A stretch of 64,000 nt of DNA. Source: Nitrososphaerota archaeon. GTDB lineage: Archaea; Thermoproteota; Nitrososphaeria; Nitrososphaerales; UBA183. Each line of letters opens with the position of its first letter. Position 1 is the stretch's first letter. Shown here piece by piece: positions 1 to 64,000 of this stretch. The position numbers and the translations under genes were made by a program. The stretch spans positions 1 to 64,000 of the forward strand of contig JAFMAA010000002.1 of NCBI GenBank assembly GCA_029785235.1, read 5' to 3'. The notes under the pieces are model-generated. The model had not been told where the DNA came from and ran no database searches. It was given only the letters and a program-made list of their open reading frames with translations.

Positions 1-330
1 CCCAGAAGACCCCAAGAACACCCCCACCACTGCGGATAACCCCAAAAACCGCCTCCAAACCCCCAACAGACCCCAAACCAACCCCTGCGGACAGGCCCCC
101 TCTTTTGCCCTCGCATTGGTAGTACTGTGGTGGTTCCTGGTAGTACTATGGTGGTCCCATGGTGGTTCCTTACTATGGTGTCTCTTGGTAGTGGTGTGGT
201 GTCTGGGGGTATGTGGTCCTTCTGGGTAGTTCCTATGGGGTAGTATTAGGTGCTGGTGTATGGTATTGGGGGGTATGTGGTGTTGTGGGTGTAGTAGGAG
301 GGTGAGGTCGTCTTAGTCAGAGACCGGCTG
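1..330. other. Low-complexity, strand-skewed non-coding DNA
   Basis: No gene is visible. Positions 1-110 are C-rich on the plus strand, with runs of CCCC separated by A-rich spacers. Positions 115-330 switch to a G/T-rich composition. The abrupt skew switch and absence of genes suggest an origin, a replichore boundary or a degenerate terminal repeat. The sequence alone cannot decide between these. Confidence 0.5.
117..158 (+). repeat. Tandem degenerate 21-bp repeat, two copies
   Basis: Two adjacent 21-bp units (117-137 and 138-158) begin TGGTAGTACT and differ at two positions. Partial, more degenerate copies of the TGGTGGTTCC half follow at 159-180. This is the best-defined repeat inside the G/T-rich tract. 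Confidence 0.7.
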
Positions 331-406
331 ACGCCGTTCTCCGACACCTCTCTTTGCACGTGCTAGGGATCGACGATCGTACGTGCTGAAGAAGCATGGT
401 CATCGA

Positions 407-426
407 CTATTGCATATGTGCAATAG
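407..426. repeat. 20-nt palindrome with partial copy at 910-929
   Basis: The 8-nt arms CTATTGCA and TGCAATAG are perfectly complementary around a TATG centre. The core CATTGCATATGTGCA-like sequence recurs at about 910-929, where the right arm has decayed. It could be a protein-binding site in an origin region. Confidence 0.6.
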
Positions 427-1185
427 GGGAGGGAGAGCACCGATAATGGGGGTGAGGGAGGGTACTACTGCATGTGTGTAAGAGGGTGTTCGACTATTGT
501 CGGTGTTGACAGTGGAGTTGTTAGGTGGATGTTGAGCGAGAGTCGGATTTGGATTTGAAGGCTCCCTTTTCCGGGGGTCCAGGGGGCGCAGCCCATGGCA
601 GCGAGGGCTTGACACCGAGCGAGCTGGCGAGCGAGGTTCCAAGCCCGAGCGCAGGCGAGCGTTTCATGCGAGTTGTGGTTCTGCCAACGAGCATGTTACG
701 CGAGCCTGGGTGTGGTATATACTATGAAATTGTGCATAGTGTCGGGCGTGGGACGGGGAGTAGACAGGGCATTGTCCGCATTGCTAGGGCAGATTGGCAG
801 GGGTTGGATTTGAGGCCCGTAGTGGGATTTCTGGGCAGTGGCAGGGCCTGCCACGGGGAGAAGAGGTTCCATGGTACTCCATGGGACATTCTCGCCGCGT
901 TGGATGCTTCGACCATTGCATATGTGCAGGCGTATTCCTGTTCGTCAGTTGAGTATGGTGTGGCCATGTTTCTCACCATTATCTCCGTCGGCTGTCGATC
1001 GCAGGCGTTTCGATGGGGGTGCAATTGTATAACACATGCCCCATTCTCGGTCCATAGTCAGCTGCGCAGACGTGGATCTCTTGTCTCCAGGTTCTGTTGG
1101 TCCCTGGAGTGCGTGCCAGGATCGCCCTGTATGGGCGGTTGACGCGCTTCCTGCAGATGGCGCGCACTCATTGGGGGCCGTGGCA

Positions 1186-1278
1186 GGGGTCTCCATGCGG
1201 TGATAGGTAGAGTAGAACCTGGTATACTCTGTTTGGAACCTTCCAACTTCGGGGGTCTCAATACAGTGATAGGTAGAG
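1186..1278. repeat. Direct repeat pair, about 27 bp, 66 bp apart
   Basis: Copy one (about 1186-1212) and copy two (about 1252-1278) both begin GGGGTCTC and end GTGATAGGTAGAG, with four or five differences between. Each is followed by a CCTGGTA motif. They lie just beyond the last gene. Confidence 0.65.
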
Positions 1279-1379
1279 CCCTGGTAAGGTCTCGAGCCCG
1301 GGTACCAGGTCGGCGAACGTTGTGTCTCTGGGCGAAGTGTCTTCCTTGCAATTCTCTTCACTGACTCCTGTTTGGTACG

Positions 1380-1613
1380 TCACAGCAGCTGTAAGAGGTT
1401 GTCTGGGTGTTGCACTGTTTTGGGCGGAGAGACTTGAACTGCGAAGTCGAGTTGGGCTGTGGTGTATCCTTCGCCGTTGGCCCAATACCTGGGGACGAAT
1501 GTTGGACCCATGTCGTGCACTATCATGGTCTCTCCGGTTATCCTGCTTTTGGCATAGTACCATCCGGGTTTTGCTTTCCGTGCGTTTTTCGGCGGGTCAT
1601 AGTCACTTGTCAT
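1380..1613 (-). CDS. Small tagged protein, paralogue of next gene upstream
   Basis: A 77-residue protein of unknown function, and the last gene of the minus-strand series. An AGGTGAA Shine-Dalgarno site precedes the ATG. Its C-terminal half aligns with the protein encoded at 1653-1940: both have (D/E)-(M/L)-G-P-x-x-(V/I)-P-R-Y, then a beta-rich stretch, then a shared tail. It ends in HPDNLLQLL, a member of the recurrent terminal motif described in the findings. The two genes look like an old tandem duplication. Confidence 0.75.
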   Translation of the reverse strand: MTSDYDPPKNARKAKPGWYYAKSRITGETMIVHDMGPTFVPRYWANGEGYTTAQLDFAVQVSPPKTVQHPDNLLQLL

Positions 1614-1652
1614 GCGTTCACCTGTTCGTTATATGTCGTTGTATGTGTGCAA

Positions 1653-1940
1653 TTACACGGCAGGTGTCGAATCCGGTGCGAGGAGCTGGAGCAGGGTGCT
1701 GGAGTCGTTGACCGTGTGGTGTTTTCTTGACTTTTCGCCGGGGGTGGGAGGAGTTATGATGAACTTGAGTTGGTTGTGGAAGAACGTCCTGCCACTCTCG
1801 TCCATTGCCGCGTATCGTGGTATGGTGTCTGGGCCCAGGTCTTCTACTTCTACCAATTCGTTTTTTACGAGGACTTCATAGTGATGGGGGCTGGTCTGTT
1901 TTGCGCCTGGCGGCGGGCTTTCGTCTAGTTCGTCCTTCAT
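1653..1940 (-). CDS. Small tagged protein, paralogue of gene at 1380
   Basis: A 95-residue protein of unknown function. The chosen ATG at 1940 has an AGGAGGG Shine-Dalgarno site and overlaps the upstream stop as ATGA, which argues for translational coupling. The region around residues 31-60 matches the downstream paralogue (LGPDTIPRY versus MGPTFVPRY). Near the C-terminus it carries NDSSTLLQLL followed by eight residues, so here the shared tag is not quite terminal. Confidence 0.75.
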   Translation of the reverse strand: MKDELDESPPPGAKQTSPHHYEVLVKNELVEVEDLGPDTIPRYAAMDESGRTFFHNQLKFIITPPTPGEKSRKHHTVNDSSTLLQLLAPDSTPAV

Positions 1941-2503
1941 AGGCGTCCCTCCTTTCTTAGGAGTTCGAGGGCGTAGTCCTTTGCGTGGTAGAGGTCGATA
2001 AGCCTGGGGAACCTGAAGAACGTGCCGTCGGTTCCGTCGACGACCCCGCAGATGTAGAAGTGCTTGATCTTCTCGTTCTCCGCCCACAGGGTGTACGGTA
2101 GCGGTGGATGTCCGCGGACGTCTTCATATCGGTAGACCAGGTGGTACCAGAGGGGGTTTGGGGATGGCTCCATGCATGACTTGATGGTGTCTTTGAGCGA
2201 CTTTGTCCATGAGCTGGTGAAATGGTACCGTTGGGGCCCCTTGTCTGACTTGCGCATTGACCAGAATCCGCCCCACACGCCCCGGTCTGCATAGGTACCT
2301 TCTGTCTCGATCTTCTTCCAGTCCTCCTCGGTCAACTTCCTGTTCGCACGTGGAAAGGTCTTCTTCAGTGCTTTCCACAGTTGGGCGATTTGAACATCGA
2401 GCCGCTTTTCGGTGTCAAAGTCGCGGGCGTTCATCGCTTCCACGGCTTTGTTGTTGAGTTCGGCGATCTGTTTCTCTATCTTTTCTTTCTCTGATCCTGT
2501 CAT
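1937..2503 (-). CDS. Hypothetical protein, 188 aa
   Basis: Not recognised. Residues 1-50 are a highly charged, helix-favouring segment (E/K-rich, probable coiled coil). The remainder is aromatic-rich with several W and Y residues. The stop overlaps the next start by 4 nt, placing it in the terminal operon. There is no signal peptide or membrane segment. Confidence 0.7.
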   Translation of the reverse strand: MTGSEKEKIEKQIAELNNKAVEAMNARDFDTEKRLDVQIAQLWKALKKTFPRANRKLTEEDWKKIETEGTYADRGVWGGFWSMRKSDKGPQRYHFTSSWTKSLKDTIKSCMEPSPNPLWYHLVYRYEDVRGHPPLPYTLWAENEKIKHFYICGVVDGTDGTFFRFPRLIDLYHAKDYALELLRKEGRL

Positions 2504-2545
2504 GGTTCTCTCTCCTTTACAGGCGGACCTATGATTGCGGTCCCA

Positions 2546-2851
2546 CTAGCGCAGCTTGCCTGCGGCGAGCTCTGCGATGATTTCTTCTTCGGTCCCAGCG
2601 TCTGGTTCGGTCGTGGCGTAGTAATAGGACGTGCGAAGGCGTTCTAGACGTTCCTGTATTGTTGTGTTAGACTCATGTCCTATGGGTTCGAAATGCGCCG
2701 CGATGTATGCAACGGTGTGACTGAGAGCGCGGGCCACCTTTACCATCGCTGCCACTGGCGTGTCAGCGTACACCGACCCATCGGCGCCGCATTCTCCGTA
2801 CATGACGTAGTAGTTCTTTCCTCTCACATCCCTGCTTATGATGTCTCTCAA
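2546..2851 (-). CDS. Hypothetical protein, 101 aa, TTG start
   Basis: The frame is open further upstream, but a GGGAGG site lies just before a TTG that overlaps the preceding gene's stop as TTGA. I therefore start at 2851. The protein begins LRDIISRD and contains a central alanine/valine helix and an acidic, helical C-terminus. Function is unknown. Confidence 0.65.
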   Translation of the reverse strand: MRDIISRDVRGKNYYVMYGECGADGSVYADTPVAAMVKVARALSHTVAYIAAHFEPIGHESNTTIQERLERLRTSYYYATTEPDAGTEEEIIAELAAGKLR

Positions 2852-3618
2852 CTTGTTTGCCTCCCTGAAACCTTCTTGGCGGTACCGGTGTTCATGCTCA
2901 TAACCGGCTGTATGAGCTCGTTCCATCGGTCCTTGTCTGTCTCACCTGGCAGGTATCTTCCAAGCATCACTGTCGGGAGACCCTTGCCTGGCCCCACTTC
3001 CATCAACGCGTCGTGGATCGCCTTCAGGTCTGCTCCTGTCTCCTTGTAGCTGCTAAGAAAGTCCTTGTACTCGCCTTCCCCTGAGCTGGTGTTGCGGAGT
3101 GGTTTCATGGTGAATATGTTGCCATCTTCGAGGTCGTACTCTGCGCAAGACACGGTGTCCGTTACGCTGTCTCCCTCCACCACCCAGACCTTCCCCTTGA
3201 AGCCGAGCATGCAGAGGTGGCCGAGCGCCACGGTCAAGAAGTCGTTGCTGGTGTCGTAGCCGAACGCTGTGTAGAACATGAGCTGCCGCCCGGCGGCTTT
3301 GCTGAACCAGACCTGGTAGAGCCCCAGGTCCTGTTCCCGTTCTGCCTTCCGGTACTTCTTGAGGTCCGGGTCCGCCGGCTCAGCCGCTAGTCGTACCTGG
3401 AAGGCCTTGGACTTCGCCCTGAGCTCGCCGTCGGTGTATTTGTGATCTTTCGCGTCCTGTTTGGCGCTTCTCACGTATTCGTCCAGGGCGTCCTCCCACT
3501 TGCGACTGGCTTCTGCCAAATCGGTCATGTCCTGGAACCCTGCTGCTGTCGCTGCCTTACGTAGCGCTTCGATGTCTATGCCTTGCGGCATCAACACATA
3601 CTTGTATCCCCATCCCAT
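2848..3618 (-). CDS. Hypothetical protein, 256 aa
   Basis: Not recognised. The N-terminal 90 residues are helical and charged. A central segment (about 105-150) is hydrophobic and aromatic (LYQVWFSKAAG, LMFYTAFGYDTSNDFLTVALGHLCMLGF), probably a globular core and not a membrane span. An AAAGGAG site lies before the ATG. Confidence 0.65.
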   Translation of the reverse strand: MGWGYKYVLMPQGIDIEALRKAATAAGFQDMTDLAEASRKWEDALDEYVRSAKQDAKDHKYTDGELRAKSKAFQVRLAAEPADPDLKKYRKAEREQDLGLYQVWFSKAAGRQLMFYTAFGYDTSNDFLTVALGHLCMLGFKGKVWVVEGDSVTDTVSCAEYDLEDGNIFTMKPLRNTSSGEGEYKDFLSSYKETGADLKAIHDALMEVGPGKGLPTVMLGRYLPGETDKDRWNELIQPVMSMNTGTAKKVSGRQTS

Positions 3619-3642
3619 TGTGGTTACACACTCCTTTCCTCG

Positions 3643-4223
3643 TTAAAACACCCGTCGCGGCTTGACATAGGGCGGGATCTCGTATGAAAACGAATACTTC
3701 CCCCTCCCTGTCGCCTTTTTCGTGAACCCGGCGTCTAGCAGGAGCTTCTCGAGCTCTGGTAGGTGGTGAGTATCTTGTATTGCTTTGTTCAACCCATATA
3801 TCGGATTCCCATCGAAGAACGCCTCTTCGAGGTAGGCGATGGCCATGGCCAATGGTGGGTCGAACACCCTCAGGTGCCAGTTCCTGTGGTCAAGGACGTC
3901 GTGGCGAATGTTGAGGTATTCGAACTTCATGTTGAGGTCATCTTGGGAGAGCATCGGCAGCGGGTCGTTCTTCCTGGATTCTACGGTCTCGTTAATTTCT
4001 TTCCGGTCAGCGTTCTCTCTGGCCAGGTACTTCGCGAAAGTCCGTGTCTTTGGCTCCCTTGAGTCAGCCTGCTCGGCGCACTTGTCAGCGAGCCATGTGA
4101 TCAGGGAGAGGACCGCTTGGTGGTCCTTGTTCGTAGCGCCAGCGAACCTACTGTCGTTGCCCTGTGGCCCTTCTCTGCCATCAGGCTCCAGGTGTGCATC
4201 AGGTTGTCGAAATGGGAGGTCAT
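3643..4223 (-). pseudogene. Hypothetical gene with apparent -1 frameshift
   Basis: An ATG directly after the upstream TAG (4223) opens a frame that reads MTSHFDNLMHTW... for about 25 plausible residues, then hits TGA near 4100. A second frame, offset by one base, is open across 4230-3643. From about 4150 it reads convincingly (NKDHQAVLSLITWLADK ... MLSQDDLNMKFEYL) to the stop at 3643. Joining the two near 4150-4170 gives one protein of about 190 aa. A sequencing indel, a real mutation or programmed -1 frameshifting would all explain it. I see no canonical slippery heptamer. The 3643-3954 part alone (103 aa from an internal ATG) is the conservative call. Confidence 0.5.
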
Positions 4224-4556
4224 CTACAGCAGCTCCAGGAATGCGGCCGAGTTCTTGACATGGGAGCGGATGTTACGCCGCGTGTTATTCATGACAAGTT
4301 GCCTTATTGATTCGACTGAAGTGACCACCGGGCTTGGAAACTCGGTGTACAGGCAAGTCTTGTCGTCGCTGCTGAGGATCTTGTCAGCTTCACCGCTCGT
4401 GAGCCTTGCCACGATCTGACCCTGGAAGTGCATGTTCCTCTTTGATTCTGCCATCTCCTTAGTCGATGCCACTGCCGTGATTTTCATCCAGTCTTGCAAG
4501 TGGGGGTGCACTGATTTCTCCCCTATTGCCCAGAACGTCTTTTCTTCTTTTGCCAT
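4224..4556 (-). CDS. Small tagged protein, 110 aa
   Basis: Unknown function. A mixed alpha/beta soluble protein that ends exactly in KNSAAFLELL, one of the shared terminal tags. The following gene begins immediately after its TAG. The tag varies at the usual D/N-P positions (N-S here) but keeps the F-L-E-L-L core. Confidence 0.75.
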   Translation of the reverse strand: MAKEEKTFWAIGEKSVHPHLQDWMKITAVASTKEMAESKRNMHFQGQIVARLTSGEADKILSSDDKTCLYTEFPSPVVTSVESIRQLVMNNTRRNIRSHVKNSAAFLELL

Positions 4557-4588
4557 TTTCTATCGTCTCCTAAGTTCTCTCCATACTG

Positions 4589-5176
4589 TCACCCGTGCAC
4601 AACTCGGTTCTTCTTTACGAGCCCCTTCCTTCTTGTCCAGTGCCCCTGCAGTTCGACCCCAGCGACGAATTCATGCCTGACGATCTTGCCCCGGCGGAGA
4701 CTGTCGACGCTCTTTACGACGACGCCCTCCTGTATTTCAGCCCCGAAGCTGCTTTTCCGGTCGAGCATCTTGAGCACATCGCTATGGGTGGTGACCCCTC
4801 GGAACAGCAGTGGCGGGATGGGGAAGTTATACTTGCGAGCCAGTGCGACCTTGGCGTCGTAGCCTACGAATGCCTTGGTACCAGGGTCGTATACATCCCA
4901 GACTATGTAAAGCCCCGGGAGGTTGTCGTATTGGATCGAGTGGACATCGCGCATGCTCTCACCGCATAGTATGAGTGCTTCTCCTGTTTCTGTTGTGAAC
5001 GCCTTCGTTACCTGCTTGCCGTCGAGCTTCTCCTCGACCACTACTTCGCTTTGGAACAGTGCGTCTGCCTCGGCATGGGTCAGGTAGCGCTTGCGAGGAA
5101 TCTCCTTGCCGGTCGGTATGCGCCCTATCCTGAAACGCATGTGCGCGTCAGGGAGTTCTAACAGTTGGTTGTTCAT
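4589..5176 (-). CDS. RNA ligase (nucleotidyltransferase), Rnl2-like
   Basis: A predicted ATP-dependent ligase that joins RNA 3'-OH and 5'-phosphate ends through a lysine-AMP intermediate. Residues 49-53 are E-K-L-D-G, the K-x-D-G motif I with Lys50 as nucleophile. Residues 90-96 (YIVWDVY) fit motif IIIa, 150-156 (EGVVVKS) fit motif IV, and 163-170 (GKIVRHEF) could be motif V. At 195 aa it is only a catalytic core, shorter than T4 Rnl2 and without its C-terminal domain. A second, larger ligase lies at 55428-56828. It is probably used in RNA repair, for instance against anticodon-nuclease damage. That role is inferred from family knowledge. Confidence 0.75.
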   Translation of the reverse strand: MNNQLLELPDAHMRFRIGRIPTGKEIPRKRYLTHAEADALFQSEVVVEEKLDGKQVTKAFTTETGEALILCGESMRDVHSIQYDNLPGLYIVWDVYDPGTKAFVGYDAKVALARKYNFPIPPLLFRGVTTHSDVLKMLDRKSSFGAEIQEGVVVKSVDSLRRGKIVRHEFVAGVELQGHWTRRKGLVKKNRVVHG

Positions 5177-5205
5177 TTTCTTGCTCTCCTTTCAACGAAT
5201 GTAGG

Positions 5206-5238
5206 CTCGGCAATCATCGATAATCGTCTGTTGCCGAG
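5206..5238 (-). promoter_or_regulatory. Hairpin in leader of the RNA ligase gene
   Basis: Perfect 8-bp arms CTCGGCAA and TTGCCGAG enclose a 17-nt loop, 30 nt upstream of the ligase start and 20 nt downstream of the preceding stop. There is no U-tract directly after it, so it may be an attenuator, processing site or operator and not a terminator. Confidence 0.5.
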
Positions 5239-5258
5239 CTGGTGTTCGTCGTTCTTTC

Positions 5259-5597
5259 CTAGTTGCCATACACGGTCAGTGATGCTGCGGTTGCCATCAT
5301 CTTCCTTGCGAGATACTTGGCAAAGTAGGGGGCGAACATCGTGTAGGCGTCCTTGGCGTTCCATTCTCCGAACGCCTTTTCGACTTCACCGAGGTTGCGA
5401 ATGGGCCCTGCCGTGTCTATCGTTGCCAGGGCGGCGATGACGTTCTTCATCATTTCAGTGTCGGTGGTGACCTTGTAGACAGTCGCCTGTATCCTCAGCG
5501 CCGCTGCACGCCTTCTCTGGTCCGGTGACTTCATGTCATTCAGAAACGCCTCGTAGGCCGATTCTCGGTACTGCGTCCGTGTCTCTTTTGTCATCAT
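5259..5597 (-). CDS. Hypothetical helical protein, 112 aa
   Basis: Not recognised. Almost entirely helix-forming, with regularly spaced alanines and leucines and an R-R-R cluster (residues 28-30). Two adjacent ATGs could start it. It is separated from the ligase by a hairpin. Confidence 0.65.
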   Translation of the reverse strand: MMTKETRTQYRESAYEAFLNDMKSPDQRRRAAALRIQATVYKVTTDTEMMKNVIAALATIDTAGPIRNLGEVEKAFGEWNAKDAYTMFAPYFAKYLARKMMATAASLTVYGN

Positions 5598-5690
5598 TTC
5601 TGTTGCATCTCTCTTGTTCCGTGGGCCTGCCGGTTACTTGGCCCCACCCACGGAGTAGGAGCCAGTCGCTTCGGTTCATAACTTCGTCGG

Positions 5691-6080
5691 CTAATGACTG
5701 AACAGATAGCCAGAAGCCTTCAGTCTCTGCCGTATCATCTTTCCTACCACTGGTTTGTCGCTCAGGTACGCAAGCAGGTCTCTGAATTCGTTGTCCAGCA
5801 TGTTGCCTTTCATCAGGTTGCAGCCTTCGTCGATCAACTGAAGGTTCGCCAGGTCGTCAGGCGGGCCGCCACGGCTCCTCGGGACTATGTGGTCTACCGA
5901 ATACTTCCTTACAGGGATCTTCTCCCCGCAGTAGGTACATACCGGTGCCCGCATCATCCAGTCAAGGATCTGCTCGATCGTCAGATTGACGCCGAACCTG
6001 TGAAGCGATGCCTTGAGGATCCTGGCCTTCCACAGCTCCGGAGACTTCCGCTTCATACGCCTGTAGCTGCTTGATGTCAT
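5691..6080 (-). CDS. HNH endonuclease
   Basis: A small nuclease of the HNH superfamily (129 aa). It shows CxxC (CTYCGEKI), then VDHIVPRSRGG with the catalytic D-H, then the N-L-Q-L-I stretch and C-N-x-x-K-G-N. This is the standard ββα-metal finger order. I use the ATG at 6080, which overlaps the upstream stop as ATGA; an in-frame GTG at 6086 is the alternative. It lies downstream of the hairpin-rich 6630-7163 region, so a link to a mobile intron or homing element is possible. I found no intron-splicing motifs. Confidence 0.85.
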   Translation of the reverse strand: MTSSSYRRMKRKSPELWKARILKASLHRFGVNLTIEQILDWMMRAPVCTYCGEKIPVRKYSVDHIVPRSRGGPPDDLANLQLIDEGCNLMKGNMLDNEFRDLLAYLSDKPVVGKMIRQRLKASGYLFSH

Positions 6081-6619
6081 GGCCACAGAGTCTCATCAGG
6101 GAGCCCGCCGAGGTCAACTTGGTTGCATCTTATGCAGAGCGTCCCCACAGCGACGAGCTTGTGCTTGTATGACGAGTACAGACTGACTACAGAGTTCGCC
6201 TGGCTGCACGAGCTGCAGTCGGCGAGGTTCTTCAGGCCGCTCCTCGCCGATATACCAGAGACTATTTCGACGGTGTAGTCTTTTTCGTCTTCACTAATGA
6301 AACCATGCTGTTTAAGATAGTTCAGGACGTCCATGAGGCCGTTGTCCGTGTACTGCTGTCCCGTTTCCGCCAGGCGCTTGTGGAGGAGCTCGAAGTCGAG
6401 CCCGGCAGCTGCCTCCCTGAGGATTGCGTTGAACTTCTCTTCGTCGGTATACTTCACCGCCTTGTAGACGCCTCTCATTATGTGGTATGGCGTACGGCAG
6501 CTCATGCAGACCGCCATTACCTCCCGCCAGGTGCGGGCCTTGCCTACGCGAGAGCGCACGTAGAGCGTGCGGTGTGGAGTATACTTGCCGCAGGTGCGGC
6601 AGCTCCTGTTGGAGATCAC
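6077..6619 (-). CDS. Zinc-ribbon protein with helical centre
   Basis: I prefer a GTG start at 6619. The in-frame ATG at 6709 would run the coding region through two perfect hairpins. The 180-residue product has an N-terminal zinc ribbon (CRTC ... CMSC), a central helical region rich in Y/K/E, and a C-terminal CSSC ... CIRC ribbon. Two metal sites flanking a helical domain suggest a nucleic-acid or protein adaptor. The precise family is unknown. Confidence 0.65.
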   Translation of the reverse strand: MISNRSCRTCGKYTPHRTLYVRSRVGKARTWREVMAVCMSCRTPYHIMRGVYKAVKYTDEEKFNAILREAAAGLDFELLHKRLAETGQQYTDNGLMDVLNYLKQHGFISEDEKDYTVEIVSGISARSGLKNLADCSSCSQANSVVSLYSSYKHKLVAVGTLCIRCNQVDLGGLPDETLWP

Positions 6620-6629
6620 ATTGAGATGG

Positions 6630-7163
6630 CTCGCGCCACCTTTTAACGGCGCGAGGAGCGCCGCTCGAATGGCTGCATCGGCGTTGTGGCGCCGATGGTT
6701 GGCTGACAATAGGGTATTGTTGGGGATTGTGGAACCTACTGTCTGTCAACGACGACCCCTCCGCCCTACGACACCCTCCCGATGGAGGTTAGCCGTATGG
6801 TTTCATAGGGACGTCCGCTGTCCTGAGAACAGCGGCCGCTGATCCGGAGACCAGTCGTTTCGGCCTATGCACCGATTAGATTTGGTGCACAAATAGGTGA
6901 CGCGCATGCGTGACATGCGCGAAGAAGCGGGAGGCCAACCATCAGGCTCGTAAGAGCCAGAAGCACCCATCAGCCAGGTTGTGGTTTGCGCCACTCCTGG
7001 GTTGGGTTGATCACGTTGACCCGCTATCACCTTCCGTGGCCAGTAAGCCACGGACAATTCATCGGCGCCACCCCTGTTGGGAGGTACCGGAAAAAGCCAT
7101 GTGGGCAGTTTAGCGAATTGATTGCCCGCATGTCACCCTCCAGCGTTTTCAAATAATCGCTGG
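6630..7163 (-). ncRNA. Candidate structured RNA, multiple perfect hairpins
   Basis: About 530 nt without a convincing gene between the stop at 7164 and the likely start at 6619. Perfect stems (plus-strand coordinates): 6630-6637/6648-6655, 6676-6683/6690-6697, 6815-6821/6829-6835, 6868-6873/6884-6889 (extended by 6864-6868/6893-6897), 6901-6908/6914-6921, 6945-6949/6954-6958, 7033-7040/7047-7054 and 7140-7145/7158-7163. Most have short 4-8 nt loops. Such regular spacing argues for a folded RNA or a very long structured leader. I do not recognise RNase P, SRP, tRNA or group I/II cores. Confidence 0.55.
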
Positions 7164-7319
7164 CTAGGATTTACTGTCTTTTGCTCTACACTTGCACCGG
7201 TGGCTCTCCTGGTGCCCTTCGTCTAGGTTGCATCTGTGCCTGAGACCATAGTAAGGGCAGAGAGACGTCGCAAGGAACGGTGTTCTTACCTTCCACGAGT
7301 GGTTGCATGTCCTGTTCAT
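7164..7319 (-). CDS. Small Cys/His-rich zinc protein, 51 aa
   Basis: Starts at an ATG with a GGGAGCG site. Cys and His residues are spaced as CNHSW, SLCPYYGLRHRC and EGHQESHRCKC, enough for one or two zinc ions. Function is unknown. It is the last gene before the candidate structured RNA. Confidence 0.65.
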   Translation of the reverse strand: MNRTCNHSWKVRTPFLATSLCPYYGLRHRCNLDEGHQESHRCKCRAKDSKS

Positions 7320-7336
7320 TGCGCGCTCCCAAGGCC

Positions 7337-7687
7337 CTACTGACGCTCTCGGTTCATTTCGCGTATCCGGCGCATCGAGTCGGCTTCTCTCATGAAGTGC
7401 CGTTCTACCCGCGTCGGCGGCTTCTGTTCTATCCTGAACCCGGTGAGCCGCTCGTAATCGTTGGCGCAGACGTCGAACAGCTCCCGGCCTGACCACTTGG
7501 TCCCGGGTAACCGGGCCCACAGCATCCTGAAAGGGCCTGTGAGTGCCTTGTGGCAGCGCTTGCACGTGTGCCCCGCCATAGCAGCCCATCCGCCAGGATT
7601 GGAGAGGGTCAGGCCGAAGTAGATCTCCTTGCCGTGCACAAGAGCCCTGGTTTCTCTGTCTTCAATGGACAGCCCCGTGCTTCTCAA
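7337..7687 (-). CDS. Zinc-binding protein, 116 aa, TTG start
   Basis: The TTG start overlaps the upstream stop as TTGA and has an AGGAGG site. The product contains CKRCHKAL and a later C-A-N-D-Y, consistent with a zinc knuckle. The C-terminus is a long basic/acidic helix (R-R-I-R-E-M-N-R-E-R-Q). Possible RNA or DNA binding, by inference only. Confidence 0.65.
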   Translation of the reverse strand: MRSTGLSIEDRETRALVHGKEIYFGLTLSNPGGWAAMAGHTCKRCHKALTGPFRMLWARLPGTKWSGRELFDVCANDYERLTGFRIEQKPPTRVERHFMREADSMRRIREMNRERQ

Positions 7688-7905
7688 GGCGCCTGCCTCC
7701 TTTTCCTGAACAAGACGCGCCCACGTGCGTCGAAGTTAGCGACGGGGCACTCGGAATTGGAACACCCCCACTGTTCCTTGGGCGACAAGGAGTCTCCTGT
7801 CACGTATCTTTGAGATACCCTGGAGCAGTTGGGGCATGCCGCCATGGGGATGGTGTTGCCATAGAGGTCGAGGGCCTGCCCGGAGAGTTGTGTGATTCCA
7901 GACAA
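7684..7905 (-). CDS. Zinc-ribbon protein, 73 aa, TTG start
   Basis: A CPNC ... CSNSEC arrangement about 27 residues apart forms a classical zinc ribbon. The tail is strongly basic (RVLFRKRRQAP). It begins with TTG four nt after the upstream stop and overlaps the next gene as TTGA. Confidence 0.65.
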   Translation of the reverse strand: MSGITQLSGQALDLYGNTIPMAACPNCSRVSQRYVTGDSLSPKEQWGCSNSECPVANFDARGRVLFRKRRQAP

Positions 7906-7908
7906 GGC

Positions 7909-8199
7909 CTACCAGCTCCCTGCATAGCGGGAGACTTCGTCCTGGCCATCTCTGTGTATCCGCTCCCTCTCCTCGTCGTGGTGGCGATAGACTTGGCCGG
8001 CCCTGGCCTGGTGCAGTATCATGTTGCACGTGGTCAATGGGTCGTTCTTAGCGGCAGACATGTCCCGGGCGAAGTCTCTGGCTTGTTCTGGGGTTTCGAA
8101 TTCGAGCTCTATCCGTACCTTGACTTTGGTCCCGTCGGCGAACTGCCGGCCCACCATGAATAGGCCGGTCTTCGTCATTGGATCTGCTCTGACTATCAT
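7909..8199 (-). CDS. Hypothetical protein, 96 aa
   Basis: Not recognised. Residues 15-35 form a beta hairpin (LFMVGRQFADGTKVKVRIELEF) followed by a helix and a very charged C-terminus (HHDEERERIHRD). An AAGTGAAAA leader precedes the ATG. Confidence 0.65.
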   Translation of the reverse strand: MIVRADPMTKTGLFMVGRQFADGTKVKVRIELEFETPEQARDFARDMSAAKNDPLTTCNMILHQARAGQVYRHHDEERERIHRDGQDEVSRYAGSW

Positions 8200-8227
8200 C
8201 GGTTTTCACTTGCTCTTTGGTTCATGC

Positions 8228-8383
8228 TTATTCACTGACCTCTGACTTTGCATTCATATCGAGTTCGGCGATGACTTCATCCACCAGGCCGTTCTTGTAG
8301 TAGGAAAAGCCTCCGTAACCCTCCTTCCCGCCCAACGGGTCTCGGGCCTTCTTCAGTTTGTCTGCCAATGATCTGCTGTCCAT
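8228..8383 (-). CDS. Hypothetical protein, 51 aa
   Basis: A short frame with an AAGTGAGAAG leader before its ATG, fitting the spacing of the surrounding operon. The product starts MDSRSLADKLKKARD and ends with an acidic helix. Its N-terminus resembles that of the 59068-59685 product (MNSSLADKLEAL), perhaps a shared N-terminal motif. Function is unknown. Confidence 0.55.
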   Translation of the reverse strand: MDSRSLADKLKKARDPLGGKEGYGGFSYYKNGLVDEVIAELDMNAKSEVSE

Positions 8384-8412
8384 TGCTTCTCACTTCTGTC
8401 GAGTAGAGCACT

Positions 8413-8913
8413 TCACTTTTCCTTCTCCCTTCCTACCAATCTGACTTCATCTCCCTCGTCTGTACGCATAACAGCCGTGCGGTGGTAGGTGACCTCTAGA
8501 GCGGGCTTGTCGTAGTCGAAGTCGACCCTGACTCTTATGACTGGGTCCAGCTTCCCTTCAGGGACCACCCCTACGTATTCGACGAAGGCTGCTCTGTCGC
8601 CTGGCTTGATCATGTCTTCACGAGCGCCCTGTTTGTAGGTCGGCGCCATCTTTACTACCTCGAGTAGGTCTCCTCGTTTGAACTCACCGGGGAGGCCGAA
8701 CTCGTGGGGGAAGAGGCTGGCGTATTCTGCCTTCAGCCGGTCGAGGCTCTTCATCTCGGCTCTGAGCTGCTCATAGAGGTCTTCGGAGAGGTACATCAAG
8801 ACCTGGGGACCGTAGCCCCCCTGGTCTACCTTGATGAAGGGCAGGAGCTTGCCGCCGATGTGCCCCATTCCTACTTCTCTGATATCCGTTGGTCTTACTA
8901 TCTCTTTCTTCAT
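8413..8913 (-). CDS. Hypothetical protein, 166 aa
   Basis: Not recognised. An N-terminal beta region (residues 1-45), a helix (47-66) and a C-terminal beta domain with KPGDRAAFVEYVG and VIRVRVDFDYDKP. The C-terminal part could be an OB- or SH3-like barrel. Its ATG overlaps the upstream stop as ATGA. Confidence 0.65.
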   Translation of the reverse strand: MKKEIVRPTDIREVGMGHIGGKLLPFIKVDQGGYGPQVLMYLSEDLYEQLRAEMKSLDRLKAEYASLFPHEFGLPGEFKRGDLLEVVKMAPTYKQGAREDMIKPGDRAAFVEYVGVVPEGKLDPVIRVRVDFDYDKPALEVTYHRTAVMRTDEGDEVRLVGREKEK

Positions 8914-9200
8914 GAGAACACCTTCCGCGACTCTTCGAGTTGCGCCTTTGAGAGCGTAGATATGCCAGGGTTTGAGACCGTCTGGCCGAGGCGGAACTGA
9001 ATGGCGGCTGCACTGCCCTGCAAGCTGTCATTGACGTCCATGATATCTACAATGCCCGGGAATCCACGCAGCGCCTCGAGATACACTTCAACTGAGGCGA
9101 GTTCTGTTGCTACTTTCTCTATGTGCCGCAGAGCGTATGTGAGGTACTTGGCAACTTCCGGGTCGTCGACGGCTTCTAGAAACGGTGCATTGTTTGGCAT
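8910..9200 (-). CDS. Hypothetical helical protein, 96 aa
   Basis: Not recognised. It is predominantly helical with a coiled-coil-like centre (YALRHIEKVATELASVEVYLEAL). The stop overlaps the start of the next gene by 4 nt, so the two are probably translated together. Confidence 0.65.
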   Translation of the reverse strand: MPNNAPFLEAVDDPEVAKYLTYALRHIEKVATELASVEVYLEALRGFPGIVDIMDVNDSLQGSAAAIQFRLGQTVSNPGISTLSKAQLEESRKVFS

Positions 9201-9211
9201 AGTTTCTTCCT

Positions 9212-10132
9212 CTAGATTCTTACGAGTACCTTGCGGTATTCTGACGCTTTGCCATTGGATATTATGACGTGCGAGTCGTCACAGAGGTCATCGTATGGTC
9301 CAGAGTTTTTCCAGTTGTAGTCAAGGCGCGTCTTTGGGTTTGCCAGAGCGAACTTGAAGATGTCGAAGGTGCCGCTCTTGCAGGTTGGATCAGCCACGTT
9401 TACGCCTCTTGGCATGATGGACTTGATGACCGCCTTCCCAGGCACAATTGGCCGCATGGAACTGAATGTCCGCTCAGAGCAGAACTGGAACTTCTTGAGC
9501 ATCGACATGGTCTTGGAGTCCATGAACTGGAGCCACCAAGTGTCACGCGGCACAGGGTGCTTCCAGAATGTGCTCGCTAGCTCTCCCTGGGGGCAGGCCG
9601 TCCCTCTGAAGTAGGTTGCTATGCTCTTGTTACCCTGTATGACTGAAGCGCGGGCGTCTTCGAATTTCTCGTTGTAGAAGAACAGGTAGGAGCCTTCATA
9701 CTTGTATGTCGTCTCCCCCCATCTGCCCTGCTTCCGCTTGCAGCCAGCTCGGATTATCTCGACGTCATGCTTGTCGCTAGGGTCCATATCGTACGTTATG
9801 CACTCCTGGGGTCCGACGATGACAGCGTCTATGGTCTGATGGAGCGGTTCGAGCGTCTGGTAGACCTTGCCGATCCTCACGAACCTGTTTCCGAATAACG
9901 CTCTGAACTGGTCGGCGAGAGGGAAGACGTCGAACTTCCCACCTCTTGCGATGTAGTCGTCGTATTCTCCGTGGTGGTATGACATCTCCACGGTGAGCGC
10001 TCCGTTTTCCGAATACGCCTCTATGCTACAGTCGACGTTTCCAAGCTGATTGAACAGTTTGGCTGCTTCGTCCAGAATACGTCGGTCTACCCCCGACATG
10101 GTCATAGTAAGGGTTTCTGTAGAGTCTGTCAA
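9212..10132 (-). CDS. Hypothetical protein, 306 aa, TTG start
   Basis: The TTG start overlaps the upstream stop as TTGA. The protein has an N-terminal helix followed by a long beta-rich body with many aromatic residues (YLFFYNEKF, DTWWLQFMD). No catalytic motif or membrane segment stands out. I cannot assign a family. Confidence 0.7.
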   Translation of the reverse strand: MTDSTETLTMTMSGVDRRILDEAAKLFNQLGNVDCSIEAYSENGALTVEMSYHHGEYDDYIARGGKFDVFPLADQFRALFGNRFVRIGKVYQTLEPLHQTIDAVIVGPQECITYDMDPSDKHDVEIIRAGCKRKQGRWGETTYKYEGSYLFFYNEKFEDARASVIQGNKSIATYFRGTACPQGELASTFWKHPVPRDTWWLQFMDSKTMSMLKKFQFCSERTFSSMRPIVPGKAVIKSIMPRGVNVADPTCKSGTFDIFKFALANPKTRLDYNWKNSGPYDDLCDDSHVIISNGKASEYRKVLVRI

Positions 10133-10647
10133 TCCTCTTTCTCCTCCTTTCTGCGGCGTCCGTCCTTCGGGAATGCCAGATAATGGCCGTCGATGGTGTC
10201 GGGCCTGAACCCTGCTGCTCTCAGTGCGAGGTGCTCGTCTGTGAGACCGCCGTACACCGGTTCCACGAGGTGGCCTCCGCTTGGGCAGAACATCCTGTGG
10301 CCTGTGGTTTCGTCAGGGACGCGTGTGTGAAGATGGTCGCCGTGGTCGGGGCAGACCAGCGGGGACTGTTTGTCATAGAATATCCTGTCGCACAGCACCA
10401 TGAGGCATCCGATACAGAGGTTCTCGTAGATGTGGCCGGGCAGCATGAGCCTGTTGTTGACGAGCGTGTCAGCGCCTATCCTAACCACGGGGACATGGAC
10501 CTCTTCGCCCATCACACCGCAGTCCCAGATATCGCCGAGAGGTTCGCCACACAGGCCGTTTAGGTCGGGGCCGATATGCCACCGGCTCCCTGGCATTTCG
10601 CTCTTCCCCACGTTGAGCGTCGCTGAGATCATGATCCTTTCTTCCAT
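10129..10647 (-). CDS. Cys/His-rich metal-binding protein, 172 aa
   Basis: Contains CIGCLMVLC around residues 78-86, then CPDHGDHLH and later CPSGGH, a set of Cys/His residues that could bind two zinc ions. The C-terminus is basic and acidic (DGRRRKEEKED). A GGGTGA site precedes the ATG. Function is unknown. Confidence 0.65.
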   Translation of the reverse strand: MEERIMISATLNVGKSEMPGSRWHIGPDLNGLCGEPLGDIWDCGVMGEEVHVPVVRIGADTLVNNRLMLPGHIYENLCIGCLMVLCDRIFYDKQSPLVCPDHGDHLHTRVPDETTGHRMFCPSGGHLVEPVYGGLTDEHLALRAAGFRPDTIDGHYLAFPKDGRRRKEEKED

Positions 10648-10656
10648 GGTTTCACC

Positions 10657-10785
10657 CTACAGCTCGCTCACGGCATCATTGACGTTGGGGCTCTTCTTCA
10701 AGTCCTTGGTCATCTTCGCGACCGCCGCGCAGACCTCGTCGTAGGTTTCGTTTACCCTCTCCAGCGCTATCAGATATCTTGCCAT
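10657..10785 (-). CDS. Hypothetical protein, 42 aa
   Basis: A short helical frame (MARYLIALERVNETYDEV ...) that fills the gap between its neighbours exactly and ends ten nt before the next start. Small size limits certainty. Confidence 0.45.
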   Translation of the reverse strand: MARYLIALERVNETYDEVCAAVAKMTKDLKKSPNVNDAVSEL

Positions 10786-10789
10786 GGTC

Positions 10790-11098
10790 TCATTCCTCCA
10801 ATTTGATTTCTACGCCGTCGTCATTCTCGAACTCATATCTGCCGTAGCTCTGCACAAGGCCTTCCGCCTTCACTCCCTGACGCATGAGGCTCTCGCTGAT
10901 GACGGAAGTGCCGAGGATGACCCCTATGGCATACCAGGGGAGGTCCACGATGAAGAACAGGTATAGAGACACTGCCGCTCCTATGAAGAAGCCCAGCGCT
11001 CCTATGTTGGCGACCTTTTCGAGCCTTTTATACCGCTTCTCTATCTGCGGGTCATCGAACTCTGGCAGCCGCACTGATTTTGCGTCTTTTGCAGCCAA
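10790..11098 (-). CDS. Two-TM membrane protein, 102 aa
   Basis: After a charged 28-residue N-terminus come two adjacent hydrophobic helices (about 31-52 and 54-69: IGALGFFIGAAVSLYLFFIV and PWYAIGVILGTSVI). A soluble C-terminal tail follows. It is likely a small hairpin membrane protein; its role is unknown. Confidence 0.7.
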   Translation of the reverse strand: MAAKDAKSVRLPEFDDPQIEKRYKRLEKVANIGALGFFIGAAVSLYLFFIVDLPWYAIGVILGTSVISESLMRQGVKAEGLVQSYGRYEFENDDGVEIKLEE

Positions 11099-11104
11099 TT
11101 CAGG

Positions 11105-11314
11105 TCAACTCTGAAGCTTGCCGGTGAACCTTCTGCCGTTGATGAAGAACTCGATGGTGTTGTAGTCGAGGTTCCAGACCACTACTTCATGTCCCGACGC
11201 GCAATACGACTCCCCCACTACAGGGTACCGGTTCCCTGCGAGTACGGCGTTGATAGCAGTCATTGCCTCGTCAGTAGACACGGGAACCTCCTCAATCACT
11301 TCACTTACCCTCAT
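11105..11314 (-). CDS. Hypothetical protein, about 69 aa
   Basis: The frame is open further upstream, but the ATG at 11314 has a GGGAG site and limits the overlap with the preceding gene to 14 nt. An ATG three codons earlier is possible. The product is alpha/beta with a beta-hairpin end (EFFINGRRFTGKLQS). Confidence 0.55.
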   Translation of the reverse strand: MRVSEVIEEVPVSTDEAMTAINAVLAGNRYPVVGESYCASGHEVVVWNLDYNTIEFFINGRRFTGKLQS

Positions 11315-11615
11315 TTCTATCATCTCCCAAGGCACTCTCAACGCTCCTATCTGTTCCAACCTCAAGTTCCGATGCGACTTCTTCTATCGCCTTCGCCTTG
11401 AAGTACGCCCATTCACCGAACAGCCCGTGGTACGACCAGTCTCTGGCCGAGCGTAGCCGCGTTGCCAGCTCCGGCCCTCTGGCCAATGCAGCCTCCAGCG
11501 CTTTGACCCTTGGAAGGAGAGCCTTGACTCTGGCATAGGCCTCTGCCGCTTGATCCAGCTCGTCGCCTTCATCTCCATGCCAGCACGCCTCTAGCTCTTC
11601 TGCAAGGGGTGTCAT
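11301..11615 (-). CDS. Hypothetical helical protein, 104 aa
   Basis: An alanine/leucine/arginine-rich helical protein, probably a coiled coil (YARVKALLPRVKALEAAL). It overlaps both neighbours by a few nucleotides. Unknown function. Confidence 0.6.
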   Translation of the reverse strand: MTPLAEELEACWHGDEGDELDQAAEAYARVKALLPRVKALEAALARGPELATRLRSARDWSYHGLFGEWAYFKAKAIEEVASELEVGTDRSVESALGDDRNEGK

Positions 11616-11815
11616 TGGTACTCATTCTCCTCTACTTCGTACTCCTCTGGGTAGATTATGTCGTCCCCGGGAGCGTAGTTGTCTGACCGCATGAATTCCA
11701 ACATGTGTTCGCCGCAATAATGCCCCCATAGGAGGCCAATCTTGGTCTTGAACTCGGGAGCGTCGGGGCATTTCGTGTCAGGCTTCTCGATCAATCTATC
11801 ACACATGTACTTCAC
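11612..11815 (-). CDS. Small Cys/His protein, 67 aa
   Basis: Cysteines at CDRL, KCPDAPEF and HYCGEHM suggest one zinc site (C...C...H-C...H). The C-terminus is very acidic (PEEYEVEENEYQ). It overlaps the next start as ATGA. Confidence 0.6.
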   Translation of the reverse strand: MKYMCDRLIEKPDTKCPDAPEFKTKIGLLWGHYCGEHMLEFMRSDNYAPGDDIIYPEEYEVEENEYQ

Positions 11816-12382
11816 CTAAGCCTTCTTGACGTCTAGTATCATACGGAACAGCTCTGCCTGCTCGATCGCGTCATCGAGGGCGTTGTGCGTGTGTTTCGCT
11901 GATGTCTTGAATCCTGCATCGTAGATGGCCCGTTTGTTGGTCTGGCGCCAAGCCTTTCCAAACTTCCCCATGTAGACCCCTTTCATGTCTATCGCGTTGA
12001 TCCCCAACGGATTGTACCCCAGGTATGTGTGGAAGTACCATGAAACGAAGAGGAAGTCGCTTGGCGCGTTGAAGAACACCCCGATGGGCTTGCCCTGTAC
12101 GTTCTTCTCAAGCCACTCTGCAAAGCTTCGCATGGCTGCCTCCGGCGACGAGCCTTGCTCCTCGCACTTCACCAGGAACTGGTCTCCGAGAACGTCTCTT
12201 GCTGAATCGGTGGCAGTTGCCCCTTCGAGAGGCTTGATCTCAACATAGAACCTAACATCAGGGTTGTCGACCAGGCACGCCCCTATGCTGAGCAGCGAGT
12301 ACTTTGGAGGTATGGGCCCAGTGTACTCGCAGTCGATGCTCACGTACAGTTTCCTTTCTTTCTCCAGAGCTGTTTCATTCAA
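11816..12382 (-). CDS. DEDDh-type 3'-5' exonuclease
   Basis: Predicted exonuclease of the DnaQ/RNase T/ExoX superfamily, 188 aa. Exo I is S-I-D-C-E-Y with Asp17 and Glu19. Exo II lies around NAPSDFLFVSWY. Exo III is H-N-A-L-D-D near residue 167, with the DEDDh histidine and last aspartate. It could process RNA or DNA ends; the substrate cannot be inferred. A second DnaQ-like protein is at 60790-61683. A TTAAAAC element 28-34 nt upstream of the ATG suggests a promoter. Confidence 0.8.
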   Translation of the reverse strand: MNETALEKERKLYVSIDCEYTGPIPPKYSLLSIGACLVDNPDVRFYVEIKPLEGATATDSARDVLGDQFLVKCEEQGSSPEAAMRSFAEWLEKNVQGKPIGVFFNAPSDFLFVSWYFHTYLGYNPLGINAIDMKGVYMGKFGKAWRQTNKRAIYDAGFKTSAKHTHNALDDAIEQAELFRMILDVKKA

Positions 12383-12409
12383 TGTAATTCGCCTAGTGTT
12401 CCTGTCAGC

Positions 12410-12416
12410 TTAAAAC
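12410..12416 (-). promoter_or_regulatory. Candidate promoter element GTTTTAA
   Basis: GTTTTAA on the minus strand, 28-34 nt before the ATG at 12382, in a 68-nt intergenic gap. The same GTTWWA-type element recurs at similar distances before other transcription-unit starts (for example 25561, 32440, 38312 and 38872). It could be an archaeal TATA-like box. Confidence 0.4.
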
Positions 12417-12450
12417 GGGGTCGTCGCCAGATCTTTCTGGCATGTGGCCG

Positions 12451-12684
12451 TCACTCCAATAGGCCCGACAAAACTTCTGGGTCGATAGTGGCGTTCTGGG
12501 ATTGGCGCCGGCCCGGTTCAGGGGCGGTTGAGACAACCCAGTCTTCGAATTGGTCGAGCGCCTCAGCGGCGTGTTGGATTATGGGTTCCGTGAGCGCCAC
12601 GTTTCCATAGGTGTCTTGCAGCTCCCATGCGCCTTCCAGAAGCTTTCTATATGGCGCCAGTCTGTTGTCTATCACGGTCTTCAT
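12451..12684 (-). CDS. Small tagged protein, 77 aa
   Basis: Unknown function. Helical N-terminal part, a short P/R/Q linker, then the terminal tag IDPEVLSGLLE. It begins a run of five consecutive genes (12451-14108) whose products all end in this tag. Confidence 0.7.
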   Translation of the reverse strand: MKTVIDNRLAPYRKLLEGAWELQDTYGNVALTEPIIQHAAEALDQFEDWVVSTAPEPGRRQSQNATIDPEVLSGLLE

Positions 12685-12956
12685 TTGTTTCTCTTGTCCT
12701 TGCTCGTTATCAGAGGCAGAAACACCGTTGGATCAATTGTCCGCCGTCTGGGCTTCGGCTTTGTTTTCTTACGGGCCTTCTCCCTTTCCTTCTCCACCAG
12801 CACGCCGCCCTTGCGGTATCTGATTCTTGCCAGGGTTTCGTGGCCGGCGCTGAAGTTGAACTGGAAGAAGGTACCTACATCTGTCCCTTCGAGTCGTACT
12901 TCATCCTCTGAAATCAGATAGACCTTCACCCGCGGGCTCTGACCTTTGTTGACCAT
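12681..12956 (-). CDS. Small tagged protein, 91 aa
   Basis: Started at an ATG with an AGTGAGA site. A beta-rich body (residues 5-45), a long basic segment (VEKEREKARKKTKPKPRRR), then IDPTVFLPLIT and a seven-residue basic end. The lysine/arginine stretch just before the tag looks like a flexible linker. Confidence 0.7.
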   Translation of the reverse strand: MVNKGQSPRVKVYLISEDEVRLEGTDVGTFFQFNFSAGHETLARIRYRKGGVLVEKEREKARKKTKPKPRRRTIDPTVFLPLITSKDKRNK

Positions 12957-12983
12957 TGTATGTCTCACTCTTTGTCCGTCTGC

Positions 12984-13217
12984 TCATAATGACAGGAGCA
13001 CTGTCGGGTCGATTTCACGCTTGGGGGCCTTCTCTCTGATCTCTTTCAGGGCCTGTTTGACCTGCTCCGGGTAAAGATAGATGAAGTGAGTTCCGGCGTT
13101 TCGTGACAGGGAAATAGCTCCGTTGTCGTACACACAGAGGTCTACCGAGTATTCTCCTGCAGAGTAATCATCGTTCTTTGCCTGCAGCTCTGTCCTTGAT
13201 ACGGGTTTGGGGTCCAT
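12984..13217 (-). CDS. Small tagged protein, 77 aa
   Basis: Started at the ATG at 13217; a GTG three codons earlier is possible. A compact alpha/beta body with an SVDLCVYDNGAISLSRN beta hairpin, a helix, then KREIDPTVLLSL at the very end. The tag differs from its neighbour's by only a few residues although the bodies are unrelated. Confidence 0.7.
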   Translation of the reverse strand: MDPKPVSRTELQAKNDDYSAGEYSVDLCVYDNGAISLSRNAGTHFIYLYPEQVKQALKEIREKAPKREIDPTVLLSL

Positions 13218-13233
13218 GAGAATCACATCAATG

Positions 13234-13785
13234 CTACTTTACTAATAGGCTCAGTATTTCCGGGTCGTTCACGCCCCTTGGGATGGCTTCCGGCCGCGTG
13301 ACTTTCTCAGCCGCTATCTTCCTTAGCGTGGCGAGTTGCCGGTCGACGAGTTCTTCTGCAAGAATCTTCCTGACTGTGCTTGCTGCTTTGAGGATGTTTG
13401 CGCTGTATCTTCGCATGGTCACTGCTTCCGCAACCAGTAAGGTCGCTATCAATGCCAACCATGCTCTGGATTCGTCTTTCTGGTCTTCGCTCTCCTCGTC
13501 TCTCATCTTCTTGGCAATCGCGATGATTTGGTTGACGAGAGAGTCACTGCGGAGCTCTTGGTCGACGGTCTCTGCGTTTTCTTGCGTGGGACTGGCAACC
13601 CATACATTGATTGTGCCAACAAGATGCCGTACCTTGCTATCGTGCTCCACATGCTCATACCGGTCTAACACTTCGGAGGCGCAGTAGACGCCAAACTTGA
13701 TGGCGGCCACCCTGTTCGTAAGGCACTTCTTCACATCGTCTTTAGAAAACAGCGGATCTGCCGCAGGGATTCTTGGCGTCTTCAT
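13234..13785 (-). CDS. Helical tagged protein, 183 aa
   Basis: Started at the ATG with an AGGTGAG site. Almost wholly helical, with a mildly hydrophobic helix near residues 113-135 (WLALIATLLVAEAV), so possibly membrane associated. It ends GVNDPEILSLLVK, the shared tag plus one lysine. Confidence 0.7.
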   Translation of the reverse strand: MKTPRIPAADPLFSKDDVKKCLTNRVAAIKFGVYCASEVLDRYEHVEHDSKVRHLVGTINVWVASPTQENAETVDQELRSDSLVNQIIAIAKKMRDEESEDQKDESRAWLALIATLLVAEAVTMRRYSANILKAASTVRKILAEELVDRQLATLRKIAAEKVTRPEAIPRGVNDPEILSLLVK

Positions 13786-13793
13786 GTTCTCAC

Positions 13794-14108
13794 CTAGATC
13801 AAAGTCAGCAATGTCATGGAGTCGCTGCACACGACCGATGGAGCTTGTGCCTTCGCTACTGGGGCGTCCAGGAGCTCGAGGTTTCTCAATTCGTCGATGC
13901 TTTCTTCGCCTTGGCGGATCCAGTTCGTTCTCTCCCGCCGGCCAGGTTTTACGTCTATTGTCACAGTTACGACTGCGCGCCGCCCATCGGCATGGGCATC
14001 AGTTATCGTCCCTACCATTCCAACATAGCACGTCGGCGAGTAGGTTTTCATGACCTTCACCCGCCGGCCTTTCAGCGTCGTGACGTCAAAGTCGCTTACT
14101 GTTGCCAT
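13794..14108 (-). CDS. KOW/SH3-like protein with terminal tag
   Basis: Residues 14-55 (RRVKVMKTYSPT ... GMVGTITDAHADGRR ... VTVTID) have the pattern of a KOW or SH3-like barrel. Such domains often bind RNA or ribosomal partners. After an A/P/V-rich linker it ends DSMTLLTLI, a tag lacking the proline. Confidence 0.65.
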   Translation of the reverse strand: MATVSDFDVTTLKGRRVKVMKTYSPTCYVGMVGTITDAHADGRRAVVTVTIDVKPGRRERTNWIRQGEESIDELRNLELLDAPVAKAQAPSVVCSDSMTLLTLI

Positions 14109-14113
14109 TCAAC

Positions 14114-14515
14114 TCACCGCGAGTAGTAATTGTGGATCATCTGTGCGATGAACGCCGACGCCGTTTCGTCTCGTTCTATGCCGTCAGGCCATGTTTGCAG
14201 GGCTTCAAGCGCCGGCTGACCAAGGTTTTCGTGGAACTTCCAATGCTTCAGTAGCCCTTTCTTCGTCGACTTGCCGTTGCCGTCGTAGTAGTACCTCCCT
14301 ATGAGGGTGACTATATGATGTGCGACGCCGGTTTTCAGGTCTCGGACTACGTAAAGCCGCGCATCACAGTAGTCCCATACGCGGCACATGGCATCCGCAA
14401 TGATCCCGCACCCTCCTGCTGTCCACGTGCCGTTCGGGAGTACAGTGTAGGACTCTTTCGACGTCACTATGCTCTTTATGGCACCTTCGATGGTCCGCTC
14501 TCTTGGTTTGCTCAT
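14114..14515 (-). CDS. Possible Cys-His hydrolase-like protein, 133 aa
   Basis: Contains W-T-A-G-G-C-G-I-I-A-D-A-M near residue 31, then A-H-H-I-V-T-L near 66 and Y-Y-Y-D-G-N-G. The Cys/His/Asp order is reminiscent of papain-like folds seen in many phage hypothetical proteins. That is pattern similarity only. An AAGTGATAT leader precedes the ATG. Confidence 0.6.
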   Translation of the reverse strand: MSKPRERTIEGAIKSIVTSKESYTVLPNGTWTAGGCGIIADAMCRVWDYCDARLYVVRDLKTGVAHHIVTLIGRYYYDGNGKSTKKGLLKHWKFHENLGQPALEALQTWPDGIERDETASAFIAQMIHNYYSR

Positions 14516-14516
14516 T

Positions 14517-15077
14517 CTATATCACTTGTCTGGGGACCGTCACTTCGCATTCCAGTTCCATCCGAGTCTCCGGTTGGCGGTTCGGAGCCGACGCCATGTT
14601 CGCTAGGTAGATGTCCGGTTTGGAGATGTCAACGGGCTCGACGGACAAGACCCGCTCTGGTTGTACGAATTTGCCGCAGGGGATGAAGTCCGGGGCCTGC
14701 CGTTTCTCGTTGTCGTCAAGAAACGTCACCACATAGGGCTTGCCATAGAGCGCGTCGAGCTTCTTCCTCCTTTGGACGCGGTTGAAACCTACGTTCGAGA
14801 GGAGAAGCATGATCAGTTCTGGCGTGTCGCTGGCATAGCTCTCTGCCATCATTTTGTCTTCCGTTGCCCAGAGCTGTATCCTTCCCTCCCCGGCGGCTTC
14901 GATGATATATTGACGGATCCAGCGGTTCGTCTGGAACTTACCAAGCTTGTGGAGACGTTCGAGGGTACGAATGACGTCTGTCACGGCGGCTTTTGGCGTT
15001 TCCCAGTAGTAGCTCATGCCGCTTGTCCTGACCGACTCTGGGTTGCGGAGCCTGCAGCCTCTGTACAGGGTTCTCAT
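14517..15077 (-). CDS. Possible ADP-ribosyltransferase-like protein
   Basis: 186 aa. Starts MRTLYRGCRL, and has W-A-T-E-D-K-M-M-A-E-S-Y-A around residues 70-82 and F-V-Q-P-E-R-V-L-S-V-E-P near 142. The order Y-R-G, then (S/A)-T with a following A-x-x-Y-A, then a late E-containing strand resembles ART folds. No strict R-S-E or H-Y-E triad can be assigned by eye. A second ART-like candidate is at 32510-33130. Confidence 0.5.
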   Translation of the reverse strand: MRTLYRGCRLRNPESVRTSGMSYYWETPKAAVTDVIRTLERLHKLGKFQTNRWIRQYIIEAAGEGRIQLWATEDKMMAESYASDTPELIMLLLSNVGFNRVQRRKKLDALYGKPYVVTFLDDNEKRQAPDFIPCGKFVQPERVLSVEPVDISKPDIYLANMASAPNRQPETRMELECEVTVPRQVI

Positions 15078-15085
15078 GGTTTCTC

Positions 15086-15391
15086 CTACCTCTCGACTAG
15101 TGCTCGGAGGACTTGCTTCCCCTGGTCTTCGTTGTCCAGGTAGACCCTGCCACGGCTGGTCTCTGGCTTCTTCTCTAGATGCAGAACCAGACGGACCAAT
15201 GCCGCGATGAGCGCGGCCTTGTCAGGATCCGTAACCAAGGCCCAGCGTACTTTGTATTGCTTCACTTTCGTATAATGGCCTACACGGCTTCCGTTTGCGC
15301 TCGGAGGGTCCCACTCTACCGGTCCGTCGACGGTGGAAGTTGCTCTGACCGCCTTCAGTTCCAGTTTGTTGACTTCGAATGCTATCTTCAT
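15086..15391 (-). CDS. Hypothetical protein, 101 aa
   Basis: Not recognised. Two beta strands open the protein (KIAFEVNKLELKAVRATSTV), and a helix (DKAALIAALVRLVLHLEKK) follows a TKVKQYKVRWALV strand. It ends in another helix. The leader AGTGAAGCAAT precedes ATG. Confidence 0.65.
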   Translation of the reverse strand: MKIAFEVNKLELKAVRATSTVDGPVEWDPPSANGSRVGHYTKVKQYKVRWALVTDPDKAALIAALVRLVLHLEKKPETSRGRVYLDNEDQGKQVLRALVER

Positions 15392-15421
15392 ATTGCTTCA
15401 CTCGGATATTTTCAACACTCA

Positions 15422-15451
15422 CTTCGGCCGGTCTTCTTTTAACGGCCGAAG
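15422..15451 (-). terminator. 9-bp hairpin after the 15453 gene
   Basis: Perfect arms CTTCGGCCG/CGGCCGAAG start two nt after the TGA stop at 15453. The loop holds TTAAAAGAAGAC. The location fits a terminator, while the TTAAAA loop also resembles the promoter-like element seen at other gap positions. Confidence 0.55.
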
Positions 15452-15452
15452 G

Positions 15453-15836
15453 TCACGCCGGGGTCTTGGCTAGTTTGACGGTTATCTTCGCCTTGGGCAC
15501 GGCCTTCTTGTAGGACTGCTTCCAGGACTCGGCTTCGGTCTCTTTGACGGTCGCGGCCAGCATCCCATTGACGAACACGTCGATTTGGCGCTCTACCTGT
15601 CCGGCCAGCACTTCCTCTTCGGGGTTCGGCGCCGCCGAACTGCTGCCATCTTCGATTGTGAGCCTTGGACGGCACCTGTGCGCCGTGTTCTCGTTGAACC
15701 AGTCGCCACACCCGACGCATCTGATGTCCTCGCCGCTGACCATCTTCTCCATGAACTGCTTGTGCTCAGCCAGCGTGTCGCAGTGCTTCAGTTCCTCTAC
15801 TTCCTTGAATACGTCTACTTCATCTAATTCGTACAT
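15453..15836 (-). CDS. Acidic zinc-binding protein, 127 aa
   Basis: Very acidic N-terminus (MYELDEVDVFKEVEEL), then CVGCGDWFNENTAHRC, a C-x2-C-x10-H-x-C zinc site. A beta/helix C-terminal part follows (QIDVFVNGMLAATVKETEAESW), resembling a small ubiquitin-like or grasp-like hairpin. Function is unknown. Confidence 0.65.
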   Translation of the reverse strand: MYELDEVDVFKEVEELKHCDTLAEHKQFMEKMVSGEDIRCVGCGDWFNENTAHRCRPRLTIEDGSSSAAPNPEEEVLAGQVERQIDVFVNGMLAATVKETEAESWKQSYKKAVPKAKITVKLAKTPA

Positions 15837-15874
15837 GTGTTTATCACTTCTTTCGTCACGTCCCCCAAATGGGG

Positions 15875-16504
15875 CTATAGGGCTAACAGCGTCAACGGGT
15901 CGATGCGGTCGGCATTGGCCGTTGCCTCTACGGAATATGCGAGTTTGCCGTTGGGACCTGTGATCCCCTTCTCATCCGTCTTCTGAAGACCGAGTGTATG
16001 AAGAGCTGAGTCAAGGCTTGTATCGAAGCGCCTTGCATTGCCCAGCATTATCCACGGTGATTGAGAGGAGCTGAGATTCTGTTCGTCTACGCCCCGACAC
16101 TCTGTAATCCCCTTCTCCAAGTCTATGTACCATACTTGGTGGTCCAGTATTATGAACTGGTTGCAATGGGGGTCAGCGAGGGCCTTCTTTGGTCGCAAGT
16201 GCCTGTAGCTCGTTATCAGGCTCAGCAACGTGTTGGGATCACGTACACGCGGGCGCTCTTTCTCGTAGCGGTCGATCAGCCTTCGTAAGTCCTTTTTGAT
16301 TGCCTTGACCTCCGCGGCTGTGTATCCTGACTTGGACAGTATGTCAGCGGAGCCCTGCTCAATGGCAATTTCGCCTCCTGCTGAGACGATCTGAAAGCCT
16401 GTCGAGTCTCCATGACTCTGCCTGGCTATCTCGACCAAGTAAGACTCCTTGCCTTGTACTTCCTGCCCCTCTATGAGCCTCGTTACTATGAAGTGAGCCA
16501 ACAC
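15875..16504 (-). CDS. Two-domain protein with two copies of the tag
   Basis: 209 aa from a GTG start. Domain one (1-90) ends in RDPNTLLSLITSYRHL, then domain two follows and the protein terminates DRIDPLTLLAL. The tag thus appears both at the domain junction and at the C-terminus, as if two tagged genes had fused. This is the strongest sign that the motif is a modular unit. Confidence 0.7.
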   Translation of the reverse strand: MLAHFIVTRLIEGQEVQGKESYLVEIARQSHGDSTGFQIVSAGGEIAIEQGSADILSKSGYTAAEVKAIKKDLRRLIDRYEKERPRVRDPNTLLSLITSYRHLRPKKALADPHCNQFIILDHQVWYIDLEKGITECRGVDEQNLSSSQSPWIMLGNARRFDTSLDSALHTLGLQKTDEKGITGPNGKLAYSVEATANADRIDPLTLLAL

Positions 16505-16568
16505 AAATCCCTTCTAGAGGAGGTCTTCTTTGACGAGTCAGCATCAGGCGATATGGTGCTCATCACTA

Positions 16569-17144
16569 TCACTTTGTGTCTACAAGAGTCAGGTCGCTGA
16601 CTTTGACGTTGTAATCGTCCCTGGACCACCCTGGCAGGACCCCTTCTGGTGTCGTCGAATCTGCGAGGCGCACTATCACCATCGATCTGCTATCATCAAC
16701 CACAAGGACGTTAGCGTACTTGCCTGCAACCTCTTCCTTTGGAACTTTCTGCATATTGCCGAAAGCGTCCTTTTGGGTCGCATTCCCATCCAGTAAGACT
16801 GTATCACCCACGAAGATGATATGCGCCTTCATGTATGAGAGTGCAGCGCTCATGGCAGCAGACAGGTCTAATGGCTTTGTGAGTCTTGTGAAGCGCTGTG
16901 AGTCGAACATAATCACTTCATACATTGATGAAGGGTCAGTGGGATACACCTTCTCGACGTACAAGTCGATGACACCCTGGGAACCCTTTGTTGTGAAGTT
17001 CCTCTTCCAATGAGCGGCTTCTCTAGGACTTGGTGCTTTGTACCACCTACCTGGTAGTTCTATGAGTGTATCGAAGCTGTCAGAGATGGTGACGGTCGAC
17101 GTGTCGTAATCCGTTATCAGCCGAAGCAGTACTTCTGGGTCCAT
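16569..17144 (-). CDS. Tagged protein with the motif at its N-terminus
   Basis: The AGGTGAG site points to the ATG at 17144, giving a protein that begins MDPEVLLRLITDYD. The same sequence that ends other proteins here forms the N-terminus. The 191-residue body is beta-rich, with a late segment IVRLADSTTPEGVLPGW that resembles an SH3-like turn. Function is unknown. Confidence 0.7.
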   Translation of the reverse strand: MDPEVLLRLITDYDTSTVTISDSFDTLIELPGRWYKAPSPREAAHWKRNFTTKGSQGVIDLYVEKVYPTDPSSMYEVIMFDSQRFTRLTKPLDLSAAMSAALSYMKAHIIFVGDTVLLDGNATQKDAFGNMQKVPKEEVAGKYANVLVVDDSRSMVIVRLADSTTPEGVLPGWSRDDYNVKVSDLTLVDTK

Positions 17145-17209
17145 TGTCTCACCTTGTCTTACCAAGCAATCCAGAGTCGCTTTCTCAAGGAATTCACTTC
17201 TGGTCGTCT

Positions 17210-17848
17210 CTAGTAGTTGTCTTTCCTGTCGAAGACCTCGACTTCGCCCTTGTTAACGAAGAACCAGCGCTCGTCGAGCAGATAGTCGAGCCGACTCGGC
17301 CGCTCCTGTCGCAGTTGAAACAGGGTTACCAACATGGTGATGGCTTGATTGTCAACAGCCAGTTTGGACCAGTGCTCTTCGGGGATAGTCTTCAGTAGGT
17401 GCTCGTTGACTAGCTCCCTCGTCTCCGTGTTGTTCCAGAGGGCTTGGAGCGCTTCCTGGATAACCGTCATGTCCTTCTCGGCGAACCCGTATGGGAGCAT
17501 GGTACGAGAGTCGACGCTCTTTCTGGTCCAATCCATCTCGCCCTTTGATGGGTCCCCTTCTGCCCACTCTGGGATCGCGGTTACCATCGTTGCGCCCTTG
17601 TCAAGAGCGATGTCTATACCAGACCGTGGTTGGTGCACCCAGTTTATCGTCCCGCAGTCATCGCACCGTATGAACATAACGGTCCCCTTCTCGTTGCTTT
17701 CCTGGCGCTCGGTATCGTAGTCGTAGATTACCCCCCTTTTGTAGTCCATGTCCATCACATGCTTGCCGCATCCACGACAGTCGAGGAGCCTGGCGTACCT
17801 TGCGCCTCTTTTGTACTTCGGCCTAAACATCATTCCTTGCATTGGCAT
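17210..17848 (-). CDS. Zinc-binding protein, 212 aa
   Basis: An AGGTGATC site, a full match to the 16S 3' end, sets the start at the ATG at 17848. An N-terminal split zinc site (CRGCGKHV ... CDDCGTIN) spans about residues 24-66. The rest is helical with a Leu/Gln-rich region (TMLVTLFQLRQERPSRLDYLL). The family is unknown. Confidence 0.7.
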   Translation of the reverse strand: MPMQGMMFRPKYKRGARYARLLDCRGCGKHVMDMDYKRGVIYDYDTERQESNEKGTVMFIRCDDCGTINWVHQPRSGIDIALDKGATMVTAIPEWAEGDPSKGEMDWTRKSVDSRTMLPYGFAEKDMTVIQEALQALWNNTETRELVNEHLLKTIPEEHWSKLAVDNQAITMLVTLFQLRQERPSRLDYLLDERWFFVNKGEVEVFDRKDNY

Positions 17849-17858
17849 TTTGATCACC

Positions 17859-18233
17859 TTAGAGGAGCGTCAAAAGCACGCTAGGGTTTGGCACACCCCG
17901 GGTAGCGTTAGGCAGCACCGTAGCATCTTCCGCATAACCCTGGTTCTCGATATCGAACTTCTCAAAGATACGGGCTATCTCCTTCCTGAATCGTGGCTTG
18001 ACCATCTTCGCGACCTCGTCGTCTACATTTCCGTTCGACAAGATGAGGTAGGTGGCTTCTGCTTTCTCGACCGCGGCGAGAAGCGCCGCACTGAGTGTCA
18101 CCTCTGTCCAGCGCCACGATTCGTATGCAAGGTTACCAAGTGCGTCCCTGCCCTTCTGTGACACAAGCCAAACGTTGCCGGCTGGCTTGTACGGCATTCC
18201 ATAGCTGAACTCACGTAACAAGTAAGCGTTCAT
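17859..18233 (-). CDS. Tagged protein, 124 aa
   Basis: Started at an ATG with a CGGTGAA site. Alpha/beta body; residues 20-60 include a VWLVSQKGRDALGN strand-helix resembling the start of a small winged helix. It ends PNPSVLLTLL, the terminal tag. Its stop lies just before the AGGTGATC of the next gene. Confidence 0.7.
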   Translation of the reverse strand: MNAYLLREFSYGMPYKPAGNVWLVSQKGRDALGNLAYESWRWTEVTLSAALLAAVEKAEATYLILSNGNVDDEVAKMVKPRFRKEIARIFEKFDIENQGYAEDATVLPNATRGVPNPSVLLTLL

Positions 18234-18248
18234 ATCTTGTTTCACCGG

Positions 18249-18872
18249 TCAGATGATGACCCAGACAACCCGTTTCTTCAGGACTTCGGTAGCGTAGATC
18301 CCTGTCCAGCACCCGCCATTCGAGATATGGGGTGGCCTTTTCAACCCGCAGTGCTTGCACAGTGTACTGGCTTTGGTAACCACTACAAACAGGATGTCAG
18401 ACGCCTTTGCCACCCTGATGTTCCTGGTCCTGTATCCAGCCTTTCCATGTTTGTCGGGCCACTCGTTGATTTCCGGCGGGAAGATCTCTGTGGCGTAGGA
18501 GTGGCGGTGTGTTAGGGCATTCTGCTCAGCGTAGATGTCAATCCCTCCGGCACGCCTCTTCGTCCTCTTGCCGCAGAACTCACACTCTGTGTAGGCGGTC
18601 CCCTCTACCGGGAAGTCGCTGGGCAGGAATGACCGTCTACCGCAAGCGTCGCACACGGAGACGGGGCAGCGCCCTGACACGAGGGTCACCCCTTCTGGAG
18701 TCGGGATATGTTCGAAATCGGCAGCGAACAGCCCATAACTGTCCATCGATTTTACGAGGATTCCTGACTTGGCGTTGGAGAGTATGGCGCCGCAGGTACT
18801 GTAGGCCTGGACTGCTTTGCTCCCCAGCTTCCACTCTTCCGGTCCTACGATGCCTACTTTCAATTGACCCAT
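18249..18872 (-). CDS. SLOG-like protein with inserted zinc ribbon
   Basis: The N-terminus KVGIVGPEEWK, then T-L-V-S-G-R-C-P (65-72), and later G-G-I-D-I-Y-A-E-Q-N-A (109-119) and ASDILFVVV, follow the order of SLOG/Rossmann nucleotide-binding proteins. In the usual family the SGxCP and GGxDxxAExxA parts are contiguous. Here a 36-residue treble of CxxC pairs (CDACGRR ... CEFCGKR) separates them. A further CKHC pair lies near the C-terminus. SLOG proteins sense or process nucleotide-derived signals, so this may be a metal-gated variant. Confidence 0.6.
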   Translation of the reverse strand: MGQLKVGIVGPEEWKLGSKAVQAYSTCGAILSNAKSGILVKSMDSYGLFAADFEHIPTPEGVTLVSGRCPVSVCDACGRRSFLPSDFPVEGTAYTECEFCGKRTKRRAGGIDIYAEQNALTHRHSYATEIFPPEINEWPDKHGKAGYRTRNIRVAKASDILFVVVTKASTLCKHCGLKRPPHISNGGCWTGIYATEVLKKRVVWVII

Positions 18873-18944
18873 GTTAAGATCCCTGACCTAGATCGCCGAC
18901 TTTCGATTTAACAGACGGATACCGACCCAGAAACCTTTCTTTGC

Positions 18945-19073
18945 CTAGGCTGATCGTGGGTGCCCAGGCAAGAGACGAGGGAAGTTGTCGAGCGCCTCCT
19001 TTTTGATCCGCTTATCCATCTTTGCCGCACGCTTGATTTCGTCTCTGACTAGCGCTTCTTTCCAATCTTCCAT
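18945..19073 (-). CDS. Small basic helical protein, 42 aa
   Basis: Starts MEDWKEALVRDEIKRAAKMDK; highly charged and helical. A GGAAG site sits upstream. It fills an otherwise empty gap and ends with TAG. Unknown function. Confidence 0.45.
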   Translation of the reverse strand: MEDWKEALVRDEIKRAAKMDKRIKKEALDNFPRLLPGHPRSA

Positions 19074-19089
19074 TTCTTGTCATCTTCCT

Positions 19090-19212
19090 TCAAATCAATT
19101 CGTCGCAGTCGCATTCATCTGCTCCTGTGTTCTCGGCATCACTCTTGCCGCATCCTTCACAGGCGTATCTTGTGTTGCCGGCTAGTAGCTTTCGGCTGCA
19201 CCAACAACGCAT
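19090..19212 (-). CDS. Small zinc-ribbon protein, 40 aa
   Basis: MRCWCSRKLLAG then CEGCGK and CDCDE. Three Cys pairs in 40 residues make a compact zinc ribbon. An AGGATG-type site precedes the ATG. It is one of many tiny Cys-rich proteins in this window. Confidence 0.5.
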   Translation of the reverse strand: MRCWCSRKLLAGNTRYACEGCGKSDAENTGADECDCDELI

Positions 19213-19265
19213 ACCGACATCCTGGAAGTGCTCAGTTGGCTCGGTCGAAGGGTCCCATGGCACTG

Positions 19266-19880
19266 TTACTTCGCCTCAGGTTCTCCGCACTTGTCGCACT
19301 TCGTATGGAGCCAGTAGTTGCAGTTGGAGTCCTCGTCGCCAAACTCCGCATGGACAAGGCCTTCGCAACCCTGGCGGCCGCACGGCCTCGGGTAGTTGTA
19401 TGACCCGCCACACCATCCTTCGTGACAGTCTTTGTCGCCAACCAAGTGCGTCTTGCCGTCGACCTCGATTGACGACACCCAGTTGGGGTGAGGATACACC
19501 ATCGGCCTGCAACTCTTCACGATCTCGTAGGCCTTGTCAAGGGATATCCTTGCCTTCTGATGTAGGTACCATGCGACGGCAAGAGGCGACCTATCCCTCC
19601 CTAGCGCGCAGTGGACGAGCACGCGCTCGCCGGAGTCTAGTATCATGTCTATCGTGTTGCTGACTGCTTCGAGGGCAGCGACGTTTGCCCTGCACTTGAT
19701 GTCATCTATCGTGTGGCTGCCACAGTCGATGTCCATGATAGGGACCCATACGCTGTTCGGCAGGAGGTGCGGGGGCTTCTCTGTGATCACGCATATGATC
19801 CTCCCCAGGCTGTTCTCAGACCACTTCATGGCGTCCAGGTAGTCTCCAAGAAACAGGTTTTCGAATATTGGACTTTCCAT
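19266..19880 (-). CDS. Dual-specificity phosphatase with zinc-ribbon tail
   Basis: Residues 90-99, H-C-A-L-G-R-D-R-S-P, form the HCx5R(S/T) loop of cysteine phosphatases, with Cys91 as nucleophile and Arg97 binding phosphate. PIMDIDCGSHTIDD (48-60) supplies a candidate general acid. The DSP domain spans about 1-130. The last 60 residues hold many Cys/His (CHEGWCGG, CGRQGC, CDKCGE) and probably a zinc ribbon. It may act on phosphoproteins or on capped/triphosphate RNA ends, as some DSPs do. Confidence 0.8.
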   Translation of the reverse strand: MESPIFENLFLGDYLDAMKWSENSLGRIICVITEKPPHLLPNSVWVPIMDIDCGSHTIDDIKCRANVAALEAVSNTIDMILDSGERVLVHCALGRDRSPLAVAWYLHQKARISLDKAYEIVKSCRPMVYPHPNWVSSIEVDGKTHLVGDKDCHEGWCGGSYNYPRPCGRQGCEGLVHAEFGDEDSNCNYWLHTKCDKCGEPEAK

Positions 19881-19922
19881 CTTCTCACCATTTTACACTA
19901 ATTCTCTTCTTCCTTTCCCGCC

Positions 19923-20099
19923 TCAGACCACGAGGGCCGGTGGGGCATCCGTGATGAAGTGCCCCGTCTGGGTTGAATGATTTGCGGCCCCACTCTCGAA
20001 CATCGTCTTGTAGGCGCACTCGCTGCAATTGAACCTTGGCGGCGGCGCGGCTACGATCTTGTTCGCCGGCTGCGGCATCGTAGAGCTCACCGGCGTCAT
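19923..20099 (-). CDS. C2H2-like zinc finger protein, 58 aa
   Basis: Contains FNCSECAYKTMFESGAANHSTQTGH (split here as C-x2-C-x12-H-x6-H), close to a classical C2H2 finger with the central Phe. The ATG overlaps the upstream stop as ATGA. A longer frame across this stretch in another phase has poor composition and was rejected. Confidence 0.55.
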   Translation of the reverse strand: MTPVSSTMPQPANKIVAAPPPRFNCSECAYKTMFESGAANHSTQTGHFITDAPPALVV

Positions 20100-20365
20100 C
20101 TCCAGTTTGAGGGGGCCGTGTTTTTGGTGCCCTCTTTCTTTGTGCCAGCCAACCTGACCTCCTGCGCCATCGATAATTCGTGCGCTTTGTTGAGTCCTGC
20201 TCCAACTAGCCCGGCGCCTAGTAGCAACAGGGCCATCCCCACGCCGTGTTGCAGCCAGAGGACACCGATCGTGAACGCGTAGAACATGGCTCCGACCATG
20301 GCGATGCCCACGCCCGAAAAGACGTACAGCGTCATCGTCTCTACCGCATGCGAGTAGTTTGTCAT
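20096..20365 (-). CDS. Two-TM membrane protein, paralogue of 23883 gene
   Basis: Two hydrophobic helices (about 12-35 and 40-58) with L-W-L-Q-H between them. The protein at 23883-24137 shares LLWLQHPIGIAL against VLWLQHGVGMAL here and a similar G-A-x-x-x-G end to helix two. The C-terminal tail is soluble and basic. Probably a duplicated membrane hairpin protein of unknown role. Confidence 0.7.
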   Translation of the reverse strand: MTNYSHAVETMTLYVFSGVGIAMVGAMFYAFTIGVLWLQHGVGMALLLLGAGLVGAGLNKAHELSMAQEVRLAGTKKEGTKNTAPSNWR

Positions 20366-20637
20366 GGCGTTGAATTCCCTTTGCTAGCTAATCCAGCCTG
20401 TGTTTTTGATATATGGGCGACGATAAATCCGCCTTGGTAAAGGCGGTCTATGAACGCCCTGACCAGCTTCTCTTCTGCCAGGCGCTTCCCATCGATATTC
20501 TGGAACTCAGAGATGAGCTGCTTGGCCTGGTCTGGCCCATATGTCAGGAGAATGAGAGGCCCTTCCTTGTCTTCTATTATGAAGTCTCGGCATTCGTACT
20601 TCTGGTCGCGCAGGTCTTGTGCCTGGTTATTTGCCAT
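20362..20637 (-). CDS. Hypothetical protein, 91 aa
   Basis: Alpha/beta protein, ECRDFIIEDKEGPLILLTYG followed by helices. Shares an 11-nt overlap with the upstream gene and a 4-nt one with the downstream gene. AAAGTGAGC leader. Unknown function. Confidence 0.65.
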   Translation of the reverse strand: MANNQAQDLRDQKYECRDFIIEDKEGPLILLTYGPDQAKQLISEFQNIDGKRLAEEKLVRAFIDRLYQGGFIVAHISKTQAGLASKGNSTP

Positions 20638-20848
20638 GTGTGCTCACTTTTACCTCTCTCTTCACGGCTACGCTGCTGAACACTGCATTCCTTGTAGTTG
20701 GGACCTCGGTGGGATCCGCGTGGTTGGAGTCGACATCCTTCGAGGCGATGTGGACGTTGATCTCGTCTCCATAGTCGCAGACTGATACATAGAGAGGGAT
20801 GCCGGTGGAGTTCGCTACCAATATGGCGCCGGGCGTCTTTCTGCTCAC
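20627..20848 (-). CDS. Hypothetical beta-rich protein, 73 aa, GTG start
   Basis: The GTG overlaps the upstream stop as GTGA. A small beta-sandwich-like sequence (GAILVANSTGIPLYVSVCDYGDEINVHIA). Unknown function. Confidence 0.6.
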   Translation of the reverse strand: MSRKTPGAILVANSTGIPLYVSVCDYGDEINVHIASKDVDSNHADPTEVPTTRNAVFSSVAVKREVKVSTHGK

Positions 20849-21060
20849 TTGGCTTCGCCTCCGATCAGCTCCAAGAACGCTGCTGGGTCGTGGACCACAG
20901 TCTGCTCGATAACCTGGCTGCCCTGTTCCGGCATCGATTTGTCTTCGGCCTTGGCCCCAGTTGCTTTCAACCGCTTGCTCTTGAAACTGCGCCGGAAATA
21001 GTCGTAGTCCAGCTGAACGTCTTTGAGATTCTTTATCGCGTCTAGGCTGGTTTCATTCAT
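20845..21060 (-). CDS. Small tagged protein, 71 aa
   Basis: GGAAGTGG site before the ATG. A charged helical N-terminus with a basic FRRSFKSKRLK patch, then the tag HDPAAFLELIGGEAK near the end. The F-L-E-L-I-G form matches the tag of the 46601-47026 protein (NPTTFLELIGS). Confidence 0.7.
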   Translation of the reverse strand: MNETSLDAIKNLKDVQLDYDYFRRSFKSKRLKATGAKAEDKSMPEQGSQVIEQTVVHDPAAFLELIGGEAK

Positions 21061-21103
21061 ATTTGCCACTTCCTATCGTTGCGACAGTGACACTGCTGAG
21101 GGG

Positions 21104-22843
21104 TCATGGGGGACTCTTCCCTCTCCTCAGCGTGTTTACTGCTGTCAAGAACGTGTTCCGTTCTTGATTGACGACGTCGGTCCATGAAGCCGTGCCCTGG
21201 GCCACCTTCTCCATCTCCTTCTCAACGCGTGCTGTGAACTCGGCTGAAGTGTACTCGGGCCACGCCTTCGCCACGAGCCCGATCAGCTTCATGCCTCGTT
21301 CGGACGGGGTTAGGGTGCCTCCGGAGCTGCGTGTGACATAGTTCCTGTTCTTGATGGTCTCGATGACGCTTGGCCTAGTCGCCTTGGTCCCTATTCCTGC
21401 TCGCTCCATCTCTGCTATGAGGGAGCTTTCGGTGAACCTCGATGGAGGGTCCGTTGTCTTCTCGACGAGCTTGACCCATTCGACAGGGTATACTGCGCCC
21501 CTTGTGAAGTCGTCGATGGCCTTCAGCCGAGGCTGGTAATAGAAGACCTCGTAGAACCCCTTCTCGGCAAGGCGCTTTCCATCTGCCACGAAGGTCTGGT
21601 TGGCGATCTGGCCGCTGACGTCTATGCCGCTGAACTTCGCCGGAGGGTAGAACATGCTCAGGTAGTGCCTGAGTACCAGGTCATAGACTGCCAAAGCCTT
21701 CGCGTCCTTGTAGGAGGACATGCCCCTGATTGGGGTGAGCGGCTCGTGGTCTGGGTTGGCACGCCCATTCGAGAATACTGGCTTCCCCATCACGGTTCTC
21801 TTGGAGAGGATGTAGTCTATCTGGGCGCCCATGTTGCCCGCCTTCAGCTTCTGAAGGTTAGCTGTGTGGTCGAAGGTGGGTGAATATGCCTGGTTGTCGA
21901 CTCTGGGGTAGGTTATCGCGGCGTCAAGATAGAGTGCTTCGGCGAGATTGAGAACCTCGTTTGGGGTGTATCGAAGGACGCCGGAGCCGGCCTTCAGAAG
22001 CGCTGTGGTGTTCATAGGGACCGGCGGGAGCATCTGCGAAGAGGTCAACTTGACGTCCTTGCACAAGAATTCCGATGCTCCCTTTACAGAGTCGAATACC
22101 GCTTGGGCATCATGCTTGTCGTCGAACGGCTTGCCGGCGCTTCGGAAGATGGTGCCGAGGACCTTGGCTTCGACCGCCCAGTACTTCTTTCCAGCGAAGC
22201 CTTTGATCGCGTTCTCCCTCTCTACGAGGATCCTGAGCGTTGCTGTCTGGACTCTTCCAAAGCTCACTACGCCATTGCCGAACTCCTGCTTGTAGCCGAG
22301 GGTAAGCAGCCTGGTGCCCGGAAACCCCACGAGAGCGTCGAGCTTCCGTCGTGCTTCGACCGAGAGAGCCATGTTCTCGTCGAATTTGCGCAGGTTCGAG
22401 AACGCGGCCCTAATGTCGGCAGGGACGGTAGTGGTCAGCCAGAGCCGGCTTATGGGCTTGGTGATCTTGTTTGAACGGAGTACTTCGACTGCTTCAAGAC
22501 CGATGTTATCACCTTCTGGGTCCGCGTCACAGCCTATCACCACCTCTGAGGCGCTGCTGGCAAGTTGCTTGATAGCTTGTGCGTAGGCAGGCGCCTTCAT
22601 TTCCTTGACAAGAGCCTTCGGGTCGCTGAGTATCTCTGTGATGCTGCTGTCAGTCCACTTTGACAGCTTCTCCGAGGTCGTATAGTTGGTCATATGCCCT
22701 GACAGGGGGAGGATGGCGTAGTTGCCTACATTGTAGACTCGTACCGACGAGCTCCCGGCCCTTATGGTAGATGTCGTGAAATGCCCGAGGGCTGCGGCCA
22801 TGGTCGTGGCCAGTTTTTCTTTTTCTACTATCACTAGTTTCAT
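21104..22843 (-). CDS. Type IA DNA topoisomerase
   Basis: 579 aa from the ATG with an AGGTGAAC site. It relaxes or decatenates DNA through a covalent 5'-phosphotyrosine. The Toprim domain has VIVEKEK at 4-10 (catalytic Glu) and D-A-D-P-E-G-D at 106-112 (metal binding). S-F-G-R-V-Q-T sits at 194-200. The active Tyr is Tyr312 in TYPRVDN, where most relatives have YPRT(D/E). The C-terminal FTESSLIAEMERAGIGTKATRPS motif is intact. No C-terminal zinc fingers are present, so it resembles topoisomerase III-like minimal forms. It is the clearest replication gene in the window. Confidence 0.95.
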   Translation of the reverse strand: MKLVIVEKEKLATTMAAALGHFTTSTIRAGSSSVRVYNVGNYAILPLSGHMTNYTTSEKLSKWTDSSITEILSDPKALVKEMKAPAYAQAIKQLASSASEVVIGCDADPEGDNIGLEAVEVLRSNKITKPISRLWLTTTVPADIRAAFSNLRKFDENMALSVEARRKLDALVGFPGTRLLTLGYKQEFGNGVVSFGRVQTATLRILVERENAIKGFAGKKYWAVEAKVLGTIFRSAGKPFDDKHDAQAVFDSVKGASEFLCKDVKLTSSQMLPPVPMNTTALLKAGSGVLRYTPNEVLNLAEALYLDAAITYPRVDNQAYSPTFDHTANLQKLKAGNMGAQIDYILSKRTVMGKPVFSNGRANPDHEPLTPIRGMSSYKDAKALAVYDLVLRHYLSMFYPPAKFSGIDVSGQIANQTFVADGKRLAEKGFYEVFYYQPRLKAIDDFTRGAVYPVEWVKLVEKTTDPPSRFTESSLIAEMERAGIGTKATRPSVIETIKNRNYVTRSSGGTLTPSERGMKLIGLVAKAWPEYTSAEFTARVEKEMEKVAQGTASWTDVVNQERNTFLTAVNTLRRGKSPP

Positions 22844-22863
22844 CTTGTTCACCTTGCTGTTAG

Positions 22864-22888
22864 AGGCCCCATGAATAAAACAGGGCCT
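22864..22888 (-). promoter_or_regulatory. Hairpin with T-rich loop upstream of topoisomerase
   Basis: Arms AGGCCC/GGGCCT (6 bp) enclose TGTTTTATTCATG on the minus strand, between the stop at 22898 and the topoisomerase start. It could terminate the upstream unit, or present the GTTTTA element as a promoter. Confidence 0.45.
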
Positions 22889-22897
22889 AACATCGCC

Positions 22898-23344
22898 CTA
22901 CACCGTGATGACTTGCGGGAACTGTGAGACCGCTTCGACCCTGTTTTCTGGCTGAGGTACCAGATTCCATCCTTCCATTATGCAGGTCATCGCAGTCCTC
23001 ATGCTTTCCTCGGACCCGAACTCTTGCTTGACTGCGACAGAGCCGGTCGCCCAACCAGGCCCCACGCGGTCGGCATACTCCTTAACGAGGTAGTAGGCCT
23101 CTCCGAGAGCGTGAGTGTGCCCCTGGCTGCAGCGTCCTCCCGTCCCTATCATACGATAGGCCGCCAGCCCCTTCTTTGACGCGCTGAGCCACCTCTCATA
23201 GAACAGAGTCTCTTCGGACCCGTCAGGGAGCGTCGCCAAGACCTCTCTGCGGTCGAACAGCTTCCATGAGTCGGGAGCGTCAAACTCCGTCTCTTTCGTC
23301 ACTGCCAGAATACTGTATCTGATCGTCGCTTCTATCTGTGCCAT
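22898..23344 (-). CDS. Hypothetical protein, 148 aa
   Basis: Not recognised. Begins with a beta strand (QIEATIRYSILAVTK). Contains a lone CSQGHTH motif at about 72-78 and several Trp residues. No membrane segment. Last gene before the topoisomerase hairpin. Confidence 0.65.
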   Translation of the reverse strand: MAQIEATIRYSILAVTKETEFDAPDSWKLFDRREVLATLPDGSEETLFYERWLSASKKGLAAYRMIGTGGRCSQGHTHALGEAYYLVKEYADRVGPGWATGSVAVKQEFGSEESMRTAMTCIMEGWNLVPQPENRVEAVSQFPQVITV

Positions 23345-23369
23345 TTCTTGTCAACCTCTTACAGAGTGA

Positions 23370-23519
23370 TCATCGTGGCTGGGCCAATGCGCCGGGTGTC
23401 ATTACGCGAGGCTGGGCAGCAGTGACTTCAGTTTCCTGTCCAACACTATTCTTCCCGGTAAGCCGGTGCACTACGTCTCGCACGGTTTCGTCTACGACCA
23501 GTTCACTTCTTGCGGTCAT
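23370..23519 (-). CDS. Hypothetical protein, 49 aa
   Basis: An AAGTGAT site precedes the ATG, five nt after the upstream stop. The product (MTARSELVVDETVRDVVHRL...) has a DNA-binding-like helix start but no assignable family. Short, so moderate confidence. Confidence 0.45.
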   Translation of the reverse strand: MTARSELVVDETVRDVVHRLTGKNSVGQETEVTAAQPRVMTPGALAQPR

Positions 23520-23525
23520 TGCCTA

Positions 23526-23876
23526 TCACTTCTTGGGAGGGATAGTAACCTTCCAGTACGGTACGGTCGTCGCCGAGACCCAATCTCCCTCAGAACGGGT
23601 TTCAGGCTTGTGGCGCCCATAGGTAAACATGGTCCCTATGGCCATCGACTTCACGGTGTCATAGTCGCTGAGACGGTCTAGAGGCTTCTCGTTGGACGCG
23701 TCGAAACGAGCGATAGTTTCAACGTAGTCTACAAAGCCGCGCAAGAAGTTCCTGAAGTTGAACTTCGCGTTTTCTGAGCGTATCTTGCGCCGAGCTACCG
23801 TCAAGATTACTTCTGCCTCGTCGATTTTGGAACAGAGTTCCACCCACGACTCGTCAGATATGTTTGATTTTGGCAT
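23526..23876 (-). CDS. Hypothetical protein, 116 aa
   Basis: A helical N-terminal two-thirds (WVELCSKIDEAEVILTVARRKI ... FRNFLRGFVDYVETIARF), then a beta-type end. Not recognised. Confidence 0.65.
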   Translation of the reverse strand: MPKSNISDESWVELCSKIDEAEVILTVARRKIRSENAKFNFRNFLRGFVDYVETIARFDASNEKPLDRLSDYDTVKSMAIGTMFTYGRHKPETRSEGDWVSATTVPYWKVTIPPKK

Positions 23877-23882
23877 GGTCTG

Positions 23883-24137
23883 TTACCTCTCAACCACCGG
23901 CTCTTGTTCCGGCTTTTCCAAGTCGTGAGCTCTAGTTCTAAGGTCTATGGAATGAAGCTTGTCAAAGTAGACACCGATGCATGCCGCTCCTGGGATAGCT
24001 AGTGCTATACCGATTGGGTGCTGGAGCCATAGGAGGCCGCTCGTCGAGAATGCTAGTGCTAGGCCGAATATCCCAAGATACATGCCCAGGACCAAGAAAG
24101 CCATCGCGTTAAGGTTGTTGTGACTCCAATTTCCCAC
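23883..24137 (-). CDS. Two-TM membrane protein, paralogue of 20096 gene
   Basis: Two hydrophobic segments (about 9-30 and 34-55) joined by SGLLWLQHP, matching the 20096-20365 product. GTG start. The C-terminal tail is acidic here (EKPEQEPVVER) but basic in the paralogue, so the soluble parts have diverged while the membrane hairpin is retained. Confidence 0.65.
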   Translation of the reverse strand: MGNWSHNNLNAMAFLVLGMYLGIFGLALAFSTSGLLWLQHPIGIALAIPGAACIGVYFDKLHSIDLRTRAHDLEKPEQEPVVER

Positions 24138-24201
24138 TAGTGCTCAACTCCCGGGACTCCCTCGTGATCTGTGAACGGCACACGCGAACAGGACCGGTAG
24201 T

Positions 24202-24606
24202 TCATGCGTGTCTCTTCCTTTCGAGCGCTTCGTTGGCGCAAACGTTGCAGACGAATGTTGTCGATGTCATGTGGCGTGATTCGGGGGCCCCGTACCTCGT
24301 TGCCTCCTTTCCACACTTTGCACAGACGAAGTCGTATGTACTCCTCCGGTAGTGCTCGTCCCAGAACTTCTCGCGGTCTTTCCTGCTGAGATTGGCCGGC
24401 TCTGTGAATCCTAGCCAGTCGTGTGGCTGGCCGACCGGGATAAGCTGGCGCGGGCTAGGATAACTTGCCAGCTTCAGCCTGTCCTTGGCGTCTGAGATAG
24501 CCCACTTCTTTGCTCTACTGGAGGTCGTCGCCTCCACTTCGATGCTCTGCCCCGTAGGCTTGTAGATGAACGTCCATTTCGCATTGTGTTTTCTTGTCAA
24601 GGCCAT
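24202..24606 (-). CDS. Zinc-ribbon protein, 134 aa
   Basis: A basic beta/alpha N-terminal part, then CAKCGKEA ... CNVCANEA in the last 45 residues, a C4 zinc ribbon. Ends in a basic tail. Possibly nucleic-acid binding. The 130-nt gap upstream (24607-24738) holds nothing I can call. Confidence 0.65.
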   Translation of the reverse strand: MALTRKHNAKWTFIYKPTGQSIEVEATTSSRAKKWAISDAKDRLKLASYPSPRQLIPVGQPHDWLGFTEPANLSRKDREKFWDEHYRRSTYDFVCAKCGKEATRYGAPESRHMTSTTFVCNVCANEALERKRHA

Positions 24607-24738
24607 ACCTCCATTGCTTTTCTCACGTTTCTTTCAGGTCGTTCCATCGCATCCGCTGGACCAGCCCAGCCTAAACCTGAGCTGGCCAGCTGATGGGCGG
24701 ACCTACACAGTCTGGCGCGGTCCACTGCGGCGGACAGG

Positions 24739-25263
24739 CTAGTCACTACCCTTCTTGTCGACGGCCTCATCTTGCTTGGAGGCCTCTTCCGGATCGACCA
24801 ATGGGGCGCCTATCAGCTTCAGGTTCTCGAGTCGCTTCTCCCAGACGCCGTTGGGAGTTGACACGAGAGCCGTCTTGTAGGCCGCGTCTTCGCCGTAGCC
24901 GAACACAGCGACGACATAGCCCTCTTCACCGAACCCACCCGTGTCGCCGGCGCCGGCGATCTGGACCTTGTACCCCTTCTCCTCGTTTCTGAGGATTTGA
25001 AAGGTTATGTTGGATGAAGCAGAGACTAGCTGCATTTCTGCCTTCGCAGATTGCTTGTCTCCTTCCTTCTTCTTTTTCTGCTTCATGCTCTCGGCCTCGC
25101 GCTTCAGCGACCCGATGAGCTGCGAGACCACCTTGTACGAGTTGATCTCGTTCTCCTTGATCCACACGATCTTATCGAGATCTCCGTTTGCTTTCCATAC
25201 AGGCACAGGGTACTTCGTCATCATCAACCCAGCCTTCTTGCCTTCCTTTGCGTCTTGGCTCAA
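24739..25263 (-). CDS. Hypothetical charged protein, 174 aa, TTG start
   Basis: TTG start overlapping the upstream stop as TTGA. A lysine-rich central coil (KREAESMKQKKKKEGDKQSAKAEMQ) precedes a beta-rich region with a G-A-G-D-T-G-G-F-G-E-E-G turn. Ends very charged. Unknown function. Confidence 0.65.
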   Translation of the reverse strand: MSQDAKEGKKAGLMMTKYPVPVWKANGDLDKIVWIKENEINSYKVVSQLIGSLKREAESMKQKKKKEGDKQSAKAEMQLVSASSNITFQILRNEEKGYKVQIAGAGDTGGFGEEGYVVAVFGYGEDAAYKTALVSTPNGVWEKRLENLKLIGAPLVDPEEASKQDEAVDKKGSD

Positions 25264-25532
25264 TTCGCTTTCACCTTTATTTCCTGTTCCTCTTCCTGCT
25301 TAGCCTTCTGGTCATTCTCCCTCAAGGTCTGCGTCTCGAGTTGCCTCAGCTTCTCTCGCTCTCTGAGCGTGAGATTACCCTCGGGTGCCTTCTTCCGGGT
25401 GAGCCCCTTGCAGTGGCACCAGCCACAGCCGCACACCCCGTGCGTCAAGCACACGGGACACATCCCGCTCGTCTTCCCGTGATATATTCCCGGCCCGTGC
25501 GGCGATACACCTATGTCTCCTATTTCTGGCAT
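25260..25532 (-). CDS. Cys-rich protein with coiled-coil tail, 90 aa
   Basis: CPVCLTHGVCGCGWCHCKG gives six Cys and a His in 20 residues, likely a two-zinc or Fe-S site. A charged coiled coil (REREKLRQLETQTLRENDQKAKQ) follows. A CCGTTAAAAG element lies about 34 nt upstream, marking a probable transcription start. Confidence 0.65.
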   Translation of the reverse strand: MPEIGDIGVSPHGPGIYHGKTSGMCPVCLTHGVCGCGWCHCKGLTRKKAPEGNLTLREREKLRQLETQTLRENDQKAKQEEEQEIKVKAN

Positions 25533-25560
25533 TTGTTAGTCCTTCTCCTTTGGCTTATCT

Positions 25561-25567
25561 TTTAACG
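25561..25567 (-). promoter_or_regulatory. Candidate promoter element GTTAAAA
   Basis: CCGTTAAAAG on the minus strand, about 34 nt before the ATG at 25532, in an 80-nt gap after the HAD gene. Same spacing and core as the element at 12410. Confidence 0.4.
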
Positions 25568-25612
25568 GCCATCAACACCTTCGTATCTCTGCGTCATCCT
25601 GACGCTTTTTAC

Positions 25613-26170
25613 CTACATTACGAACATGTGACGAAGCATCGCGTCCAAGGTCCTGTCGACAACAGCCACGTGAATGTCGCTCTCTGGTATGTTGTTGGAG
25701 GTGAGCGCATCCTTTAGGAGTATGATCTCGAGGTTCTTCATGCGTTCTCGCATCATCACATAATCGAGATAGGTGTCCTGACCTACGAATAGGGCATCGT
25801 GCTGTGTGATCCCCAGGCGCTCTATGAGCCGTTTCATCTTTTCGCCTTTGCCGTCGAAGAATGGGTAGTCTACAAGGGGCAGAAGACCATAAATCTTCAG
25901 CCTCTCATAGATGGTTGATGCTGGATTCACGGAGAATATGGCTGTCTTGACCCCGTTCTGCTTCAGGATGGTAAGAACGGTTGCCATGAGCTTGGTGTCA
26001 ACCTTAGGCTGAGTGCTCCCCCCGATGAGCGTGTCATCGAGGTCGAACCCGACGAGCTTGAACCTTGGCTTGAGCGTCGGCGAGATTTGCGTTGACTTTG
26101 TGCTTGCTATCTCGTAGATCGCCTTCACTCCTTCAGGCGTGAGCTTGTATACGTAGTTCTTGTTCCCCAA
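25613..26170 (-). CDS. HAD-superfamily phosphatase
   Basis: Started at a TTG immediately after the upstream stop (TGATTTG) with an AAGGTGAT site, giving 185 aa; an upstream ATG at 26224 would overlap the neighbour by 53 nt. G-F-D-L-D-D-T (about 41-47) is the DxDx(T/V) motif with Asp43 as nucleophile. The I-F-S-V-N region fits motif II, and FVGQDTYLDYVM fits the motif III/IV area. The small cap suggests a magnesium-dependent phosphatase of the MDP/FCP type. It may dephosphorylate a product of the adjacent dikinase; that is inference from location. Confidence 0.8.
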   Translation of the reverse strand: MGNKNYVYKLTPEGVKAIYEIASTKSTQISPTLKPRFKLVGFDLDDTLIGGSTQPKVDTKLMATVLTILKQNGVKTAIFSVNPASTIYERLKIYGLLPLVDYPFFDGKGEKMKRLIERLGITQHDALFVGQDTYLDYVMMRERMKNLEIILLKDALTSNNIPESDIHVAVVDRTLDAMLRHMFVM

Positions 26171-26171
26171 A

Positions 26172-26678
26172 TCAATCACCTTCTGCGGGGGTTGCTTTCC
26201 CCCTGGTTTCCGTTTTCTTGTCAACGCCTACGCCAATGTCTGGAAGAATGGTATGGGCAGGGCTTGGTGATGGTTTTGTTGCTGCCACTTTAGCAACTGG
26301 CTTCTTGCTCTCTTGCTCTTCTCCAGGTCTGGTTAAGTCAACAGCAATGGATGCGATGAGCTCGTCTGGGTTCTGGTTCTTCTCTTGCTTTGGTAGATCC
26401 TTTCTGACGGGCGTCTCAACGGTGTGTGTATACCTGTAGGGGGTGTACCAGTCTCTGTATGAATTCGACTTCACCCGCACAATCAGCTTTCTCTTTTCGA
26501 GACGCTTGAGCACCTTGTCGAACCTGACTCCCTTGCGCTTGTGGGCTGAATCGTCTGTGATTATGTTGTAAGGCTCGTGCTGGCTGACGAGCGACCTTAT
26601 TTCGTCTGGGGTCGCTTCGCCCATCCCGCACAGGAACCAAAGCACCTCGCGTTCCAACTGTCCTAAATCGGTTGTCAT
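26172..26678 (-). CDS. Winged-helix-like protein with long linker
   Basis: Started at the ATG with an AAGTGAG site. Residues 5-75 (LEREVLWFLCGMGEATPDEIRSLV ... RFDKVLKRLEKRKLIVRVK) have the pattern of a winged-helix DNA-binding domain. After a Y-rich strand the C-terminal 80 residues are low-complexity (K/P/S/E), likely disordered. It could regulate the flanking dikinase cluster. Confidence 0.6.
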   Translation of the reverse strand: MTTDLGQLEREVLWFLCGMGEATPDEIRSLVSQHEPYNIITDDSAHKRKGVRFDKVLKRLEKRKLIVRVKSNSYRDWYTPYRYTHTVETPVRKDLPKQEKNQNPDELIASIAVDLTRPGEEQESKKPVAKVAATKPSPSPAHTILPDIGVGVDKKTETRGKATPAEGD

Positions 26679-26682
26679 TGTC

Positions 26683-28377
26683 TCACTTGTTTCCCAGGTT
26701 GAACCAGTACTTGCCTGCCTTCTTGCCACTTGGCAGCTCTACTAGTACTGCGTTGTCGTTGATCTTCTTCACCACCTTGACCGTCATGCCTGCATTGTTT
26801 CCGCTCAAGATGATGTATGCTTCACCTTCCACGATGTCGTCCATAGAACCCACTGCGCCAGGGGTCGCCGAAATCGGAGTTACTGCTTTGGACGCCGTTG
26901 GAGAGGATTTCACTGTCGCCTTCTTGGTGTTCTTGGACTTGGCTGGCGATACCGTGTACGCGCTGCTGCCGTCCTTCAGCTTGAACGCAGAAGCGCCTTT
27001 CGGGAGTACTCCCCCAGGGGGCATGACGTGAGTCACCTTCGATGGGGTCTTCGTGTAGGTGCTGCCGGTAATCAGACTCTTGATGTATAGGTAGTCCTTG
27101 TCGTAGTAGAGTGTCTCCTGCGGGTTCAGCGGGGTTTCTTCTTCGTAGCCCTCACCATACTCGATCCACACCACCGTGCCTGGAGGGTAGAGACCGTCAA
27201 TCGCGCCCGCGGGCAACGCGTTATTTTGTGCTGCTGCGTAGGATGAAGCCTTCGTCTTCTTGGCTTTCTTGCCGGTGAGGTGTTCGTAAGCTTGCTTGTA
27301 CGTATCGATATTCGTCGTAGCTGTGGTCCTGCGAAGCGTTACAGGGTACCCGGCGAGTATGCCTTGGATAGCCACTTCTCTGACCCCGGAGGATGCTCCC
27401 TGGAATCCTGAGACGTAGTCAAGGTCTATCATGTTAGGTATGATCTTGGCAAGGGTGGCGTATGTTGAGGGGGTGCTATTGACAGTCGCGGTCAATGACT
27501 CACCATGTTTCGAGGCCTGGAACCCTACCCTCTGCAGAATGTCTTGGAGCAGAAGAACCCTTCCAGATTCGTGGTCGTTGTAGCGCAGGGATATCGTGTT
27601 AACATCGTCCTCTATGACTATGGAGTGGCCATTCGCCTCACCGACCTGAATTTGGAACTGCAGGTGCCCTTTCTTGGTGCCGCTTGTGATGAAGACCCCG
27701 CTTGCCGTCTTTCCAGTGGTCTTGTCGATTATGTCCTCGGCATGCATAGTCTTCCACTGCTTCACGAACTCACTTATCCGGCTGTCCTGAAGCAGCTTTG
27801 ACTCGACGATGATTCTTTGTGACGGCCTTTCGAGAGCCGTCTCAAGCTCTTTCTTCTTGAGTGCCACCAACGCCTTGTGGATCTTGTTGATGATCCCTCC
27901 GTTGCTTCCAATGCTCTTTAGGTCGTCAAGGAAGAAGTCAGTAGAGAGAGCGTTGCAGTACTCGGCGAGATTCGAATTCATCGCGGGGGTGAGCAGTTTG
28001 AGGTTGTTGGCGTATGCCTTGAGTCGTGTCACCATCTCTGCAAGGCCAATACGGAGTGCGTAAGGCAACATCACGTAGCTGGGATCAGGAGTATCCTTTC
28101 CCACCTTTGCCTGTAGTTTCAATTGTATGTTCAGGGCCTCGGAGAGCTCGCTGTCTGATGGGGTGTGACTCGCGATCTCACTGAGCCTTGATTTGGCCGT
28201 GTTGTCCTTGGCCTTGTTAGCCAAGAGAAGCGCCTCGCTTACGACCTGGACGCCGCTTGCCATGCTCAGGATATTTTGTTGCAGTTCAAGTGCGTCGTTG
28301 ATTTCCTTGAGCCGTGATTTGTCGGTGTTACTCGCGTATACCAACTGCTTGATCTTCTCTGTTCCTACGAAGTTCAT
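26683..28377 (-). CDS. Third component of a split dikinase-like system, 564 aa
   Basis: Starts directly after the stop of the ATP-grasp gene. The N-terminal 200 residues are helical. Around 235-325 the pattern F-x-I-x-V-G-x-A ... R-V-L-L-L-Q-D-I-L-x-R-V-G-F ... M-I-D-L-D-Y-V resembles a C-terminal module of bacterial PEP/pyruvate-binding-domain proteins. From about 380 it has S/A/K-rich linkers and two SH3/KOW-like segments (GTVVWIEYGEG; GEAYIILSGNNAGMTVKVV). No PEP-binding TIM barrel is seen, so the phosphoryl acceptor is unknown. The module match is from memory and needs a profile search. Confidence 0.55.
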   Translation of the reverse strand: MNFVGTEKIKQLVYASNTDKSRLKEINDALELQQNILSMASGVQVVSEALLLANKAKDNTAKSRLSEIASHTPSDSELSEALNIQLKLQAKVGKDTPDPSYVMLPYALRIGLAEMVTRLKAYANNLKLLTPAMNSNLAEYCNALSTDFFLDDLKSIGSNGGIINKIHKALVALKKKELETALERPSQRIIVESKLLQDSRISEFVKQWKTMHAEDIIDKTTGKTASGVFITSGTKKGHLQFQIQVGEANGHSIVIEDDVNTISLRYNDHESGRVLLLQDILQRVGFQASKHGESLTATVNSTPSTYATLAKIIPNMIDLDYVSGFQGASSGVREVAIQGILAGYPVTLRRTTATTNIDTYKQAYEHLTGKKAKKTKASSYAAAQNNALPAGAIDGLYPPGTVVWIEYGEGYEEETPLNPQETLYYDKDYLYIKSLITGSTYTKTPSKVTHVMPPGGVLPKGASAFKLKDGSSAYTVSPAKSKNTKKATVKSSPTASKAVTPISATPGAVGSMDDIVEGEAYIILSGNNAGMTVKVVKKINDNAVLVELPSGKKAGKYWFNLGNK

Positions 28378-29292
28378 CTATACCACCAAGGGCCTTGCTT
28401 GGAGAACATAGAGCACACCGCTGGTATCCGTGGCCCACTCGATGTCCATGTCCATGCCGTAGCTCTTCTTTATCACCCAGCTGACCCTGGCCAACTCTGA
28501 CACTTCGGTGTCAGATATCGACTGGGTGACGCCGGTCTTCTTCGGTATCTTGACAACCTTGTTTTCGTTGGATAGTTCTATTAGCTTGCGAGGGATGTGC
28601 CTATTGAGAATGGTGCCCGCGTAGGTCGCTTCGAAGTGGTCTGGTGTCACCCTTCCCCTCACTACCATGTCGCCAAGGCCGAAGGAGCTCTCGATGACGG
28701 TGTTCTCCTCACCGGATATCGGGTTTCGTGTGAACATCACGCCGGCGGATTTCACTCTCACCATCTTCTGGACGACCACGGCCATGCTGGCGCCTAGGAT
28801 GCTCCTGCCATTCTGGTAGACGAGCGCCCTCTCTGAGAAGAGAGAGGCATACACTCGCTTCAGACTGATAGGTATGTCAGGGGACTCGACGTTGAGGATG
28901 CTCTCGGCAATGCCCGCAAACGGGTTTGACTTGCTGTCCTCGGCTGTTGCGCTTGACCTCACGGCGAATCTGTGGCCCTGTAGCTTCGCTGCCGCCGACA
29001 GGATGTCTGCTCGGACCTTTCTGTCTAGCTCTATGTTTGCCAGGTAACCCGTGATCCGCCTGCTCGCAGCGGTTACTGACCGCCGGTTTGAGAAGTCGGT
29101 TCCAGTGGTCACTGCTTGAATGTTTGAGACTACTGGCTTTACGAATGTCCTGAAGACTGGAGCCGGGACCACGAAGCCTGGGGGCACATTAAGCCCGAGG
29201 GAGGTGAGAACCATCAGGTTCTTGCCTTTGCCACCAAGCGTCCGTGCGTCTCGCCTGATGCTTCGGTCGTCAAAAAATACGATATTGTTCAT
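28378..29292 (-). CDS. PEP-synthase-like ATP-grasp domain protein
   Basis: 304 aa, the nucleotide-binding domain of the pyruvate-phosphate dikinase/PEP synthase family alone. Visible family marks: L-G-G-K-G-K-N-L near residue 20, V-P-P-G-F-V-V-P, A-V-R-S-S-A-T-A-E-D (glycine/Arg loop), S-A-G-V-M-F-T-R-N-P, and D-M-D-I-E-W-A near the end. It would transfer phosphate from ATP to the swivel-domain histidine encoded next door. ATP-grasp and swivel domains are normally fused in one chain, so this is a split version. Confidence 0.85.
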   Translation of the reverse strand: MNNIVFFDDRSIRRDARTLGGKGKNLMVLTSLGLNVPPGFVVPAPVFRTFVKPVVSNIQAVTTGTDFSNRRSVTAASRRITGYLANIELDRKVRADILSAAAKLQGHRFAVRSSATAEDSKSNPFAGIAESILNVESPDIPISLKRVYASLFSERALVYQNGRSILGASMAVVVQKMVRVKSAGVMFTRNPISGEENTVIESSFGLGDMVVRGRVTPDHFEATYAGTILNRHIPRKLIELSNENKVVKIPKKTGVTQSISDTEVSELARVSWVIKKSYGMDMDIEWATDTSGVLYVLQARPLVV

Positions 29293-29318
29293 GTGTAGTG
29301 CCTCTCCTCAATGGTTTC

Positions 29319-29699
29319 CTACGACGCGTAGACGATGCCAGTCGAAACGTCGATGATGATCTTCTCGCCGTTGGTCACATTCTTCATCAGCTTCTCGACA
29401 CCCACAACTGCAGGCTTTCTGAGCTGGCGTGCGGTGATGGCCGCGTGGGACGTGATGCCTCCGACCTGTGTCACTATGGCCAGAGCCCGCTCCATCGCGA
29501 ACATGTAGTCAGGAGAGGTCTCCTTCACGACGAGAATGTGCCTGTCAGTGATGTCGCTGGTTGCCTTTGGCGACTTCGCGACCAGAGCTATCCCCGTGTA
29601 ACGCGGTGGCTCTGGTCCCAGGCTTGCTGTGATGCCCTTCCCGATGGCCGTGGGCTTCTTGTCGCCCGCATCTCCCTCACGTAGTAGCTGCTTGCTCAA
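29319..29699 (-). CDS. Stand-alone phosphohistidine swivel domain
   Basis: 126 aa from a TTG start overlapping the upstream stop (TTGA). H-I-L-V-V-K-E-T-S-P-D-Y, then G-G-I-T-S-H-A-A-I-T-A-R, then K-P-A-V-V-G-V are the marks of the PEP-utilising enzyme mobile domain. The histidine in T-S-H-A accepts phosphate. It precedes the ATP-grasp gene, the reverse of domain order in PEP synthase. Confidence 0.85.
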   Translation of the reverse strand: MSKQLLREGDAGDKKPTAIGKGITASLGPEPPRYTGIALVAKSPKATSDITDRHILVVKETSPDYMFAMERALAIVTQVGGITSHAAITARQLRKPAVVGVEKLMKNVTNGEKIIIDVSTGIVYAS

Positions 29700-29980
29700 G
29701 CTGGTCCCTTTTCTGAGAATAGATTGCCGCCGCGCTTCACCGACAGCTCTTTGACATCTGCCCCGATCTTCTTCAGAAGGCCTGGCAAGAAGTCATCAAG
29801 CAACCCGTCCTCGAACTCCTTGAGCTCCTCATCGGGGATCTCCATCTCGATGGCAAGGACGCTTGCCTTTGCCTTCACCTTTCCTGCAGCATCAGCGGCC
29901 TGTTTCGATTCGAACTCGGAGTTGAACCGGACCTTTATCGTCGTCGCTTCCTTCTCTACGGACAACAGGCAGTGCTTCAT
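29696..29980 (-). CDS. Small helical protein in dikinase cluster, 94 aa
   Basis: The AGGTGAAAC site points to the ATG at 29980. Beta-strand N-terminus, helix, then acidic LEEL-type segment. Not recognised. Its position as first gene of the dikinase operon makes it a candidate partner. Confidence 0.6.
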   Translation of the reverse strand: MKHCLLSVEKEATTIKVRFNSEFESKQAADAAGKVKAKASVLAIEMEIPDEELKEFEDGLLDDFLPGLLKKIGADVKELSVKRGGNLFSEKGPA

Positions 29981-30055
29981 TTCTTGTTTCACCTTTCTTA
30001 CATCAGTTACACTGGTCGCGGGGCTTTCGCCGGCACGACCAAGGCGCTTCATCTC

Positions 30056-31216
30056 TCACGGTACGCTGACTGGGATGTGCTGTGGGAGGTAGCTCCATTG
30101 GTAGTAGCTCATCGCTATCTCTCCAACGATCAGGGCTACGATGACTACCTCCAGGATTGTGTTGCGCCGGCCCTCGACCTGTCCTGTGACTAGTTCATAG
30201 AAGTCTTCGAGGATCTTCAGTTTGCTCCCTAGAGTGGCGTCCCAGTCTTTGAGCCGGAGTCGTTCAGCCAAGCTGTTGTATACTCGTGCCAGATACCAGT
30301 CGCCTACGAACTTCGTGTAGTTCTTCGTCGCTTCCAGTATGGCGTTGACCTCAAGCTTCTGGGCGGCGATTTTACGCGCCGTGTTTCCATACCCGAGTAT
30401 CAGGGCCTTCAGACCGCTGCGTTTCTTTACTTCCTTGGACGCCTTGTCTACGAGCCTGTCGAGGACTGCGTCGTAATATCGCATCTCGAGCAGCTGGAGG
30501 TTTGCGAGCTCGATCACGAACAGCACGTCTCCGAAGTCGCCGCCGCGGTCTATGACGACCGCCGAACTCCAGTCGACGAATACTGCGTCGTTCTCGTAGT
30601 ATGAGACATGCTGTTTGAGCGCATTCGCGACCTGGTCGTCTGAGAACGCCGTTGTAGTCTTGTCGCCGTTGATGATCTTGGCAAGCGTTTGCCGCAGGTC
30701 CGAGTCGTTGGCGATGTACCTCTCATCTATCTGGGAGTCGCTTATGCAGAACGTCGTGTACTCCTCTGGTTCTGTCTCGCTCCTAGGATCGCTGATGTAT
30801 TCCCCTACCTTGCTCGTCACCCTCTTGACTACATCGTTGGCCATCGCCTTGAAGGTGGTCTCGTTCCCGTCCGCTGTCTTGACCTTCGTCTCGTCATACT
30901 TCGGGATGTCAGCGAGGTCTTTGCCTGTGAACGGGACGACCATGCTCACCGATATGGCGCCTACGGCGTATGCCTTGACGACGACATCGACGTCTGCGAC
31001 GTTGCCGTCGCTCATGGGGATGTCATAGAAGACGACATGCTCCTTCCCGAAGTGAACGAGGAGAGGGGCCGGCTTCACAGCGACATACTTGGGTTTGAGG
31101 GTCGACCACTTCAGGTCCACAGGAGTCGTCAAGTGCGACTTCTTGATGCTCTCGAGGTCGATTTCGTCACCGACGTCGTAAATGAATAGGTAGTTGACGC
31201 TTCCGTTGACTTTCAA
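30056..31216 (-). CDS. DUF155/RMD1-like membrane-anchored protein
   Basis: I start at the TTG at 31216, preceded by AAGGTGAAG; a GTG at 31225 is possible. The 386-aa product has a beta-rich N-terminal half, then WSSAVVIDRGGDFGDVLFVIELANLQLLEMRYYD, a helical region (to about 350), and a single C-terminal helix RRNTILEVVIVALIVGEI. This order and the terminal anchor are typical of the RMD1/YagE (DUF155) family, known in eukaryotic mitochondria, bacteria and archaea. Its molecular role is unclear. Confidence 0.65.
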   Translation of the reverse strand: MKVNGSVNYLFIYDVGDEIDLESIKKSHLTTPVDLKWSTLKPKYVAVKPAPLLVHFGKEHVVFYDIPMSDGNVADVDVVVKAYAVGAISVSMVVPFTGKDLADIPKYDETKVKTADGNETTFKAMANDVVKRVTSKVGEYISDPRSETEPEEYTTFCISDSQIDERYIANDSDLRQTLAKIINGDKTTTAFSDDQVANALKQHVSYYENDAVFVDWSSAVVIDRGGDFGDVLFVIELANLQLLEMRYYDAVLDRLVDKASKEVKKRSGLKALILGYGNTARKIAAQKLEVNAILEATKNYTKFVGDWYLARVYNSLAERLRLKDWDATLGSKLKILEDFYELVTGQVEGRRNTILEVVIVALIVGEIAMSYYQWSYLPQHIPVSVP

Positions 31217-31292
31217 TATCTTCACCTTTGTTATGCAGGCGGATTCTTAACAGACGGTAGTCGCTCGATGAGCCCCCAGGAACCCGCTGTTG

Positions 31293-31502
31293 TCAGACTG
31301 TTTGCAATCTAACCGAACGTTTCCATGAAATTATGCGGAAGATGATTCCCAGTATTATGAGCACACCACCAATCCTGAATATCGGGTCTGGGTCTGATAT
31401 CACCTGGGGCACGAATACGAGCGCCAGGGCGATGTGAAGTGCCAGGAAGTGCTTGTCGTAGAATCTATTCGTGGCATCTACAAACTTGGATATTCGTGTC
31501 AT
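31293..31502 (-). CDS. Two-TM membrane protein, 69 aa
   Basis: Two hydrophobic stretches, HFLALHIALALVFVPQVI and IGGVLIILGIIFRII, separated by a short D/P loop. The start overlaps the upstream stop as ATGA, so the two membrane genes are coupled. Confidence 0.65.
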   Translation of the reverse strand: MTRISKFVDATNRFYDKHFLALHIALALVFVPQVISDPDPIFRIGGVLIILGIIFRIISWKRSVRLQTV

Positions 31503-31867
31503 TGTAGAGACACCGTCTTGCTCTTCGCTTCTTGCGGCCCATCAGGAAGACCAATGCATGCTACAGGACTCCGGCGAAACTGCATATCACACACATTTGT
31601 GCACTCGCAGTCGCTCACTTCATCTTCCGCTTGCTCAGGTTCGCCTGGGCCCTTTCTAGACTCCTCTTTGATGGTCGCCGATATGGCATCAGCGACGTTC
31701 TGGATGCGCCTTACCCACCAACCTGCCACAGACTGCAGCCTCCTTGAGCCTCTGTATCCTATCAGGCCCGTGGCCGCTAACAGCAAGAGACTTGCTACTG
31801 CTGGCGCCAAGATGCCGACAAATATGGTGGTCCAGTACAGCCTTCGGACTAGTCGTGGTACTGCCAT
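31499..31867 (-). CDS. Membrane protein with Cys-rich tail, 122 aa
   Basis: One long hydrophobic helix (about 12-38, TIFVGILAPAVASLLLLAATGLIG), an amphipathic helix, then a Cys-rich segment CECTNVCDMQF. Membrane association with a metal-binding tail is likely. Unknown role. Confidence 0.65.
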   Translation of the reverse strand: MAVPRLVRRLYWTTIFVGILAPAVASLLLLAATGLIGYRGSRRLQSVAGWWVRRIQNVADAISATIKEESRKGPGEPEQAEDEVSDCECTNVCDMQFRRSPVACIGLPDGPQEAKSKTVSLQ

Positions 31868-31869
31868 TG

Positions 31870-32418
31870 TTATGCACCTGTTTGCGCGCTAGCCGCGACT
31901 TCAAGTGGGACGTCGTGCTTCTCGGTTAGCTTGCAGATTACAAGTCTTGCAGCATCAGCTGGTGGGAGCGACGCCGAGTCGATGATGATCCCGTCTTCGG
32001 GGGCTTCCAGGACGGTCGTCATCCTGAGAAAGCTCTGGATAGGGACGATGTCCTTCCTCTCGACGTTGCGCTTCCATGCGATGTCCTTATCACATTTCAC
32101 AAAGACGACGAATGCCTCGCTGTATAGGTCCTTCAGTCTCTTCATAGCTTCTTTACGGTACTCTTCCCTGAGGAAGGTCCCGTCAAGGATTGTGTTGTAT
32201 CCCCATTTCAACGCTTTCTCTGCGAACGAAATTGCGCTGTCATACACGAACTTCGACTCCCCTGAAGTATACTTTGGCTCGGCGATCATGAACCTGAACA
32301 TATCAGTGACCGACAGTAGCGTGTTACCGAGCTGTCTGGCAGTCTCCTTTGCTATCGTGCTCTTCCCGCTTCCAGGGAGTCCGCTGAACACAAGTAGTAT
32401 CGGTTTCTTACTCATCAT
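31870..32418 (-). CDS. P-loop kinase, polynucleotide/zeta-type
   Basis: 182 aa from the ATG with an AAGTGATT site. G-L-P-G-S-G-K-S-T (Walker A, about 11-19), a D-G-T-F-L-R-E-E-Y segment and a central C-D-K-D-I-A-W-K-R-N mark a small-molecule or polynucleotide 5'-kinase of the AAA_33/zeta-toxin-like class. With two RNA ligases in the window it could supply 5'-phosphates for RNA sealing; that is inference. Confidence 0.75.
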   Translation of the reverse strand: MMSKKPILLVFSGLPGSGKSTIAKETARQLGNTLLSVTDMFRFMIAEPKYTSGESKFVYDSAISFAEKALKWGYNTILDGTFLREEYRKEAMKRLKDLYSEAFVVFVKCDKDIAWKRNVERKDIVPIQSFLRMTTVLEAPEDGIIIDSASLPPADAARLVICKLTEKHDVPLEVAASAQTGA

Positions 32419-32439
32419 TGTAATCACTTCTTGCTCCGC

Positions 32440-32446
32440 TTTAACA
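32440..32446 (-). promoter_or_regulatory. Candidate promoter element GTTAAAG
   Basis: CTGTTAAAGC on the minus strand about 27 nt before the kinase ATG, following a CCATCtgATGG mini-hairpin. Same core as other unit-start elements. Confidence 0.35.
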
Positions 32447-32509
32447 GGAGGTACCCCCATCAGATGGAGGAACGCTGAACTTCGAGGCCGGTTCCCTCAT
32501 GCAGCCGTC

Positions 32510-33130
32510 TCATGGCAGAGGGTGGTTGCTGTCATACCGGCACGTTATGACGGTCGGCGGAATGGTCCCGGGGTACCATATCTCGGGGCACTCGAGGTTC
32601 TCTGGGTAGTCTGCTGAAGCATCGAATAGCTTGGCGCTCTCCCAGAACTTCCTTGCACTCTCCATCGGGTATTCTTGATCGTCTGCGGGGTGCCCAATTG
32701 CTTCCCGCCAATAGATACCGAACACAGCATCAGACAATGCCGTGTCTCCAATGGCGCCCTGGGCTTGGATGCGTCTCGCGTCGACAACCAGAGCCGCATC
32801 TCTCCCACAGCCGAAGTCATATCGTGGTTTCCCCCTTTCGTCTTCGCTAACGCTGGCTGCTCTACTGTTCTCGAAGCATTCATTTGTCTCGGGTGGTTGG
32901 AAGAACGTCGAGTACAGGCGACTTGGCAGATCAGGCCGCATCTCCTCTCGTACTGCCTCAAGAGTATGCTCTGATTTCATGTATGCCTCTAGTCGTTCCT
33001 CGTCGATGGTCTTGCCGTCGTCATCGTATGCCGTCCCACGCTTTGTGCGCTTGGAGACCCTGAACCCGTGAGCCATTATCGAACCTATCTTTTCGGAGTA
33101 TGTTGTGTGCAGTAGGACTGTGATAGCCAT
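32510..33130 (-). CDS. ADP-ribosyltransferase-like protein
   Basis: 206 aa. The start L-L-H-T-T-Y-S-E-K-I-G-S-I-M-A-H-G-F fits the first motif of KptA/DarT/PARP-type ARTs (L-x-H-x-T ... I-x-x-x-G). The middle has R-D-A-A-L-V-V-D-A-R-R-I, and the end E-I-W-Y-P-G-T-I-P-P-T-V-I carries a late glutamate typical of the third motif. It might modify host proteins, nucleic acids or RNA 2'-phosphates. It sits next to a P-loop kinase. Confidence 0.6.
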   Translation of the reverse strand: MAITVLLHTTYSEKIGSIMAHGFRVSKRTKRGTAYDDDGKTIDEERLEAYMKSEHTLEAVREEMRPDLPSRLYSTFFQPPETNECFENSRAASVSEDERGKPRYDFGCGRDAALVVDARRIQAQGAIGDTALSDAVFGIYWREAIGHPADDQEYPMESARKFWESAKLFDASADYPENLECPEIWYPGTIPPTVITCRYDSNHPLP

Positions 33131-33211
33131 CTAGTATTCGCCTCGGAATTCAGTAAACTTGCTGGAAACGGCGCATCGGCCAAAAAGGTGCCAATGCACC
33201 GTTCAGCAGTT

Positions 33212-34759
33212 CTACATCAGTGCGTTCTTCAGCTCGTTGAAGATCAGCGCCTGCCCGCCGCCAGGGTTAGCGGTGTAGAGGGTGAAGTTCTTCACGGGCG
33301 TCATCACCATCGTGTTGGTGCCGTAATCCTTGTCGACCACCATCCCTATGACCTTGTTGCGCGCAGTGAGCTTGCCGACCGTCTCCACGTCACGATCACT
33401 TACTTCTCCATCGGTTATGATGACGATCAGACAGTCCGTCTCATTGTGGACGCGGTCCAAGGGCAGTCGGAGTGAGGTACCGCCGTCAGGTGTGAACTCC
33501 AGCGCCTGCGCTAGCAGCTCCTGCGGCTTCCCGCGGAGCGGCACCACGACGCTGTTGAAGACGTATGCGTCCATGGGCAGCCGGTTGTCGATGGCGAACC
33601 CGCAGAGCGACGCTAGCACGTCGAACTCGTGCAGAAGCACCATTCTCCCCTTGAAGAGATCTCTGGTACTTCCAGATGTGTCGACGATGCCGATCACCTT
33701 CTTGAACCCCAGCTCCTTCTCGTATTTTGTGGGGACCCTGGTGAGAATGTACGAGGCCGGCGTCCTCCAGCGTCTCGGGTCGTTGGGATAGAGCGCCACG
33801 CTATCGATGGATAGGTTCCTGTCGCTGGGTCTGAAGTGCCTGCTTGATGGCGCGTATATCGGCTGACTGGCGCCCCCGATGAAGTCTTTGAAGCCAACCT
33901 GAGCCTTGTAGATCAGCTCTGCCGACTTTATTCGTCGGGCCTTGGAGAGCAGCTTTGCTGCCTCTGAGGTGGTGAGATCGGGGTCTTCGGTGAGGTCGAT
34001 TAGGTCTTCTGCGTCCAGCCCGAACTCGACAGCTATTTCCGCCAGCTTGTCGAGTTCGTCCTTTTCTGCCTTGCGCGGCACCATGCAGGGGCCCTTGCTG
34101 TCGTTCTCGTTGTGGTCGGTGAGCTCCCATATCATCTTTGCCGCGTCCACGACGAGTTGGGTGTCTTTGGTGGCCGGGTTTGTCCGTGCTTGGACAACCA
34201 GTCCCTTGATGTCGCTGACTAGCTTCTTGAACTCTTTGCGTGCTGGCACGGTATTGTCGGTGAGTATGTTGCCCCCGAAGAAGTGCTGGAACACCAGGTT
34301 GAGGACGTAATACCCATCGACATGAGCCGTGCCGGCGCTGTCATCCTGCTTGGTGGGGGGAAAGCGCTTGACCCATGACTCCTGTGTGGTTCTCATGTCG
34401 AACGTGTGGCCGTCGAATGTCTTACCATGGATGAAGATGTTGTTGACCGCGTCTCCTATGATGTTCAGAAGGTCTGCAGGGACGCCTCTTGGGAGTTTTT
34501 CATTGCCATAGGGGGATTTGAGGCCCGCCATGATCGCTGCCTGGAGGCGTTTTCCTTCGATGTAGGTGTAAGGGATTCCGCAAATCCTGGTGTGGTTGTA
34601 TTCATGCACGACGAACTCATGGATGTATGGCCAGATGTCCGATTCATGATGCCATTCAGGGATGTACATCACTTCTTGCTTGGTATCGATCGCGAACGTG
34701 CCAACCTTGGATACTTTGTGTGTCACTGGTGGAGGAGCTGGACGGATCCGCTCCTGCAT
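33212..34759 (-). CDS. Metallopeptidase-like VWA-domain protein
   Basis: Start uncertain: ATG at 34759 (515 aa, just past the upstream stop) or GTG at 34804 (530 aa). In the longer numbering H-E-Y-N-H (67-71) is a zincin motif, and N-I-I-G-D-A-V-N-N (114-122) supplies a likely third ligand. D-T-S-G-S (375-379) is the VWA MIDAS, followed by T-S and D-G-E in the usual order. This layout matches the putative metallopeptidase-VWA proteins that pair with MoxR ATPases. The MoxR partner is immediately upstream with overlapping ends. Confidence 0.8.
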   Translation of the reverse strand: MQERIRPAPPPVTHKVSKVGTFAIDTKQEVMYIPEWHHESDIWPYIHEFVVHEYNHTRICGIPYTYIEGKRLQAAIMAGLKSPYGNEKLPRGVPADLLNIIGDAVNNIFIHGKTFDGHTFDMRTTQESWVKRFPPTKQDDSAGTAHVDGYYVLNLVFQHFFGGNILTDNTVPARKEFKKLVSDIKGLVVQARTNPATKDTQLVVDAAKMIWELTDHNENDSKGPCMVPRKAEKDELDKLAEIAVEFGLDAEDLIDLTEDPDLTTSEAAKLLSKARRIKSAELIYKAQVGFKDFIGGASQPIYAPSSRHFRPSDRNLSIDSVALYPNDPRRWRTPASYILTRVPTKYEKELGFKKVIGIVDTSGSTRDLFKGRMVLLHEFDVLASLCGFAIDNRLPMDAYVFNSVVVPLRGKPQELLAQALEFTPDGGTSLRLPLDRVHNETDCLIVIITDGEVSDRDVETVGKLTARNKVIGMVVDKDYGTNTMVMTPVKNFTLYTANPGGGQALIFNELKNALM

Positions 34760-34760
34760 C

Positions 34761-36329
34761 TCACTGACTACTTGCCTTACTTCCGAGTGTTTTGAGTGCG
34801 CCACTTATGTCCACCTTCTTGTCAAGCATGCCAAGAAGTTCTCCATCGTCTTCCGAGATGGCAACTTCCTTCATCCTCTCCAAGAACTCGTCGAGGAAGG
34901 CAAGGACGACTGGGACATCTTTGTTGTCGTTGCGTATCTTCAGGCCGTCCTTTATGTTGCGTGTCTTTACGAACTCCTCGATTCGGCTGAACTGGTCTGA
35001 GAAGTTGATGAGAAGCTCGTTGTACCTCTTGATGATCTCGTCAGTTGACTTCAGTATGTCGGCTTTGAAGTCTGCACTCCACTTGATGCGGTGAGGGAGA
35101 GCGTGCCTCAAGGCGAATATGACGTCTTTGGCTGTTGCTACCCGCCTCCCCTCTATGAAGGCACTGGCCTTGATGGCGTTGTTGACGGCTATGGAGCTGC
35201 GCACCTTTGTGACGTTGGCCTTTGAGCATATCGACCAGTTGTCTTCGCCGGCGGCTCCTCCGAACTTGCAGAGCTCGCACAAGTGTTCTACCGCAAAGAC
35301 GTCGGCGCCATCGGCTTTCTCCTTCCCTTCTACATTGAAGTAGCACTTCGACATAGCGGAGAGCAGCCCAGCCACGAACACCTGTATCTCTGTGGGGATG
35401 GTGACGCTCTTGTAGAGCTGGCGTGCCTCGTGAAGCGCCTCTATGGGAAGGGGGTCTACGGCGGGTTCGTCAGAGTCGAACCTGGTCTGCATTGTGCGAA
35501 TTTCTGCCGTTGTTGGGGATGACACGAATGCGCTGAACATGTATCTGTCGAGCGACGCGAAGTCTATCATGGAAACGTTCGTCTGATAGTTGTCGTTGAG
35601 GGGGTTGGTAAGGAGCACTATCGCTTCTGGCTCTACGTGGCCAGTCCCGACGACCGAGTCATACTCCCTATCGTTGAGCATGTTGTGGAGTATGCTGATC
35701 AGCCTCGGATTCTTGAAGACCTCGTCAAGCACTATGAAGTCGGCGCTGGCCATGTAGTTGCGCTTCACCATGTGAGGCGGGGTATCCTTCAACAACAGAG
35801 GGTTGTCAATGCCGTACCCTATGACGTCCTCCTGCTCAGAGAAAGTGTTGACCTGCCTGATGTACATGTCAAGCGGAACTCTGATGGGGTCGCCCTTCAT
35901 GGTGTACTTCAGGGCGTCGATGTTGGCCGACACCTCTATTTTGCCGCCGTATTGCGCATATTGGATGTCAATCCCGGCCAGCAGGTTGCGTGCAAGCATG
36001 TCCTCGTCGACTTTCAGGTCTTCGGCCATCACGTGGAGACGCGACTTCAGTTGCTCGGCGTTCTCGACGCTGAATTTCATGTGATAGACAGGCTTTGTGA
36101 AGAGCTTGCCTAGGAACTTCGACATGCTCGTCTTATAGGTCCCATGAGACCCGTAGAGCAACACAGTCCCCTTGGTCAGAAGGCCGCAGAGGAGGGTCTT
36201 GATAGCATCTCTTTGGGTCAACCCCATGTAAGTCGTAGAGACCAGTTCTGTGATGTTCTTCAGGGCCTTTGAGACGTTGTTGAAGTTCTCGTCGGTTACT
36301 GTTTGTGCTTCTTGCTTCTTCTTTGGCAT
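34761..36329 (-). CDS. MoxR-type AAA+ ATPase
   Basis: 522 aa. Variant Walker A G-S-H-G-T-Y-K-T-S (about 61-69), Walker B F-I-V-L-D-E-V-F-K-N with N-P-R-L, and sensor-1/arginine region L-T-N-P-L-N-D ... S-L-D-R-Y. MoxR ATPases remodel or load cofactors into partners together with VWA proteins. The coupled VWA gene downstream supports a two-component chaperone. Both are large for the family. Confidence 0.85.
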   Translation of the reverse strand: MPKKKQEAQTVTDENFNNVSKALKNITELVSTTYMGLTQRDAIKTLLCGLLTKGTVLLYGSHGTYKTSMSKFLGKLFTKPVYHMKFSVENAEQLKSRLHVMAEDLKVDEDMLARNLLAGIDIQYAQYGGKIEVSANIDALKYTMKGDPIRVPLDMYIRQVNTFSEQEDVIGYGIDNPLLLKDTPPHMVKRNYMASADFIVLDEVFKNPRLISILHNMLNDREYDSVVGTGHVEPEAIVLLTNPLNDNYQTNVSMIDFASLDRYMFSAFVSSPTTAEIRTMQTRFDSDEPAVDPLPIEALHEARQLYKSVTIPTEIQVFVAGLLSAMSKCYFNVEGKEKADGADVFAVEHLCELCKFGGAAGEDNWSICSKANVTKVRSSIAVNNAIKASAFIEGRRVATAKDVIFALRHALPHRIKWSADFKADILKSTDEIIKRYNELLINFSDQFSRIEEFVKTRNIKDGLKIRNDNKDVPVVLAFLDEFLERMKEVAISEDDGELLGMLDKKVDISGALKTLGSKASSQ

Positions 36330-36330
36330 T

Positions 36331-36921
36331 CTACTTCTTCCTCCTTACCTTCGGGCGTACCTGTACGATTTCGACGTCGGCATTGTAGAGCCGCACTACC
36401 TTGTGGCCGTCGCTGAAATGGCCTTCTGGCTGGTCCAGCCACTTGCTCGGCCACTTGGCCTCTGAGCCACTGGTGCACCTGATGTACAGGATTCCACAGG
36501 TGGCACAGTAGTCGATCGTCTTGGGTGGCGAGGTGCATTCTACAGGAAGCGGATTTGGACCAGGTCTGATCCTCTTGCTCCCCTTGCCCTTGTAGGACAT
36601 CTCAAGTAGCTCGCGGGTCGAGTAGAGCCTGCCTGACTTTGCCATAACGCCGGCCTTGATCAGCGCCTGCTTCTCCTCGGCTGTGAGCGATGGTTTGGCC
36701 TTGGATTTGTTGCCAGGGGTGTAGCTCTTCAGTGCTCTTGTCTGGCGTATGTAGGCGCTGATGCTACCGGATGTCTGAAGCAGCCCGAAGCTCGGTGAGA
36801 ACCGATGCTTAACGGAGTCTGCCGCAGCCTTTAGGGCCTGTTTGTCTGTAAGGCGCGTCTCGTCGTCTGTGACGAGCTTCACGGCGACCGTGGTCTCGTA
36901 ATATCTTGTTGTCGCAGCCAT
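36331..36921 (-). CDS. Hypothetical basic protein, 196 aa
   Basis: Started at the ATG with an AGGTGAC site. Basic and helical N-terminal 120 residues, then a CATCGILYIRC segment that may bind metal, and a basic C-terminus (RPKVRRKK). It lies just upstream of the MoxR gene and may belong to that unit. Confidence 0.65.
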   Translation of the reverse strand: MAATTRYYETTVAVKLVTDDETRLTDKQALKAAADSVKHRFSPSFGLLQTSGSISAYIRQTRALKSYTPGNKSKAKPSLTAEEKQALIKAGVMAKSGRLYSTRELLEMSYKGKGSKRIRPGPNPLPVECTSPPKTIDYCATCGILYIRCTSGSEAKWPSKWLDQPEGHFSDGHKVVRLYNADVEIVQVRPKVRRKK

Positions 36922-36930
36922 GTTAGTCAC

Positions 36931-37524
36931 CTAGTCGAACTCCCCCTCGATTTCGAGAGTTGTTTCGTTGAAACGTGCGCGTGCCATCCTGATGCCCAGC
37001 GAGATGTCCTTTGCTTTGGTACCGTCTGGGAGCAGAAAGACCCCTATCTCCTTGCCGTTGAACATTGCACGGCTCGGCATGTTGAACACCCGTTGGAAGA
37101 ACTCTCGGGCTAGCTTGGGCGATGCGAACGCATCTTCCCGCACGTAGAGGGACCGAGGGCCCGAAATGTCGCGCCCTTCGTCGAGACAAAGGGAGATGAC
37201 AGCATATCTACAGAATTCTTGCTGCTTCATTTGGTGCTTACCTCGTACACTTTCGCCCGGCCGATCGTCCCAACTTGTTTGAATCGAGTCGGGATAACCT
37301 GCTTTGTGGTTCCCGTAGACCAGCCTTCCCCGCCTCATAACAACGCCATCAGGGAGTTCGCCCTTGGTCATTACATATAGCCGGGCCCACTCAATGAGTT
37401 CATTGACTGTGAGGTTGCCCGACAGGGCCTTCTGCGCCAGGCTCCTGAAACGAGAGGCTTTCTTCCCGGATGGAAACTTGCCGTAGTCGGGGTTGTCGGG
37501 GCCTGTTACCTCGCTCTTGGGCAT
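36931..37524 (-). CDS. Hypothetical protein, 197 aa
   Basis: Not recognised. A helical N-terminal region, a central basic G/R loop (MRRGRLVYGNHKAGYP), and a C-terminal alpha/beta part (MFNGKEIGVFLLPDG ... LEIEGEFD). The overlapping frame at 36923-37189 was rejected for its composition. Confidence 0.65.
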   Translation of the reverse strand: MPKSEVTGPDNPDYGKFPSGKKASRFRSLAQKALSGNLTVNELIEWARLYVMTKGELPDGVVMRRGRLVYGNHKAGYPDSIQTSWDDRPGESVRGKHQMKQQEFCRYAVISLCLDEGRDISGPRSLYVREDAFASPKLAREFFQRVFNMPSRAMFNGKEIGVFLLPDGTKAKDISLGIRMARARFNETTLEIEGEFD

Positions 37525-37526
37525 GG

Positions 37527-37940
37527 TCAGTGGCTCCTGTATGGCTCGTATGCCCTGATCGCACTGTGGTTGTCGCTGATCCGCTCCCGGAATTTCACGC
37601 CTATGCCCCTCTTGGCAAGCGCGTCGATGAGCTTCGTCGCGTCAGAGTCTTCCTCCAGGTATGCAAACTGTTTCCTCATGTAGGAATACCCTGAGATGAC
37701 CTTGGCGATGTCGAGCTCGGCGAGGACGTCCTTCCTCACTCTGACCCATCCATGCCCAGAGTCGCTGAAAGCGTAGAGCATGAAAGTGCCAGACTTGCCT
37801 CTCCGAAGGAACTGAAGCTGCCGCTCGCACTCAACCCTAGGAGACTCAGGGTTTCCAATCTGCACGGTAGTTTGCACGCTCAATTGCCCCACTCCTCTAC
37901 GCGTTTCGCCAGCCCCTCTGGTGTTGTAGCGTCGCACCAC
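37527..37940 (-). CDS. Hypothetical protein, 137 aa
   Basis: GTG start. Beta-rich N-terminus with many Arg, then SGTFMLYAFSDSGHGWVRV and a helical C-terminus. Not recognised. Confidence 0.6.
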   Translation of the reverse strand: MVRRYNTRGAGETRRGVGQLSVQTTVQIGNPESPRVECERQLQFLRRGKSGTFMLYAFSDSGHGWVRVRKDVLAELDIAKVISGYSYMRKQFAYLEEDSDATKLIDALAKRGIGVKFRERISDNHSAIRAYEPYRSH

Positions 37941-37980
37941 TCTTTCACTAACCGTGCTAGACGGTTTGTGAGTGCTTCGT

Positions 37981-38286
37981 CTACCACGACGAGTCTACCT
38001 CTAGAAGCTGTATGACAGAAGATGGAATCAACACACGCACTGTGTGCTCGCGCTTCTTGTTGTACTTCGACTGGGAATTTGGATCGTCGTATCTCGTCTC
38101 ATGCCGGCACCACCACACTTCAGAACCCCCCAATGAGATATCATGGTAGTCCTTGACTTTCAGAACGCCAGATGCACCTACTTCCAAGCGGGTCTTTATC
38201 GAAGCCTCATCGTTGGCGCTTCGGAAGTGCACCTTCACTGACATCATTACAACATCGTGCTTGTCCATGAATTGAATTTCAAGCAT
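37981..38286 (-). CDS. Hypothetical protein, 101 aa, weak tag-like end
   Basis: A beta-sandwich-like protein (MLEIQFMDKHDVVMMSVKVHF ...). Its end, PSSVIQLLEVDSSW, resembles the shared tag loosely (compare NDSSTLLQLLAPDST in the 1653 product). I do not count it as a firm member. It follows a strong terminator, so it starts a unit. Confidence 0.6.
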   Translation of the reverse strand: MLEIQFMDKHDVVMMSVKVHFRSANDEASIKTRLEVGASGVLKVKDYHDISLGGSEVWWCRHETRYDDPNSQSKYNKKREHTVRVLIPSSVIQLLEVDSSW

Positions 38287-38311
38287 GTCTCTCTTTCACT
38301 CTCTTGTTTGC

Positions 38312-38318
38312 TAAAAAC
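38312..38318 (-). promoter_or_regulatory. Candidate promoter element GTTTTTA
   Basis: GCGTTTTTAGCAAACAAG on the minus strand, about 30 nt before the ATG at 38286. The GTTWWA-GC-AAACAA arrangement is shared with the element near 46112 and, more loosely, that near 38872. The T-run may also serve the upstream terminator. Confidence 0.4.
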
Positions 38319-38324
38319 GCCGGC

Positions 38325-38361
38325 GCCCGGCACGTGCGCGTCACAGATATGCGGGCCGGGC
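38325..38361 (-). terminator. GC-rich hairpin followed by T-run
   Basis: Arms GCCCGGC/GCCGGGC (7 bp) downstream of the 38372 stop. On the minus strand GCCGGCG and then TTTTT follow. It looks like an intrinsic terminator at the end of the 38372 gene. Confidence 0.6.
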
Positions 38362-38371
38362 TCGCGGCAGC

Positions 38372-38848
38372 TTACTTCGTGGTCTTCCGGGTCTGCTTGT
38401 GCTTCAGCCCAGAGAAGAGTTTGGTCGACCCCGGGTTCGCCGTCAGATACTCCTTATGGACGACCGTGGGTGTAACAAGCTCGTTCAAAGGCGTGGCGAT
38501 GTCCGCAAGGGAGAGACCAGGGAACTTCGGTGGGTCCTTGAGAACGTCCTCTATCTTCTTGGCGAACTCGGCTGGGGTTCCCGTCTCTGTGGCCACTTGG
38601 GTGGTGATCCCGCCGTCCTTTACCATCTTGCCTGCCTTGAGTATCTGGCACGTTACCTCTGATGTGTAGTATGGAATAATGACGTAGTCGACTTCCCTCT
38701 TTGACTGTGCTGAGTCCTTCCTCGCAAGAACCAGTGCTTTCTTATGCGTAGACTCGATGCCTACGACCCGTAGAGTATTAGTCTTGGGTTGTAGAGTGAG
38801 CACGGCGAACCTTCGTCCAAACTGGTCTGTATCCGGTTTCTTGGCCAT
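38372..38848 (-). CDS. Hypothetical protein, 158 aa
   Basis: An alpha/beta soluble protein between two hairpin terminators, so probably transcribed on its own. Starts MAKKPDTDQFGRRFAVLTL, with a basic end (KHKQTRKTTK). Unknown function. Confidence 0.65.
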   Translation of the reverse strand: MAKKPDTDQFGRRFAVLTLQPKTNTLRVVGIESTHKKALVLARKDSAQSKREVDYVIIPYYTSEVTCQILKAGKMVKDGGITTQVATETGTPAEFAKKIEDVLKDPPKFPGLSLADIATPLNELVTPTVVHKEYLTANPGSTKLFSGLKHKQTRKTTK

Positions 38849-38871
38849 GTTAGTTTTCCCCCTTGTTTGGA

Positions 38872-38877
38872 TAAAAC
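38872..38877 (-). promoter_or_regulatory. Candidate promoter element GTTTTA
   Basis: CCGTTTTATCCAAACAAGG on the minus strand, about 29 nt before the ATG at 38848, directly after the 38882 hairpin. The shared AAACAAG downstream of the T-rich core recurs at 38312 and 46112. Confidence 0.4.
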
Positions 38878-38881
38878 GGCA

Positions 38882-38907
38882 CCTGGAGCCTCTAGAGAAG
38901 CTCCAGG
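38882..38907 (-). terminator. 8-bp hairpin overlapping the 38892 stop
   Basis: Perfect arms CCTGGAGC/GCTCCAGG with a 10-nt loop. The stem overlaps the last codons of the 38892 gene and a GTTTTA run follows, the arrangement of an intrinsic terminator. Confidence 0.65.
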
Positions 38908-39959
38908 AACACTGCCGCCTTGTCTCCCTTCAGGGCCAATGCCGCAAGCCGGAGGTTTTCTTCGGCTGTAGCCCTTGGAGCTATCTGGAGGAATTGTGCC
39001 ACTACCTCGGATGCGTGCTGGATTGCCTGTGCCTTGTCCGCCTTCTTTGACTTGAGCGCATCTACTACGTCGTCAAGGACGTTGAAGACCTGCGACGTAG
39101 AATCCGCACCGCTCACAACCAGCTTCTGTCTCAACTTCTTGTACTTCGCATTGACAGCCTTCGGCTTCCCGGCGGCTGCTTCGGCGAGGAGGTGCACAAA
39201 GACGCTGAGCTCATTCTTGAAGCGGTCCTCTATGGCTTTCACCATCTCCGCTTCCTTCACCTGCATGCGCTTCTTGAGGTTGTCAAGGCCCGCCTTCTCC
39301 TCGTCTGATATCTTGCCCAGCATGCTCTTTACGCGGTCCTCCGCATACTTGACGTAGACTGATGGCTCGATCCAGATCTGGCTGTGCTCCACCCTCATAG
39401 GATAGACGGAGTTAGGCGGGGTCGTGACGCTGATACCGTAGCTTGCAAGGTAGTCCCTTACTTCAGCCCACCGCTTGCTAGTACTGTACCTGTCAATCCC
39501 GTCGATCACCATCTTCTTCATGAGGCGAGTATTCAGCTCGTCTATCTCCTCCTGAAGGTCAGGGATCTTGTTCACCATGACGATGTGAACCCGCTTCTTC
39601 CCTATTGTGAGAATGTCCCCGTGGTTCTGCAGAATGTTGTACCTGACAGTCCTAAGGCGCTTGAGGAGATTCGGGATGTAGAGCGGGACCCAGTAGAACG
39701 TCGCCGCCTTACTGTTCTTGCCGTACCCCACGAACACCCTCTTACCTCCCTTGGCCACCCCCTTCCGGTAGCGACTGTCGATGGACTTCAGCTTCCTGGT
39801 AAGACCGGTGACGAACTCCATGTGCTTGGCGTTAGGAATCGACGAAATGTCGACCGTCAGCTTAAGGAGCTCCTCAGATGGACCCTCTAGCTCGATCTGT
39901 TCGCTGTTGAACAGGACCCGCTTGCCCAACCGTACCTTTGTCTGTTTTACCTGCTGCAT
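38892..39959 (-). CDS. Large tagged protein, 355 aa
   Basis: Started at the ATG with an AAGTGAG site. Beta-rich first 130 residues, then helical with coiled-coil segments (EEIDELNTRLMKKM, LDNLKKRMQVKEAEMVKAIEDRF). It ends DKAAVFLELL. This is the largest protein with the terminal tag at its C-terminus, though its tag lacks the D/N-P pair. Function is unknown. Confidence 0.7.
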   Translation of the reverse strand: MQQVKQTKVRLGKRVLFNSEQIELEGPSEELLKLTVDISSIPNAKHMEFVTGLTRKLKSIDSRYRKGVAKGGKRVFVGYGKNSKAATFYWVPLYIPNLLKRLRTVRYNILQNHGDILTIGKKRVHIVMVNKIPDLQEEIDELNTRLMKKMVIDGIDRYSTSKRWAEVRDYLASYGISVTTPPNSVYPMRVEHSQIWIEPSVYVKYAEDRVKSMLGKISDEEKAGLDNLKKRMQVKEAEMVKAIEDRFKNELSVFVHLLAEAAAGKPKAVNAKYKKLRQKLVVSGADSTSQVFNVLDDVVDALKSKKADKAQAIQHASEVVAQFLQIAPRATAEENLRLAALALKGDKAAVFLELL

Positions 39960-39965
39960 GTGCAC

Positions 39966-40829
39966 TCACTTCTTTACAACCGGGATTGGAGCTGATCGCT
40001 CGACTTCCTCCTCATAGTGCTGGACCTTCTCCTTCATCGCTTTCACGATTGCCCTCACCCGCGTCTTGTTGGCATTCACTCTAAGAACACCAATCGAGTC
40101 AAGCGTGGTCGTAATCCAGATCGCCGGCGCATTGGTAGGGAGCGGCTTGAAGGCCCTCTCCAGCATGTCGTAGAACTTGCCAGACAGCTCATACGTTTTG
40201 TGGGTTTTGTCGCTCTTCAAGATGCCAGCATACACCAAGCTGTTGACAGTCGCCGAGACATTGCTAGGCTCATACCCGCAGTCCAGAAGCTCCTTCACGA
40301 GCTTTTCGCTCCGCATAGAAGCAAGGATGAGCGCCACTTGCTGGATCTCAAGCCGCCTAGCATAAGTGGTGAATACCTGCTGGTATGCTAGTTCGAACCC
40401 GTCTGTTTTGGCGGTACTGACAAGGGCCCGCAGTTTCGCAAAGTCAATGTCAAGCCCTTGGCTACGCCAGCGGTCAACAAGGACAACTTGGTCTGTCTTG
40501 TTTAGTCTTGCTATCCACATAGCAAAAGATAGCGGTATGTGGAATTGATTGGTTGCTGTTGATGGTTCTACGTGAAGCATGTTTGCGAGTGTTCCAACGA
40601 AGTTCTTGGCCTGGCCGCTTCGGCTCACTGCTACCTGCGGGATTATTGACTTGTCGAGCCGTGACATAGTTTCAATGAATACGGCTGTTGTGTTCTTGTT
40701 TAGGCCTCTTGACTCACAGTACTTGGAAAATGTCTTCCTTTTCTGCATGCCTGGCTTTGTGAACGAATCGATATCGTTCTTGAGCTTGAGGTAGACCTCA
40801 TTCACATTGTACATTTTCATGTCTTCCAC
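39966..40829 (-). CDS. Helical regulator-like protein, about 287 aa
   Basis: Start ambiguous among GTG 40838, GTG 40829 and ATG 40820; the AGGTGATT site favours 40829. Helices throughout, with L-L-D-C-G-Y-E-P-S-N-V-S-A-T-V-N-S-L-V-Y-A-G-I-L (about 180-205) resembling a winged-helix with its recognition helix. It follows the ParB-like gene, so a partition or transcription role is possible. Confidence 0.6.
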   Translation of the reverse strand: MEDMKMYNVNEVYLKLKNDIDSFTKPGMQKRKTFSKYCESRGLNKNTTAVFIETMSRLDKSIIPQVAVSRSGQAKNFVGTLANMLHVEPSTATNQFHIPLSFAMWIARLNKTDQVVLVDRWRSQGLDIDFAKLRALVSTAKTDGFELAYQQVFTTYARRLEIQQVALILASMRSEKLVKELLDCGYEPSNVSATVNSLVYAGILKSDKTHKTYELSGKFYDMLERAFKPLPTNAPAIWITTTLDSIGVLRVNANKTRVRAIVKAMKEKVQHYEEEVERSAPIPVVKK

Positions 40830-40843
40830 TACAATCACCTATT

Positions 40844-40888
40844 GGTTCTCAAAAAAGAACCGCCGGGAGGGACTTAACGTCCCTCCGG
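40844..40888 (-). terminator. Double hairpin after the ParB-like gene
   Basis: Two adjacent inverted repeats. 40863-40888 (CCGGGAGGGAC/GTCCCTCCGG, one bulged base) overlaps the stop codon of the 40874 gene. 40844-40861 (GGTTCT/AGAACC) has a T-run loop on the minus strand. Together they look like a strong terminator that ends just before the next gene. Confidence 0.65.
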
Positions 40889-42076
40889 CTTCAACTGCCC
40901 GCTCTTGTCCAGGACATACCGCTTGTCGTTGGCCGTGACCGTGTACTTCTTGTTGTCCACGTCACAGAAGACTGACACCTTCACCGGTGTGTCTGCCAAT
41001 GCTTCGAGCTCGCCAGACCGTGAGGTAGCGCCAGTAAGGCCAGAAGCGCCTACTGAAGCCAGTTTCACGACCATCGGCTCGCCGCACTTCCAACAGTTGT
41101 GTGATGCCTCGACGAAGAAGTCGGGGGTCACATCAGTCTCGCTTGACACGGTGTTGACAGGGCTCGACAGAGGATCTGCGAATTTCACCTTAGCGGTGAT
41201 CGTCGCTTCGAAGAAATTAGCGGCCCCGCACGCCTTCTTCTGGCACTTGACCATGTAGCCATCGCCAGTGAGCCAGTCGCCGTTGACAGGCTTCGGCATA
41301 GGGACATCTGGAATTGAACTTGGAGCTTCCCTGGCATCCTCACGCGAAGGCGCCTCGGGAGTGTCGTATTGTGCTGGGGTTGGTGAAGGCTCCCCTAGTT
41401 GTGGAAGGATGGTGAGCAGTGCGTTGCTGTCGATGAGTGATGCGAGGGTCGTTGCTGGCATCTGTGTCTTGCAGACGTGGTCGGCTAGCGCCACCATGCT
41501 CTCTGGCGTTCTGACCTTGCCGATCTCGTCAAGGTGCTTCATGGTGAGCCTGAACCCTGTCTTGCGCTCTGTGTCATAGATGGACTTCATGACGTCCTCG
41601 GTGAAGACGTCGTACAGCTTTGCTCCTGCGTCGACCTTGGAAGAAGTCAGGTTGATCTGCTGAAGTATTTCATCCTTGGTGGACCTGTCGAAGCGGTTGC
41701 TGAGGGTGTGATACAGCTTGATCTTCTCTATCCAGTCGAGATCGCTCCGCACGGCGTTTTCTACGTACGCCCTTGCGAATATGTCGCTGTCAGAGATGTT
41801 CTTGCTGACCATGGCCCTATAGTTCTTGATCTTCTTGTCCTTCTGCGCGGCCATCTTCAGTGCGGCCAGCCTCTTCTGCCCGATGTAGATCAGGTACTTC
41901 CCTGACTCTTCATCTAGCACCGCATATCCCGGCTCAAGCTGTCCCTTGGTCATAATGGAGGCGCATAGCTCTTCCACGTCAGACCCAGAGTAGTTGAACC
42001 TGAACACTGTCAGAGGATGTGGCTCGCACTTCGAAAGCGGTATTTCGTTGTATACATCGTTAGTTTTAGTTACCAT
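40874..42076 (-). CDS. ParB-like protein with C-terminal zinc ribbon
   Basis: 400 aa from the ATG with GGAGGTGA. Residues about 10-75 match the ParB/sulfiredoxin nuclease-like domain: I-P-L-S-K-C-E-P-H-P, then V-E-E-L-C-A-S-I, then Y-I-G-Q-K-R-L-A-A-L (the GERR-like box, Q and K replacing E and R). A helical region to about 215 could hold the HTH. It continues into SNALLTILPQL, which resembles the shared tag, and a P/E linker. The C-terminal third has CQKKAC ... CWKCGE, a zinc ribbon. No ParA is seen nearby. Confidence 0.7.
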   Translation of the reverse strand: MVTKTNDVYNEIPLSKCEPHPLTVFRFNYSGSDVEELCASIMTKGQLEPGYAVLDEESGKYLIYIGQKRLAALKMAAQKDKKIKNYRAMVSKNISDSDIFARAYVENAVRSDLDWIEKIKLYHTLSNRFDRSTKDEILQQINLTSSKVDAGAKLYDVFTEDVMKSIYDTERKTGFRLTMKHLDEIGKVRTPESMVALADHVCKTQMPATTLASLIDSNALLTILPQLGEPSPTPAQYDTPEAPSREDAREAPSSIPDVPMPKPVNGDWLTGDGYMVKCQKKACGAANFFEATITAKVKFADPLSSPVNTVSSETDVTPDFFVEASHNCWKCGEPMVVKLASVGASGLTGATSRSGELEALADTPVKVSVFCDVDNKKYTVTANDKRYVLDKSGQLKPEGR

Positions 42077-42083
42077 TGTTCTT

Positions 42084-43217
42084 TCACCTCCTCCTGGTCC
42101 CGTCGAATTCTGACGGAACAAGCAATCCCTTGATGCCAACGTAATTGACATCCTCCTTGCTTGCCCGTCCAATCCACGCCATCCGGAAGAATTCCACTGC
42201 GTTCTGCTTCGTTGTTGGGTTCATGTTCTTGAACACCTTCTTATCCGACTCCATCAGTGCGTTCAGGGCGATCGTCTCGGGCGACTTTCCGTGGTCCTCA
42301 TGGATCATCCTGTAGTACGTCTCCTTGTACTCTCTGAGCAGGTCTATCATGTGGCCACTCTGGTCGTAGAGAGTCCTACTCATTGGGTAGTTGTTTGATG
42401 ACGGGTTGAACTTCTTCATGATGTTCGCGATCTTCATCTCGCGATACTGGATGCGTGATTTGTCGTCGATGGTGCCCGAGACGCGCTTCTCTGTCTTGAA
42501 GAGCCCAAAGCACCGCTTGCTGCTGACCCTCACATTCACCCGCGAGCTGTCAAACATGGTCCCGATTGCCTTGAACTGGCCCTTTGAGACAGCCACCGTA
42601 GCTCCGACGAGCCGTATGTTCAGCTCGCCGTTCTTGTCGACGTCTGCCAGATCTGGCTTCAGTTTGAGGTCGTAGATGTTGTTGTGAAGCTTCACCAGCT
42701 TCTTCTTACCCTTGTACTGGCGCCCGTCTATCAATATCTGCACCTTCGATGGGTCGCTCGTCATTATCCTGAACGATACCCTCTTCACCTTGAAGAGACG
42801 AAGGTTAGACTTCGACAGAAGGTCCTGGAGCTCCTCGTTGGTCGTAATCATACTGACCTGAGAAGCCGCCTGTTTCACCAGATAGGCAACAGCCTGGTTG
42901 AGAGTGAGGCCGCTCTGCTTCCTGTATTTCTCGATCTGAGGCTCCACCATCTCCATTATCCGCTGCTTCACTTGGTCGCTGAGCGGGAGAGTGCTGACGG
43001 CAGCCTTGACTACGTTGTGGGGCCGCGCATTCTTGGTGATTGCGTATTGGCCCTTTATGAAGTCGTATTGCTTCCTTGTTATGGGGCGGCCACCGAAGAT
43101 CTGGCCCATTTCCGATATCGATGGGGGCACCTCACCATGAGGCGACATAGAGTCGTACACATGTCCACTGTTTTCTTCTTCGCTCAATTCCATCTCCTCG
43201 AATCTTGCGCTCTGCAT
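42084..43217 (-). CDS. Hypothetical protein, about 377 aa
   Basis: Start uncertain (GTG 43229, ATG 43217 or ATG 43193). Acidic N-terminus, helical region to about 150, then a beta-rich middle (VKRVSFRIMTSDPSKVQILIDGRQY; KLVKLHNNIYDL) and a helical basic C-terminus. It is upstream of the ParB-like gene and 8 nt from its start, so probably functionally linked. Not recognised. Confidence 0.65.
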   Translation of the reverse strand: MQSARFEEMELSEEENSGHVYDSMSPHGEVPPSISEMGQIFGGRPITRKQYDFIKGQYAITKNARPHNVVKAAVSTLPLSDQVKQRIMEMVEPQIEKYRKQSGLTLNQAVAYLVKQAASQVSMITTNEELQDLLSKSNLRLFKVKRVSFRIMTSDPSKVQILIDGRQYKGKKKLVKLHNNIYDLKLKPDLADVDKNGELNIRLVGATVAVSKGQFKAIGTMFDSSRVNVRVSSKRCFGLFKTEKRVSGTIDDKSRIQYREMKIANIMKKFNPSSNNYPMSRTLYDQSGHMIDLLREYKETYYRMIHEDHGKSPETIALNALMESDKKVFKNMNPTTKQNAVEFFRMAWIGRASKEDVNYVGIKGLLVPSEFDGTRRR

Positions 43218-43365
43218 CTGAAGGCACACAGACCCCCCAAACTAGATAAGGGGAGGGTTCCGTTTATCTCTCGGCCATGCGAGGGTGATTCCGCGTTTTC
43301 TAAATCGGAAGTTCTGTGGATGAAACTGCGCATGCCTTATTGAGATAATTGTACTTAAAAGGGCC

Positions 43366-43421
43366 CCTCACTATTTTTGATGTAACTTCCTGCGCTGATT
43401 CTACTTACATCAAAAGTGAGG
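43366..43421 (-). terminator. 17-bp inverted repeat with 3-nt bulge
   Basis: CCTCACT(att)TTTGATGTAA at 43366-43385 pairs with TTACATCAAAAGTGAGG at 43405-43421 around a 19-nt loop. It starts 10 nt after the stop at 43432. On the minus strand GGGGCCCTTTTAAGTAC follows, which could be both the U-tract and the next promoter. It is the longest hairpin in the window. Confidence 0.7.
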
Positions 43422-43431
43422 ATTGCTACCC

Positions 43432-43851
43432 TTAGTCAGTTGTTGTGCCCAATTCTGCTTCGACGAATGCGAGTGTATCCAGTTGTTCCGCAACGGCCCT
43501 GCTTAGGAATGACCTGGTAATGAGGTACTCACGCATTGCTTCGCGGAGGACTTCCTCTTCTGTTGTGTTTGCTGCCTCAGCGGCGTTCTTGAGTGCTCTG
43601 ATTTCGCGGCTGTCCTTGTGGTGGAGTACTGTGACTGCCTCGTCGTGCGCTACTCCTTTTCTGACATTGGTTATGGCTGCGAATGGGTCCATCAGTGGAT
43701 CGCGTGTAAGTTCTCCGATTATTGCCTGCATCTGCTTCGTGTCTGGCTGGAACTTGCGCACAACCGAGACAAGGCGCTTCTTTCTCTTGCTTCCGTCTAT
43801 CTTCTTGATCAGCGGTTCGTATTTCTTCAGTAGTTCTTGCGAATGTCGCAT
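43432..43851 (-). CDS. Small helical DNA-binding-like protein, 139 aa
   Basis: Started at the ATG with an AAGTGAAGGA leader. Basic and helical throughout (KKIDGSKRKKRLVSVVRKF). The segment A-A-N-T-T-E-E-E-V-L-R-E-A-M-R-E-Y-L resembles the helical part of ribbon-helix-helix proteins. Ends at a very strong terminator. Function unknown. Confidence 0.6.
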   Translation of the reverse strand: MRHSQELLKKYEPLIKKIDGSKRKKRLVSVVRKFQPDTKQMQAIIGELTRDPLMDPFAAITNVRKGVAHDEAVTVLHHKDSREIRALKNAAEAANTTEEEVLREAMREYLITRSFLSRAVAEQLDTLAFVEAELGTTTD

Positions 43852-43882
43852 GTCCTTCACTTCCTAGCTTGCCTGGAGGGGG

Positions 43883-46087
43883 TCAGCTGACGGCATTTAT
43901 CGCCAGCTCGACGTCTCCAGCCATGTCTTCGTCTTTCGACCGCGCTACTCCTTTCATGAGGAGCAGTGCAAGTTTCTTGTCCTTCGCGGCGGCGTAGATG
44001 CGCAGGAGCAACCATGCCGTGTTTATGCGGTGGTCGCGGCTCCCGTACCCATCATGAACCTGGTAAAAGGGTGTGCCAGTTATGGTCTCGAATTCTTCGC
44101 TCGGGTCTATTGAGAAGGTGAACGCTTTTCCGTTCTTTGTGAGGTACGTGGCTATCTCGAATAGCCGGTCGGCCTTGTCGAGTATCACTACTCTCTTGTC
44201 GTTGGGGTAGATTGTGGAGGCGATGCTAGGGTCATCAAACATGCCTAGAAATATGGTATCATGTGTGAGGAGGTCCTTCACGAGCAGTGTGCCCTTGTTG
44301 GTGACCTGCTGGGTTTTCTCGACCCTATCTGTGAATTCGTCAAGCGTCTCTCCACCTTTGATGTCAACTGCGGAAGTGATTGTGTACTTCGTGGGGAATG
44401 ACTCGAGTAGCTCCGAGTATTTCGTAACCGAGTCCTTCCTGCCTATCTTGATTAGGCCTGTGACGACGACATCCTTGGCGTCTGCGACCGTTGTAGTCTC
44501 GTCAACGAAGGAGTAGGTTGATCTAGCCTTTGACTGGTGGACCGTGTACCCGCGGGCACTCTTTGGCCGCTTGGGCATCTTCAGATTGTTGTCGGTGATG
44601 AACTTCTTTGCGCCCTTCAAGTTCAGTTGCGATATTATCTCCATGATCCTTGGGTCTTGGTCAGCCATTATGATTATGGCCCGAGGGTAGACCTGACTCA
44701 GCAGTTTCAGATGCCTGAAAGTGTAAGGTTCATCTTCTATGAACAGCTCGTCCGTTTTGTACTCGGTGAGCATCGACGCCAACTCGATAATTTGGGCACG
44801 CCTTGCCCGTCCGTGTACCCCCCTTACGCGTGCGCCGAATCTAAGGGCGCCAAGCAGCGCATTAGTTTCTCTGTCGAGGAGGGTTTGACCGGCTTCATCG
44901 GTCCAGGAGTTGGTGTTCGCGAGGAACAACAGGACTGCCTTGTCGACTTTGCTCAGCTTGATGAATTCGTTGACGTTATGGACGCTGTATTTCGAGAAGT
45001 ATTGTGTCAGTGTAGGCCACAGTTTGGCCTGTAGCTGTTCTTCTGTATCTTCTTTGAGGCGCTCTCTGTCTGCTGTGGGTGGGAATGTGCGTTCGTCGGT
45101 GATGCATATCAGCGCTCTGCTGAATGGAAGCTTCAGGTTGGTAGCAACTGGGAGGTTGAGGAGAACGGCTTTCGTGCCATCTCGCTCTATCCTCGGAATT
45201 GAAGGAGAGTTACTATCGGTGCTTTGAGTTATGTTGACAGCGTAGACGTCGAACCCTGGCAAGGTGAATTTGATGAGTTCGCTGTAGCTATATTGACCTG
45301 AGCTGTAGTATCGGCTGGCGTAGCTGTCTAGGAATCTGTCTGTTTCCATCATTACCGAGGCGTAGGTGTAGTTGAGCTTGGTGCGTTCCTTCTTATCCCC
45401 GTCTGCTAGGGTGAGGAATGTGTCTATTGGCGATAGTTTGCAGGCGTGCTTGATGTATGCGACCAGTTTTAGTGGGTCTATCTTCTCATAGATGGCCATG
45501 CTCACTGTCGTCCCGTAGGTCTCCATGGCTGGTGTTGGGAGTATGGAGAAGGCCATCCCGTTCTTGCCCTCTACAGAGAAGCAGCCCGTCTGCCCATCCT
45601 TGGTTCTGTACTTCGTCTGCAGGACCATCCTGTCTGAAAGGGTTGTCCAGGCCAGTCGCCCGAAGCCGAATTGTCCCGGCTTTGTAGGATCGAAGTTTCC
45701 AGACCTTCCCACTACGACATATACGTCCCTGAACATGCTGTATGTGATGCCGGTGCTGTCGGCCTCGGCTATCACAAGGGTCCTGTTTGTCATGTCGTAG
45801 GTGATCTCTATTCTTGGTGAAGCGCAGTACAACTCCTTTGCATTGAGGCATGCCGTGATAGCGTTGGCATAGGTTTCCCTGAAGCCGCTCTCGAAATTAG
45901 CGTATATGCCATTGGCGATTCTTGGTAGGACCGCTTCGGCGTCCAGCTGGACGCGGATCAGCCCGTTGCCGTCGGCCAGCTCCGAGAGTTCAGATGCTAT
46001 GGCACCCTTTTCCATTGCAAGGGGAGTTATCTCTGGGCCAGGCTGTCTGTAGAACGGCTCTTCCTTCTCAGTTTCTTGTTCTGTCAT
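43883..46087 (-). CDS. rIIA-like GHKL ATPase, paralogue 1
   Basis: 734 aa. GHKL (Hsp90/gyrase B/MutL-type) ATP-binding marks: N-box F-R-E-T-Y-A-N-A-I-T-A-C (69-80), A-D-S-T-G-I (109-114), and Q-F-G-F-G-R (139-144). A later P-T-A-D-R-E-R-L-K-E-D box matches the conserved motif beyond the ATPase domain of phage rIIA-like proteins. Length is close to T4 rIIA (about 725 aa). rIIA affects lysis inhibition and exclusion in T4, but its biochemical role is poorly known. Two paralogues are at 47887 and 51871. Confidence 0.75.
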   Translation of the reverse strand: MTEQETEKEEPFYRQPGPEITPLAMEKGAIASELSELADGNGLIRVQLDAEAVLPRIANGIYANFESGFRETYANAITACLNAKELYCASPRIEITYDMTNRTLVIAEADSTGITYSMFRDVYVVVGRSGNFDPTKPGQFGFGRLAWTTLSDRMVLQTKYRTKDGQTGCFSVEGKNGMAFSILPTPAMETYGTTVSMAIYEKIDPLKLVAYIKHACKLSPIDTFLTLADGDKKERTKLNYTYASVMMETDRFLDSYASRYYSSGQYSYSELIKFTLPGFDVYAVNITQSTDSNSPSIPRIERDGTKAVLLNLPVATNLKLPFSRALICITDERTFPPTADRERLKEDTEEQLQAKLWPTLTQYFSKYSVHNVNEFIKLSKVDKAVLLFLANTNSWTDEAGQTLLDRETNALLGALRFGARVRGVHGRARRAQIIELASMLTEYKTDELFIEDEPYTFRHLKLLSQVYPRAIIIMADQDPRIMEIISQLNLKGAKKFITDNNLKMPKRPKSARGYTVHQSKARSTYSFVDETTTVADAKDVVVTGLIKIGRKDSVTKYSELLESFPTKYTITSAVDIKGGETLDEFTDRVEKTQQVTNKGTLLVKDLLTHDTIFLGMFDDPSIASTIYPNDKRVVILDKADRLFEIATYLTKNGKAFTFSIDPSEEFETITGTPFYQVHDGYGSRDHRINTAWLLLRIYAAAKDKKLALLLMKGVARSKDEDMAGDVELAINAVS

Positions 46088-46112
46088 TATTCTCTTATCC
46101 TCTTTGTTTGCT

Positions 46113-46361
46113 TTAACGCACCGACCTTACGACACCGTCGTCTTTCATCAGGCTCTTGACCCGTCTTGGCTCTCTCGTCCAACCGATTAACGGGTTCCAG
46201 TAGCCGAAGCAGTTTTTGCAGAAGAGGAATCCTTCCTCAGCTGCTCCTGCGTCTCCATCATGGCGACTTCCTGGCGCCAGCTTCGCGTGGATGCACTCGA
46301 AGGTCGTGACCTTAGGCGGAGCACGTGCCTGCCTTCCACGAAGGTTTGGCTTCCGCGCCAT
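46113..46361 (-). CDS. Small zinc-binding protein, 82 aa
   Basis: CIHAKLAPGSRH ... CKNCFGYW gives a C-x-H/CxxC zinc site; the ends are basic (MARKPNLRGRQAR, RRVKSLMK). Its stop codon is part of the GCGTTAAAGCAAACAAAGAGG element 30 nt before the first GHKL gene. Confidence 0.6.
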   Translation of the reverse strand: MARKPNLRGRQARAPPKVTTFECIHAKLAPGSRHDGDAGAAEEGFLFCKNCFGYWNPLIGWTREPRRVKSLMKDDGVVRSVR

Positions 46362-46408
46362 GATAGCGAGCGCTTAATACTTGTTTGGATGTGTGCTTTT
46401 TGATAACA

Positions 46409-46549
46409 ATGGGAAGAATAGTAGACGGAGAGATTGTCCTTACCGAAGAGGAAACAAATCGGCTCCTAGAGATTAGAATCAAGGAACGAAATCGCGAAAC
46501 ATCGGACGAAGATAGGAAACTTATATTCCTGGCAAGAAGCGTTCGCTAG
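46409..46549 (+). CDS. Only plus-strand gene, 46 aa
   Basis: ATG at 46409, TAG at 46547-46549. The product MGRIVDGEIVLTEEE... ends in a charged helix (DEDRKLIFLARSVR). Codons such as AGA, ATA, CTT and GAA dominate, so it is A/T-richer than its neighbours. Upstream CTTAATA about 40 nt from the ATG could be a promoter. GCGAA/TTCGC arms near 46567-46583 may form a terminator. It occupies a 239-nt gap and opposes all other genes, so it may be a recent arrival or a regulator. Confidence 0.55.
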   Translation: MGRIVDGEIVLTEEETNRLLEIRIKERNRETSDEDRKLIFLARSVR

Positions 46550-46600
46550 GAATAAACCTCTGTTGGCGAATTTCATTTTCGCTTGTCACTATTAACCCCC

Positions 46601-47026
46601 TCAGTTGGTTATGCGAGGCACACTGCCGATCAATTCCAAGAACGTCGTTGGATTGACCACATGGCGGGATCTCCGAACTGCCGTCGTCAGATACTGCTTC
46701 CAGTCATGCGGTTCGACCCATGACAGGTCGGATACCGCCCTTTTGATGGCGACGCCTTGCTTCCACTTTGGATAGACCGTGTCCATTACCAGCCTGAGCA
46801 TAGCTTCTTGGTTTCTATGGTCTATCGTGTTTAGGATGCCAGTACAGGCAGACCCACCTTCTACAATCATCCACTTGTCGGGTGGTATCATCCTGGCCAC
46901 CGTGAAGCGCAGCCTGCCAAGTTCGCCAGAAAACGACTCGAGGATGACCTTCAGATCGTTATGTGTGAGCTGCAGGTACCCTTCGTATGTCATAGATATT
47001 GTGCCTTCCACATGACTCACTTCCAT
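46601..47026 (-). CDS. Tagged protein, 141 aa
   Basis: No clear Shine-Dalgarno lies before the ATG at 47026. A GTG at 47011 with GGAAGTGAG upstream is an alternative. An alpha/beta body with TVARMIPPDKWMIVEGG, then the end NPTTFLELIGSVPRITN. The FLELIG tag matches that of the 20845 product. A T-rich GTTTTTACG element lies just upstream. Confidence 0.65.
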   Translation of the reverse strand: MEVSHVEGTISMTYEGYLQLTHNDLKVILESFSGELGRLRFTVARMIPPDKWMIVEGGSACTGILNTIDHRNQEAMLRLVMDTVYPKWKQGVAIKRAVSDLSWVEPHDWKQYLTTAVRRSRHVVNPTTFLELIGSVPRITN

Positions 47027-47091
47027 TGTAAATCGTAAAAACGGAGGAAACGGACAGGCGGTTGCCTGTCCGTCCTCTCTCGCTGGAACTT

Positions 47092-47391
47092 CTAGTCCAG
47101 CATGTTACGTCGAGGGGTGTAGTCCCTAACGTGTCGGATCGCGTAGATCCCGGGTGCCAGGTCCAGCTTCGGGTGCTGGGTGTGCGTCATTGTGCTGGCC
47201 TCGTCGAGTACCGCGTAGTTGGTCTCGTTGTCACCTGCGAACGCAGCTGATACGTCCAGCACGTGGTTGACACCAGACTCGCTGTGCATCTCGATCTTCT
47301 TGGTGGCGAGCTTCCTTGCTGACTTCGGTACAGCCGAAATCCTCTCCACGATGACGTCCCCCTGATGTCCTACGATTGTCCTCTTTGGCAT
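47092..47391 (-). CDS. Tandem paralogue A, 99 aa
   Basis: About 68% identical, without gaps, to the product of 47506-47799 (65 of 96 aligned residues). Conserved parts are R-T-I-V-G-H-Q-G-D-V-I-V-E-R at the N-terminus, H-S-E-S-G-x-N-H-V-L, M-T-H-x-Q-H-P, and L-A-P-G-I-Y ... R-H-V-R-D-Y-T-P-R-R-N-M-L-D at the end. The T-H-x-x-H-P ... P-G-x-Y-x-V-x-x-x-R-x-Y pattern occurs in small phage and bacterial hypothetical proteins I recall, with no known function. Confidence 0.75.
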   Translation of the reverse strand: MPKRTIVGHQGDVIVERISAVPKSARKLATKKIEMHSESGVNHVLDVSAAFAGDNETNYAVLDEASTMTHTQHPKLDLAPGIYAIRHVRDYTPRRNMLD

Positions 47392-47429
47392 GTTTCTTAA
47401 CCTCTGTTGATTATTTAACGACGTCGATG

Positions 47430-47470
47430 GTAGCGGCGTCCCTTAGGTCAACAATCTGGGACGCGGCTAC
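47430..47470 (-). promoter_or_regulatory. 13-bp hairpin between the tandem paralogues
   Basis: GTAGCGGCGTCCC (47430-47442) and GGGACGCGGCTAC (47458-47470) pair at 12 of 13 positions around a 15-nt loop, in the 114-nt gap between paralogues. A CGTTAAATAA run lies 10 nt beyond on the minus strand. It could terminate copy B or protect its transcript from decay. Confidence 0.6.
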
Positions 47471-47505
47471 TCCTACGGTCTACGGGTGCTGCAGTTTTTG
47501 GCGCT

Positions 47506-47799
47506 CTAGTCGAGCATGTTGCGCCGGGGCGTGTAGTCGCGGACGTGCCTGACCGAGTAGATGCCTGGTGCCAAACTCAGCGTCGGATGCTGAGGGTGGG
47601 TCATCTGGGTTGGCTCGTCGGCAATCACGTAGCTCTCTTCCGAGTCGGCATTGAAAACCGCCGACGCGTTGAGGACGTGGTTGTTTCCGGACTCGCTGTG
47701 CAGGCTCAGAGTCTTTGAAGTCGCCTTGACGGCGTTCTTCGGGACTTCGGAGACCCGCTCAACGATCACGTCGCCCTGGTGTCCTACTATTGTTCTCAC
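47506..47799 (-). CDS. Tandem paralogue B, 97 aa
   Basis: GTG start preceded by AGGAGGTGATAT, the strongest ribosome-binding site I saw in the window and a near-complete anti-Shine-Dalgarno match. High expression is therefore likely. The sequence is about two-thirds identical to paralogue A, differing mostly in the middle. Both end in the identical 14 residues beginning RHVRDY. Confidence 0.75.
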   Translation of the reverse strand: MRTIVGHQGDVIVERVSEVPKNAVKATSKTLSLHSESGNNHVLNASAVFNADSEESYVIADEPTQMTHPQHPTLSLAPGIYSVRHVRDYTPRRNMLD

Positions 47800-47886
47800 T
47801 CTTCATATCACCTCCTTTTCGAGTACTTTGCCCGTTTAGAAGTCGGGAGGTCCGGGCCAGAACCCCTTCATCCTGCTGGAACAGCG

Positions 47887-50172
47887 CTACGGCTTGATCT
47901 GTTTCATGACAGACTCGTCGAGTATTTCTGTCAGCGTGAACAGGGTCTTCATGGTAGAGTCCCTGTCGTTTTCATAGGCGTTCATGAGTAGCATTGCGAG
48001 GTCTTTGTTCTTCACTGCGAAGTAGATTGTGATGAGGTTGAACACGTCCTCGGAGTCGTTCGTGTAACTGTTATCCACGAACTTGTGCGGTAGGCTGGCG
48101 TTGAATATCGTGCTGGCATCAGTATCTAGCTTGTACTGCAGGCCCTTGTAGGTGCGGTAGAACATTATCTCGAAGAGCCTGTCAGCGGTTCCGATTACTA
48201 TGTCACCTTTGTTGTTGAGGAGCCTGACTACCTTTTCGTTGTCATATTGTGTGAGTGTGAGCTTGGGCGTCTTTGGGAGGTCTGCAATTGTCATGGCCCC
48301 GTTGTTGGTTTCTACCTTCGTCTTTGCTATTGCCGCTACGAAGTCATCGAACTTCAGGCCCTTGTCCCCGAAGTCTTTGTTGTCGGAAACTAGTACGTAT
48401 TTTGTCTCTACTCCGCTTGCAAGCACACGCTTGTAGGCGTCTAGACCCACGCTTCTGGGGATCCGAATAGCGTTTGAAGGGAGGGTCTGTACTGACTCGG
48501 CATCCGGGGTTGTCCTGTAGTAGTTACTCGCTGTGTATGTCGTTATGTAGCGTGAAGCCACTTTGCCTGTGTTGTCTACGAAAGGTTTGGGTCTCTGGGA
48601 CTTTGGTATCGTTTTGATGTAGTCCTTGGCGATTCTGGCTCCTGCGCCTACAAGGAGTTCAGCAGTCCTGTCGTTGTCCCGGCAGTTGACTATGATTGCG
48701 TCTGGGCATAACGTGAAGATGATATGGTCGTGCCTGTCAACGAAGCGCGCTCTTTCCACGAACAGTCTTTCTACAGAAGGGACTGAGGCGAGTATCTTGG
48801 AGACCGAGTCTCGATCCCATGTCCTCTTCTTGTACTGTTCGGCGTTCTTCCACTTGACGTATCCGACTAGGGTTGCTATTGTATTGACAGTGGCCTGGTC
48901 GAGATGTCTAGTGAAATCTTCGTCGTCCTGGCATATGATTAACCTATCGCCCACTGGCAGCTTCAGGTATTCCACCAGGTTTCTGACGTTGAGGGGAGCG
49001 AACGCCTTCGTGACTTCAGACTCTATCTGACTTGAGAGTTCCTCGACCGCCTTATCCTTCAGCCTTTCCCTGTCAGCAGTGGGTTGGAACTTCCTCTCGT
49101 CGACGACATTCACGTATGATACAGTGAACGGAAGGAGGATGTCAGCTTCAATCGGAAGGCCGACAAGGTAAGTGTAGGTGCCATTGTTGTTTGGTGTTAA
49201 CAGTTCCGTCAGTCCACTGGTCTCTTTCTGTGTGAGGAACGCCCCGTACACCTCCCAGCCATCTCCTGTGAGCGTGTACTCCTTCAGTATGGAAACGCCT
49301 CTTCTGCCGTATTGTTTTGTTAACCACTTGCAGTAGGCATCTGCCTTCTCGTGGTAAGTCTTGCTCAGTTTGATTGTGCCTGCCTTGATGGTTGGCGGCT
49401 GTTGTGCGGGGTTACCGTTGTCATCCCAATCCTCGTCGTTATCTTCGTCTTCAGGAGATTCCTGATCTCGTACACTCGATGTGAGCGTCAGGTAGGTGTC
49501 GATTTTCGACATCTCGCAGGCGTTCGTGATGTACTTGACTAGGCCTTCGATGGATATTTCCTTGTAGAGTATCAGCTTCACCGTTGTTCCGAATGTGTTT
49601 AGGTTGGGTTTTGGGAGCACAACGAAGGATATGGCGTTCTGCCCCTGGACGGCGTACTTCCCTGTCTTTCCGTCCTTGGTCCTGTAGTGCGTTTCAAGGA
49701 TCATCCGGTCTGATAGGGTGACCCATGCGAGCCTTCCGAACCCGAACTGCCCCGGCCGTGTTCCGTCGAAGTTGCCAGAGCGGCCGACAACTGTGTAGAC
49801 TTCTTTGAACACCTCGGTTGACATCCCGATACTGTCGAACTCACGGATTGTCAGCTCTCTCGTCTTCGGGTTGATGACGATCTCTATCCTCGGCTTGGCC
49901 TGGAAGAGCTGTTGTGCGAGTATGCACGCTGACACCGCGTTGGCAAAGAGCTCTCTGAACCCCGACTTGAAGTCTTTGTAGATGTCCTTGGAGAGGCGCT
50001 CCATGATGACAGACTGCTCGAGCCTCATCTCGATGATGCCGTCGCTCCCGCCCAGTGCAGTCAGGTCCTTGGAGTACTGCGTCTGCTCCTTGTCGAGGCC
50101 GAGCTTAACTGGCTGCTCTGAAACTGGCGGCGTGTAGTACTTCTTTTCTGTCTCTTGCTGGCTCAATACCAT
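47887..50172 (-). CDS. rIIA-like GHKL ATPase, paralogue 2
   Basis: 761 aa. F-R-E-L-F-A-N-A-V-S-A-C (N-box), E-F-D-S-I-G-M, Q-F-G-F-G-R-L-A-W-V-T-L-S-D, and P-T-A-D-R-E-R-L-K all match paralogue 1. It has an extra acidic insertion (ESPEDEDNDEDWDD) near residue 240 absent from the others. Its ATG overlaps the small zinc-ribbon gene upstream by 10 nt. Confidence 0.75.
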   Translation of the reverse strand: MVLSQQETEKKYYTPPVSEQPVKLGLDKEQTQYSKDLTALGGSDGIIEMRLEQSVIMERLSKDIYKDFKSGFRELFANAVSACILAQQLFQAKPRIEIVINPKTRELTIREFDSIGMSTEVFKEVYTVVGRSGNFDGTRPGQFGFGRLAWVTLSDRMILETHYRTKDGKTGKYAVQGQNAISFVVLPKPNLNTFGTTVKLILYKEISIEGLVKYITNACEMSKIDTYLTLTSSVRDQESPEDEDNDEDWDDNGNPAQQPPTIKAGTIKLSKTYHEKADAYCKWLTKQYGRRGVSILKEYTLTGDGWEVYGAFLTQKETSGLTELLTPNNNGTYTYLVGLPIEADILLPFTVSYVNVVDERKFQPTADRERLKDKAVEELSSQIESEVTKAFAPLNVRNLVEYLKLPVGDRLIICQDDEDFTRHLDQATVNTIATLVGYVKWKNAEQYKKRTWDRDSVSKILASVPSVERLFVERARFVDRHDHIIFTLCPDAIIVNCRDNDRTAELLVGAGARIAKDYIKTIPKSQRPKPFVDNTGKVASRYITTYTASNYYRTTPDAESVQTLPSNAIRIPRSVGLDAYKRVLASGVETKYVLVSDNKDFGDKGLKFDDFVAAIAKTKVETNNGAMTIADLPKTPKLTLTQYDNEKVVRLLNNKGDIVIGTADRLFEIMFYRTYKGLQYKLDTDASTIFNASLPHKFVDNSYTNDSEDVFNLITIYFAVKNKDLAMLLMNAYENDRDSTMKTLFTLTEILDESVMKQIKP

Positions 50173-50318
50173 TCAGCCCCACAACTTTTGCACTCATACG
50201 ACTCTACGGCGCGCAGTGACTCCGTATCACTGACCAGGGTCGAGTAGACCGTCTTCTTCCCGCATTCTTTGCATTCTTCTCCTTCGACCCTGTGCGTCGA
50301 CTCTTGATAGCGTGGCAT
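50163..50318 (-). CDS. Small zinc-ribbon protein, 51 aa
   Basis: CKECGKKT ... CKSCGAEW, a C4 ribbon with 26 residues between the pairs. AAGTGAAAC site before the ATG. It overlaps the start of the second GHKL gene. Confidence 0.65.
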   Translation of the reverse strand: MPRYQESTHRVEGEECKECGKKTVYSTLVSDTESLRAVESYECKSCGAEWY

Positions 50319-50322
50319 TGTT

Positions 50323-50691
50323 TCACTTCTGGTAGTTCAGGACGCCCAAGGCGGCGAGGTGCTTGCTTACTAGACTGAGGTCCTCAGTCCAAACGTTGGT
50401 TACATTGTCGGCAGGAATGTGCTTCTCTGTGAAGGTCTTTCCGGCTCCGGGCTGCCCGTCCCCTATGCGCATTGTCACATAGTAGAGGTCCCAGACGTAC
50501 TTCTGGTGATTTAGCCACCCCTTCTTCAGCACGTGCTGGATTGAGAGTACCTTCGCCAGGCGCTGGTGTGGAGGCTTGGGGAAGCTGTCATAGAGAACGT
50601 TGTAGCCTACGTCAAAGCGGGTGAGCACTCGCCTGTTGAACGACTCAGGAGGCGCGACCGTTATGGACATGATGATAGTTTTCTTCTTCAT
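50323..50691 (-). CDS. Hypothetical protein, 122 aa
   Basis: Started at the ATG with an AAGTGAG site. Beta-rich N-terminus (KTIIMSITVAPPESFNRRVLTRFDV), then basic segments. The GQPGAGKT stretch looks like a Walker A but lies in a small protein with no other P-loop marks, so I do not call an ATPase. Confidence 0.6.
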   Translation of the reverse strand: MKKKTIIMSITVAPPESFNRRVLTRFDVGYNVLYDSFPKPPHQRLAKVLSIQHVLKKGWLNHQKYVWDLYYVTMRIGDGQPGAGKTFTEKHIPADNVTNVWTEDLSLVSKHLAALGVLNYQK

Positions 50692-50713
50692 GGTACTCAC
50701 TTCGAAATTGTGC

Positions 50714-51106
50714 TCATGCATGCTTCTTCCTCTTGTCAAATCTCAGCCCGCGGGCTCGTGCTCTCGTTGGGTCCATCTTCTGCACATGACCACAATTGGC
50801 GCAGCATGAGACAGGTCCGGCCGAGCCGCTCACGATGATGACGGCGGCCATTGCCCCGAAGTCGCAGACTTCGCAATCTTCGTCGCGTAATGTGGTGATG
50901 TACTGTTTGCCCTCTTGGAAGATACCATATACGGTTTCTTCCGCCGGCGACCGTGAGTACTTCATTTTGTTGTCCTTCTTCCACACCCTGATTGCGTTCT
51001 CGACTACTGAGACTTCCTTCTTACCGTCGAGTGGGTTTCCGCAGGCCGGGCATACGATCCAGTCCTTCTCTATCTGCTTGCTGCACTTGTTGCATTGAAG
51101 ATACAT
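50714..51106 (-). CDS. Double zinc-ribbon protein, 130 aa
   Basis: An N-terminal CNKCSKQI ... CPACGNPL ribbon and two further Cys pairs (CEVC, CANC) around residues 77-105, with a basic tail. The layout is that of double zinc-ribbon proteins. Role unknown. Confidence 0.7.
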   Translation of the reverse strand: MYLQCNKCSKQIEKDWIVCPACGNPLDGKKEVSVVENAIRVWKKDNKMKYSRSPAEETVYGIFQEGKQYITTLRDEDCEVCDFGAMAAVIIVSGSAGPVSCCANCGHVQKMDPTRARARGLRFDKRKKHA

Positions 51107-51109
51107 GGG

Positions 51110-51835
51110 TTAAGCCTTCTCCTCGAGGTATCCTATCGCTTCACTTACGTCGGCGTCGTTGTTGTAATGCCCCGCTCTGAAGCCCAGTTTGGGTATTACC
51201 TCCTTTACGAAGTAGTAGATCCAGTTAGCCTCGAAGACAGCGCCTCTGTTGTAGCACCTGTCGTAGGTGTCCATCCAAGCTGCCTTCTCGGACAGCGGGA
51301 GCTTGGCGCGGCTCATTATCTCCGCCCGATAGTATGGGATGGCTGACAGCAAGTGCTTGCATATGTCGAACCTGGATGCACGGTCTCCATTCTTGTCCAG
51401 CTTGTTGTACTCTGGGCAGTTGGTGGCCCAAGCTTTGGCGTTGAAGTCGAGGGTAATGAGATAGTGGGAGCGGTTTGCCGACTCCATGAGGAAGAACGCC
51501 CGTTGGTTCTCGGCAGCTGCATATGATACGGGCCGGTCGAGGGCTCTTGTGATACGGTCGGATACAGCTACTTCCTTGGCATTGGAGCTTACCTTCACGA
51601 ACGGGGGGAGGGCTGCTTGCAGGCTAGCTATGCCCACGTTGGACTTTTCCCAGCCGTCAGTCGCGAAGACGTAGCTGACGTGTTTCGCGTCAACAAGGCG
51701 GTCAGGGGTTATGTGGATCTTGCTGAAGTAGCGCGGCAGACCCGAGGCCGATGTTAGGGCTTCGAGCTCTGCCAGCGACTTCGGCTTCTTGTAGTCTGTG
51801 ATCAGCATCAGGAATGGATTTTCTTCTACGCTCAT
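51110..51835 (-). CDS. Protein with N-terminal tag variant, 241 aa
   Basis: Begins MSVEENPFLMLITDYKKPKS. The NPFLMLITDY stretch closely matches DPEVLLRLITDY at the start of the 16569 product. The remaining alpha/beta body (YVFATDGWEKSNVGIASLQAALPPF; YLITLDFNAKAWATNCPEY) is not recognised. It is the second clear N-terminal version of the motif. Confidence 0.7.
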   Translation of the reverse strand: MSVEENPFLMLITDYKKPKSLAELEALTSASGLPRYFSKIHITPDRLVDAKHVSYVFATDGWEKSNVGIASLQAALPPFVKVSSNAKEVAVSDRITRALDRPVSYAAAENQRAFFLMESANRSHYLITLDFNAKAWATNCPEYNKLDKNGDRASRFDICKHLLSAIPYYRAEIMSRAKLPLSEKAAWMDTYDRCYNRGAVFEANWIYYFVKEVIPKLGFRAGHYNNDADVSEAIGYLEEKA

Positions 51836-51870
51836 TGTCTAGCTTCACTCTCTGGACTAATAACGACATG

Positions 51871-54036
51871 TCAGTTCTTGGCAAGACGTGCGATGACTTC
51901 GAGCGCCTTGGCCCTGCGAGGGACCATTTCTTTGTAGTTGCTGGATTCGTCAATGGCTATCTGGAGCAGTTTGCGTAGGCCCTCGTCTTTGCACATGAGG
52001 TAGACGTGGAGTACTGCCAGGTTGTGTTCGTAGAAGTGCCCACTAGGGAACCAGTCGTCTCCCATACGGGCTCTGGCTGTCGCCGTACCTTCGACGTCTA
52101 GCTCGAACGTCCGTCCCTTCTCTTCCAGATAGAACATTACTTCGAAGATCGTGTTTGCGTCTCCAAGTATCCCTATTACTGGAGGTTTGTTGTGCGTTGC
52201 CGCGCCATGCTTTGATGCTTCTTTGCTCTTGAATATGAGCGGTGCAGCGTCGGTGAGGTCGTAGACGCACAGGACAGGGACCATGCTTGTTGGTATGTCC
52301 TTGGCGCACATGTTGCCTTCACTGGTTGCTACGACCTTGGTGGCTACTTTGCGCATGAATGCGCCAAGCGTTATCCCTATGCCATCGAGGTACTTCATGT
52401 CTCTGGTGACAATGTAGTCTGTGCTGAACCTCCCAACTCTGCGGGTGTACCCTTCCAGAAGTTTCTGGCCTGGGATCTTTATGGTGGTCGGTGGAAGGTC
52501 CTTCTTGGGAACTCTCTCGCGCCATTTGTTTCTGTCGCATGTGTAGACCACGAAGTCAGCGGGTCCAGTAGTAGCGATGCTCGTGCCCTTCCCGAACTCC
52601 TTCAGGTCTCTCACGCCATACTCTTTCAGTGCCTTGGCCATGGTCTCTGAATGGACGATGATTGCTACTGCGTCCGGTACGTGTGATCTCACCTTTGGCA
52701 GGTAATGCCCTGGCGAGCCGTTGAGTATGAAGAAGAGTCTTTCCTTGGGTATCGTGTTGAGTATGTGCCCCAGATTCAACTTGTTGGCGTCGCTCAGGCC
52801 GCGTATGGAGACCATCGTCGTTACAATGTCTGCAATCTGAAGACTGCTGGGGAGTGGCAGTCTGCCATACTGAATGTTGAGCACTAGCTTCCACTCTTTC
52901 GGGAGAGCCATGTATTCGTTGAGAGTACTCATCGAGAGCTTGGCGCTGACCATCTGGCTGAATAGCTTACTCAGCTTTTCTTGAAGAGCCACCACATCGT
53001 CTTCCCTGAGTCTGTCCCTGTCCGCTGTCGGCCGGTACTTTCTCTCATCGAGAATGTTGACCAGCAGTGAACTGAATGGGCCTGCACCGATGTTACAGTC
53101 TATGGGCATCCCGAGGAGTCTGTACTCGGGGGTGCAGCGTACAGCATGGTTATACTGGGACCACTCATCGGACTCACTTTGCCAGTACTTGGCGACGGCT
53201 AGCTTTGCATAGATCTCGACTTCTGCATCCTTGTAGGTCAGTAGCTCGGTTGACAATTTTGTAGCGTTGTTAGCACCACTTATGACATCGTCGATGATGG
53301 CTTCTGGCGTCTTGGAAAGCTTTTGGGAGGTCTCTATCCCTCCAGAAACCATCCTGAATGTGGTATCTACTGGAGCCAGCTCTCCGGCGGTCCTTATGTA
53401 CGACTCCAACGTGTCGAGATCGACATTCTCATAGAGGAAGAATGTCAAAGTCGTACCGAACGTGCCCAGCTCTGAGGTCTTGATGGGGGAGAAGGCAAGC
53501 CCTTCCTTGTTTTCCATAGCGTATTCTCCCACCCTACCGTCCTGGGTTCTGTACTTCGTCTCGAAAATCATCCTGTCTGACAGGGCCACCCACGCAATCC
53601 TCCCGAAGCCGAACTGCCCGAGCCGCTTGCCGTCGGCATTGCCGGTCCTCCCGATGAAGCGGTAGATGTCCTTGAACGCCTCAGGGGATACTCCCATGCT
53701 GTCAATCTCCTTTATGCGGAGCATGCGTGTATCCTTGTCGAGCGTCACCTCGATGCTAGGCGTGCACTTGAACATCTCTGCCGCTACCTGGCATGCGGTT
53801 ATGGCATTGGCATACGTTTCGCGGAACCCCGCGAGACGGTTCTTGTAGATGTCCTTGGCTATCCTAGTGAGCACAACGTCTGCTTCCAGCTCAGTCTTGA
53901 TGAGGCCATTCTCGTTGACGATGCTCTTGAGGGTGTCGTCGAGGTTGATATCGCCCTGGCCAAGGTCAAGAGCTTCGACCTTCGGGGTTTCCGGGACGTA
54001 GTACTTCTGCTTTGGTTCGCTATTGGTCACTTTCAT
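51871..54036 (-). CDS. rIIA-like GHKL ATPase, paralogue 3
   Basis: 721 aa from an ATG with a GGGAGTG site. R-E-T-Y-A-N-A-I-T-A-C, E-I-D-S-M-G-V, Q-F-G-F-G-R-I-A-W-V-A-L-S-D and P-T-A-D-R-D-R-L-R-E are conserved. It is the most divergent of the three in its C-terminal half. The start overlaps the zinc-finger gene upstream by 17 nt. Confidence 0.75.
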   Translation of the reverse strand: MKVTNSEPKQKYYVPETPKVEALDLGQGDINLDDTLKSIVNENGLIKTELEADVVLTRIAKDIYKNRLAGFRETYANAITACQVAAEMFKCTPSIEVTLDKDTRMLRIKEIDSMGVSPEAFKDIYRFIGRTGNADGKRLGQFGFGRIAWVALSDRMIFETKYRTQDGRVGEYAMENKEGLAFSPIKTSELGTFGTTLTFFLYENVDLDTLESYIRTAGELAPVDTTFRMVSGGIETSQKLSKTPEAIIDDVISGANNATKLSTELLTYKDAEVEIYAKLAVAKYWQSESDEWSQYNHAVRCTPEYRLLGMPIDCNIGAGPFSSLLVNILDERKYRPTADRDRLREDDVVALQEKLSKLFSQMVSAKLSMSTLNEYMALPKEWKLVLNIQYGRLPLPSSLQIADIVTTMVSIRGLSDANKLNLGHILNTIPKERLFFILNGSPGHYLPKVRSHVPDAVAIIVHSETMAKALKEYGVRDLKEFGKGTSIATTGPADFVVYTCDRNKWRERVPKKDLPPTTIKIPGQKLLEGYTRRVGRFSTDYIVTRDMKYLDGIGITLGAFMRKVATKVVATSEGNMCAKDIPTSMVPVLCVYDLTDAAPLIFKSKEASKHGAATHNKPPVIGILGDANTIFEVMFYLEEKGRTFELDVEGTATARARMGDDWFPSGHFYEHNLAVLHVYLMCKDEGLRKLLQIAIDESSNYKEMVPRRAKALEVIARLAKN

Positions 54037-54496
54037 CACTCCCGAATGTCTCTTCATCGTAAGCAGCCCTGCATGCGTTGTCACAGAACGTCTGTGTCGG
54101 TGAGGTCCGCGTCTCTTGGAACGACTTGCCACAATAGGCGCAGGTTCCCTTCTCGGAACACTCTTTGAGCCTCAGTAGCTCATTTCTGGCTCGAGTGCCG
54201 CAAGATCCGTTGCCCAATTCTTGAGCCTTATCGACCAGCTTCTTGAACTGCAAGCATGTCGGGCAACTGTCTGCTTCGCTCTGAGAGCGAGCTTGCACAC
54301 AGGTGTGGCCGAGTCTCCGTGCGATGTTGCCGCCAACGTAGAACCTGTTGGGCACTTTGGCTCCACACCTATCACATACAAAGTATGGAACCAGCTTCTG
54401 GAACTCCGGGTCCCAGATGGAATATTGGGACGTTGCTGATTGTGACTTCACGAGACCTACTACCTTGCATTTGAAAGAGTGATTGGCGCGCATCAT
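54020..54496 (-). CDS. Multi-zinc-finger protein, 158 aa
   Basis: Three Cys clusters: C-D-R-C-G (near 41), C-P-T-C (near 78), and C-A-Y-C-G-K-S-F ... F-C-D-N-A-C-R-A-A-Y (about 118-145). The last is a treble-clef-type finger resembling the C-terminal part of the 63529 product (F-C-S-N-S-C-Q-I-A-Y). The ATG overlaps the upstream stop as ATGA. Confidence 0.65.
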   Translation of the reverse strand: MMRANHSFKCKVVGLVKSQSATSQYSIWDPEFQKLVPYFVCDRCGAKVPNRFYVGGNIARRLGHTCVQARSQSEADSCPTCLQFKKLVDKAQELGNGSCGTRARNELLRLKECSEKGTCAYCGKSFQETRTSPTQTFCDNACRAAYDEETFGSDESDQ

Positions 54497-54981
54497 GATA
54501 CAGCTCCACTTGTACGGCTCTTCTGGTCTCGCGGCACCGTGAAGGATTCATCTTCTAGTATGTCTGCGAGCCCGAGCCAAGTCTTCGTCTTGACTTCGTC
54601 TGCTAGTCGCCCTATCACTTCTGGAGTCGCATATCTCCATATGTCAGCCGCAAGGCAGATGCCGTCGGAGAAGTGCCTGCTAAGGTTACCGTTCGCATAG
54701 TTGGCAGCGAAGAACTTCATGACCTGAGGCAGCACCGGCAGAGTGTTGGCGAGCCCTTCTAGGCACTCGCTGGCGATCTCCTTCCTCGCTGCCTGCTGCT
54801 GTTCGGCTGATGCCCTTCTGGCAGCGGCTCTCGCTTCGTGTTTTTCCTTGAGTCCTGGGAAGCTACCATACAGGGCGGCCCTGACATCGTCGAATTCCTG
54901 TTCTTCTCCAGCTTCTGCCTCGGCTATGGCAAGAGCTGTGAATATCTTCTCTGCGAGGGCCTCAGTGAGGGTTTGGCTCAT
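54493..54981 (-). CDS. Hypothetical helical protein, 162 aa
   Basis: Alanine/glutamate-rich helices (EKIFTALAIAEAEAGEEQEF; EARAAARRASAEQQQAARKEIASE), probable coiled coil. Coupled to both neighbours by 4-nt overlaps. Unknown function. Confidence 0.65.
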   Translation of the reverse strand: MSQTLTEALAEKIFTALAIAEAEAGEEQEFDDVRAALYGSFPGLKEKHEARAAARRASAEQQQAARKEIASECLEGLANTLPVLPQVMKFFAANYANGNLSRHFSDGICLAADIWRYATPEVIGRLADEVKTKTWLGLADILEDESFTVPRDQKSRTSGAVS

Positions 54982-55424
54982 TTCTTGATCGCTTTCCTTT
55001 TTGACGTGTGCTTCTTCTTCCGTATGCCCAGCGAGTTCACGGTCCTCTCGTAGGCCCTCCAGCTAATCCCGAGCTCCTTCGCGGTCATCCTCTCTACTCT
55101 TGTGGCGAACTTGTGCTGTGCACGATACGGTGCTCTCGGGTCGTCGCCTGGCTCCTCGTACTTCCCGTGTAGGCCTGCTTTACGCTCCTCTTCGAACTGC
55201 ACATCAAAGTCGACCACCACTTCGTCGGTGATGCCCTCTTCTTTGCACAGCCTGTATTCGATGAACTCATGGAGAGCGACGAGGAAGGTGTACCGCCTGT
55301 CCTTCATCCTGCTGGCCCTGATCTTGGCTGGCCTGGTCTTGGTAGGCGGAATCCAGTCGCCAACTGTGGGGTATCTCTGCTCCCTGTGCGGGACTTCCTG
55401 TATCACCACGTCTGTGTTGCTCAT
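54978..55424 (-). CDS. Putative metal-binding protein with HEFIEY motif
   Basis: 148 aa. L-H-E-F-I-E-Y-R-L-C (about 51-60) followed by V-V-V-D-F-D forms an H-E-x-x-E ... D arrangement that may bind a metal, as in some phage hypothetical families. The C-terminus has M-T-A-K-E-L-G-I-S-W-R-A-Y-E-R-T-V-N, which reads like a helix-turn-helix, then a very basic tail. A DNA-binding role is possible. Confidence 0.6.
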   Translation of the reverse strand: MSNTDVVIQEVPHREQRYPTVGDWIPPTKTRPAKIRASRMKDRRYTFLVALHEFIEYRLCKEEGITDEVVVDFDVQFEEERKAGLHGKYEEPGDDPRAPYRAQHKFATRVERMTAKELGISWRAYERTVNSLGIRKKKHTSKRKAIKK

Positions 55425-55427
55425 TTT

Positions 55428-56828
55428 CTATCCCTTCCTTGCGATCGTTCGCCCGTAAATCCCAGAGAGCATCTTGGCATACTCGGGGACGGGTATCATC
55501 TTCTGCCGGCGTGTATCGAATGTAAGAACCTCGCCCATGTCGACATACTTGGGGATCTCGAGGTAGAGAGTGTTGATGGGGGTCCCTCTTGCGAAGATCC
55601 TCGGCACGATGATGGTCATGAGGTTCTCATCTACCTTCCTGGCCACGTGCCGCTGGATGCTCCTCTTCGCTTGGTCTTCCGTCATCCCCTTCGTTGAGTA
55701 GACCTTGACGAGCTGTTCTAGGCCGAACCCGGCGTCCTCCATCTCGGTGAATACGGCGTCACTGATCTGGTCGAACTCTTCAGGCCTCAGGAGCACCTTC
55801 TCTTCGAAGAGCTGGTCATCAGAGTATGCGACCCCCTTCTCAAAGACGTGCTTCACGGACCAGTCGAGTATTGTGGAAGCCCGTCCCAGCATCCTCTCGA
55901 ACGCTAGCACGTCCTCCTGCTTCACTTTGACGTAGTAGCTCGGGGTCTTCACCAAGACACCCTCTTCGGCTCCGGCGAACTTCATGAGCTCGGCGAACGG
56001 GGTTTGAGAGAACGACCTTCCTTCTACGAGCTTGACCTTCTCGCTCTGGGGCACTATCTTGCCGAGAGAGGGGAATTGAAGGAACTCGAGGCCTTGGTTG
56101 GTTCTCGCAAGGACGTCGAAGACCACGTACATGTAGTCCCCCGCGTCGAGGTAGATCCCCTTGGAAAGGAGAGGGTCGACGCAGATAGGGTTGTACTTGC
56201 TCACGAACTCCCCGAACACGGCTGCTACGTCGACCCCGTTGGGTTCGAACGCAGGCTTCACGGACTCGATGATGCTCGGGGCGAACTTCGACAAGACCAC
56301 GTTGCCCATCTCGTCGATGGAGCCGTTTGCTCTGCCTTCTTCGAATATCGGCTGGTAGCGCTTCTTGAATGTCTCGAATGACGGCTCTTGGACTCCGAGG
56401 ACCGTCTTGGCGTTCTTGATGAGCGCCAAGTTGATCTCGTTGATAAATGCAATCGGTGATATTGTCCCGCGGGTCCTGTACACTATCCCTGATGATGTAG
56501 GGACCAGCCCTAGCATCGTGCCGTTCCACTTGTGCTCAAAGTACCCCTGGGTAAGGGACGCAAGATACTCGTTGAGGTCAAGCGCCCGTGGGGGGTTGTC
56601 GATGTGGTGATAGCCTGGTACGAACTCGCCCGTGGCCACATCAAATGCCAGACCCAGGAACCTTGACCTGTTGTTCCTCTGAAGCAGGTACTCCCTGGAT
56701 TCACCCGGGGGGAACTGCGACTTCGACTTCGAGAATATCAGGTTCTTACCACCGAGCTCGAACTTCAGCGCCCCGGCAGCCAGTTTACCGCGTATCGTCG
56801 ACAGTTCTTCGTTAGAGTAGAGTATCAT
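55428..56828 (-). CDS. RNA ligase, large (Rnl1-like)
   Basis: 466 aa. Motif I is E-H-K-W-N-G-T (98-104) with Lys100 as nucleophile, motif IIIa is Y-V-V-F-D-V (234-239), motif IV is E-G-V-L-V-K (289-294), and motif V Y-V-K-V-K (299-303). The 160-residue C-terminal domain after motif V resembles the extra domain of Rnl1-type ligases. Motif I with K-x-N-G fits RNA, not DNA, ligases. Together with the smaller ligase at 4589 it makes two distinct ligases in one window. Confidence 0.8.
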   Translation of the reverse strand: MILYSNEELSTIRGKLAAGALKFELGGKNLIFSKSKSQFPPGESREYLLQRNNRSRFLGLAFDVATGEFVPGYHHIDNPPRALDLNEYLASLTQGYFEHKWNGTMLGLVPTSSGIVYRTRGTISPIAFINEINLALIKNAKTVLGVQEPSFETFKKRYQPIFEEGRANGSIDEMGNVVLSKFAPSIIESVKPAFEPNGVDVAAVFGEFVSKYNPICVDPLLSKGIYLDAGDYMYVVFDVLARTNQGLEFLQFPSLGKIVPQSEKVKLVEGRSFSQTPFAELMKFAGAEEGVLVKTPSYYVKVKQEDVLAFERMLGRASTILDWSVKHVFEKGVAYSDDQLFEEKVLLRPEEFDQISDAVFTEMEDAGFGLEQLVKVYSTKGMTEDQAKRSIQRHVARKVDENLMTIIVPRIFARGTPINTLYLEIPKYVDMGEVLTFDTRRQKMIPVPEYAKMLSGIYGRTIARKG

Positions 56829-56830
56829 GA

Positions 56831-56992
56831 TTATCTCCTCAGGATTGTCTTCTTCCCCGCTGAAGGAATCTTGACGTAGTATGGTTCAGGCCGCCGCGTT
56901 TCCGGCACGACCGGAGGCAAGCAAGTACAGATTACCTTGCCACATCCAATACACACCTCAACCGTTTCTTTGCCGCACTTCTTGCATGTCAG
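56831..56992 (-). CDS. Small zinc-ribbon protein, 53 aa, possible CTG start
   Basis: CKKCGKETVEVCIGCGKVICTC is a tight double Cys-pair ribbon, followed by a proline-rich end. No ATG, GTG or TTG fits. A GAGGTGCCAGAAA leader stands before CTG at 56992, much like GAGGTGCCACAG before the TTG of the 57263 gene. A CTG start is therefore suggested but unproven. Confidence 0.5.
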   Translation of the reverse strand: MTCKKCGKETVEVCIGCGKVICTCLPPVVPETRRPEPYYVKIPSAGKKTILRR

Positions 56993-57024
56993 TTTCTGGC
57001 ACCTCTGTTGATAGCTGAGTCTGC

Positions 57025-57300
57025 TTAAAACGGACTGGCAGCTGCCTGGAGGATTGCCTCGATCTCCAGCGCCTCCTGACGCTCCATTTGCCTTGAGAAG
57101 AGCCTGAAGGCCGGATGTTTCATGGTGTGGGTCATTATGCCGGGCTTGAGCTTCGCCACAATAACCGCGTCCTCGGCCAGTTTGCCGCATATCACGACAA
57201 GGTCAGGCTCCTGCCTATTGATCCGGGCGGTGGTGTTTGGCCTCGGCTTGAGTTTGCTTCCATTAGTGGTGCGCGTAAGCGTGGGGTTGGCGTTGATCAC
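57025..57300 (-). CDS. Possible uracil-DNA-glycosylase-fold fragment, 91 aa
   Basis: GTG start with AAGGA upstream; an ATG at 57369 would overlap the protease gene by 107 nt. E-P-D-L-V-V-I-C-G-K-L-A-E-D-A-V and M-K-H-P-A-F-R-L-F resemble the strand-helix and H-P-x-x motifs of the UDG superfamily's C-terminal half. The N-terminal catalytic motif is missing, so activity is doubtful. Confidence 0.5.
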   Translation of the reverse strand: MINANPTLTRTTNGSKLKPRPNTTARINRQEPDLVVICGKLAEDAVIVAKLKPGIMTHTMKHPAFRLFSRQMERQEALEIEAILQAAASPF

Positions 57301-58000
57301 CCGGAATTCCTTGTCTCCGAGTAATTGGCCCTTCCAGAAACACGTCCTTGACAGCGAGCCCGAAATCATTGGGGGAGCCTTGTAGGAAGAGGTCTTTTGT
57401 ACGCTCTCGTCCTAACATACTGTCTACTGTGGCCCAGACTCTAGCCGAGAAATCGTAGTCCTTGTTCACATGGGTAGTGCCAAAACCGAGAATGCGATCA
57501 TGAGCCCATTGTGCTCCTCCCTCCTCGTATACTAGGAACAAGAAAGCCGCGGCGTTGTTGTAGCAGTTGCCGTCTTTGAAGTATGGAGGTTCGGGAAGGT
57601 TGGGGACTGTCTTCACCCACTCGAACGCACTTACATCAGCAGGCGCCGCCCAGAACCTTTCCATGCGCTCGAAAAACGGATTTGTATGGTACTGAATGAA
57701 ATGCCCCAGCTCATGGCCGCTGACAAGGTTGATTGTCATGGTGTTAACAAGCGAAGAGGGATTGAAGACCAGCGCGTCTAGCTGTGGGTCATACCCCCCG
57801 CCAACCTCGGTGCATGTCCCAAACACCTTGGCCCCGTTTACCTTCGCAAGGCTTTCGGCCATGTATTCCCTCGTTCCCATGATCACTCTGGGCGGTTTGA
57901 AGCCCACTGAAAACGTCGCGTTGTACAGATCGGTGAATTTGGCTACGGCACAGACCACAGACTCCTCGAGCTTGGGTTCGGGTGTAGCTTCTTTTTCCAA
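57263..58000 (-). CDS. HExxH zinc metalloprotease-like protein
   Basis: About 245 aa from a TTG preceded by GAGGTG; GTG at 58009 is possible. H-E-L-G-H-F-I-Q-Y-H (about 96-105) is a zincin motif. N-C-Y-N-N-A-A-A-F and a late acidic region follow. The final 25 residues (ITRRQGIPGDQRQPHAYAHH) have odd composition because they lie over the next gene's frame. The real end may be altered by a frameshift. Its substrate is unknown. Confidence 0.65.
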   Translation of the reverse strand: MEKEATPEPKLEESVVCAVAKFTDLYNATFSVGFKPPRVIMGTREYMAESLAKVNGAKVFGTCTEVGGGYDPQLDALVFNPSSLVNTMTINLVSGHELGHFIQYHTNPFFERMERFWAAPADVSAFEWVKTVPNLPEPPYFKDGNCYNNAAAFLFLVYEEGGAQWAHDRILGFGTTHVNKDYDFSARVWATVDSMLGRERTKDLFLQGSPNDFGLAVKDVFLEGPITRRQGIPGDQRQPHAYAHH

Positions 58001-58068
58001 CTGTGGCACCTCTTATCCATAGGCGAACTGTCGTCTGCAAGAGCCCTCGGCGTGTTGTGGGACACGCC

Positions 58069-58776
58069 TCACTGGAACTCTTGCTCTACGGCTGCTTCTT
58101 CCTCGTCTGTATTGACGCCGAACAGCCAGAACTCGCACTCGCGGATCGGCTTGCTGGCGTACGACGGCGGGAGGAAGTGCAGCCACGGCTGCTTGCACTC
58201 GTCACGGCCTGTAAGGCACACGGCCGTGTTGTCATTGTTGATGAAGACTTGGTAGCTGTGGCCGTCCTTCGCGTCTTTCTTGAAGATGACCTTTGCGACC
58301 CTTGCCCCATCGTGGTACGTCATCCAGGAGTCGACCCACATGGATACCGTATTGGGGACCACGAATACCCCTTCCCTGTTTAGGTCTAGCCTCTGACGGC
58401 CAGGGGTGTCACCGTTGTTGGCGCTGAGGTCTCCCGTGAATTTGAAGTTCAGGAATGACTGTATGAAGCACTTGCGCCAAAGTGATACGAGAGGGACTAT
58501 GTCGCCAGTGTCCTTGTGGGTGTTGATCGCCTCGCAGACGGCGTTAACGTTGCTGACGTCTTGCTCCTTGCCGTCTATGGTGATGGTGAACTTCTTGGGG
58601 CTAATTTCTTTGACATCTACAGTCCATTGCTTGCTGGTGGCATGGTAGTCGACGTTGGCGCCCCCCATTACCACGTACTTCGTGTAGGTGTATGGCATTC
58701 TAGGGAGCGGCTCGACCTTGTTCTGGTCGTTGAGTATGAGGATCGTGGTCTTGCTGACGTCTAGTGTTCTCACCAT
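58069..58776 (-). CDS. Hypothetical beta-rich protein, 235 aa
   Basis: AGGTGAAAG site before ATG. Beta strands predominate (KTTILILND; WTVDVKEISPKKFTITIDGKE; EGVFVVPNTVSMWVDSW). Ends acidic. Not recognised. Confidence 0.65.
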   Translation of the reverse strand: MVRTLDVSKTTILILNDQNKVEPLPRMPYTYTKYVVMGGANVDYHATSKQWTVDVKEISPKKFTITIDGKEQDVSNVNAVCEAINTHKDTGDIVPLVSLWRKCFIQSFLNFKFTGDLSANNGDTPGRQRLDLNREGVFVVPNTVSMWVDSWMTYHDGARVAKVIFKKDAKDGHSYQVFINNDNTAVCLTGRDECKQPWLHFLPPSYASKPIRECEFWLFGVNTDEEEAAVEQEFQ

Positions 58777-59054
58777 GTTCTTTCACCTCTCAACTCGCGT
58801 GCGTGTATCTCATCGTCAGTAAGGAGTCTGTGGGTCTTCGTACATCTCCTGGAATGGTAGTACACCCAAGTCCACATGGCCACGAATACTGCGCAGGCAC
58901 CCAGCACGTCGAATTGGCTCCAGAACACGTTGTGGCTGTAGAAGTATGTGTAGAGAGCGAGGACCAACATCATGGCAGTGTACACGGGTGTTGCCCCGTC
59001 TATGGTCATCAGGAGAGTCTGCCTTAGCGCGCTCTTCCATGATATGCTTTGCAA
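58770..59054 (-). CDS. Two-TM membrane protein, 94 aa, TTG start
   Basis: TTG at 59054 with AGGGTGG upstream. Two hydrophobic helices (PVYTAMMLVLALYTYFY and FDVLGACAVFVAMWTWVYY), then a basic/acidic tail (RLLTDDEIHARELRGERTW). Slight overlap with the next gene. Confidence 0.6.
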   Translation of the reverse strand: MQSISWKSALRQTLLMTIDGATPVYTAMMLVLALYTYFYSHNVFWSQFDVLGACAVFVAMWTWVYYHSRRCTKTHRLLTDDEIHARELRGERTW

Positions 59055-59067
59055 GATACCACCCTGC

Positions 59068-59685
59068 CTAGAAGTCAGGGTCCAAGTTGCAGTTCCTGAG
59101 CCCTGTGACCATCTCATAGAATTCCTTCATCTCCTTCTCTAGCGCCTTTCCCTCCAGCCCGCCGAACCCACTGGCCCAGACGTGCTGTGCAGCTGCCATA
59201 TCGTCGTCGTAGGCATCTGCTTTCTTCTGGAGGGATTTTATGGCCAGGATAAGGTTGGTCTTGTATGACTGTGGTACCTCGGTGTTGTTGACTAGCTTGG
59301 TCAACTCGCTTGCACCGAACACTGGCCTATGCGCGAATTCATCTTCATTGGTTGCGAAACCACGGACCCTAGCAGCGAATGCATCAGCTTTGGCCACTAT
59401 AGCACTCCTCAGCCATTGAACTCTGACGCCTTCTCGTTGTGCCGGCGTCAGTGTCTTCTCCTTCTCCTCTGCGGCTTGGTACTCTACTATCAACGAAGTG
59501 AACTCGTTGTGCCCTGCGATGGATAGCGTTGTCTCCTCGTGCAGTTTCTGGAGCTTGGCCGAGCCCGGTAGAAACTGGTCGTTTCTAACTCGCTTGGCGA
59601 ACCCGTATAGAGCGTCCGCTTCTTGCGGATGGATGGCTCTCTTCTTCGTCAGTGCCTCCAGTTTGTCTGCTAGCGATGAGTTCAT
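59068..59685 (-). CDS. Hypothetical helical protein, 205 aa
   Basis: Almost all helix, charged, with repeated A/E/K heptads (YQAAEEKEKTLTPAQREGVRVQ). Starts MNSSLADKLEAL, like MDSRSLADKLKK at 8228-8383. The ATG overlaps the upstream stop. Unknown function. Confidence 0.65.
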   Translation of the reverse strand: MNSSLADKLEALTKKRAIHPQEADALYGFAKRVRNDQFLPGSAKLQKLHEETTLSIAGHNEFTSLIVEYQAAEEKEKTLTPAQREGVRVQWLRSAIVAKADAFAARVRGFATNEDEFAHRPVFGASELTKLVNNTEVPQSYKTNLILAIKSLQKKADAYDDDMAAAQHVWASGFGGLEGKALEKEMKEFYEMVTGLRNCNLDPDF

Positions 59686-60071
59686 TTCTGGTCTACCTTC
59701 CGGGGGTATCTACGTCGGGTTCCTGCACTCCGCCTCTTGTGTGATAGTGCCCTGTCTAGCAGAACGAATGCCTTGAAGCCAGGGACGGTGATGATCTGCT
59801 CGTCCCTACTGTCTGTGATGATGCGATATGGATTTCGCTTACTATCCAGGATTACAGTCACACCACCAGTGAGGTTGAGCTCTATGCTCCGTAGACCTGC
59901 GTCATCATCCTTGGCTCGCCCGCTCTTCGACGGCACCACCATACCGTTCTGGACCAGGGCTTGTTCCTGATGTTTGGTCAGCTTGCGCCTCAACTCGTCC
60001 CCGTTCTCCTTCCTTAGAGGATTGACCTTGGTGAACCAGGCTTCATAGACTGTCTTTCCAAATATCTTCAT
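59682..60071 (-). CDS. Hypothetical protein, 129 aa
   Basis: ATG overlapping the upstream stop as ATGA. Helical basic N-terminus, then two beta hairpins (SIELNLTGGVTVILDSK; RIITDSRDEQIITVPG), and a basic tail (HKRRSAGTRRRYPRKVDQK). Not recognised. Confidence 0.65.
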   Translation of the reverse strand: MKIFGKTVYEAWFTKVNPLRKENGDELRRKLTKHQEQALVQNGMVVPSKSGRAKDDDAGLRSIELNLTGGVTVILDSKRNPYRIITDSRDEQIITVPGFKAFVLLDRALSHKRRSAGTRRRYPRKVDQK

Positions 60072-60277
60072 CGCTCTTTCTCTGCCTCCTTTTCTACTGC
60101 GTCTGCGGCCCACTTCTTCACAAGGTCCTGGTACTCCAGCCGCACAAACCGAGATGCTGAGAGAGCTTCGAATGGGTGTTCTGCTACCAGCTTCTTGGCC
60201 CCCTTGACATCTTGGCGTCGAAGCGCCTCGTTTAGCTTCCTCGTGAGTGGCCTGACCATCTTGGTGTTTGTGCTCAT
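60068..60277 (-). CDS. Hypothetical helical protein, 69 aa
   Basis: A chain of short basic helices with an A-L-R-R-Q-D-V-K-G-A-K-K-L-V-A-E-H-P-F pattern resembling an ankyrin/TPR-like turn. Coupled by ATGA overlaps on both sides. Confidence 0.6.
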   Translation of the reverse strand: MSTNTKMVRPLTRKLNEALRRQDVKGAKKLVAEHPFEALSASRFVRLEYQDLVKKWAADAVEKEAEKER

Positions 60278-60462
60278 GTAGCAACAACTCCAATGGGAAG
60301 CGCTCTTCCGTGGCTTTCCCGACATCCGCTGAAGACCATGTACATGGACCCGTTGGGCGCCTTTTCGTTGGTGCAGCCACAGGATAGGGTATCTACCACA
60401 GTCCACGGAACTGAAGGGGCCTTTCGCCCCCCTGGCTTCGGTCTCTTTTCCATACCCTGCAT
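60274..60462 (-). CDS. Small Cys-containing protein, 62 aa
   Basis: MQGMEKRPKPGGRKAP ... LSCGCTNEKAPNGSMYMVFSGC. Three Cys residues and a C-G-C may bind metal. It starts 2 nt after the upstream stop. Weak assignment. Confidence 0.5.
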   Translation of the reverse strand: MQGMEKRPKPGGRKAPSVPWTVVDTLSCGCTNEKAPNGSMYMVFSGCRESHGRALPIGVVAT

Positions 60463-60464
60463 GC

Positions 60465-60704
60465 TCAACAGCGTCCGGGCGCGTTTCCACTTGCCGCCTG
60501 GTCTGGCTCCAGCGTGAATATGTCTGAGCCCAGCCATTCGGCTTGTTCGTACAGGCTGTCCCCCATGTGGGCTGATGCTTCGTCGTAGTCTATGCCGACC
60601 TTGCTCTTGAAGAACGCCTTGGCATCCTCTAGTACCGTGCACAGCTTTACGCTGTCTATGCACCCTTGCCAGACAATCACCACGACGTGGGATTTTTCTG
60701 CCAT
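60465..60704 (-). CDS. Hypothetical protein, 79 aa
   Basis: AGGTGAAAAC leader before ATG. Alpha/beta start (SHVVVIVWQGCIDSVKLC), then a helix. It is the first gene after a strong terminator, so it probably begins a transcription unit that runs toward 57 kb. Confidence 0.6.
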   Translation of the reverse strand: MAEKSHVVVIVWQGCIDSVKLCTVLEDAKAFFKSKVGIDYDEASAHMGDSLYEQAEWLGSDIFTLEPDQAASGNAPGRC

Positions 60705-60742
60705 GTTTTCACCTATCCAAACTAAGTCTTCCCGTTGGTTAA

Positions 60743-60771
60743 AACGGGGGCCAGCATGATGTGCCCCCGTT
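60743..60771 (-). terminator. Intrinsic terminator after the 60790 gene
   Basis: 9-bp perfect stem AACGGGGGC/GCCCCCGTT with an 11-nt loop. On the minus strand the right arm runs into GTTTTAACC, a short U-tract. It lies 19 nt after the stop of the exonuclease-like gene. Confidence 0.75.
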
Positions 60772-60789
60772 CTAACGCCGACGTTCTGC

Positions 60790-61683
60790 CTACTTGCTCC
60801 CGAGGGGCTTTATCGGCTTGGCCTGCGTCTTGCCAAACTTGCTCCCCAGGACCTTCTGGATGGCGTTCTTGTTCGGATAGGTCTCCCTGAGCGCGGCCTT
60901 GTTCATCCAGATCATCTCGCGGCTCTCGAAGGACAGCTCTGCTATGTTCTCTGCAAGGCACCCCTTGTTCCTGGTGTCGCGGATCTCCAGGAGAGCCGCC
61001 TTGCGCTCTGCCAGAGACATGCCGTTGAACCAGCCTATGACCGCGTCTTGCCAGATGTGGATGTTGACGCTCGACTTCTGAGCGCCGAGGTTGAAGTGGT
61101 TGATGACGTGAGCCTGGCTTGCGGACACGCCGTAAGCCCTGACCGGCGCCATGATGTCGATGGTGACGTCTGGGAGCGGGTTGAAGCTGCCATACCTTGC
61201 CTTGATGGCTGGCTCATACAGCTTCAGAACGCCTATGTCATAGATCGCGTAGTGGGCGACCATCACGTCGGCTCCCTTCACCAGGTCGTGGACCTTCTTC
61301 GCCACATCAACCGAGTCGACCTCCTTGAGGTCGACCATCGGTTGCCTGGGCTTGTCTATGTAGAAGTCATGGCCCTCGATCACGAGCTTCTGGACGCCGC
61401 CCACGAGGAGCACCTTGTCCTGGGGGAACCGCGGGTCTCCCATTCCGAGCGCCTCTGTGTCAACGCTGGCGATTGTCAGCTTGTCACCGTTGTCGAGCGC
61501 ATTCTGGAGCTTGGGGATGAAGTTATCCTTGATCCACTTGCTCTTGGGTGCGCTAATCAGCCCTGCGAGCAGATTGTCAGTGTCGAACAGCGCCTTTCCT
61601 TGCCAGTCGAGGTTCCAGCCCTGCTTGATGCTGATAGTCGCTCCGTTGTCCTTCGTCTTCGCACTCTGTCCCTTATACACCAA
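60790..61683 (-). CDS. DnaQ-like 3'-5' exonuclease
   Basis: 297 aa from a TTG with an AGGTGAAATG site. I-A-S-V-D-T-E-A-L-G (about 72-81) is exo I (D-x-E), V-M-V-A-H-Y-A-I-Y-D-I-G (about 141-152) is exo II, and a later D-I-M-A-P ... H-V-I-N-H-F region may give exo III. The first 65 residues are an added domain. Possible proofreading or repair exonuclease; no polymerase is visible in the window. Confidence 0.65.
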   Translation of the reverse strand: MVYKGQSAKTKDNGATISIKQGWNLDWQGKALFDTDNLLAGLISAPKSKWIKDNFIPKLQNALDNGDKLTIASVDTEALGMGDPRFPQDKVLLVGGVQKLVIEGHDFYIDKPRQPMVDLKEVDSVDVAKKVHDLVKGADVMVAHYAIYDIGVLKLYEPAIKARYGSFNPLPDVTIDIMAPVRAYGVSASQAHVINHFNLGAQKSSVNIHIWQDAVIGWFNGMSLAERKAALLEIRDTRNKGCLAENIAELSFESREMIWMNKAALRETYPNKNAIQKVLGSKFGKTQAKPIKPLGSK

Positions 61684-61705
61684 TTCTCATTTCACCTGTT
61701 GTGTG

Positions 61706-62854
61706 TCAATTGTTGGCAGCAGCGCGTCGCTGCTGCCCAGTCTTCACCGCCAAGGGCTCAGGGCCCTCGACGATCGTCAGCCTCCTTTCTTCGGTAACCT
61801 TGGCATAGTTTGCCAGGTCTGCCATCGCGTACTTGATGGCGCGCATGCGTTTCGCTTCCTCTCGCCGGTCGTCGTCTGTCTTCGGAGAGTACAGCCCCAT
61901 CGTCCCATCTCCGCTGGTTGGGAACGTCGCAACCATGTTGATGCTTGCCCTCGGCTTGGTCGTGAACCGCAGCTGTCGGGCAGCACTGTTGTATGTGACG
62001 TTCTTCATCGCCTTGATCCTTGAGTTCTTCTGCCGCAGCGGGATCAGAGACTTGCCGTAGTCGAGCGCCCGGAAGTCCTCGCTCCATAGCTCTGGCGCCC
62101 TTATCGACGCGTCATTGGGCTTCTGTTCGCCCCTGACCAGCCAGGCGTAGTTGTCCTTGGGGACGCCGTCCTTGTTTCCGTAGAAGTTGAGGACGGTGTA
62201 CACCTTGAGATGAAGCGCCTTGCCTGTCTCCGCGAGCTGGAGGAGCTGTGAGAGGAGTTCATAGAACACCACTGACGGTCCTTCCAGCCGGTCATGCAGC
62301 GTCTCTGTGCTTACGTGGTACAGGAAGTTGGGATCTGTGAGTGTTTCGGCCTCCCCCCACACCTGGGGGAGATAGCTGAAGTCGCTCTTTGGGTATGTCT
62401 TGTCCTCTATGATGTAGTGGACAAGCAGGTACCCGTCGCTGGTCTCCGTCAGTTGTGATACTACGGTGTCAGGGCTTCCTCTGAAGCCTCGGCTTGTAGT
62501 GCATATGAGGCCAGTGCTCCATGCGGTCCTCTTCGTGCTTACGATCGACGCCATGATCTTGTTCAGGTCTGTTATGACGCCGCGACTTGCTGCCAGTGTC
62601 TTGTGAGCTTCGGTTCCAGCCTTCATAGCTGGGGTCTCTGCCACCGACTTGTGGAACACGAACCTATCCACGAAGTCCTGGTTTCTGGTCTTTCCACCAA
62701 AGAGCCATGAGTATGATACGCAATCCTTGTACCCCTTGTCGTAGCGCTTGCATGCCACGCATGAGGTTGTCAGCGGTATCGTCCTCGCTGTGGTGTCTTG
62801 TTCTGCTACGGTGTGGGTCAGCCCTTCCAGTTCTACGCTTTTGTCTTCTGTCAA
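61706..62854 (-). CDS. Cas4/RecB-like PD-(D/E)XK nuclease
   Basis: 382 aa from a TTG just after the upstream stop. A-G-T-E-A-H-K (79-85), G-S-P-D (126-129) and I-E-D-K-T (149-153) are the three core motifs of the Cas4/RecB-type nuclease fold. C-V-A-C near 32-35 and C45 resemble part of an Fe-S cluster set, but the C-terminal cysteines of Cas4 are not obvious. It probably degrades or processes DNA ends. No CRISPR array or Cas1/Cas2 is seen, so a recombination role is likelier. Confidence 0.75.
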   Translation of the reverse strand: MTEDKSVELEGLTHTVAEQDTTARTIPLTTSCVACKRYDKGYKDCVSYSWLFGGKTRNQDFVDRFVFHKSVAETPAMKAGTEAHKTLAASRGVITDLNKIMASIVSTKRTAWSTGLICTTSRGFRGSPDTVVSQLTETSDGYLLVHYIIEDKTYPKSDFSYLPQVWGEAETLTDPNFLYHVSTETLHDRLEGPSVVFYELLSQLLQLAETGKALHLKVYTVLNFYGNKDGVPKDNYAWLVRGEQKPNDASIRAPELWSEDFRALDYGKSLIPLRQKNSRIKAMKNVTYNSAARQLRFTTKPRASINMVATFPTSGDGTMGLYSPKTDDDRREEAKRMRAIKYAMADLANYAKVTEERRLTIVEGPEPLAVKTGQQRRAAANN

Positions 62855-62855
62855 T

Positions 62856-63017
62856 TCACTCTTCCCCTATCCAGTCAAGCAGTGTCGTCTGCCGCGTGCA
62901 CGTGCACGGAACGGTTCTGCACACGTTGCAGACTACGACAAACACGCCAGCCCCTCTGATGTCAATCGTTGCTGGGCTGCGGCAGACGCACACCGCTTCA
63001 GTTACCTTGTTCGGCAT
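62856..63017 (-). CDS. Small Cys-rich protein, 53 aa
   Basis: CVCRSPATIDIRGAGVF ... CNVC and CTC. Six or more Cys form a likely two-zinc unit. Ends TTLLDWIGEE, faintly like the FLELIG tags. It overlaps the upstream gene by 20 nt. Confidence 0.55.
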   Translation of the reverse strand: MPNKVTEAVCVCRSPATIDIRGAGVFVVVCNVCRTVPCTCTRQTTLLDWIGEE

Positions 63018-63261
63018 CGGCCGTTCCCCGTGGCGCTGCCGTGGCGGGTCCTTTGCTTCCAGCCGGTTGGCCGGTTCGTTCGTATGAGACAGACCATAGG
63101 AACACCGTCCAGACCAGATGGTTGATCTGATCCTGAATGGCTTTCCTAGCCTTGACCCGATACCAAGGCGTCTCCATCAGGGCCACTTCGAGTCGGCCGA
63201 GCTTGGCGATATCTGTTGCTGCGCGCTCGTTTTGTATGGTCGATTTTTCTAGTCCTTGCAA
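62998..63261 (-). CDS. Hypothetical protein, 87 aa, TTG start
   Basis: TTG after the upstream stop with a GTGA site. Basic helical N-terminus, a hydrophobic stretch (INHLVWTVFLWSVSY) that could be membrane associated, and a low-complexity A/P/G tail. Unknown. Confidence 0.55.
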   Translation of the reverse strand: MQGLEKSTIQNERAATDIAKLGRLEVALMETPWYRVKARKAIQDQINHLVWTVFLWSVSYERTGQPAGSKGPATAAPRGTADAEQGN

Positions 63262-63265
63262 GTTT

Positions 63266-63520
63266 TCACAGCTCCACTTCCGCTCTCTTCCTTACGCGCT
63301 CACGGAGCAGCCTCACGTCGGTGCGGCAAAGGTTTTGCCGGAGACTCACCGGATACAGCAGTTCCTGGTCGAGGAGTGTGTCGGCATCCACCGTTCTGGC
63401 TTCTGATTCGGCAAACACAGCGCCGCAAAGGCCCGTCCCGTTGCCCCACCCTATGTGAGTAGGGCTCTTCGGGGACCCTGTCTTGCCGATGTCGACCAGA
63501 GCCGGGATATGAATTGACAT
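63266..63520 (-). CDS. Hypothetical protein, 84 aa
   Basis: Start at the ATG at 63520 (MSIHIPALVDIG). Beta-type N-terminus with a G-W-G-N-G-T-G-L-C-G-A-V-F stretch, then helical and basic (RLLRERVRKRAEVEL). Not recognised. Confidence 0.55.
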   Translation of the reverse strand: MSIHIPALVDIGKTGSPKSPTHIGWGNGTGLCGAVFAESEARTVDADTLLDQELLYPVSLRQNLCRTDVRLLRERVRKRAEVEL

Positions 63521-63528
63521 ACCGAGTG

Positions 63529-63843
63529 TCAATTCAGTATGACCCCAGGCCATTCGACCATGCCGCTGTATTCCATTGCATCTTCGTAGGCTATCTGGCA
63601 GCTATTGCTGCAGAACCTGTCGTCGCCGAGGCTGCAATTCAAGCAGCCTTGCAGAACATCTTTTTGCCCTTCTTGCATTTTGATGACGCTCCTACAGAAC
63701 GAAAACTCTGGCTCGGGCCGCCCTATCGCAGCAGCAGGGTCAGCATTGGCGCCCTGTTTGTTGCTGCGTCGGCTTTTGTGGCGAATGCCTCTCAGCTTGC
63801 TCTAGTGCTCGTATGCCAGAGTACCGCGTCCTTTGGAAGCCAC
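63529..63843 (-). pseudogene. Zinc-finger gene with in-frame TAG
   Basis: From a GTG overlapping the upstream TAG, the frame reads VASKGRGTLAYEH, then TAG at 63804-63802, then continues plausibly to F-C-R-S-V-I-K and L-N-C-S-L-G-D-D-R-F-C-S-N-S-C-Q-I-A-Y, ending at TGA 63529. The four Cys form a treble-clef-type finger like that of the 54020 product. An ATG at 63678 would give a 49-aa protein that loses the first Cys. Either amber readthrough (for example pyrrolysine), mutation or sequencing error applies. Confidence 0.5.
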
Positions 63844-64000
63844 TACCAACCGAACTTCTCGGCGGCATCGTCGATCGCCATCTCGGCGTTGTCGATGTAG
63901 CCGTTCCACTCTTGCTGGTCGAACTCGTTACGGAACTCGGCGACTTTTCGCTGAGTGTTACGTGGCGTATCGAGACAGATCTGGCAATTGGGGGTGTCGC
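63843..64000 (-). CDS. Partial gene at window edge
   Basis: Only the C-terminal 51 residues are visible. C-Q-I-C near the edge is a possible zinc pair. The end is helical and acidic (EWNGYIDNAEMAIDDAAEKFGW). Its TAG overlaps the next GTG. Confidence 0.6.
   Translation of the reverse strand, partial: DTPNCQICLDTPRNTQRKVAEFRNEFDQQEWNGYIDNAEMAIDDAAEKFGW

Follow-up and report, generated by a model that had tools for sequence, protein, structure and literature searches.

A nine-residue peptide shared among 14 proteins of a large phage-like genome as a candidate docking motif

Within a large phage-like element, many proteins appear to be brought to one common partner by a short, position-independent docking motif, much as tail peptides engage the sliding clamp of phage T4, and we assign a probability of about 60% to this reading as a whole. 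The motif, [D/N][P/S]xx[L/F]LxL[I/L], spans nine residues and occurs 15 times in 14 proteins of the window, the 64-kb stretch of DNA analysed here. The initial annotation had named 13 proteins that end, or nearly end, in variants of this motif, and closer analysis confirmed them: all 13 open reading frames (ORFs) are real, all lie on the minus strand, and each carries the motif 0–8 residues before its stop codon. Two further copies were absent from that first list, so that the 15 comprise 13 C-terminal copies, an internal one and an N-terminal one. The copies, with the ORFs that carry them, are:

1383..1409, minus strand: HPDNLLQLL, C-terminus of ORF 1380-1613 (77 aa)
1680..1706, minus strand: DSSTLLQLL followed by 8 aa, ORF 1653-1940 (probably 95 aa), a paralogue of 1380-1613
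4227..4253, minus strand: NSAAFLELL, C-terminus of ORF 4224-4556
12457..12483, minus strand: DPEVLSGLL followed by E, ORF 12451-12684
12708..12734, minus strand: DPTVFLPLI followed by TSKDKRNK, ORF 12681-12968
12987..13010, minus strand: DPTVLLSL, C-terminus of ORF 12984-13226
13240..13266, minus strand: DPEILSLLV followed by K, ORF 13234-13830
13797..13823, minus strand: DSMTLLTLI, C-terminus of ORF 13794-14108
15878..15901, minus strand: DPLTLLAL, C-terminus of ORF 15875-16504
16214..16240, minus strand: DPNTLLSLI, internal (aa 89-97 of 209) in ORF 15875-16504; absent from the first list
17115..17141, minus strand: M-DPEVLLRLI, N-terminus of ORF 16569-17144, with its ATG at 17144 and AAGGTGAG before it; absent from the first list
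17862..17888, minus strand: NPSVLLTLL, C-terminus of ORF 17859-18245
20863..20889, minus strand: DPAAFLELI followed by GGEAK, ORF 20845-21069
38895..38921, minus strand: KAAVFLELL, C-terminus of ORF 38892-39965
46628..46654, minus strand: NPTTFLELI followed by GSVPRITN, ORF 46601-47026

The strict form of the motif, [DN][PS]xx[LF]LxL, fits 9 of the 13 listed proteins, ORF 1653 among them. The other four are looser variants, with H in place of D (1380), S at position 6 (12451 and 13234), or no [DN][PS] cap (38892). The gene caller omits ORF 1653, whose start is probably the ATG ending at 1940, and eight strict tails are therefore counted among the 112 called minus-strand genes, a tail being the last 22 residues. 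A comparison with shuffled C-termini, suggested by the initial annotation, gave a mean of 0.014 strict tails and a maximum of 1 in 2000 shuffles. Outside the tails of the 112 genes the strict form occurs twice, as the internal and N-terminal copies, and it is absent from all 333 plus-strand ORFs of the window; even the looser form is found in none of the 291 tails of three control phages. A profile of the motif scores at least 14 at 10 positions in the window and at none in the 291 control genes, which were called with the same caller. When each copy was left out of the profile in turn, 13 of the 15 still scored at least 11.4, the weak copies being those of 13234 (7.4) and 1380 (6.0). Among the 25,755 positions scanned with the full profile, 10 non-tag positions exceed 7.4 (the top two at 12.8 and 11.3), and shuffled proteins contain on average 7.15 positions above a score of 8.

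Both the excess of strict tails and the restriction of high profile scores to the window argue against the view that the copies share no function and are amphipathic terminal helices, multiplied in part by gene duplication and chosen by eye. Motif-blind tests speak on both sides. With four exact residues, the real maximum of 4 was reached in 33 of 200 shuffles and 7 of 100 internal sets, and with six positions in a reduced alphabet a maximum of 4 was matched or exceeded by 11 of 60 shuffles and 7 of 40 internal sets; neither result is significant, and both favour this view, as do one clear and one possible pair of paralogues. With five positions in a reduced alphabet, the tag ranks first and beats every control (8 of 112 tails, against 5–7 in 60 shuffles and 4–7 in 40 internal sets), but the margin is small, 8 against at most 7, and the support it lends is modest. 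Taken with the counts above, we consider an absence of shared function highly improbable.

The bodies to which the motif is attached, described initially as unrelated, mostly show no sequence kinship, and the description needs amending only for two pairs. ORFs 1380 and 1653 are clear paralogues (E about 5e-6), and 12681 and 12984 are possible ones, with an E-value of 5e-4 in one comparison and of 0.01 in another that covered linker and tag. Beyond these, no two tagged bodies match each other below E 0.1, and expansion of a single gene family was rejected on this ground. None of the 10 tagged bodies scanned against Pfam rose above a family cut-off, and the family of 38892 gave only weak matches to PDB sequences, in helical or unrelated stretches, at E 0.013 or worse.

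Four diverged homologues were recovered, from two of the six tagged families queried, and the tag is kept in all four; its loss from homologous proteins, which the initial annotation had regarded as evidence against a shared signal, was not seen among them. A search with 38892 returned three relatives besides itself (57–89% identity), each retaining FLELL, and the two homologues at 57% identity keep 7 of the 9 tag residues, such that in these alignments the tag is not clearly better conserved than the body. The tag of 46601 is kept in its one diverged homologue (85% identity). Searches with a mixture of four tagged proteins yielded one relative, P0009, and four identical or near-identical copies, and the search with 15875 returned itself alone.

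At the DNA level the tag copies have a mean identity of 51%. Pairs of leucines in the same column use the same codon in 52 of 243 cases (21%), against 25% expected from codon usage, although these pairs are not independent of one another. Leucine codons thus agree no more than usage predicts, which points to selection acting on the peptide. Synonymous codons differ between copies, and a DNA-level repeat or terminator at the ends of genes was rejected on that account. The tag is probably helical, as judged from two AlphaFold2 models of low confidence (mean pLDDT 55.5 and 40.3) in which it forms a short terminal helix of its own, at residues 349-356 and 126-134. For 14 copies the stretch of 12 residues just before the tag was inspected, and in every case it includes 1–4 hydrophobic ones.

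From these features we propose that the motif would form a nine-residue helix with a D/N-P/S cap and a hydrophobic face made of positions 5, 6, 8 and 9, and that linkers of variable sequence attach it to the bodies. Such a helix could send a dozen or more distinct proteins, most of them small, to the same groove of one partner, which is most probably a hub that the element itself encodes. We infer that a single partner exists, that it is element-encoded and that it is DNA-bound. The initial annotation had offered a docking, sorting or turnover signal read by one partner, and of these docking fits with many bodies, one motif, variable linkers and three placements, whereas a turnover signal requiring an exposed C-terminus agrees badly with them. 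The seven copies whose hydrophobic last residues are also the last of the protein (1380, 4224, 12984, 13794, 15875, 17859 and 38892) would suit a hydrophobic C-terminal degron, recognised by a host protease or AAA machinery of the element. However, four tags are followed by 5–8 extra residues (1653, 12681, 20845 and 46601), and two more lie elsewhere, one inside its protein and the other at an N-terminus, so that 6 of the 15 copies do not lie at a free C-terminus, and the D/N-P/S cap would be needless in such a degron. Position independence therefore rules against a C-terminal degron, and we regard turnover as very unlikely.

Short hydrophobic docking peptides, often terminal, are familiar from the PCNA box (QxxLxxFF) and from the bacterial beta-clamp motif (QL[S/D]LF). 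The glutamine and aromatic positions of these motifs are missing in all 15 copies, which bears out the earlier statement that the tag is not a PCNA-interacting peptide. Among known precedents the closest in logic is the sliding clamp of T4, to which several proteins attach through hydrophobic tails that can stand in for one another. According to excerpts of the source, T4 gp43, gp55 and gp33 have similar C-termini that can be exchanged, the linker of gp55 is divergent, and fusions in which the motif is internal still work (PMC2988020). As described there, the T4 clamp epitopes resemble the tag in being short hydrophobic peptides at or near the C-termini of different phage proteins. The tails of gp43 and gp55 read ...KASLDFLFG and, with trailing residues, ...SPSLDFLYEAND. 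Unlike the T4 core SLDFL[F/Y], which is found in 0 of 15 copies, DPxxLLxL[I/L] has no D-F and bears a D/N-P/S cap instead, and 50 kb of T4 that included gp43 and gp55 contained no profile match of at least 14. Apart from the clamp loader, the excerpts mention three such tails (PMC2988020), compared with 14 proteins here.

No partner was recognised within the 64-kb window, part of a genome of probably 311–314 kb, and no DNA polymerase, late sigma factor or clamp was recognised in it. The topoisomerase (21104), RNA ligase (4589) and kinase (31870) end without the tag, an observation that is at best neutral for a hub of replication and may count against it. A further reading, which we regard as a tentative possibility, is a general address tag of a large phage in which the nine-residue helix, at any position in many unrelated proteins, would lead to one dedicated receptor, located for example at a replication compartment or on a hub bound to DNA.

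It is less likely, and on balance doubtful, that the tag is a sorting signal giving the address of a compartment or of the virion interior and recognised by a protein of the shell, core or portal. One tag on many unrelated small cargoes, at both N- and C-terminal placements, is consistent with sorting, and the T4 capsid targeting sequence likewise marks a number of small internal head proteins with a single short terminal signal; that signal is N-terminal and cleaved, whereas the tag is mostly C-terminal. The motif also differs from the familiar motifs of encapsulation peptides. In architecture, the predicted short helix resembles the microcompartment encapsulation peptides described in excerpts of PMC12339742, which combine a short helix with a disordered linker on different cargoes. 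No shell family is among the Pfam matches listed for the 64-kb window (the best 25 of 39 families in one table), and shell, capsid and prohead families are all absent when the best 25 of 55 families in a second table are included. Nucleus-forming jumbo phages, moreover, are reported in the excerpted sources to lack a terminal import signal (PMC11087766, PMC12908238).

The tags might also bind one another, building a mixed complex or condensate with no separate reader. The helix is rich in leucine and probably amphipathic, and 8 of the 14 tagged genes are clustered inside 12451-18245, as the subunits of one assembly might be, but the recurrent cap and the nine-residue register suggest a specific groove, making self-association distinctly unlikely. 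Pattern scans of viral and genome contig collections identified no relative of the element, although with 1–6 short patterns per scan distant relatives could escape. There was no match to the phage collection for five queries or to the plasmid collection for three. For the topoisomerase, 50 phage records matched, each below 60% identity, and it is thus too general to place the element.

Docking of many proteins of one phage through a shared short motif had no precedent in the literature searched. With some 14 tagged proteins in roughly a fifth of the genome, many uncharacterised small genes could be assigned together to one machine, and the tag peptide offers a bait with which one pull-down experiment could identify this machine. 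Should the partner prove to be a compartment, its identification would settle whether terminal signals serve for sorting in any large phage, in contrast to the nucleus-forming jumbo phages, for which the excerpts report none (PMC11087766, PMC12908238). If the address-tag reading is true, the motif would represent a true sorting code in a virus of bacteria or archaea.

A nine-residue peptide, in variants of [D/N][P/S]xx[L/F]LxL[I/L], recurs in minus-strand ORFs of the window (named here by start coordinate), and we conclude that this multi-protein motif, or tag, is real and unusual. The initial annotation had listed 13 tagged proteins, and all 13 do carry it: nine fit [DN][PS]xx[LF]LxL, here called strict, and four (1380, 12451, 13234, and 38892) are looser variants. 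A regular expression scan of all six frames recovered two further copies, giving 15 copies in 14 proteins, with eight of the 14 genes clustered within 12451-18245:

15875-16504, minus strand: ORF with an extra internal tag copy at aa 89-97
16569-17144, minus strand: ORF with an extra N-terminal tag copy directly after the start codon, an ATG with AAGGTGAG upstream

The proposed comparison with shuffled C-termini bore the pattern out: the strict tag lies in 8 of 112 C-terminal tails of called genes (the gene caller omits 1653), whereas 2000 shuffles averaged 0.014 such tails and none exceeded 1. In other parts of these genes the strict pattern occurs twice, as the internal and N-terminal copies, and it occurs in 0 of 333 plus-strand ORFs. 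Copies were also scored by a leave-one-out profile, for which 1380 and 1653 were dropped together, as were the two copies in 15875, but 12681 and 12984, the possible pair, one at a time; 13 of the 15 scored at least 11.4, the weak scores being those of 13234 (7.4) and 1380 (6.0). Ten non-tag positions exceed 7.4 with the full profile, the top two at 12.8 and 11.3, and shuffled proteins average 7.15 positions above a score of 8. The sequence DSNALLTIL, at aa 248-256 of the ParB-like protein 40874-42172 and directly before a proline-rich stretch, has a sub-threshold profile score of 12.8 and is a possible further internal tag. Across 50 kb each of the control phages XacN1, phage G, and T4, a looser regular expression matched 0 of 291 tails and two sites inside XacN1 proteins, and no position reached a profile score of 14; the window, run through the control-phage caller (a two-strand procedure that loses some tagged genes), gave 7 tails and 10 positions.

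Since the motif had initially been spotted by eye, three motif-blind tests were run, and one is positive for the tag. With five positions in a reduced alphabet, the tag is the commonest tail pattern (8 of 112; maximum 7 in 60 shuffles and 7 in 40 internal-segment sets). With six such positions the real maximum is 4, and 11 of the 60 shuffles and 7 of the 40 internal sets do as well or better. With four exact residues it is again 4, a value seen in 33 of 200 shuffles and in 7 of 100 internal sets, although all five patterns at that maximum resemble pieces of the tag.

Tag copies share a mean DNA identity of 51%, use all six leucine codons at position 8, and share a codon in 52 of 243 leucine column pairs (21%; the pairs are not independent), vs. 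25% predicted from codon usage in the longer ORFs on the window's minus strand. This points to the peptide rather than the DNA: matching codons would be expected had a single stretch of DNA been copied recently, or if the copies were terminators or ribosome-binding sites where genes end.

The tagged proteins had been described as unrelated, which holds for most pairs, where there is no clear match, but not for 1380 and 1653, which are paralogues (E about 5e-6). By their sequences 12681 and 12984 may also be paralogous, with E 5e-4 by BLASTP (composition correction off) and 0.01 by phmmer, the latter match covering linker and tag. No other tagged pair fell below E 0.1 by phmmer, and the next-best BLASTP matches (E 0.026-0.08) lie mostly across the tag. 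For ten tagged proteins Pfam gave no family above cut-off and PHROG nothing better than E 0.0057; 1380, 16569, and 46601 entered the family scan as part of the pooled set only, and 20845 lay outside the scans. Of six families queried for homologues, four (15875, 17859, 4224, and 13794) returned identical or near-identical copies only, and the other two supplied four diverged homologues, all of which keep the tag. Three relatives of 38892 (57, 57, and 89% identity) all end in FLELL, and one relative of 46601 (85% identity) retains VVNPTTFLELIGSV unchanged while three of its last five residues differ. In the 57% relatives of 38892, 7 of 9 tag residues are kept, about the same conservation as in the body (the protein outside the tag), so that conservation is consistent with function but does not prove it.

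Small genes, nearly all of which seem to lie on the minus strand, are densely packed in the window, at ~54% G+C, and no tRNAs were detected. Its recognizable genes include:

4589: RNA ligase
11816-12382: RNase T-like exonuclease
19266: dual-specificity phosphatase
21104: topoisomerase
28378-29292: pyruvate phosphate dikinase type enzyme, ATP-binding domain
29319-29699: pyruvate phosphate dikinase type enzyme, mobile domain
31870: polynucleotide-kinase-like protein
34761: MoxR-like AAA protein
40874-42172: ParB-like protein
43883-46087, 47887-50172, and 51871-54132: three paralogues of about 750 aa, 31-32% identical to one of them

The two domains of the dikinase-type enzyme are carried on separate adjacent genes. 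One window protein matches the PADLOC "Effector, Exonuclease" entry (E 9.9e-54) and is perhaps the exonuclease at 11816-12382. The ~750-aa paralogues, oddly present three times within 10 kb, show a GHKL-like pattern (DSxG, GQFGFGR) and at profile level weakly match Hsp90 chains (E 0.011) and phrog_23723; they resemble T4 rIIA. Within 33212-36329 the MoxR-like gene overlaps one with a DTSGS...GGTS...DGE pattern, which resembles a von Willebrand A domain metal site and has no Pfam match, making a MoxR-VWA pair in a phage-like genome possible. The neighboring ORFs 47092-47391 and 47506-47799 share the end LAPGIY-x-[IV]RHVRDYTPRRNMLD and are probably tandem paralogues.

Contigs of 311,674 and 314,598 bases carry identical or near-identical copies of window proteins, which would leave about 250 kb of the element beyond the 64-kb window. 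The longest contig in the cluster of the double-tagged 15875-16504 is only 8,753 bases, vs. 314,598 for the clusters of other tagged proteins, so that genomes near-identical elsewhere may differ in this gene. The source is likely a large phage, an identity we infer, since no virion family is among the matches listed for the window (25 of 39 families in one table, 25 of 55 in another) and searches of phage, plasmid, viral, and genome collections turned up no close relative.

Helices commonly begin with D or N followed by P or S, and the hydrophobic residues of the tag, at 5, 6, 8, and 9, would lie on one helix side. In AlphaFold2 models from shallow alignments the tag forms a terminal helix of its own, at residues 349-356 of 38892 (mean pLDDT 55.5) and 126-134 of 46601 (mean pLDDT 40.3), but both models are too weak to count by themselves. 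In the 14 copies preceded by such a stretch, the 12 residues before the tag include one to four hydrophobic residues each.

The tag occurs at the C-terminus, ahead of trailing residues, in the protein interior, and at the N-terminus, a variety that suggests a docking peptide rather than a signal needing a free end. Of the docking, sorting, or turnover signal initially proposed, docking fits the varied positions, and a turnover signal dependent on a free end fits them poorly. The nearest functional precedent is the clamp-binding tails of T4, for which one study describes gp43, gp55, and gp33 tails swappable one for another, a divergent gp55 linker, and fusions that still work with the motif carried internally (PMC2988020). 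The T4 tail sequences differ from the tag, so we claim no membership. The main rival is that the tag sorts proteins to a compartment or virion; for nucleus-forming jumbo phages, a terminal import signal is reported to be absent (PMC11087766, PMC12908238), and sorting by such a tag would be a novelty in them. A new sorting code is the bolder and less likely reading. The function of the tag is most likely docking, with the peptide predicted to engage its partner independently of a free protein end.
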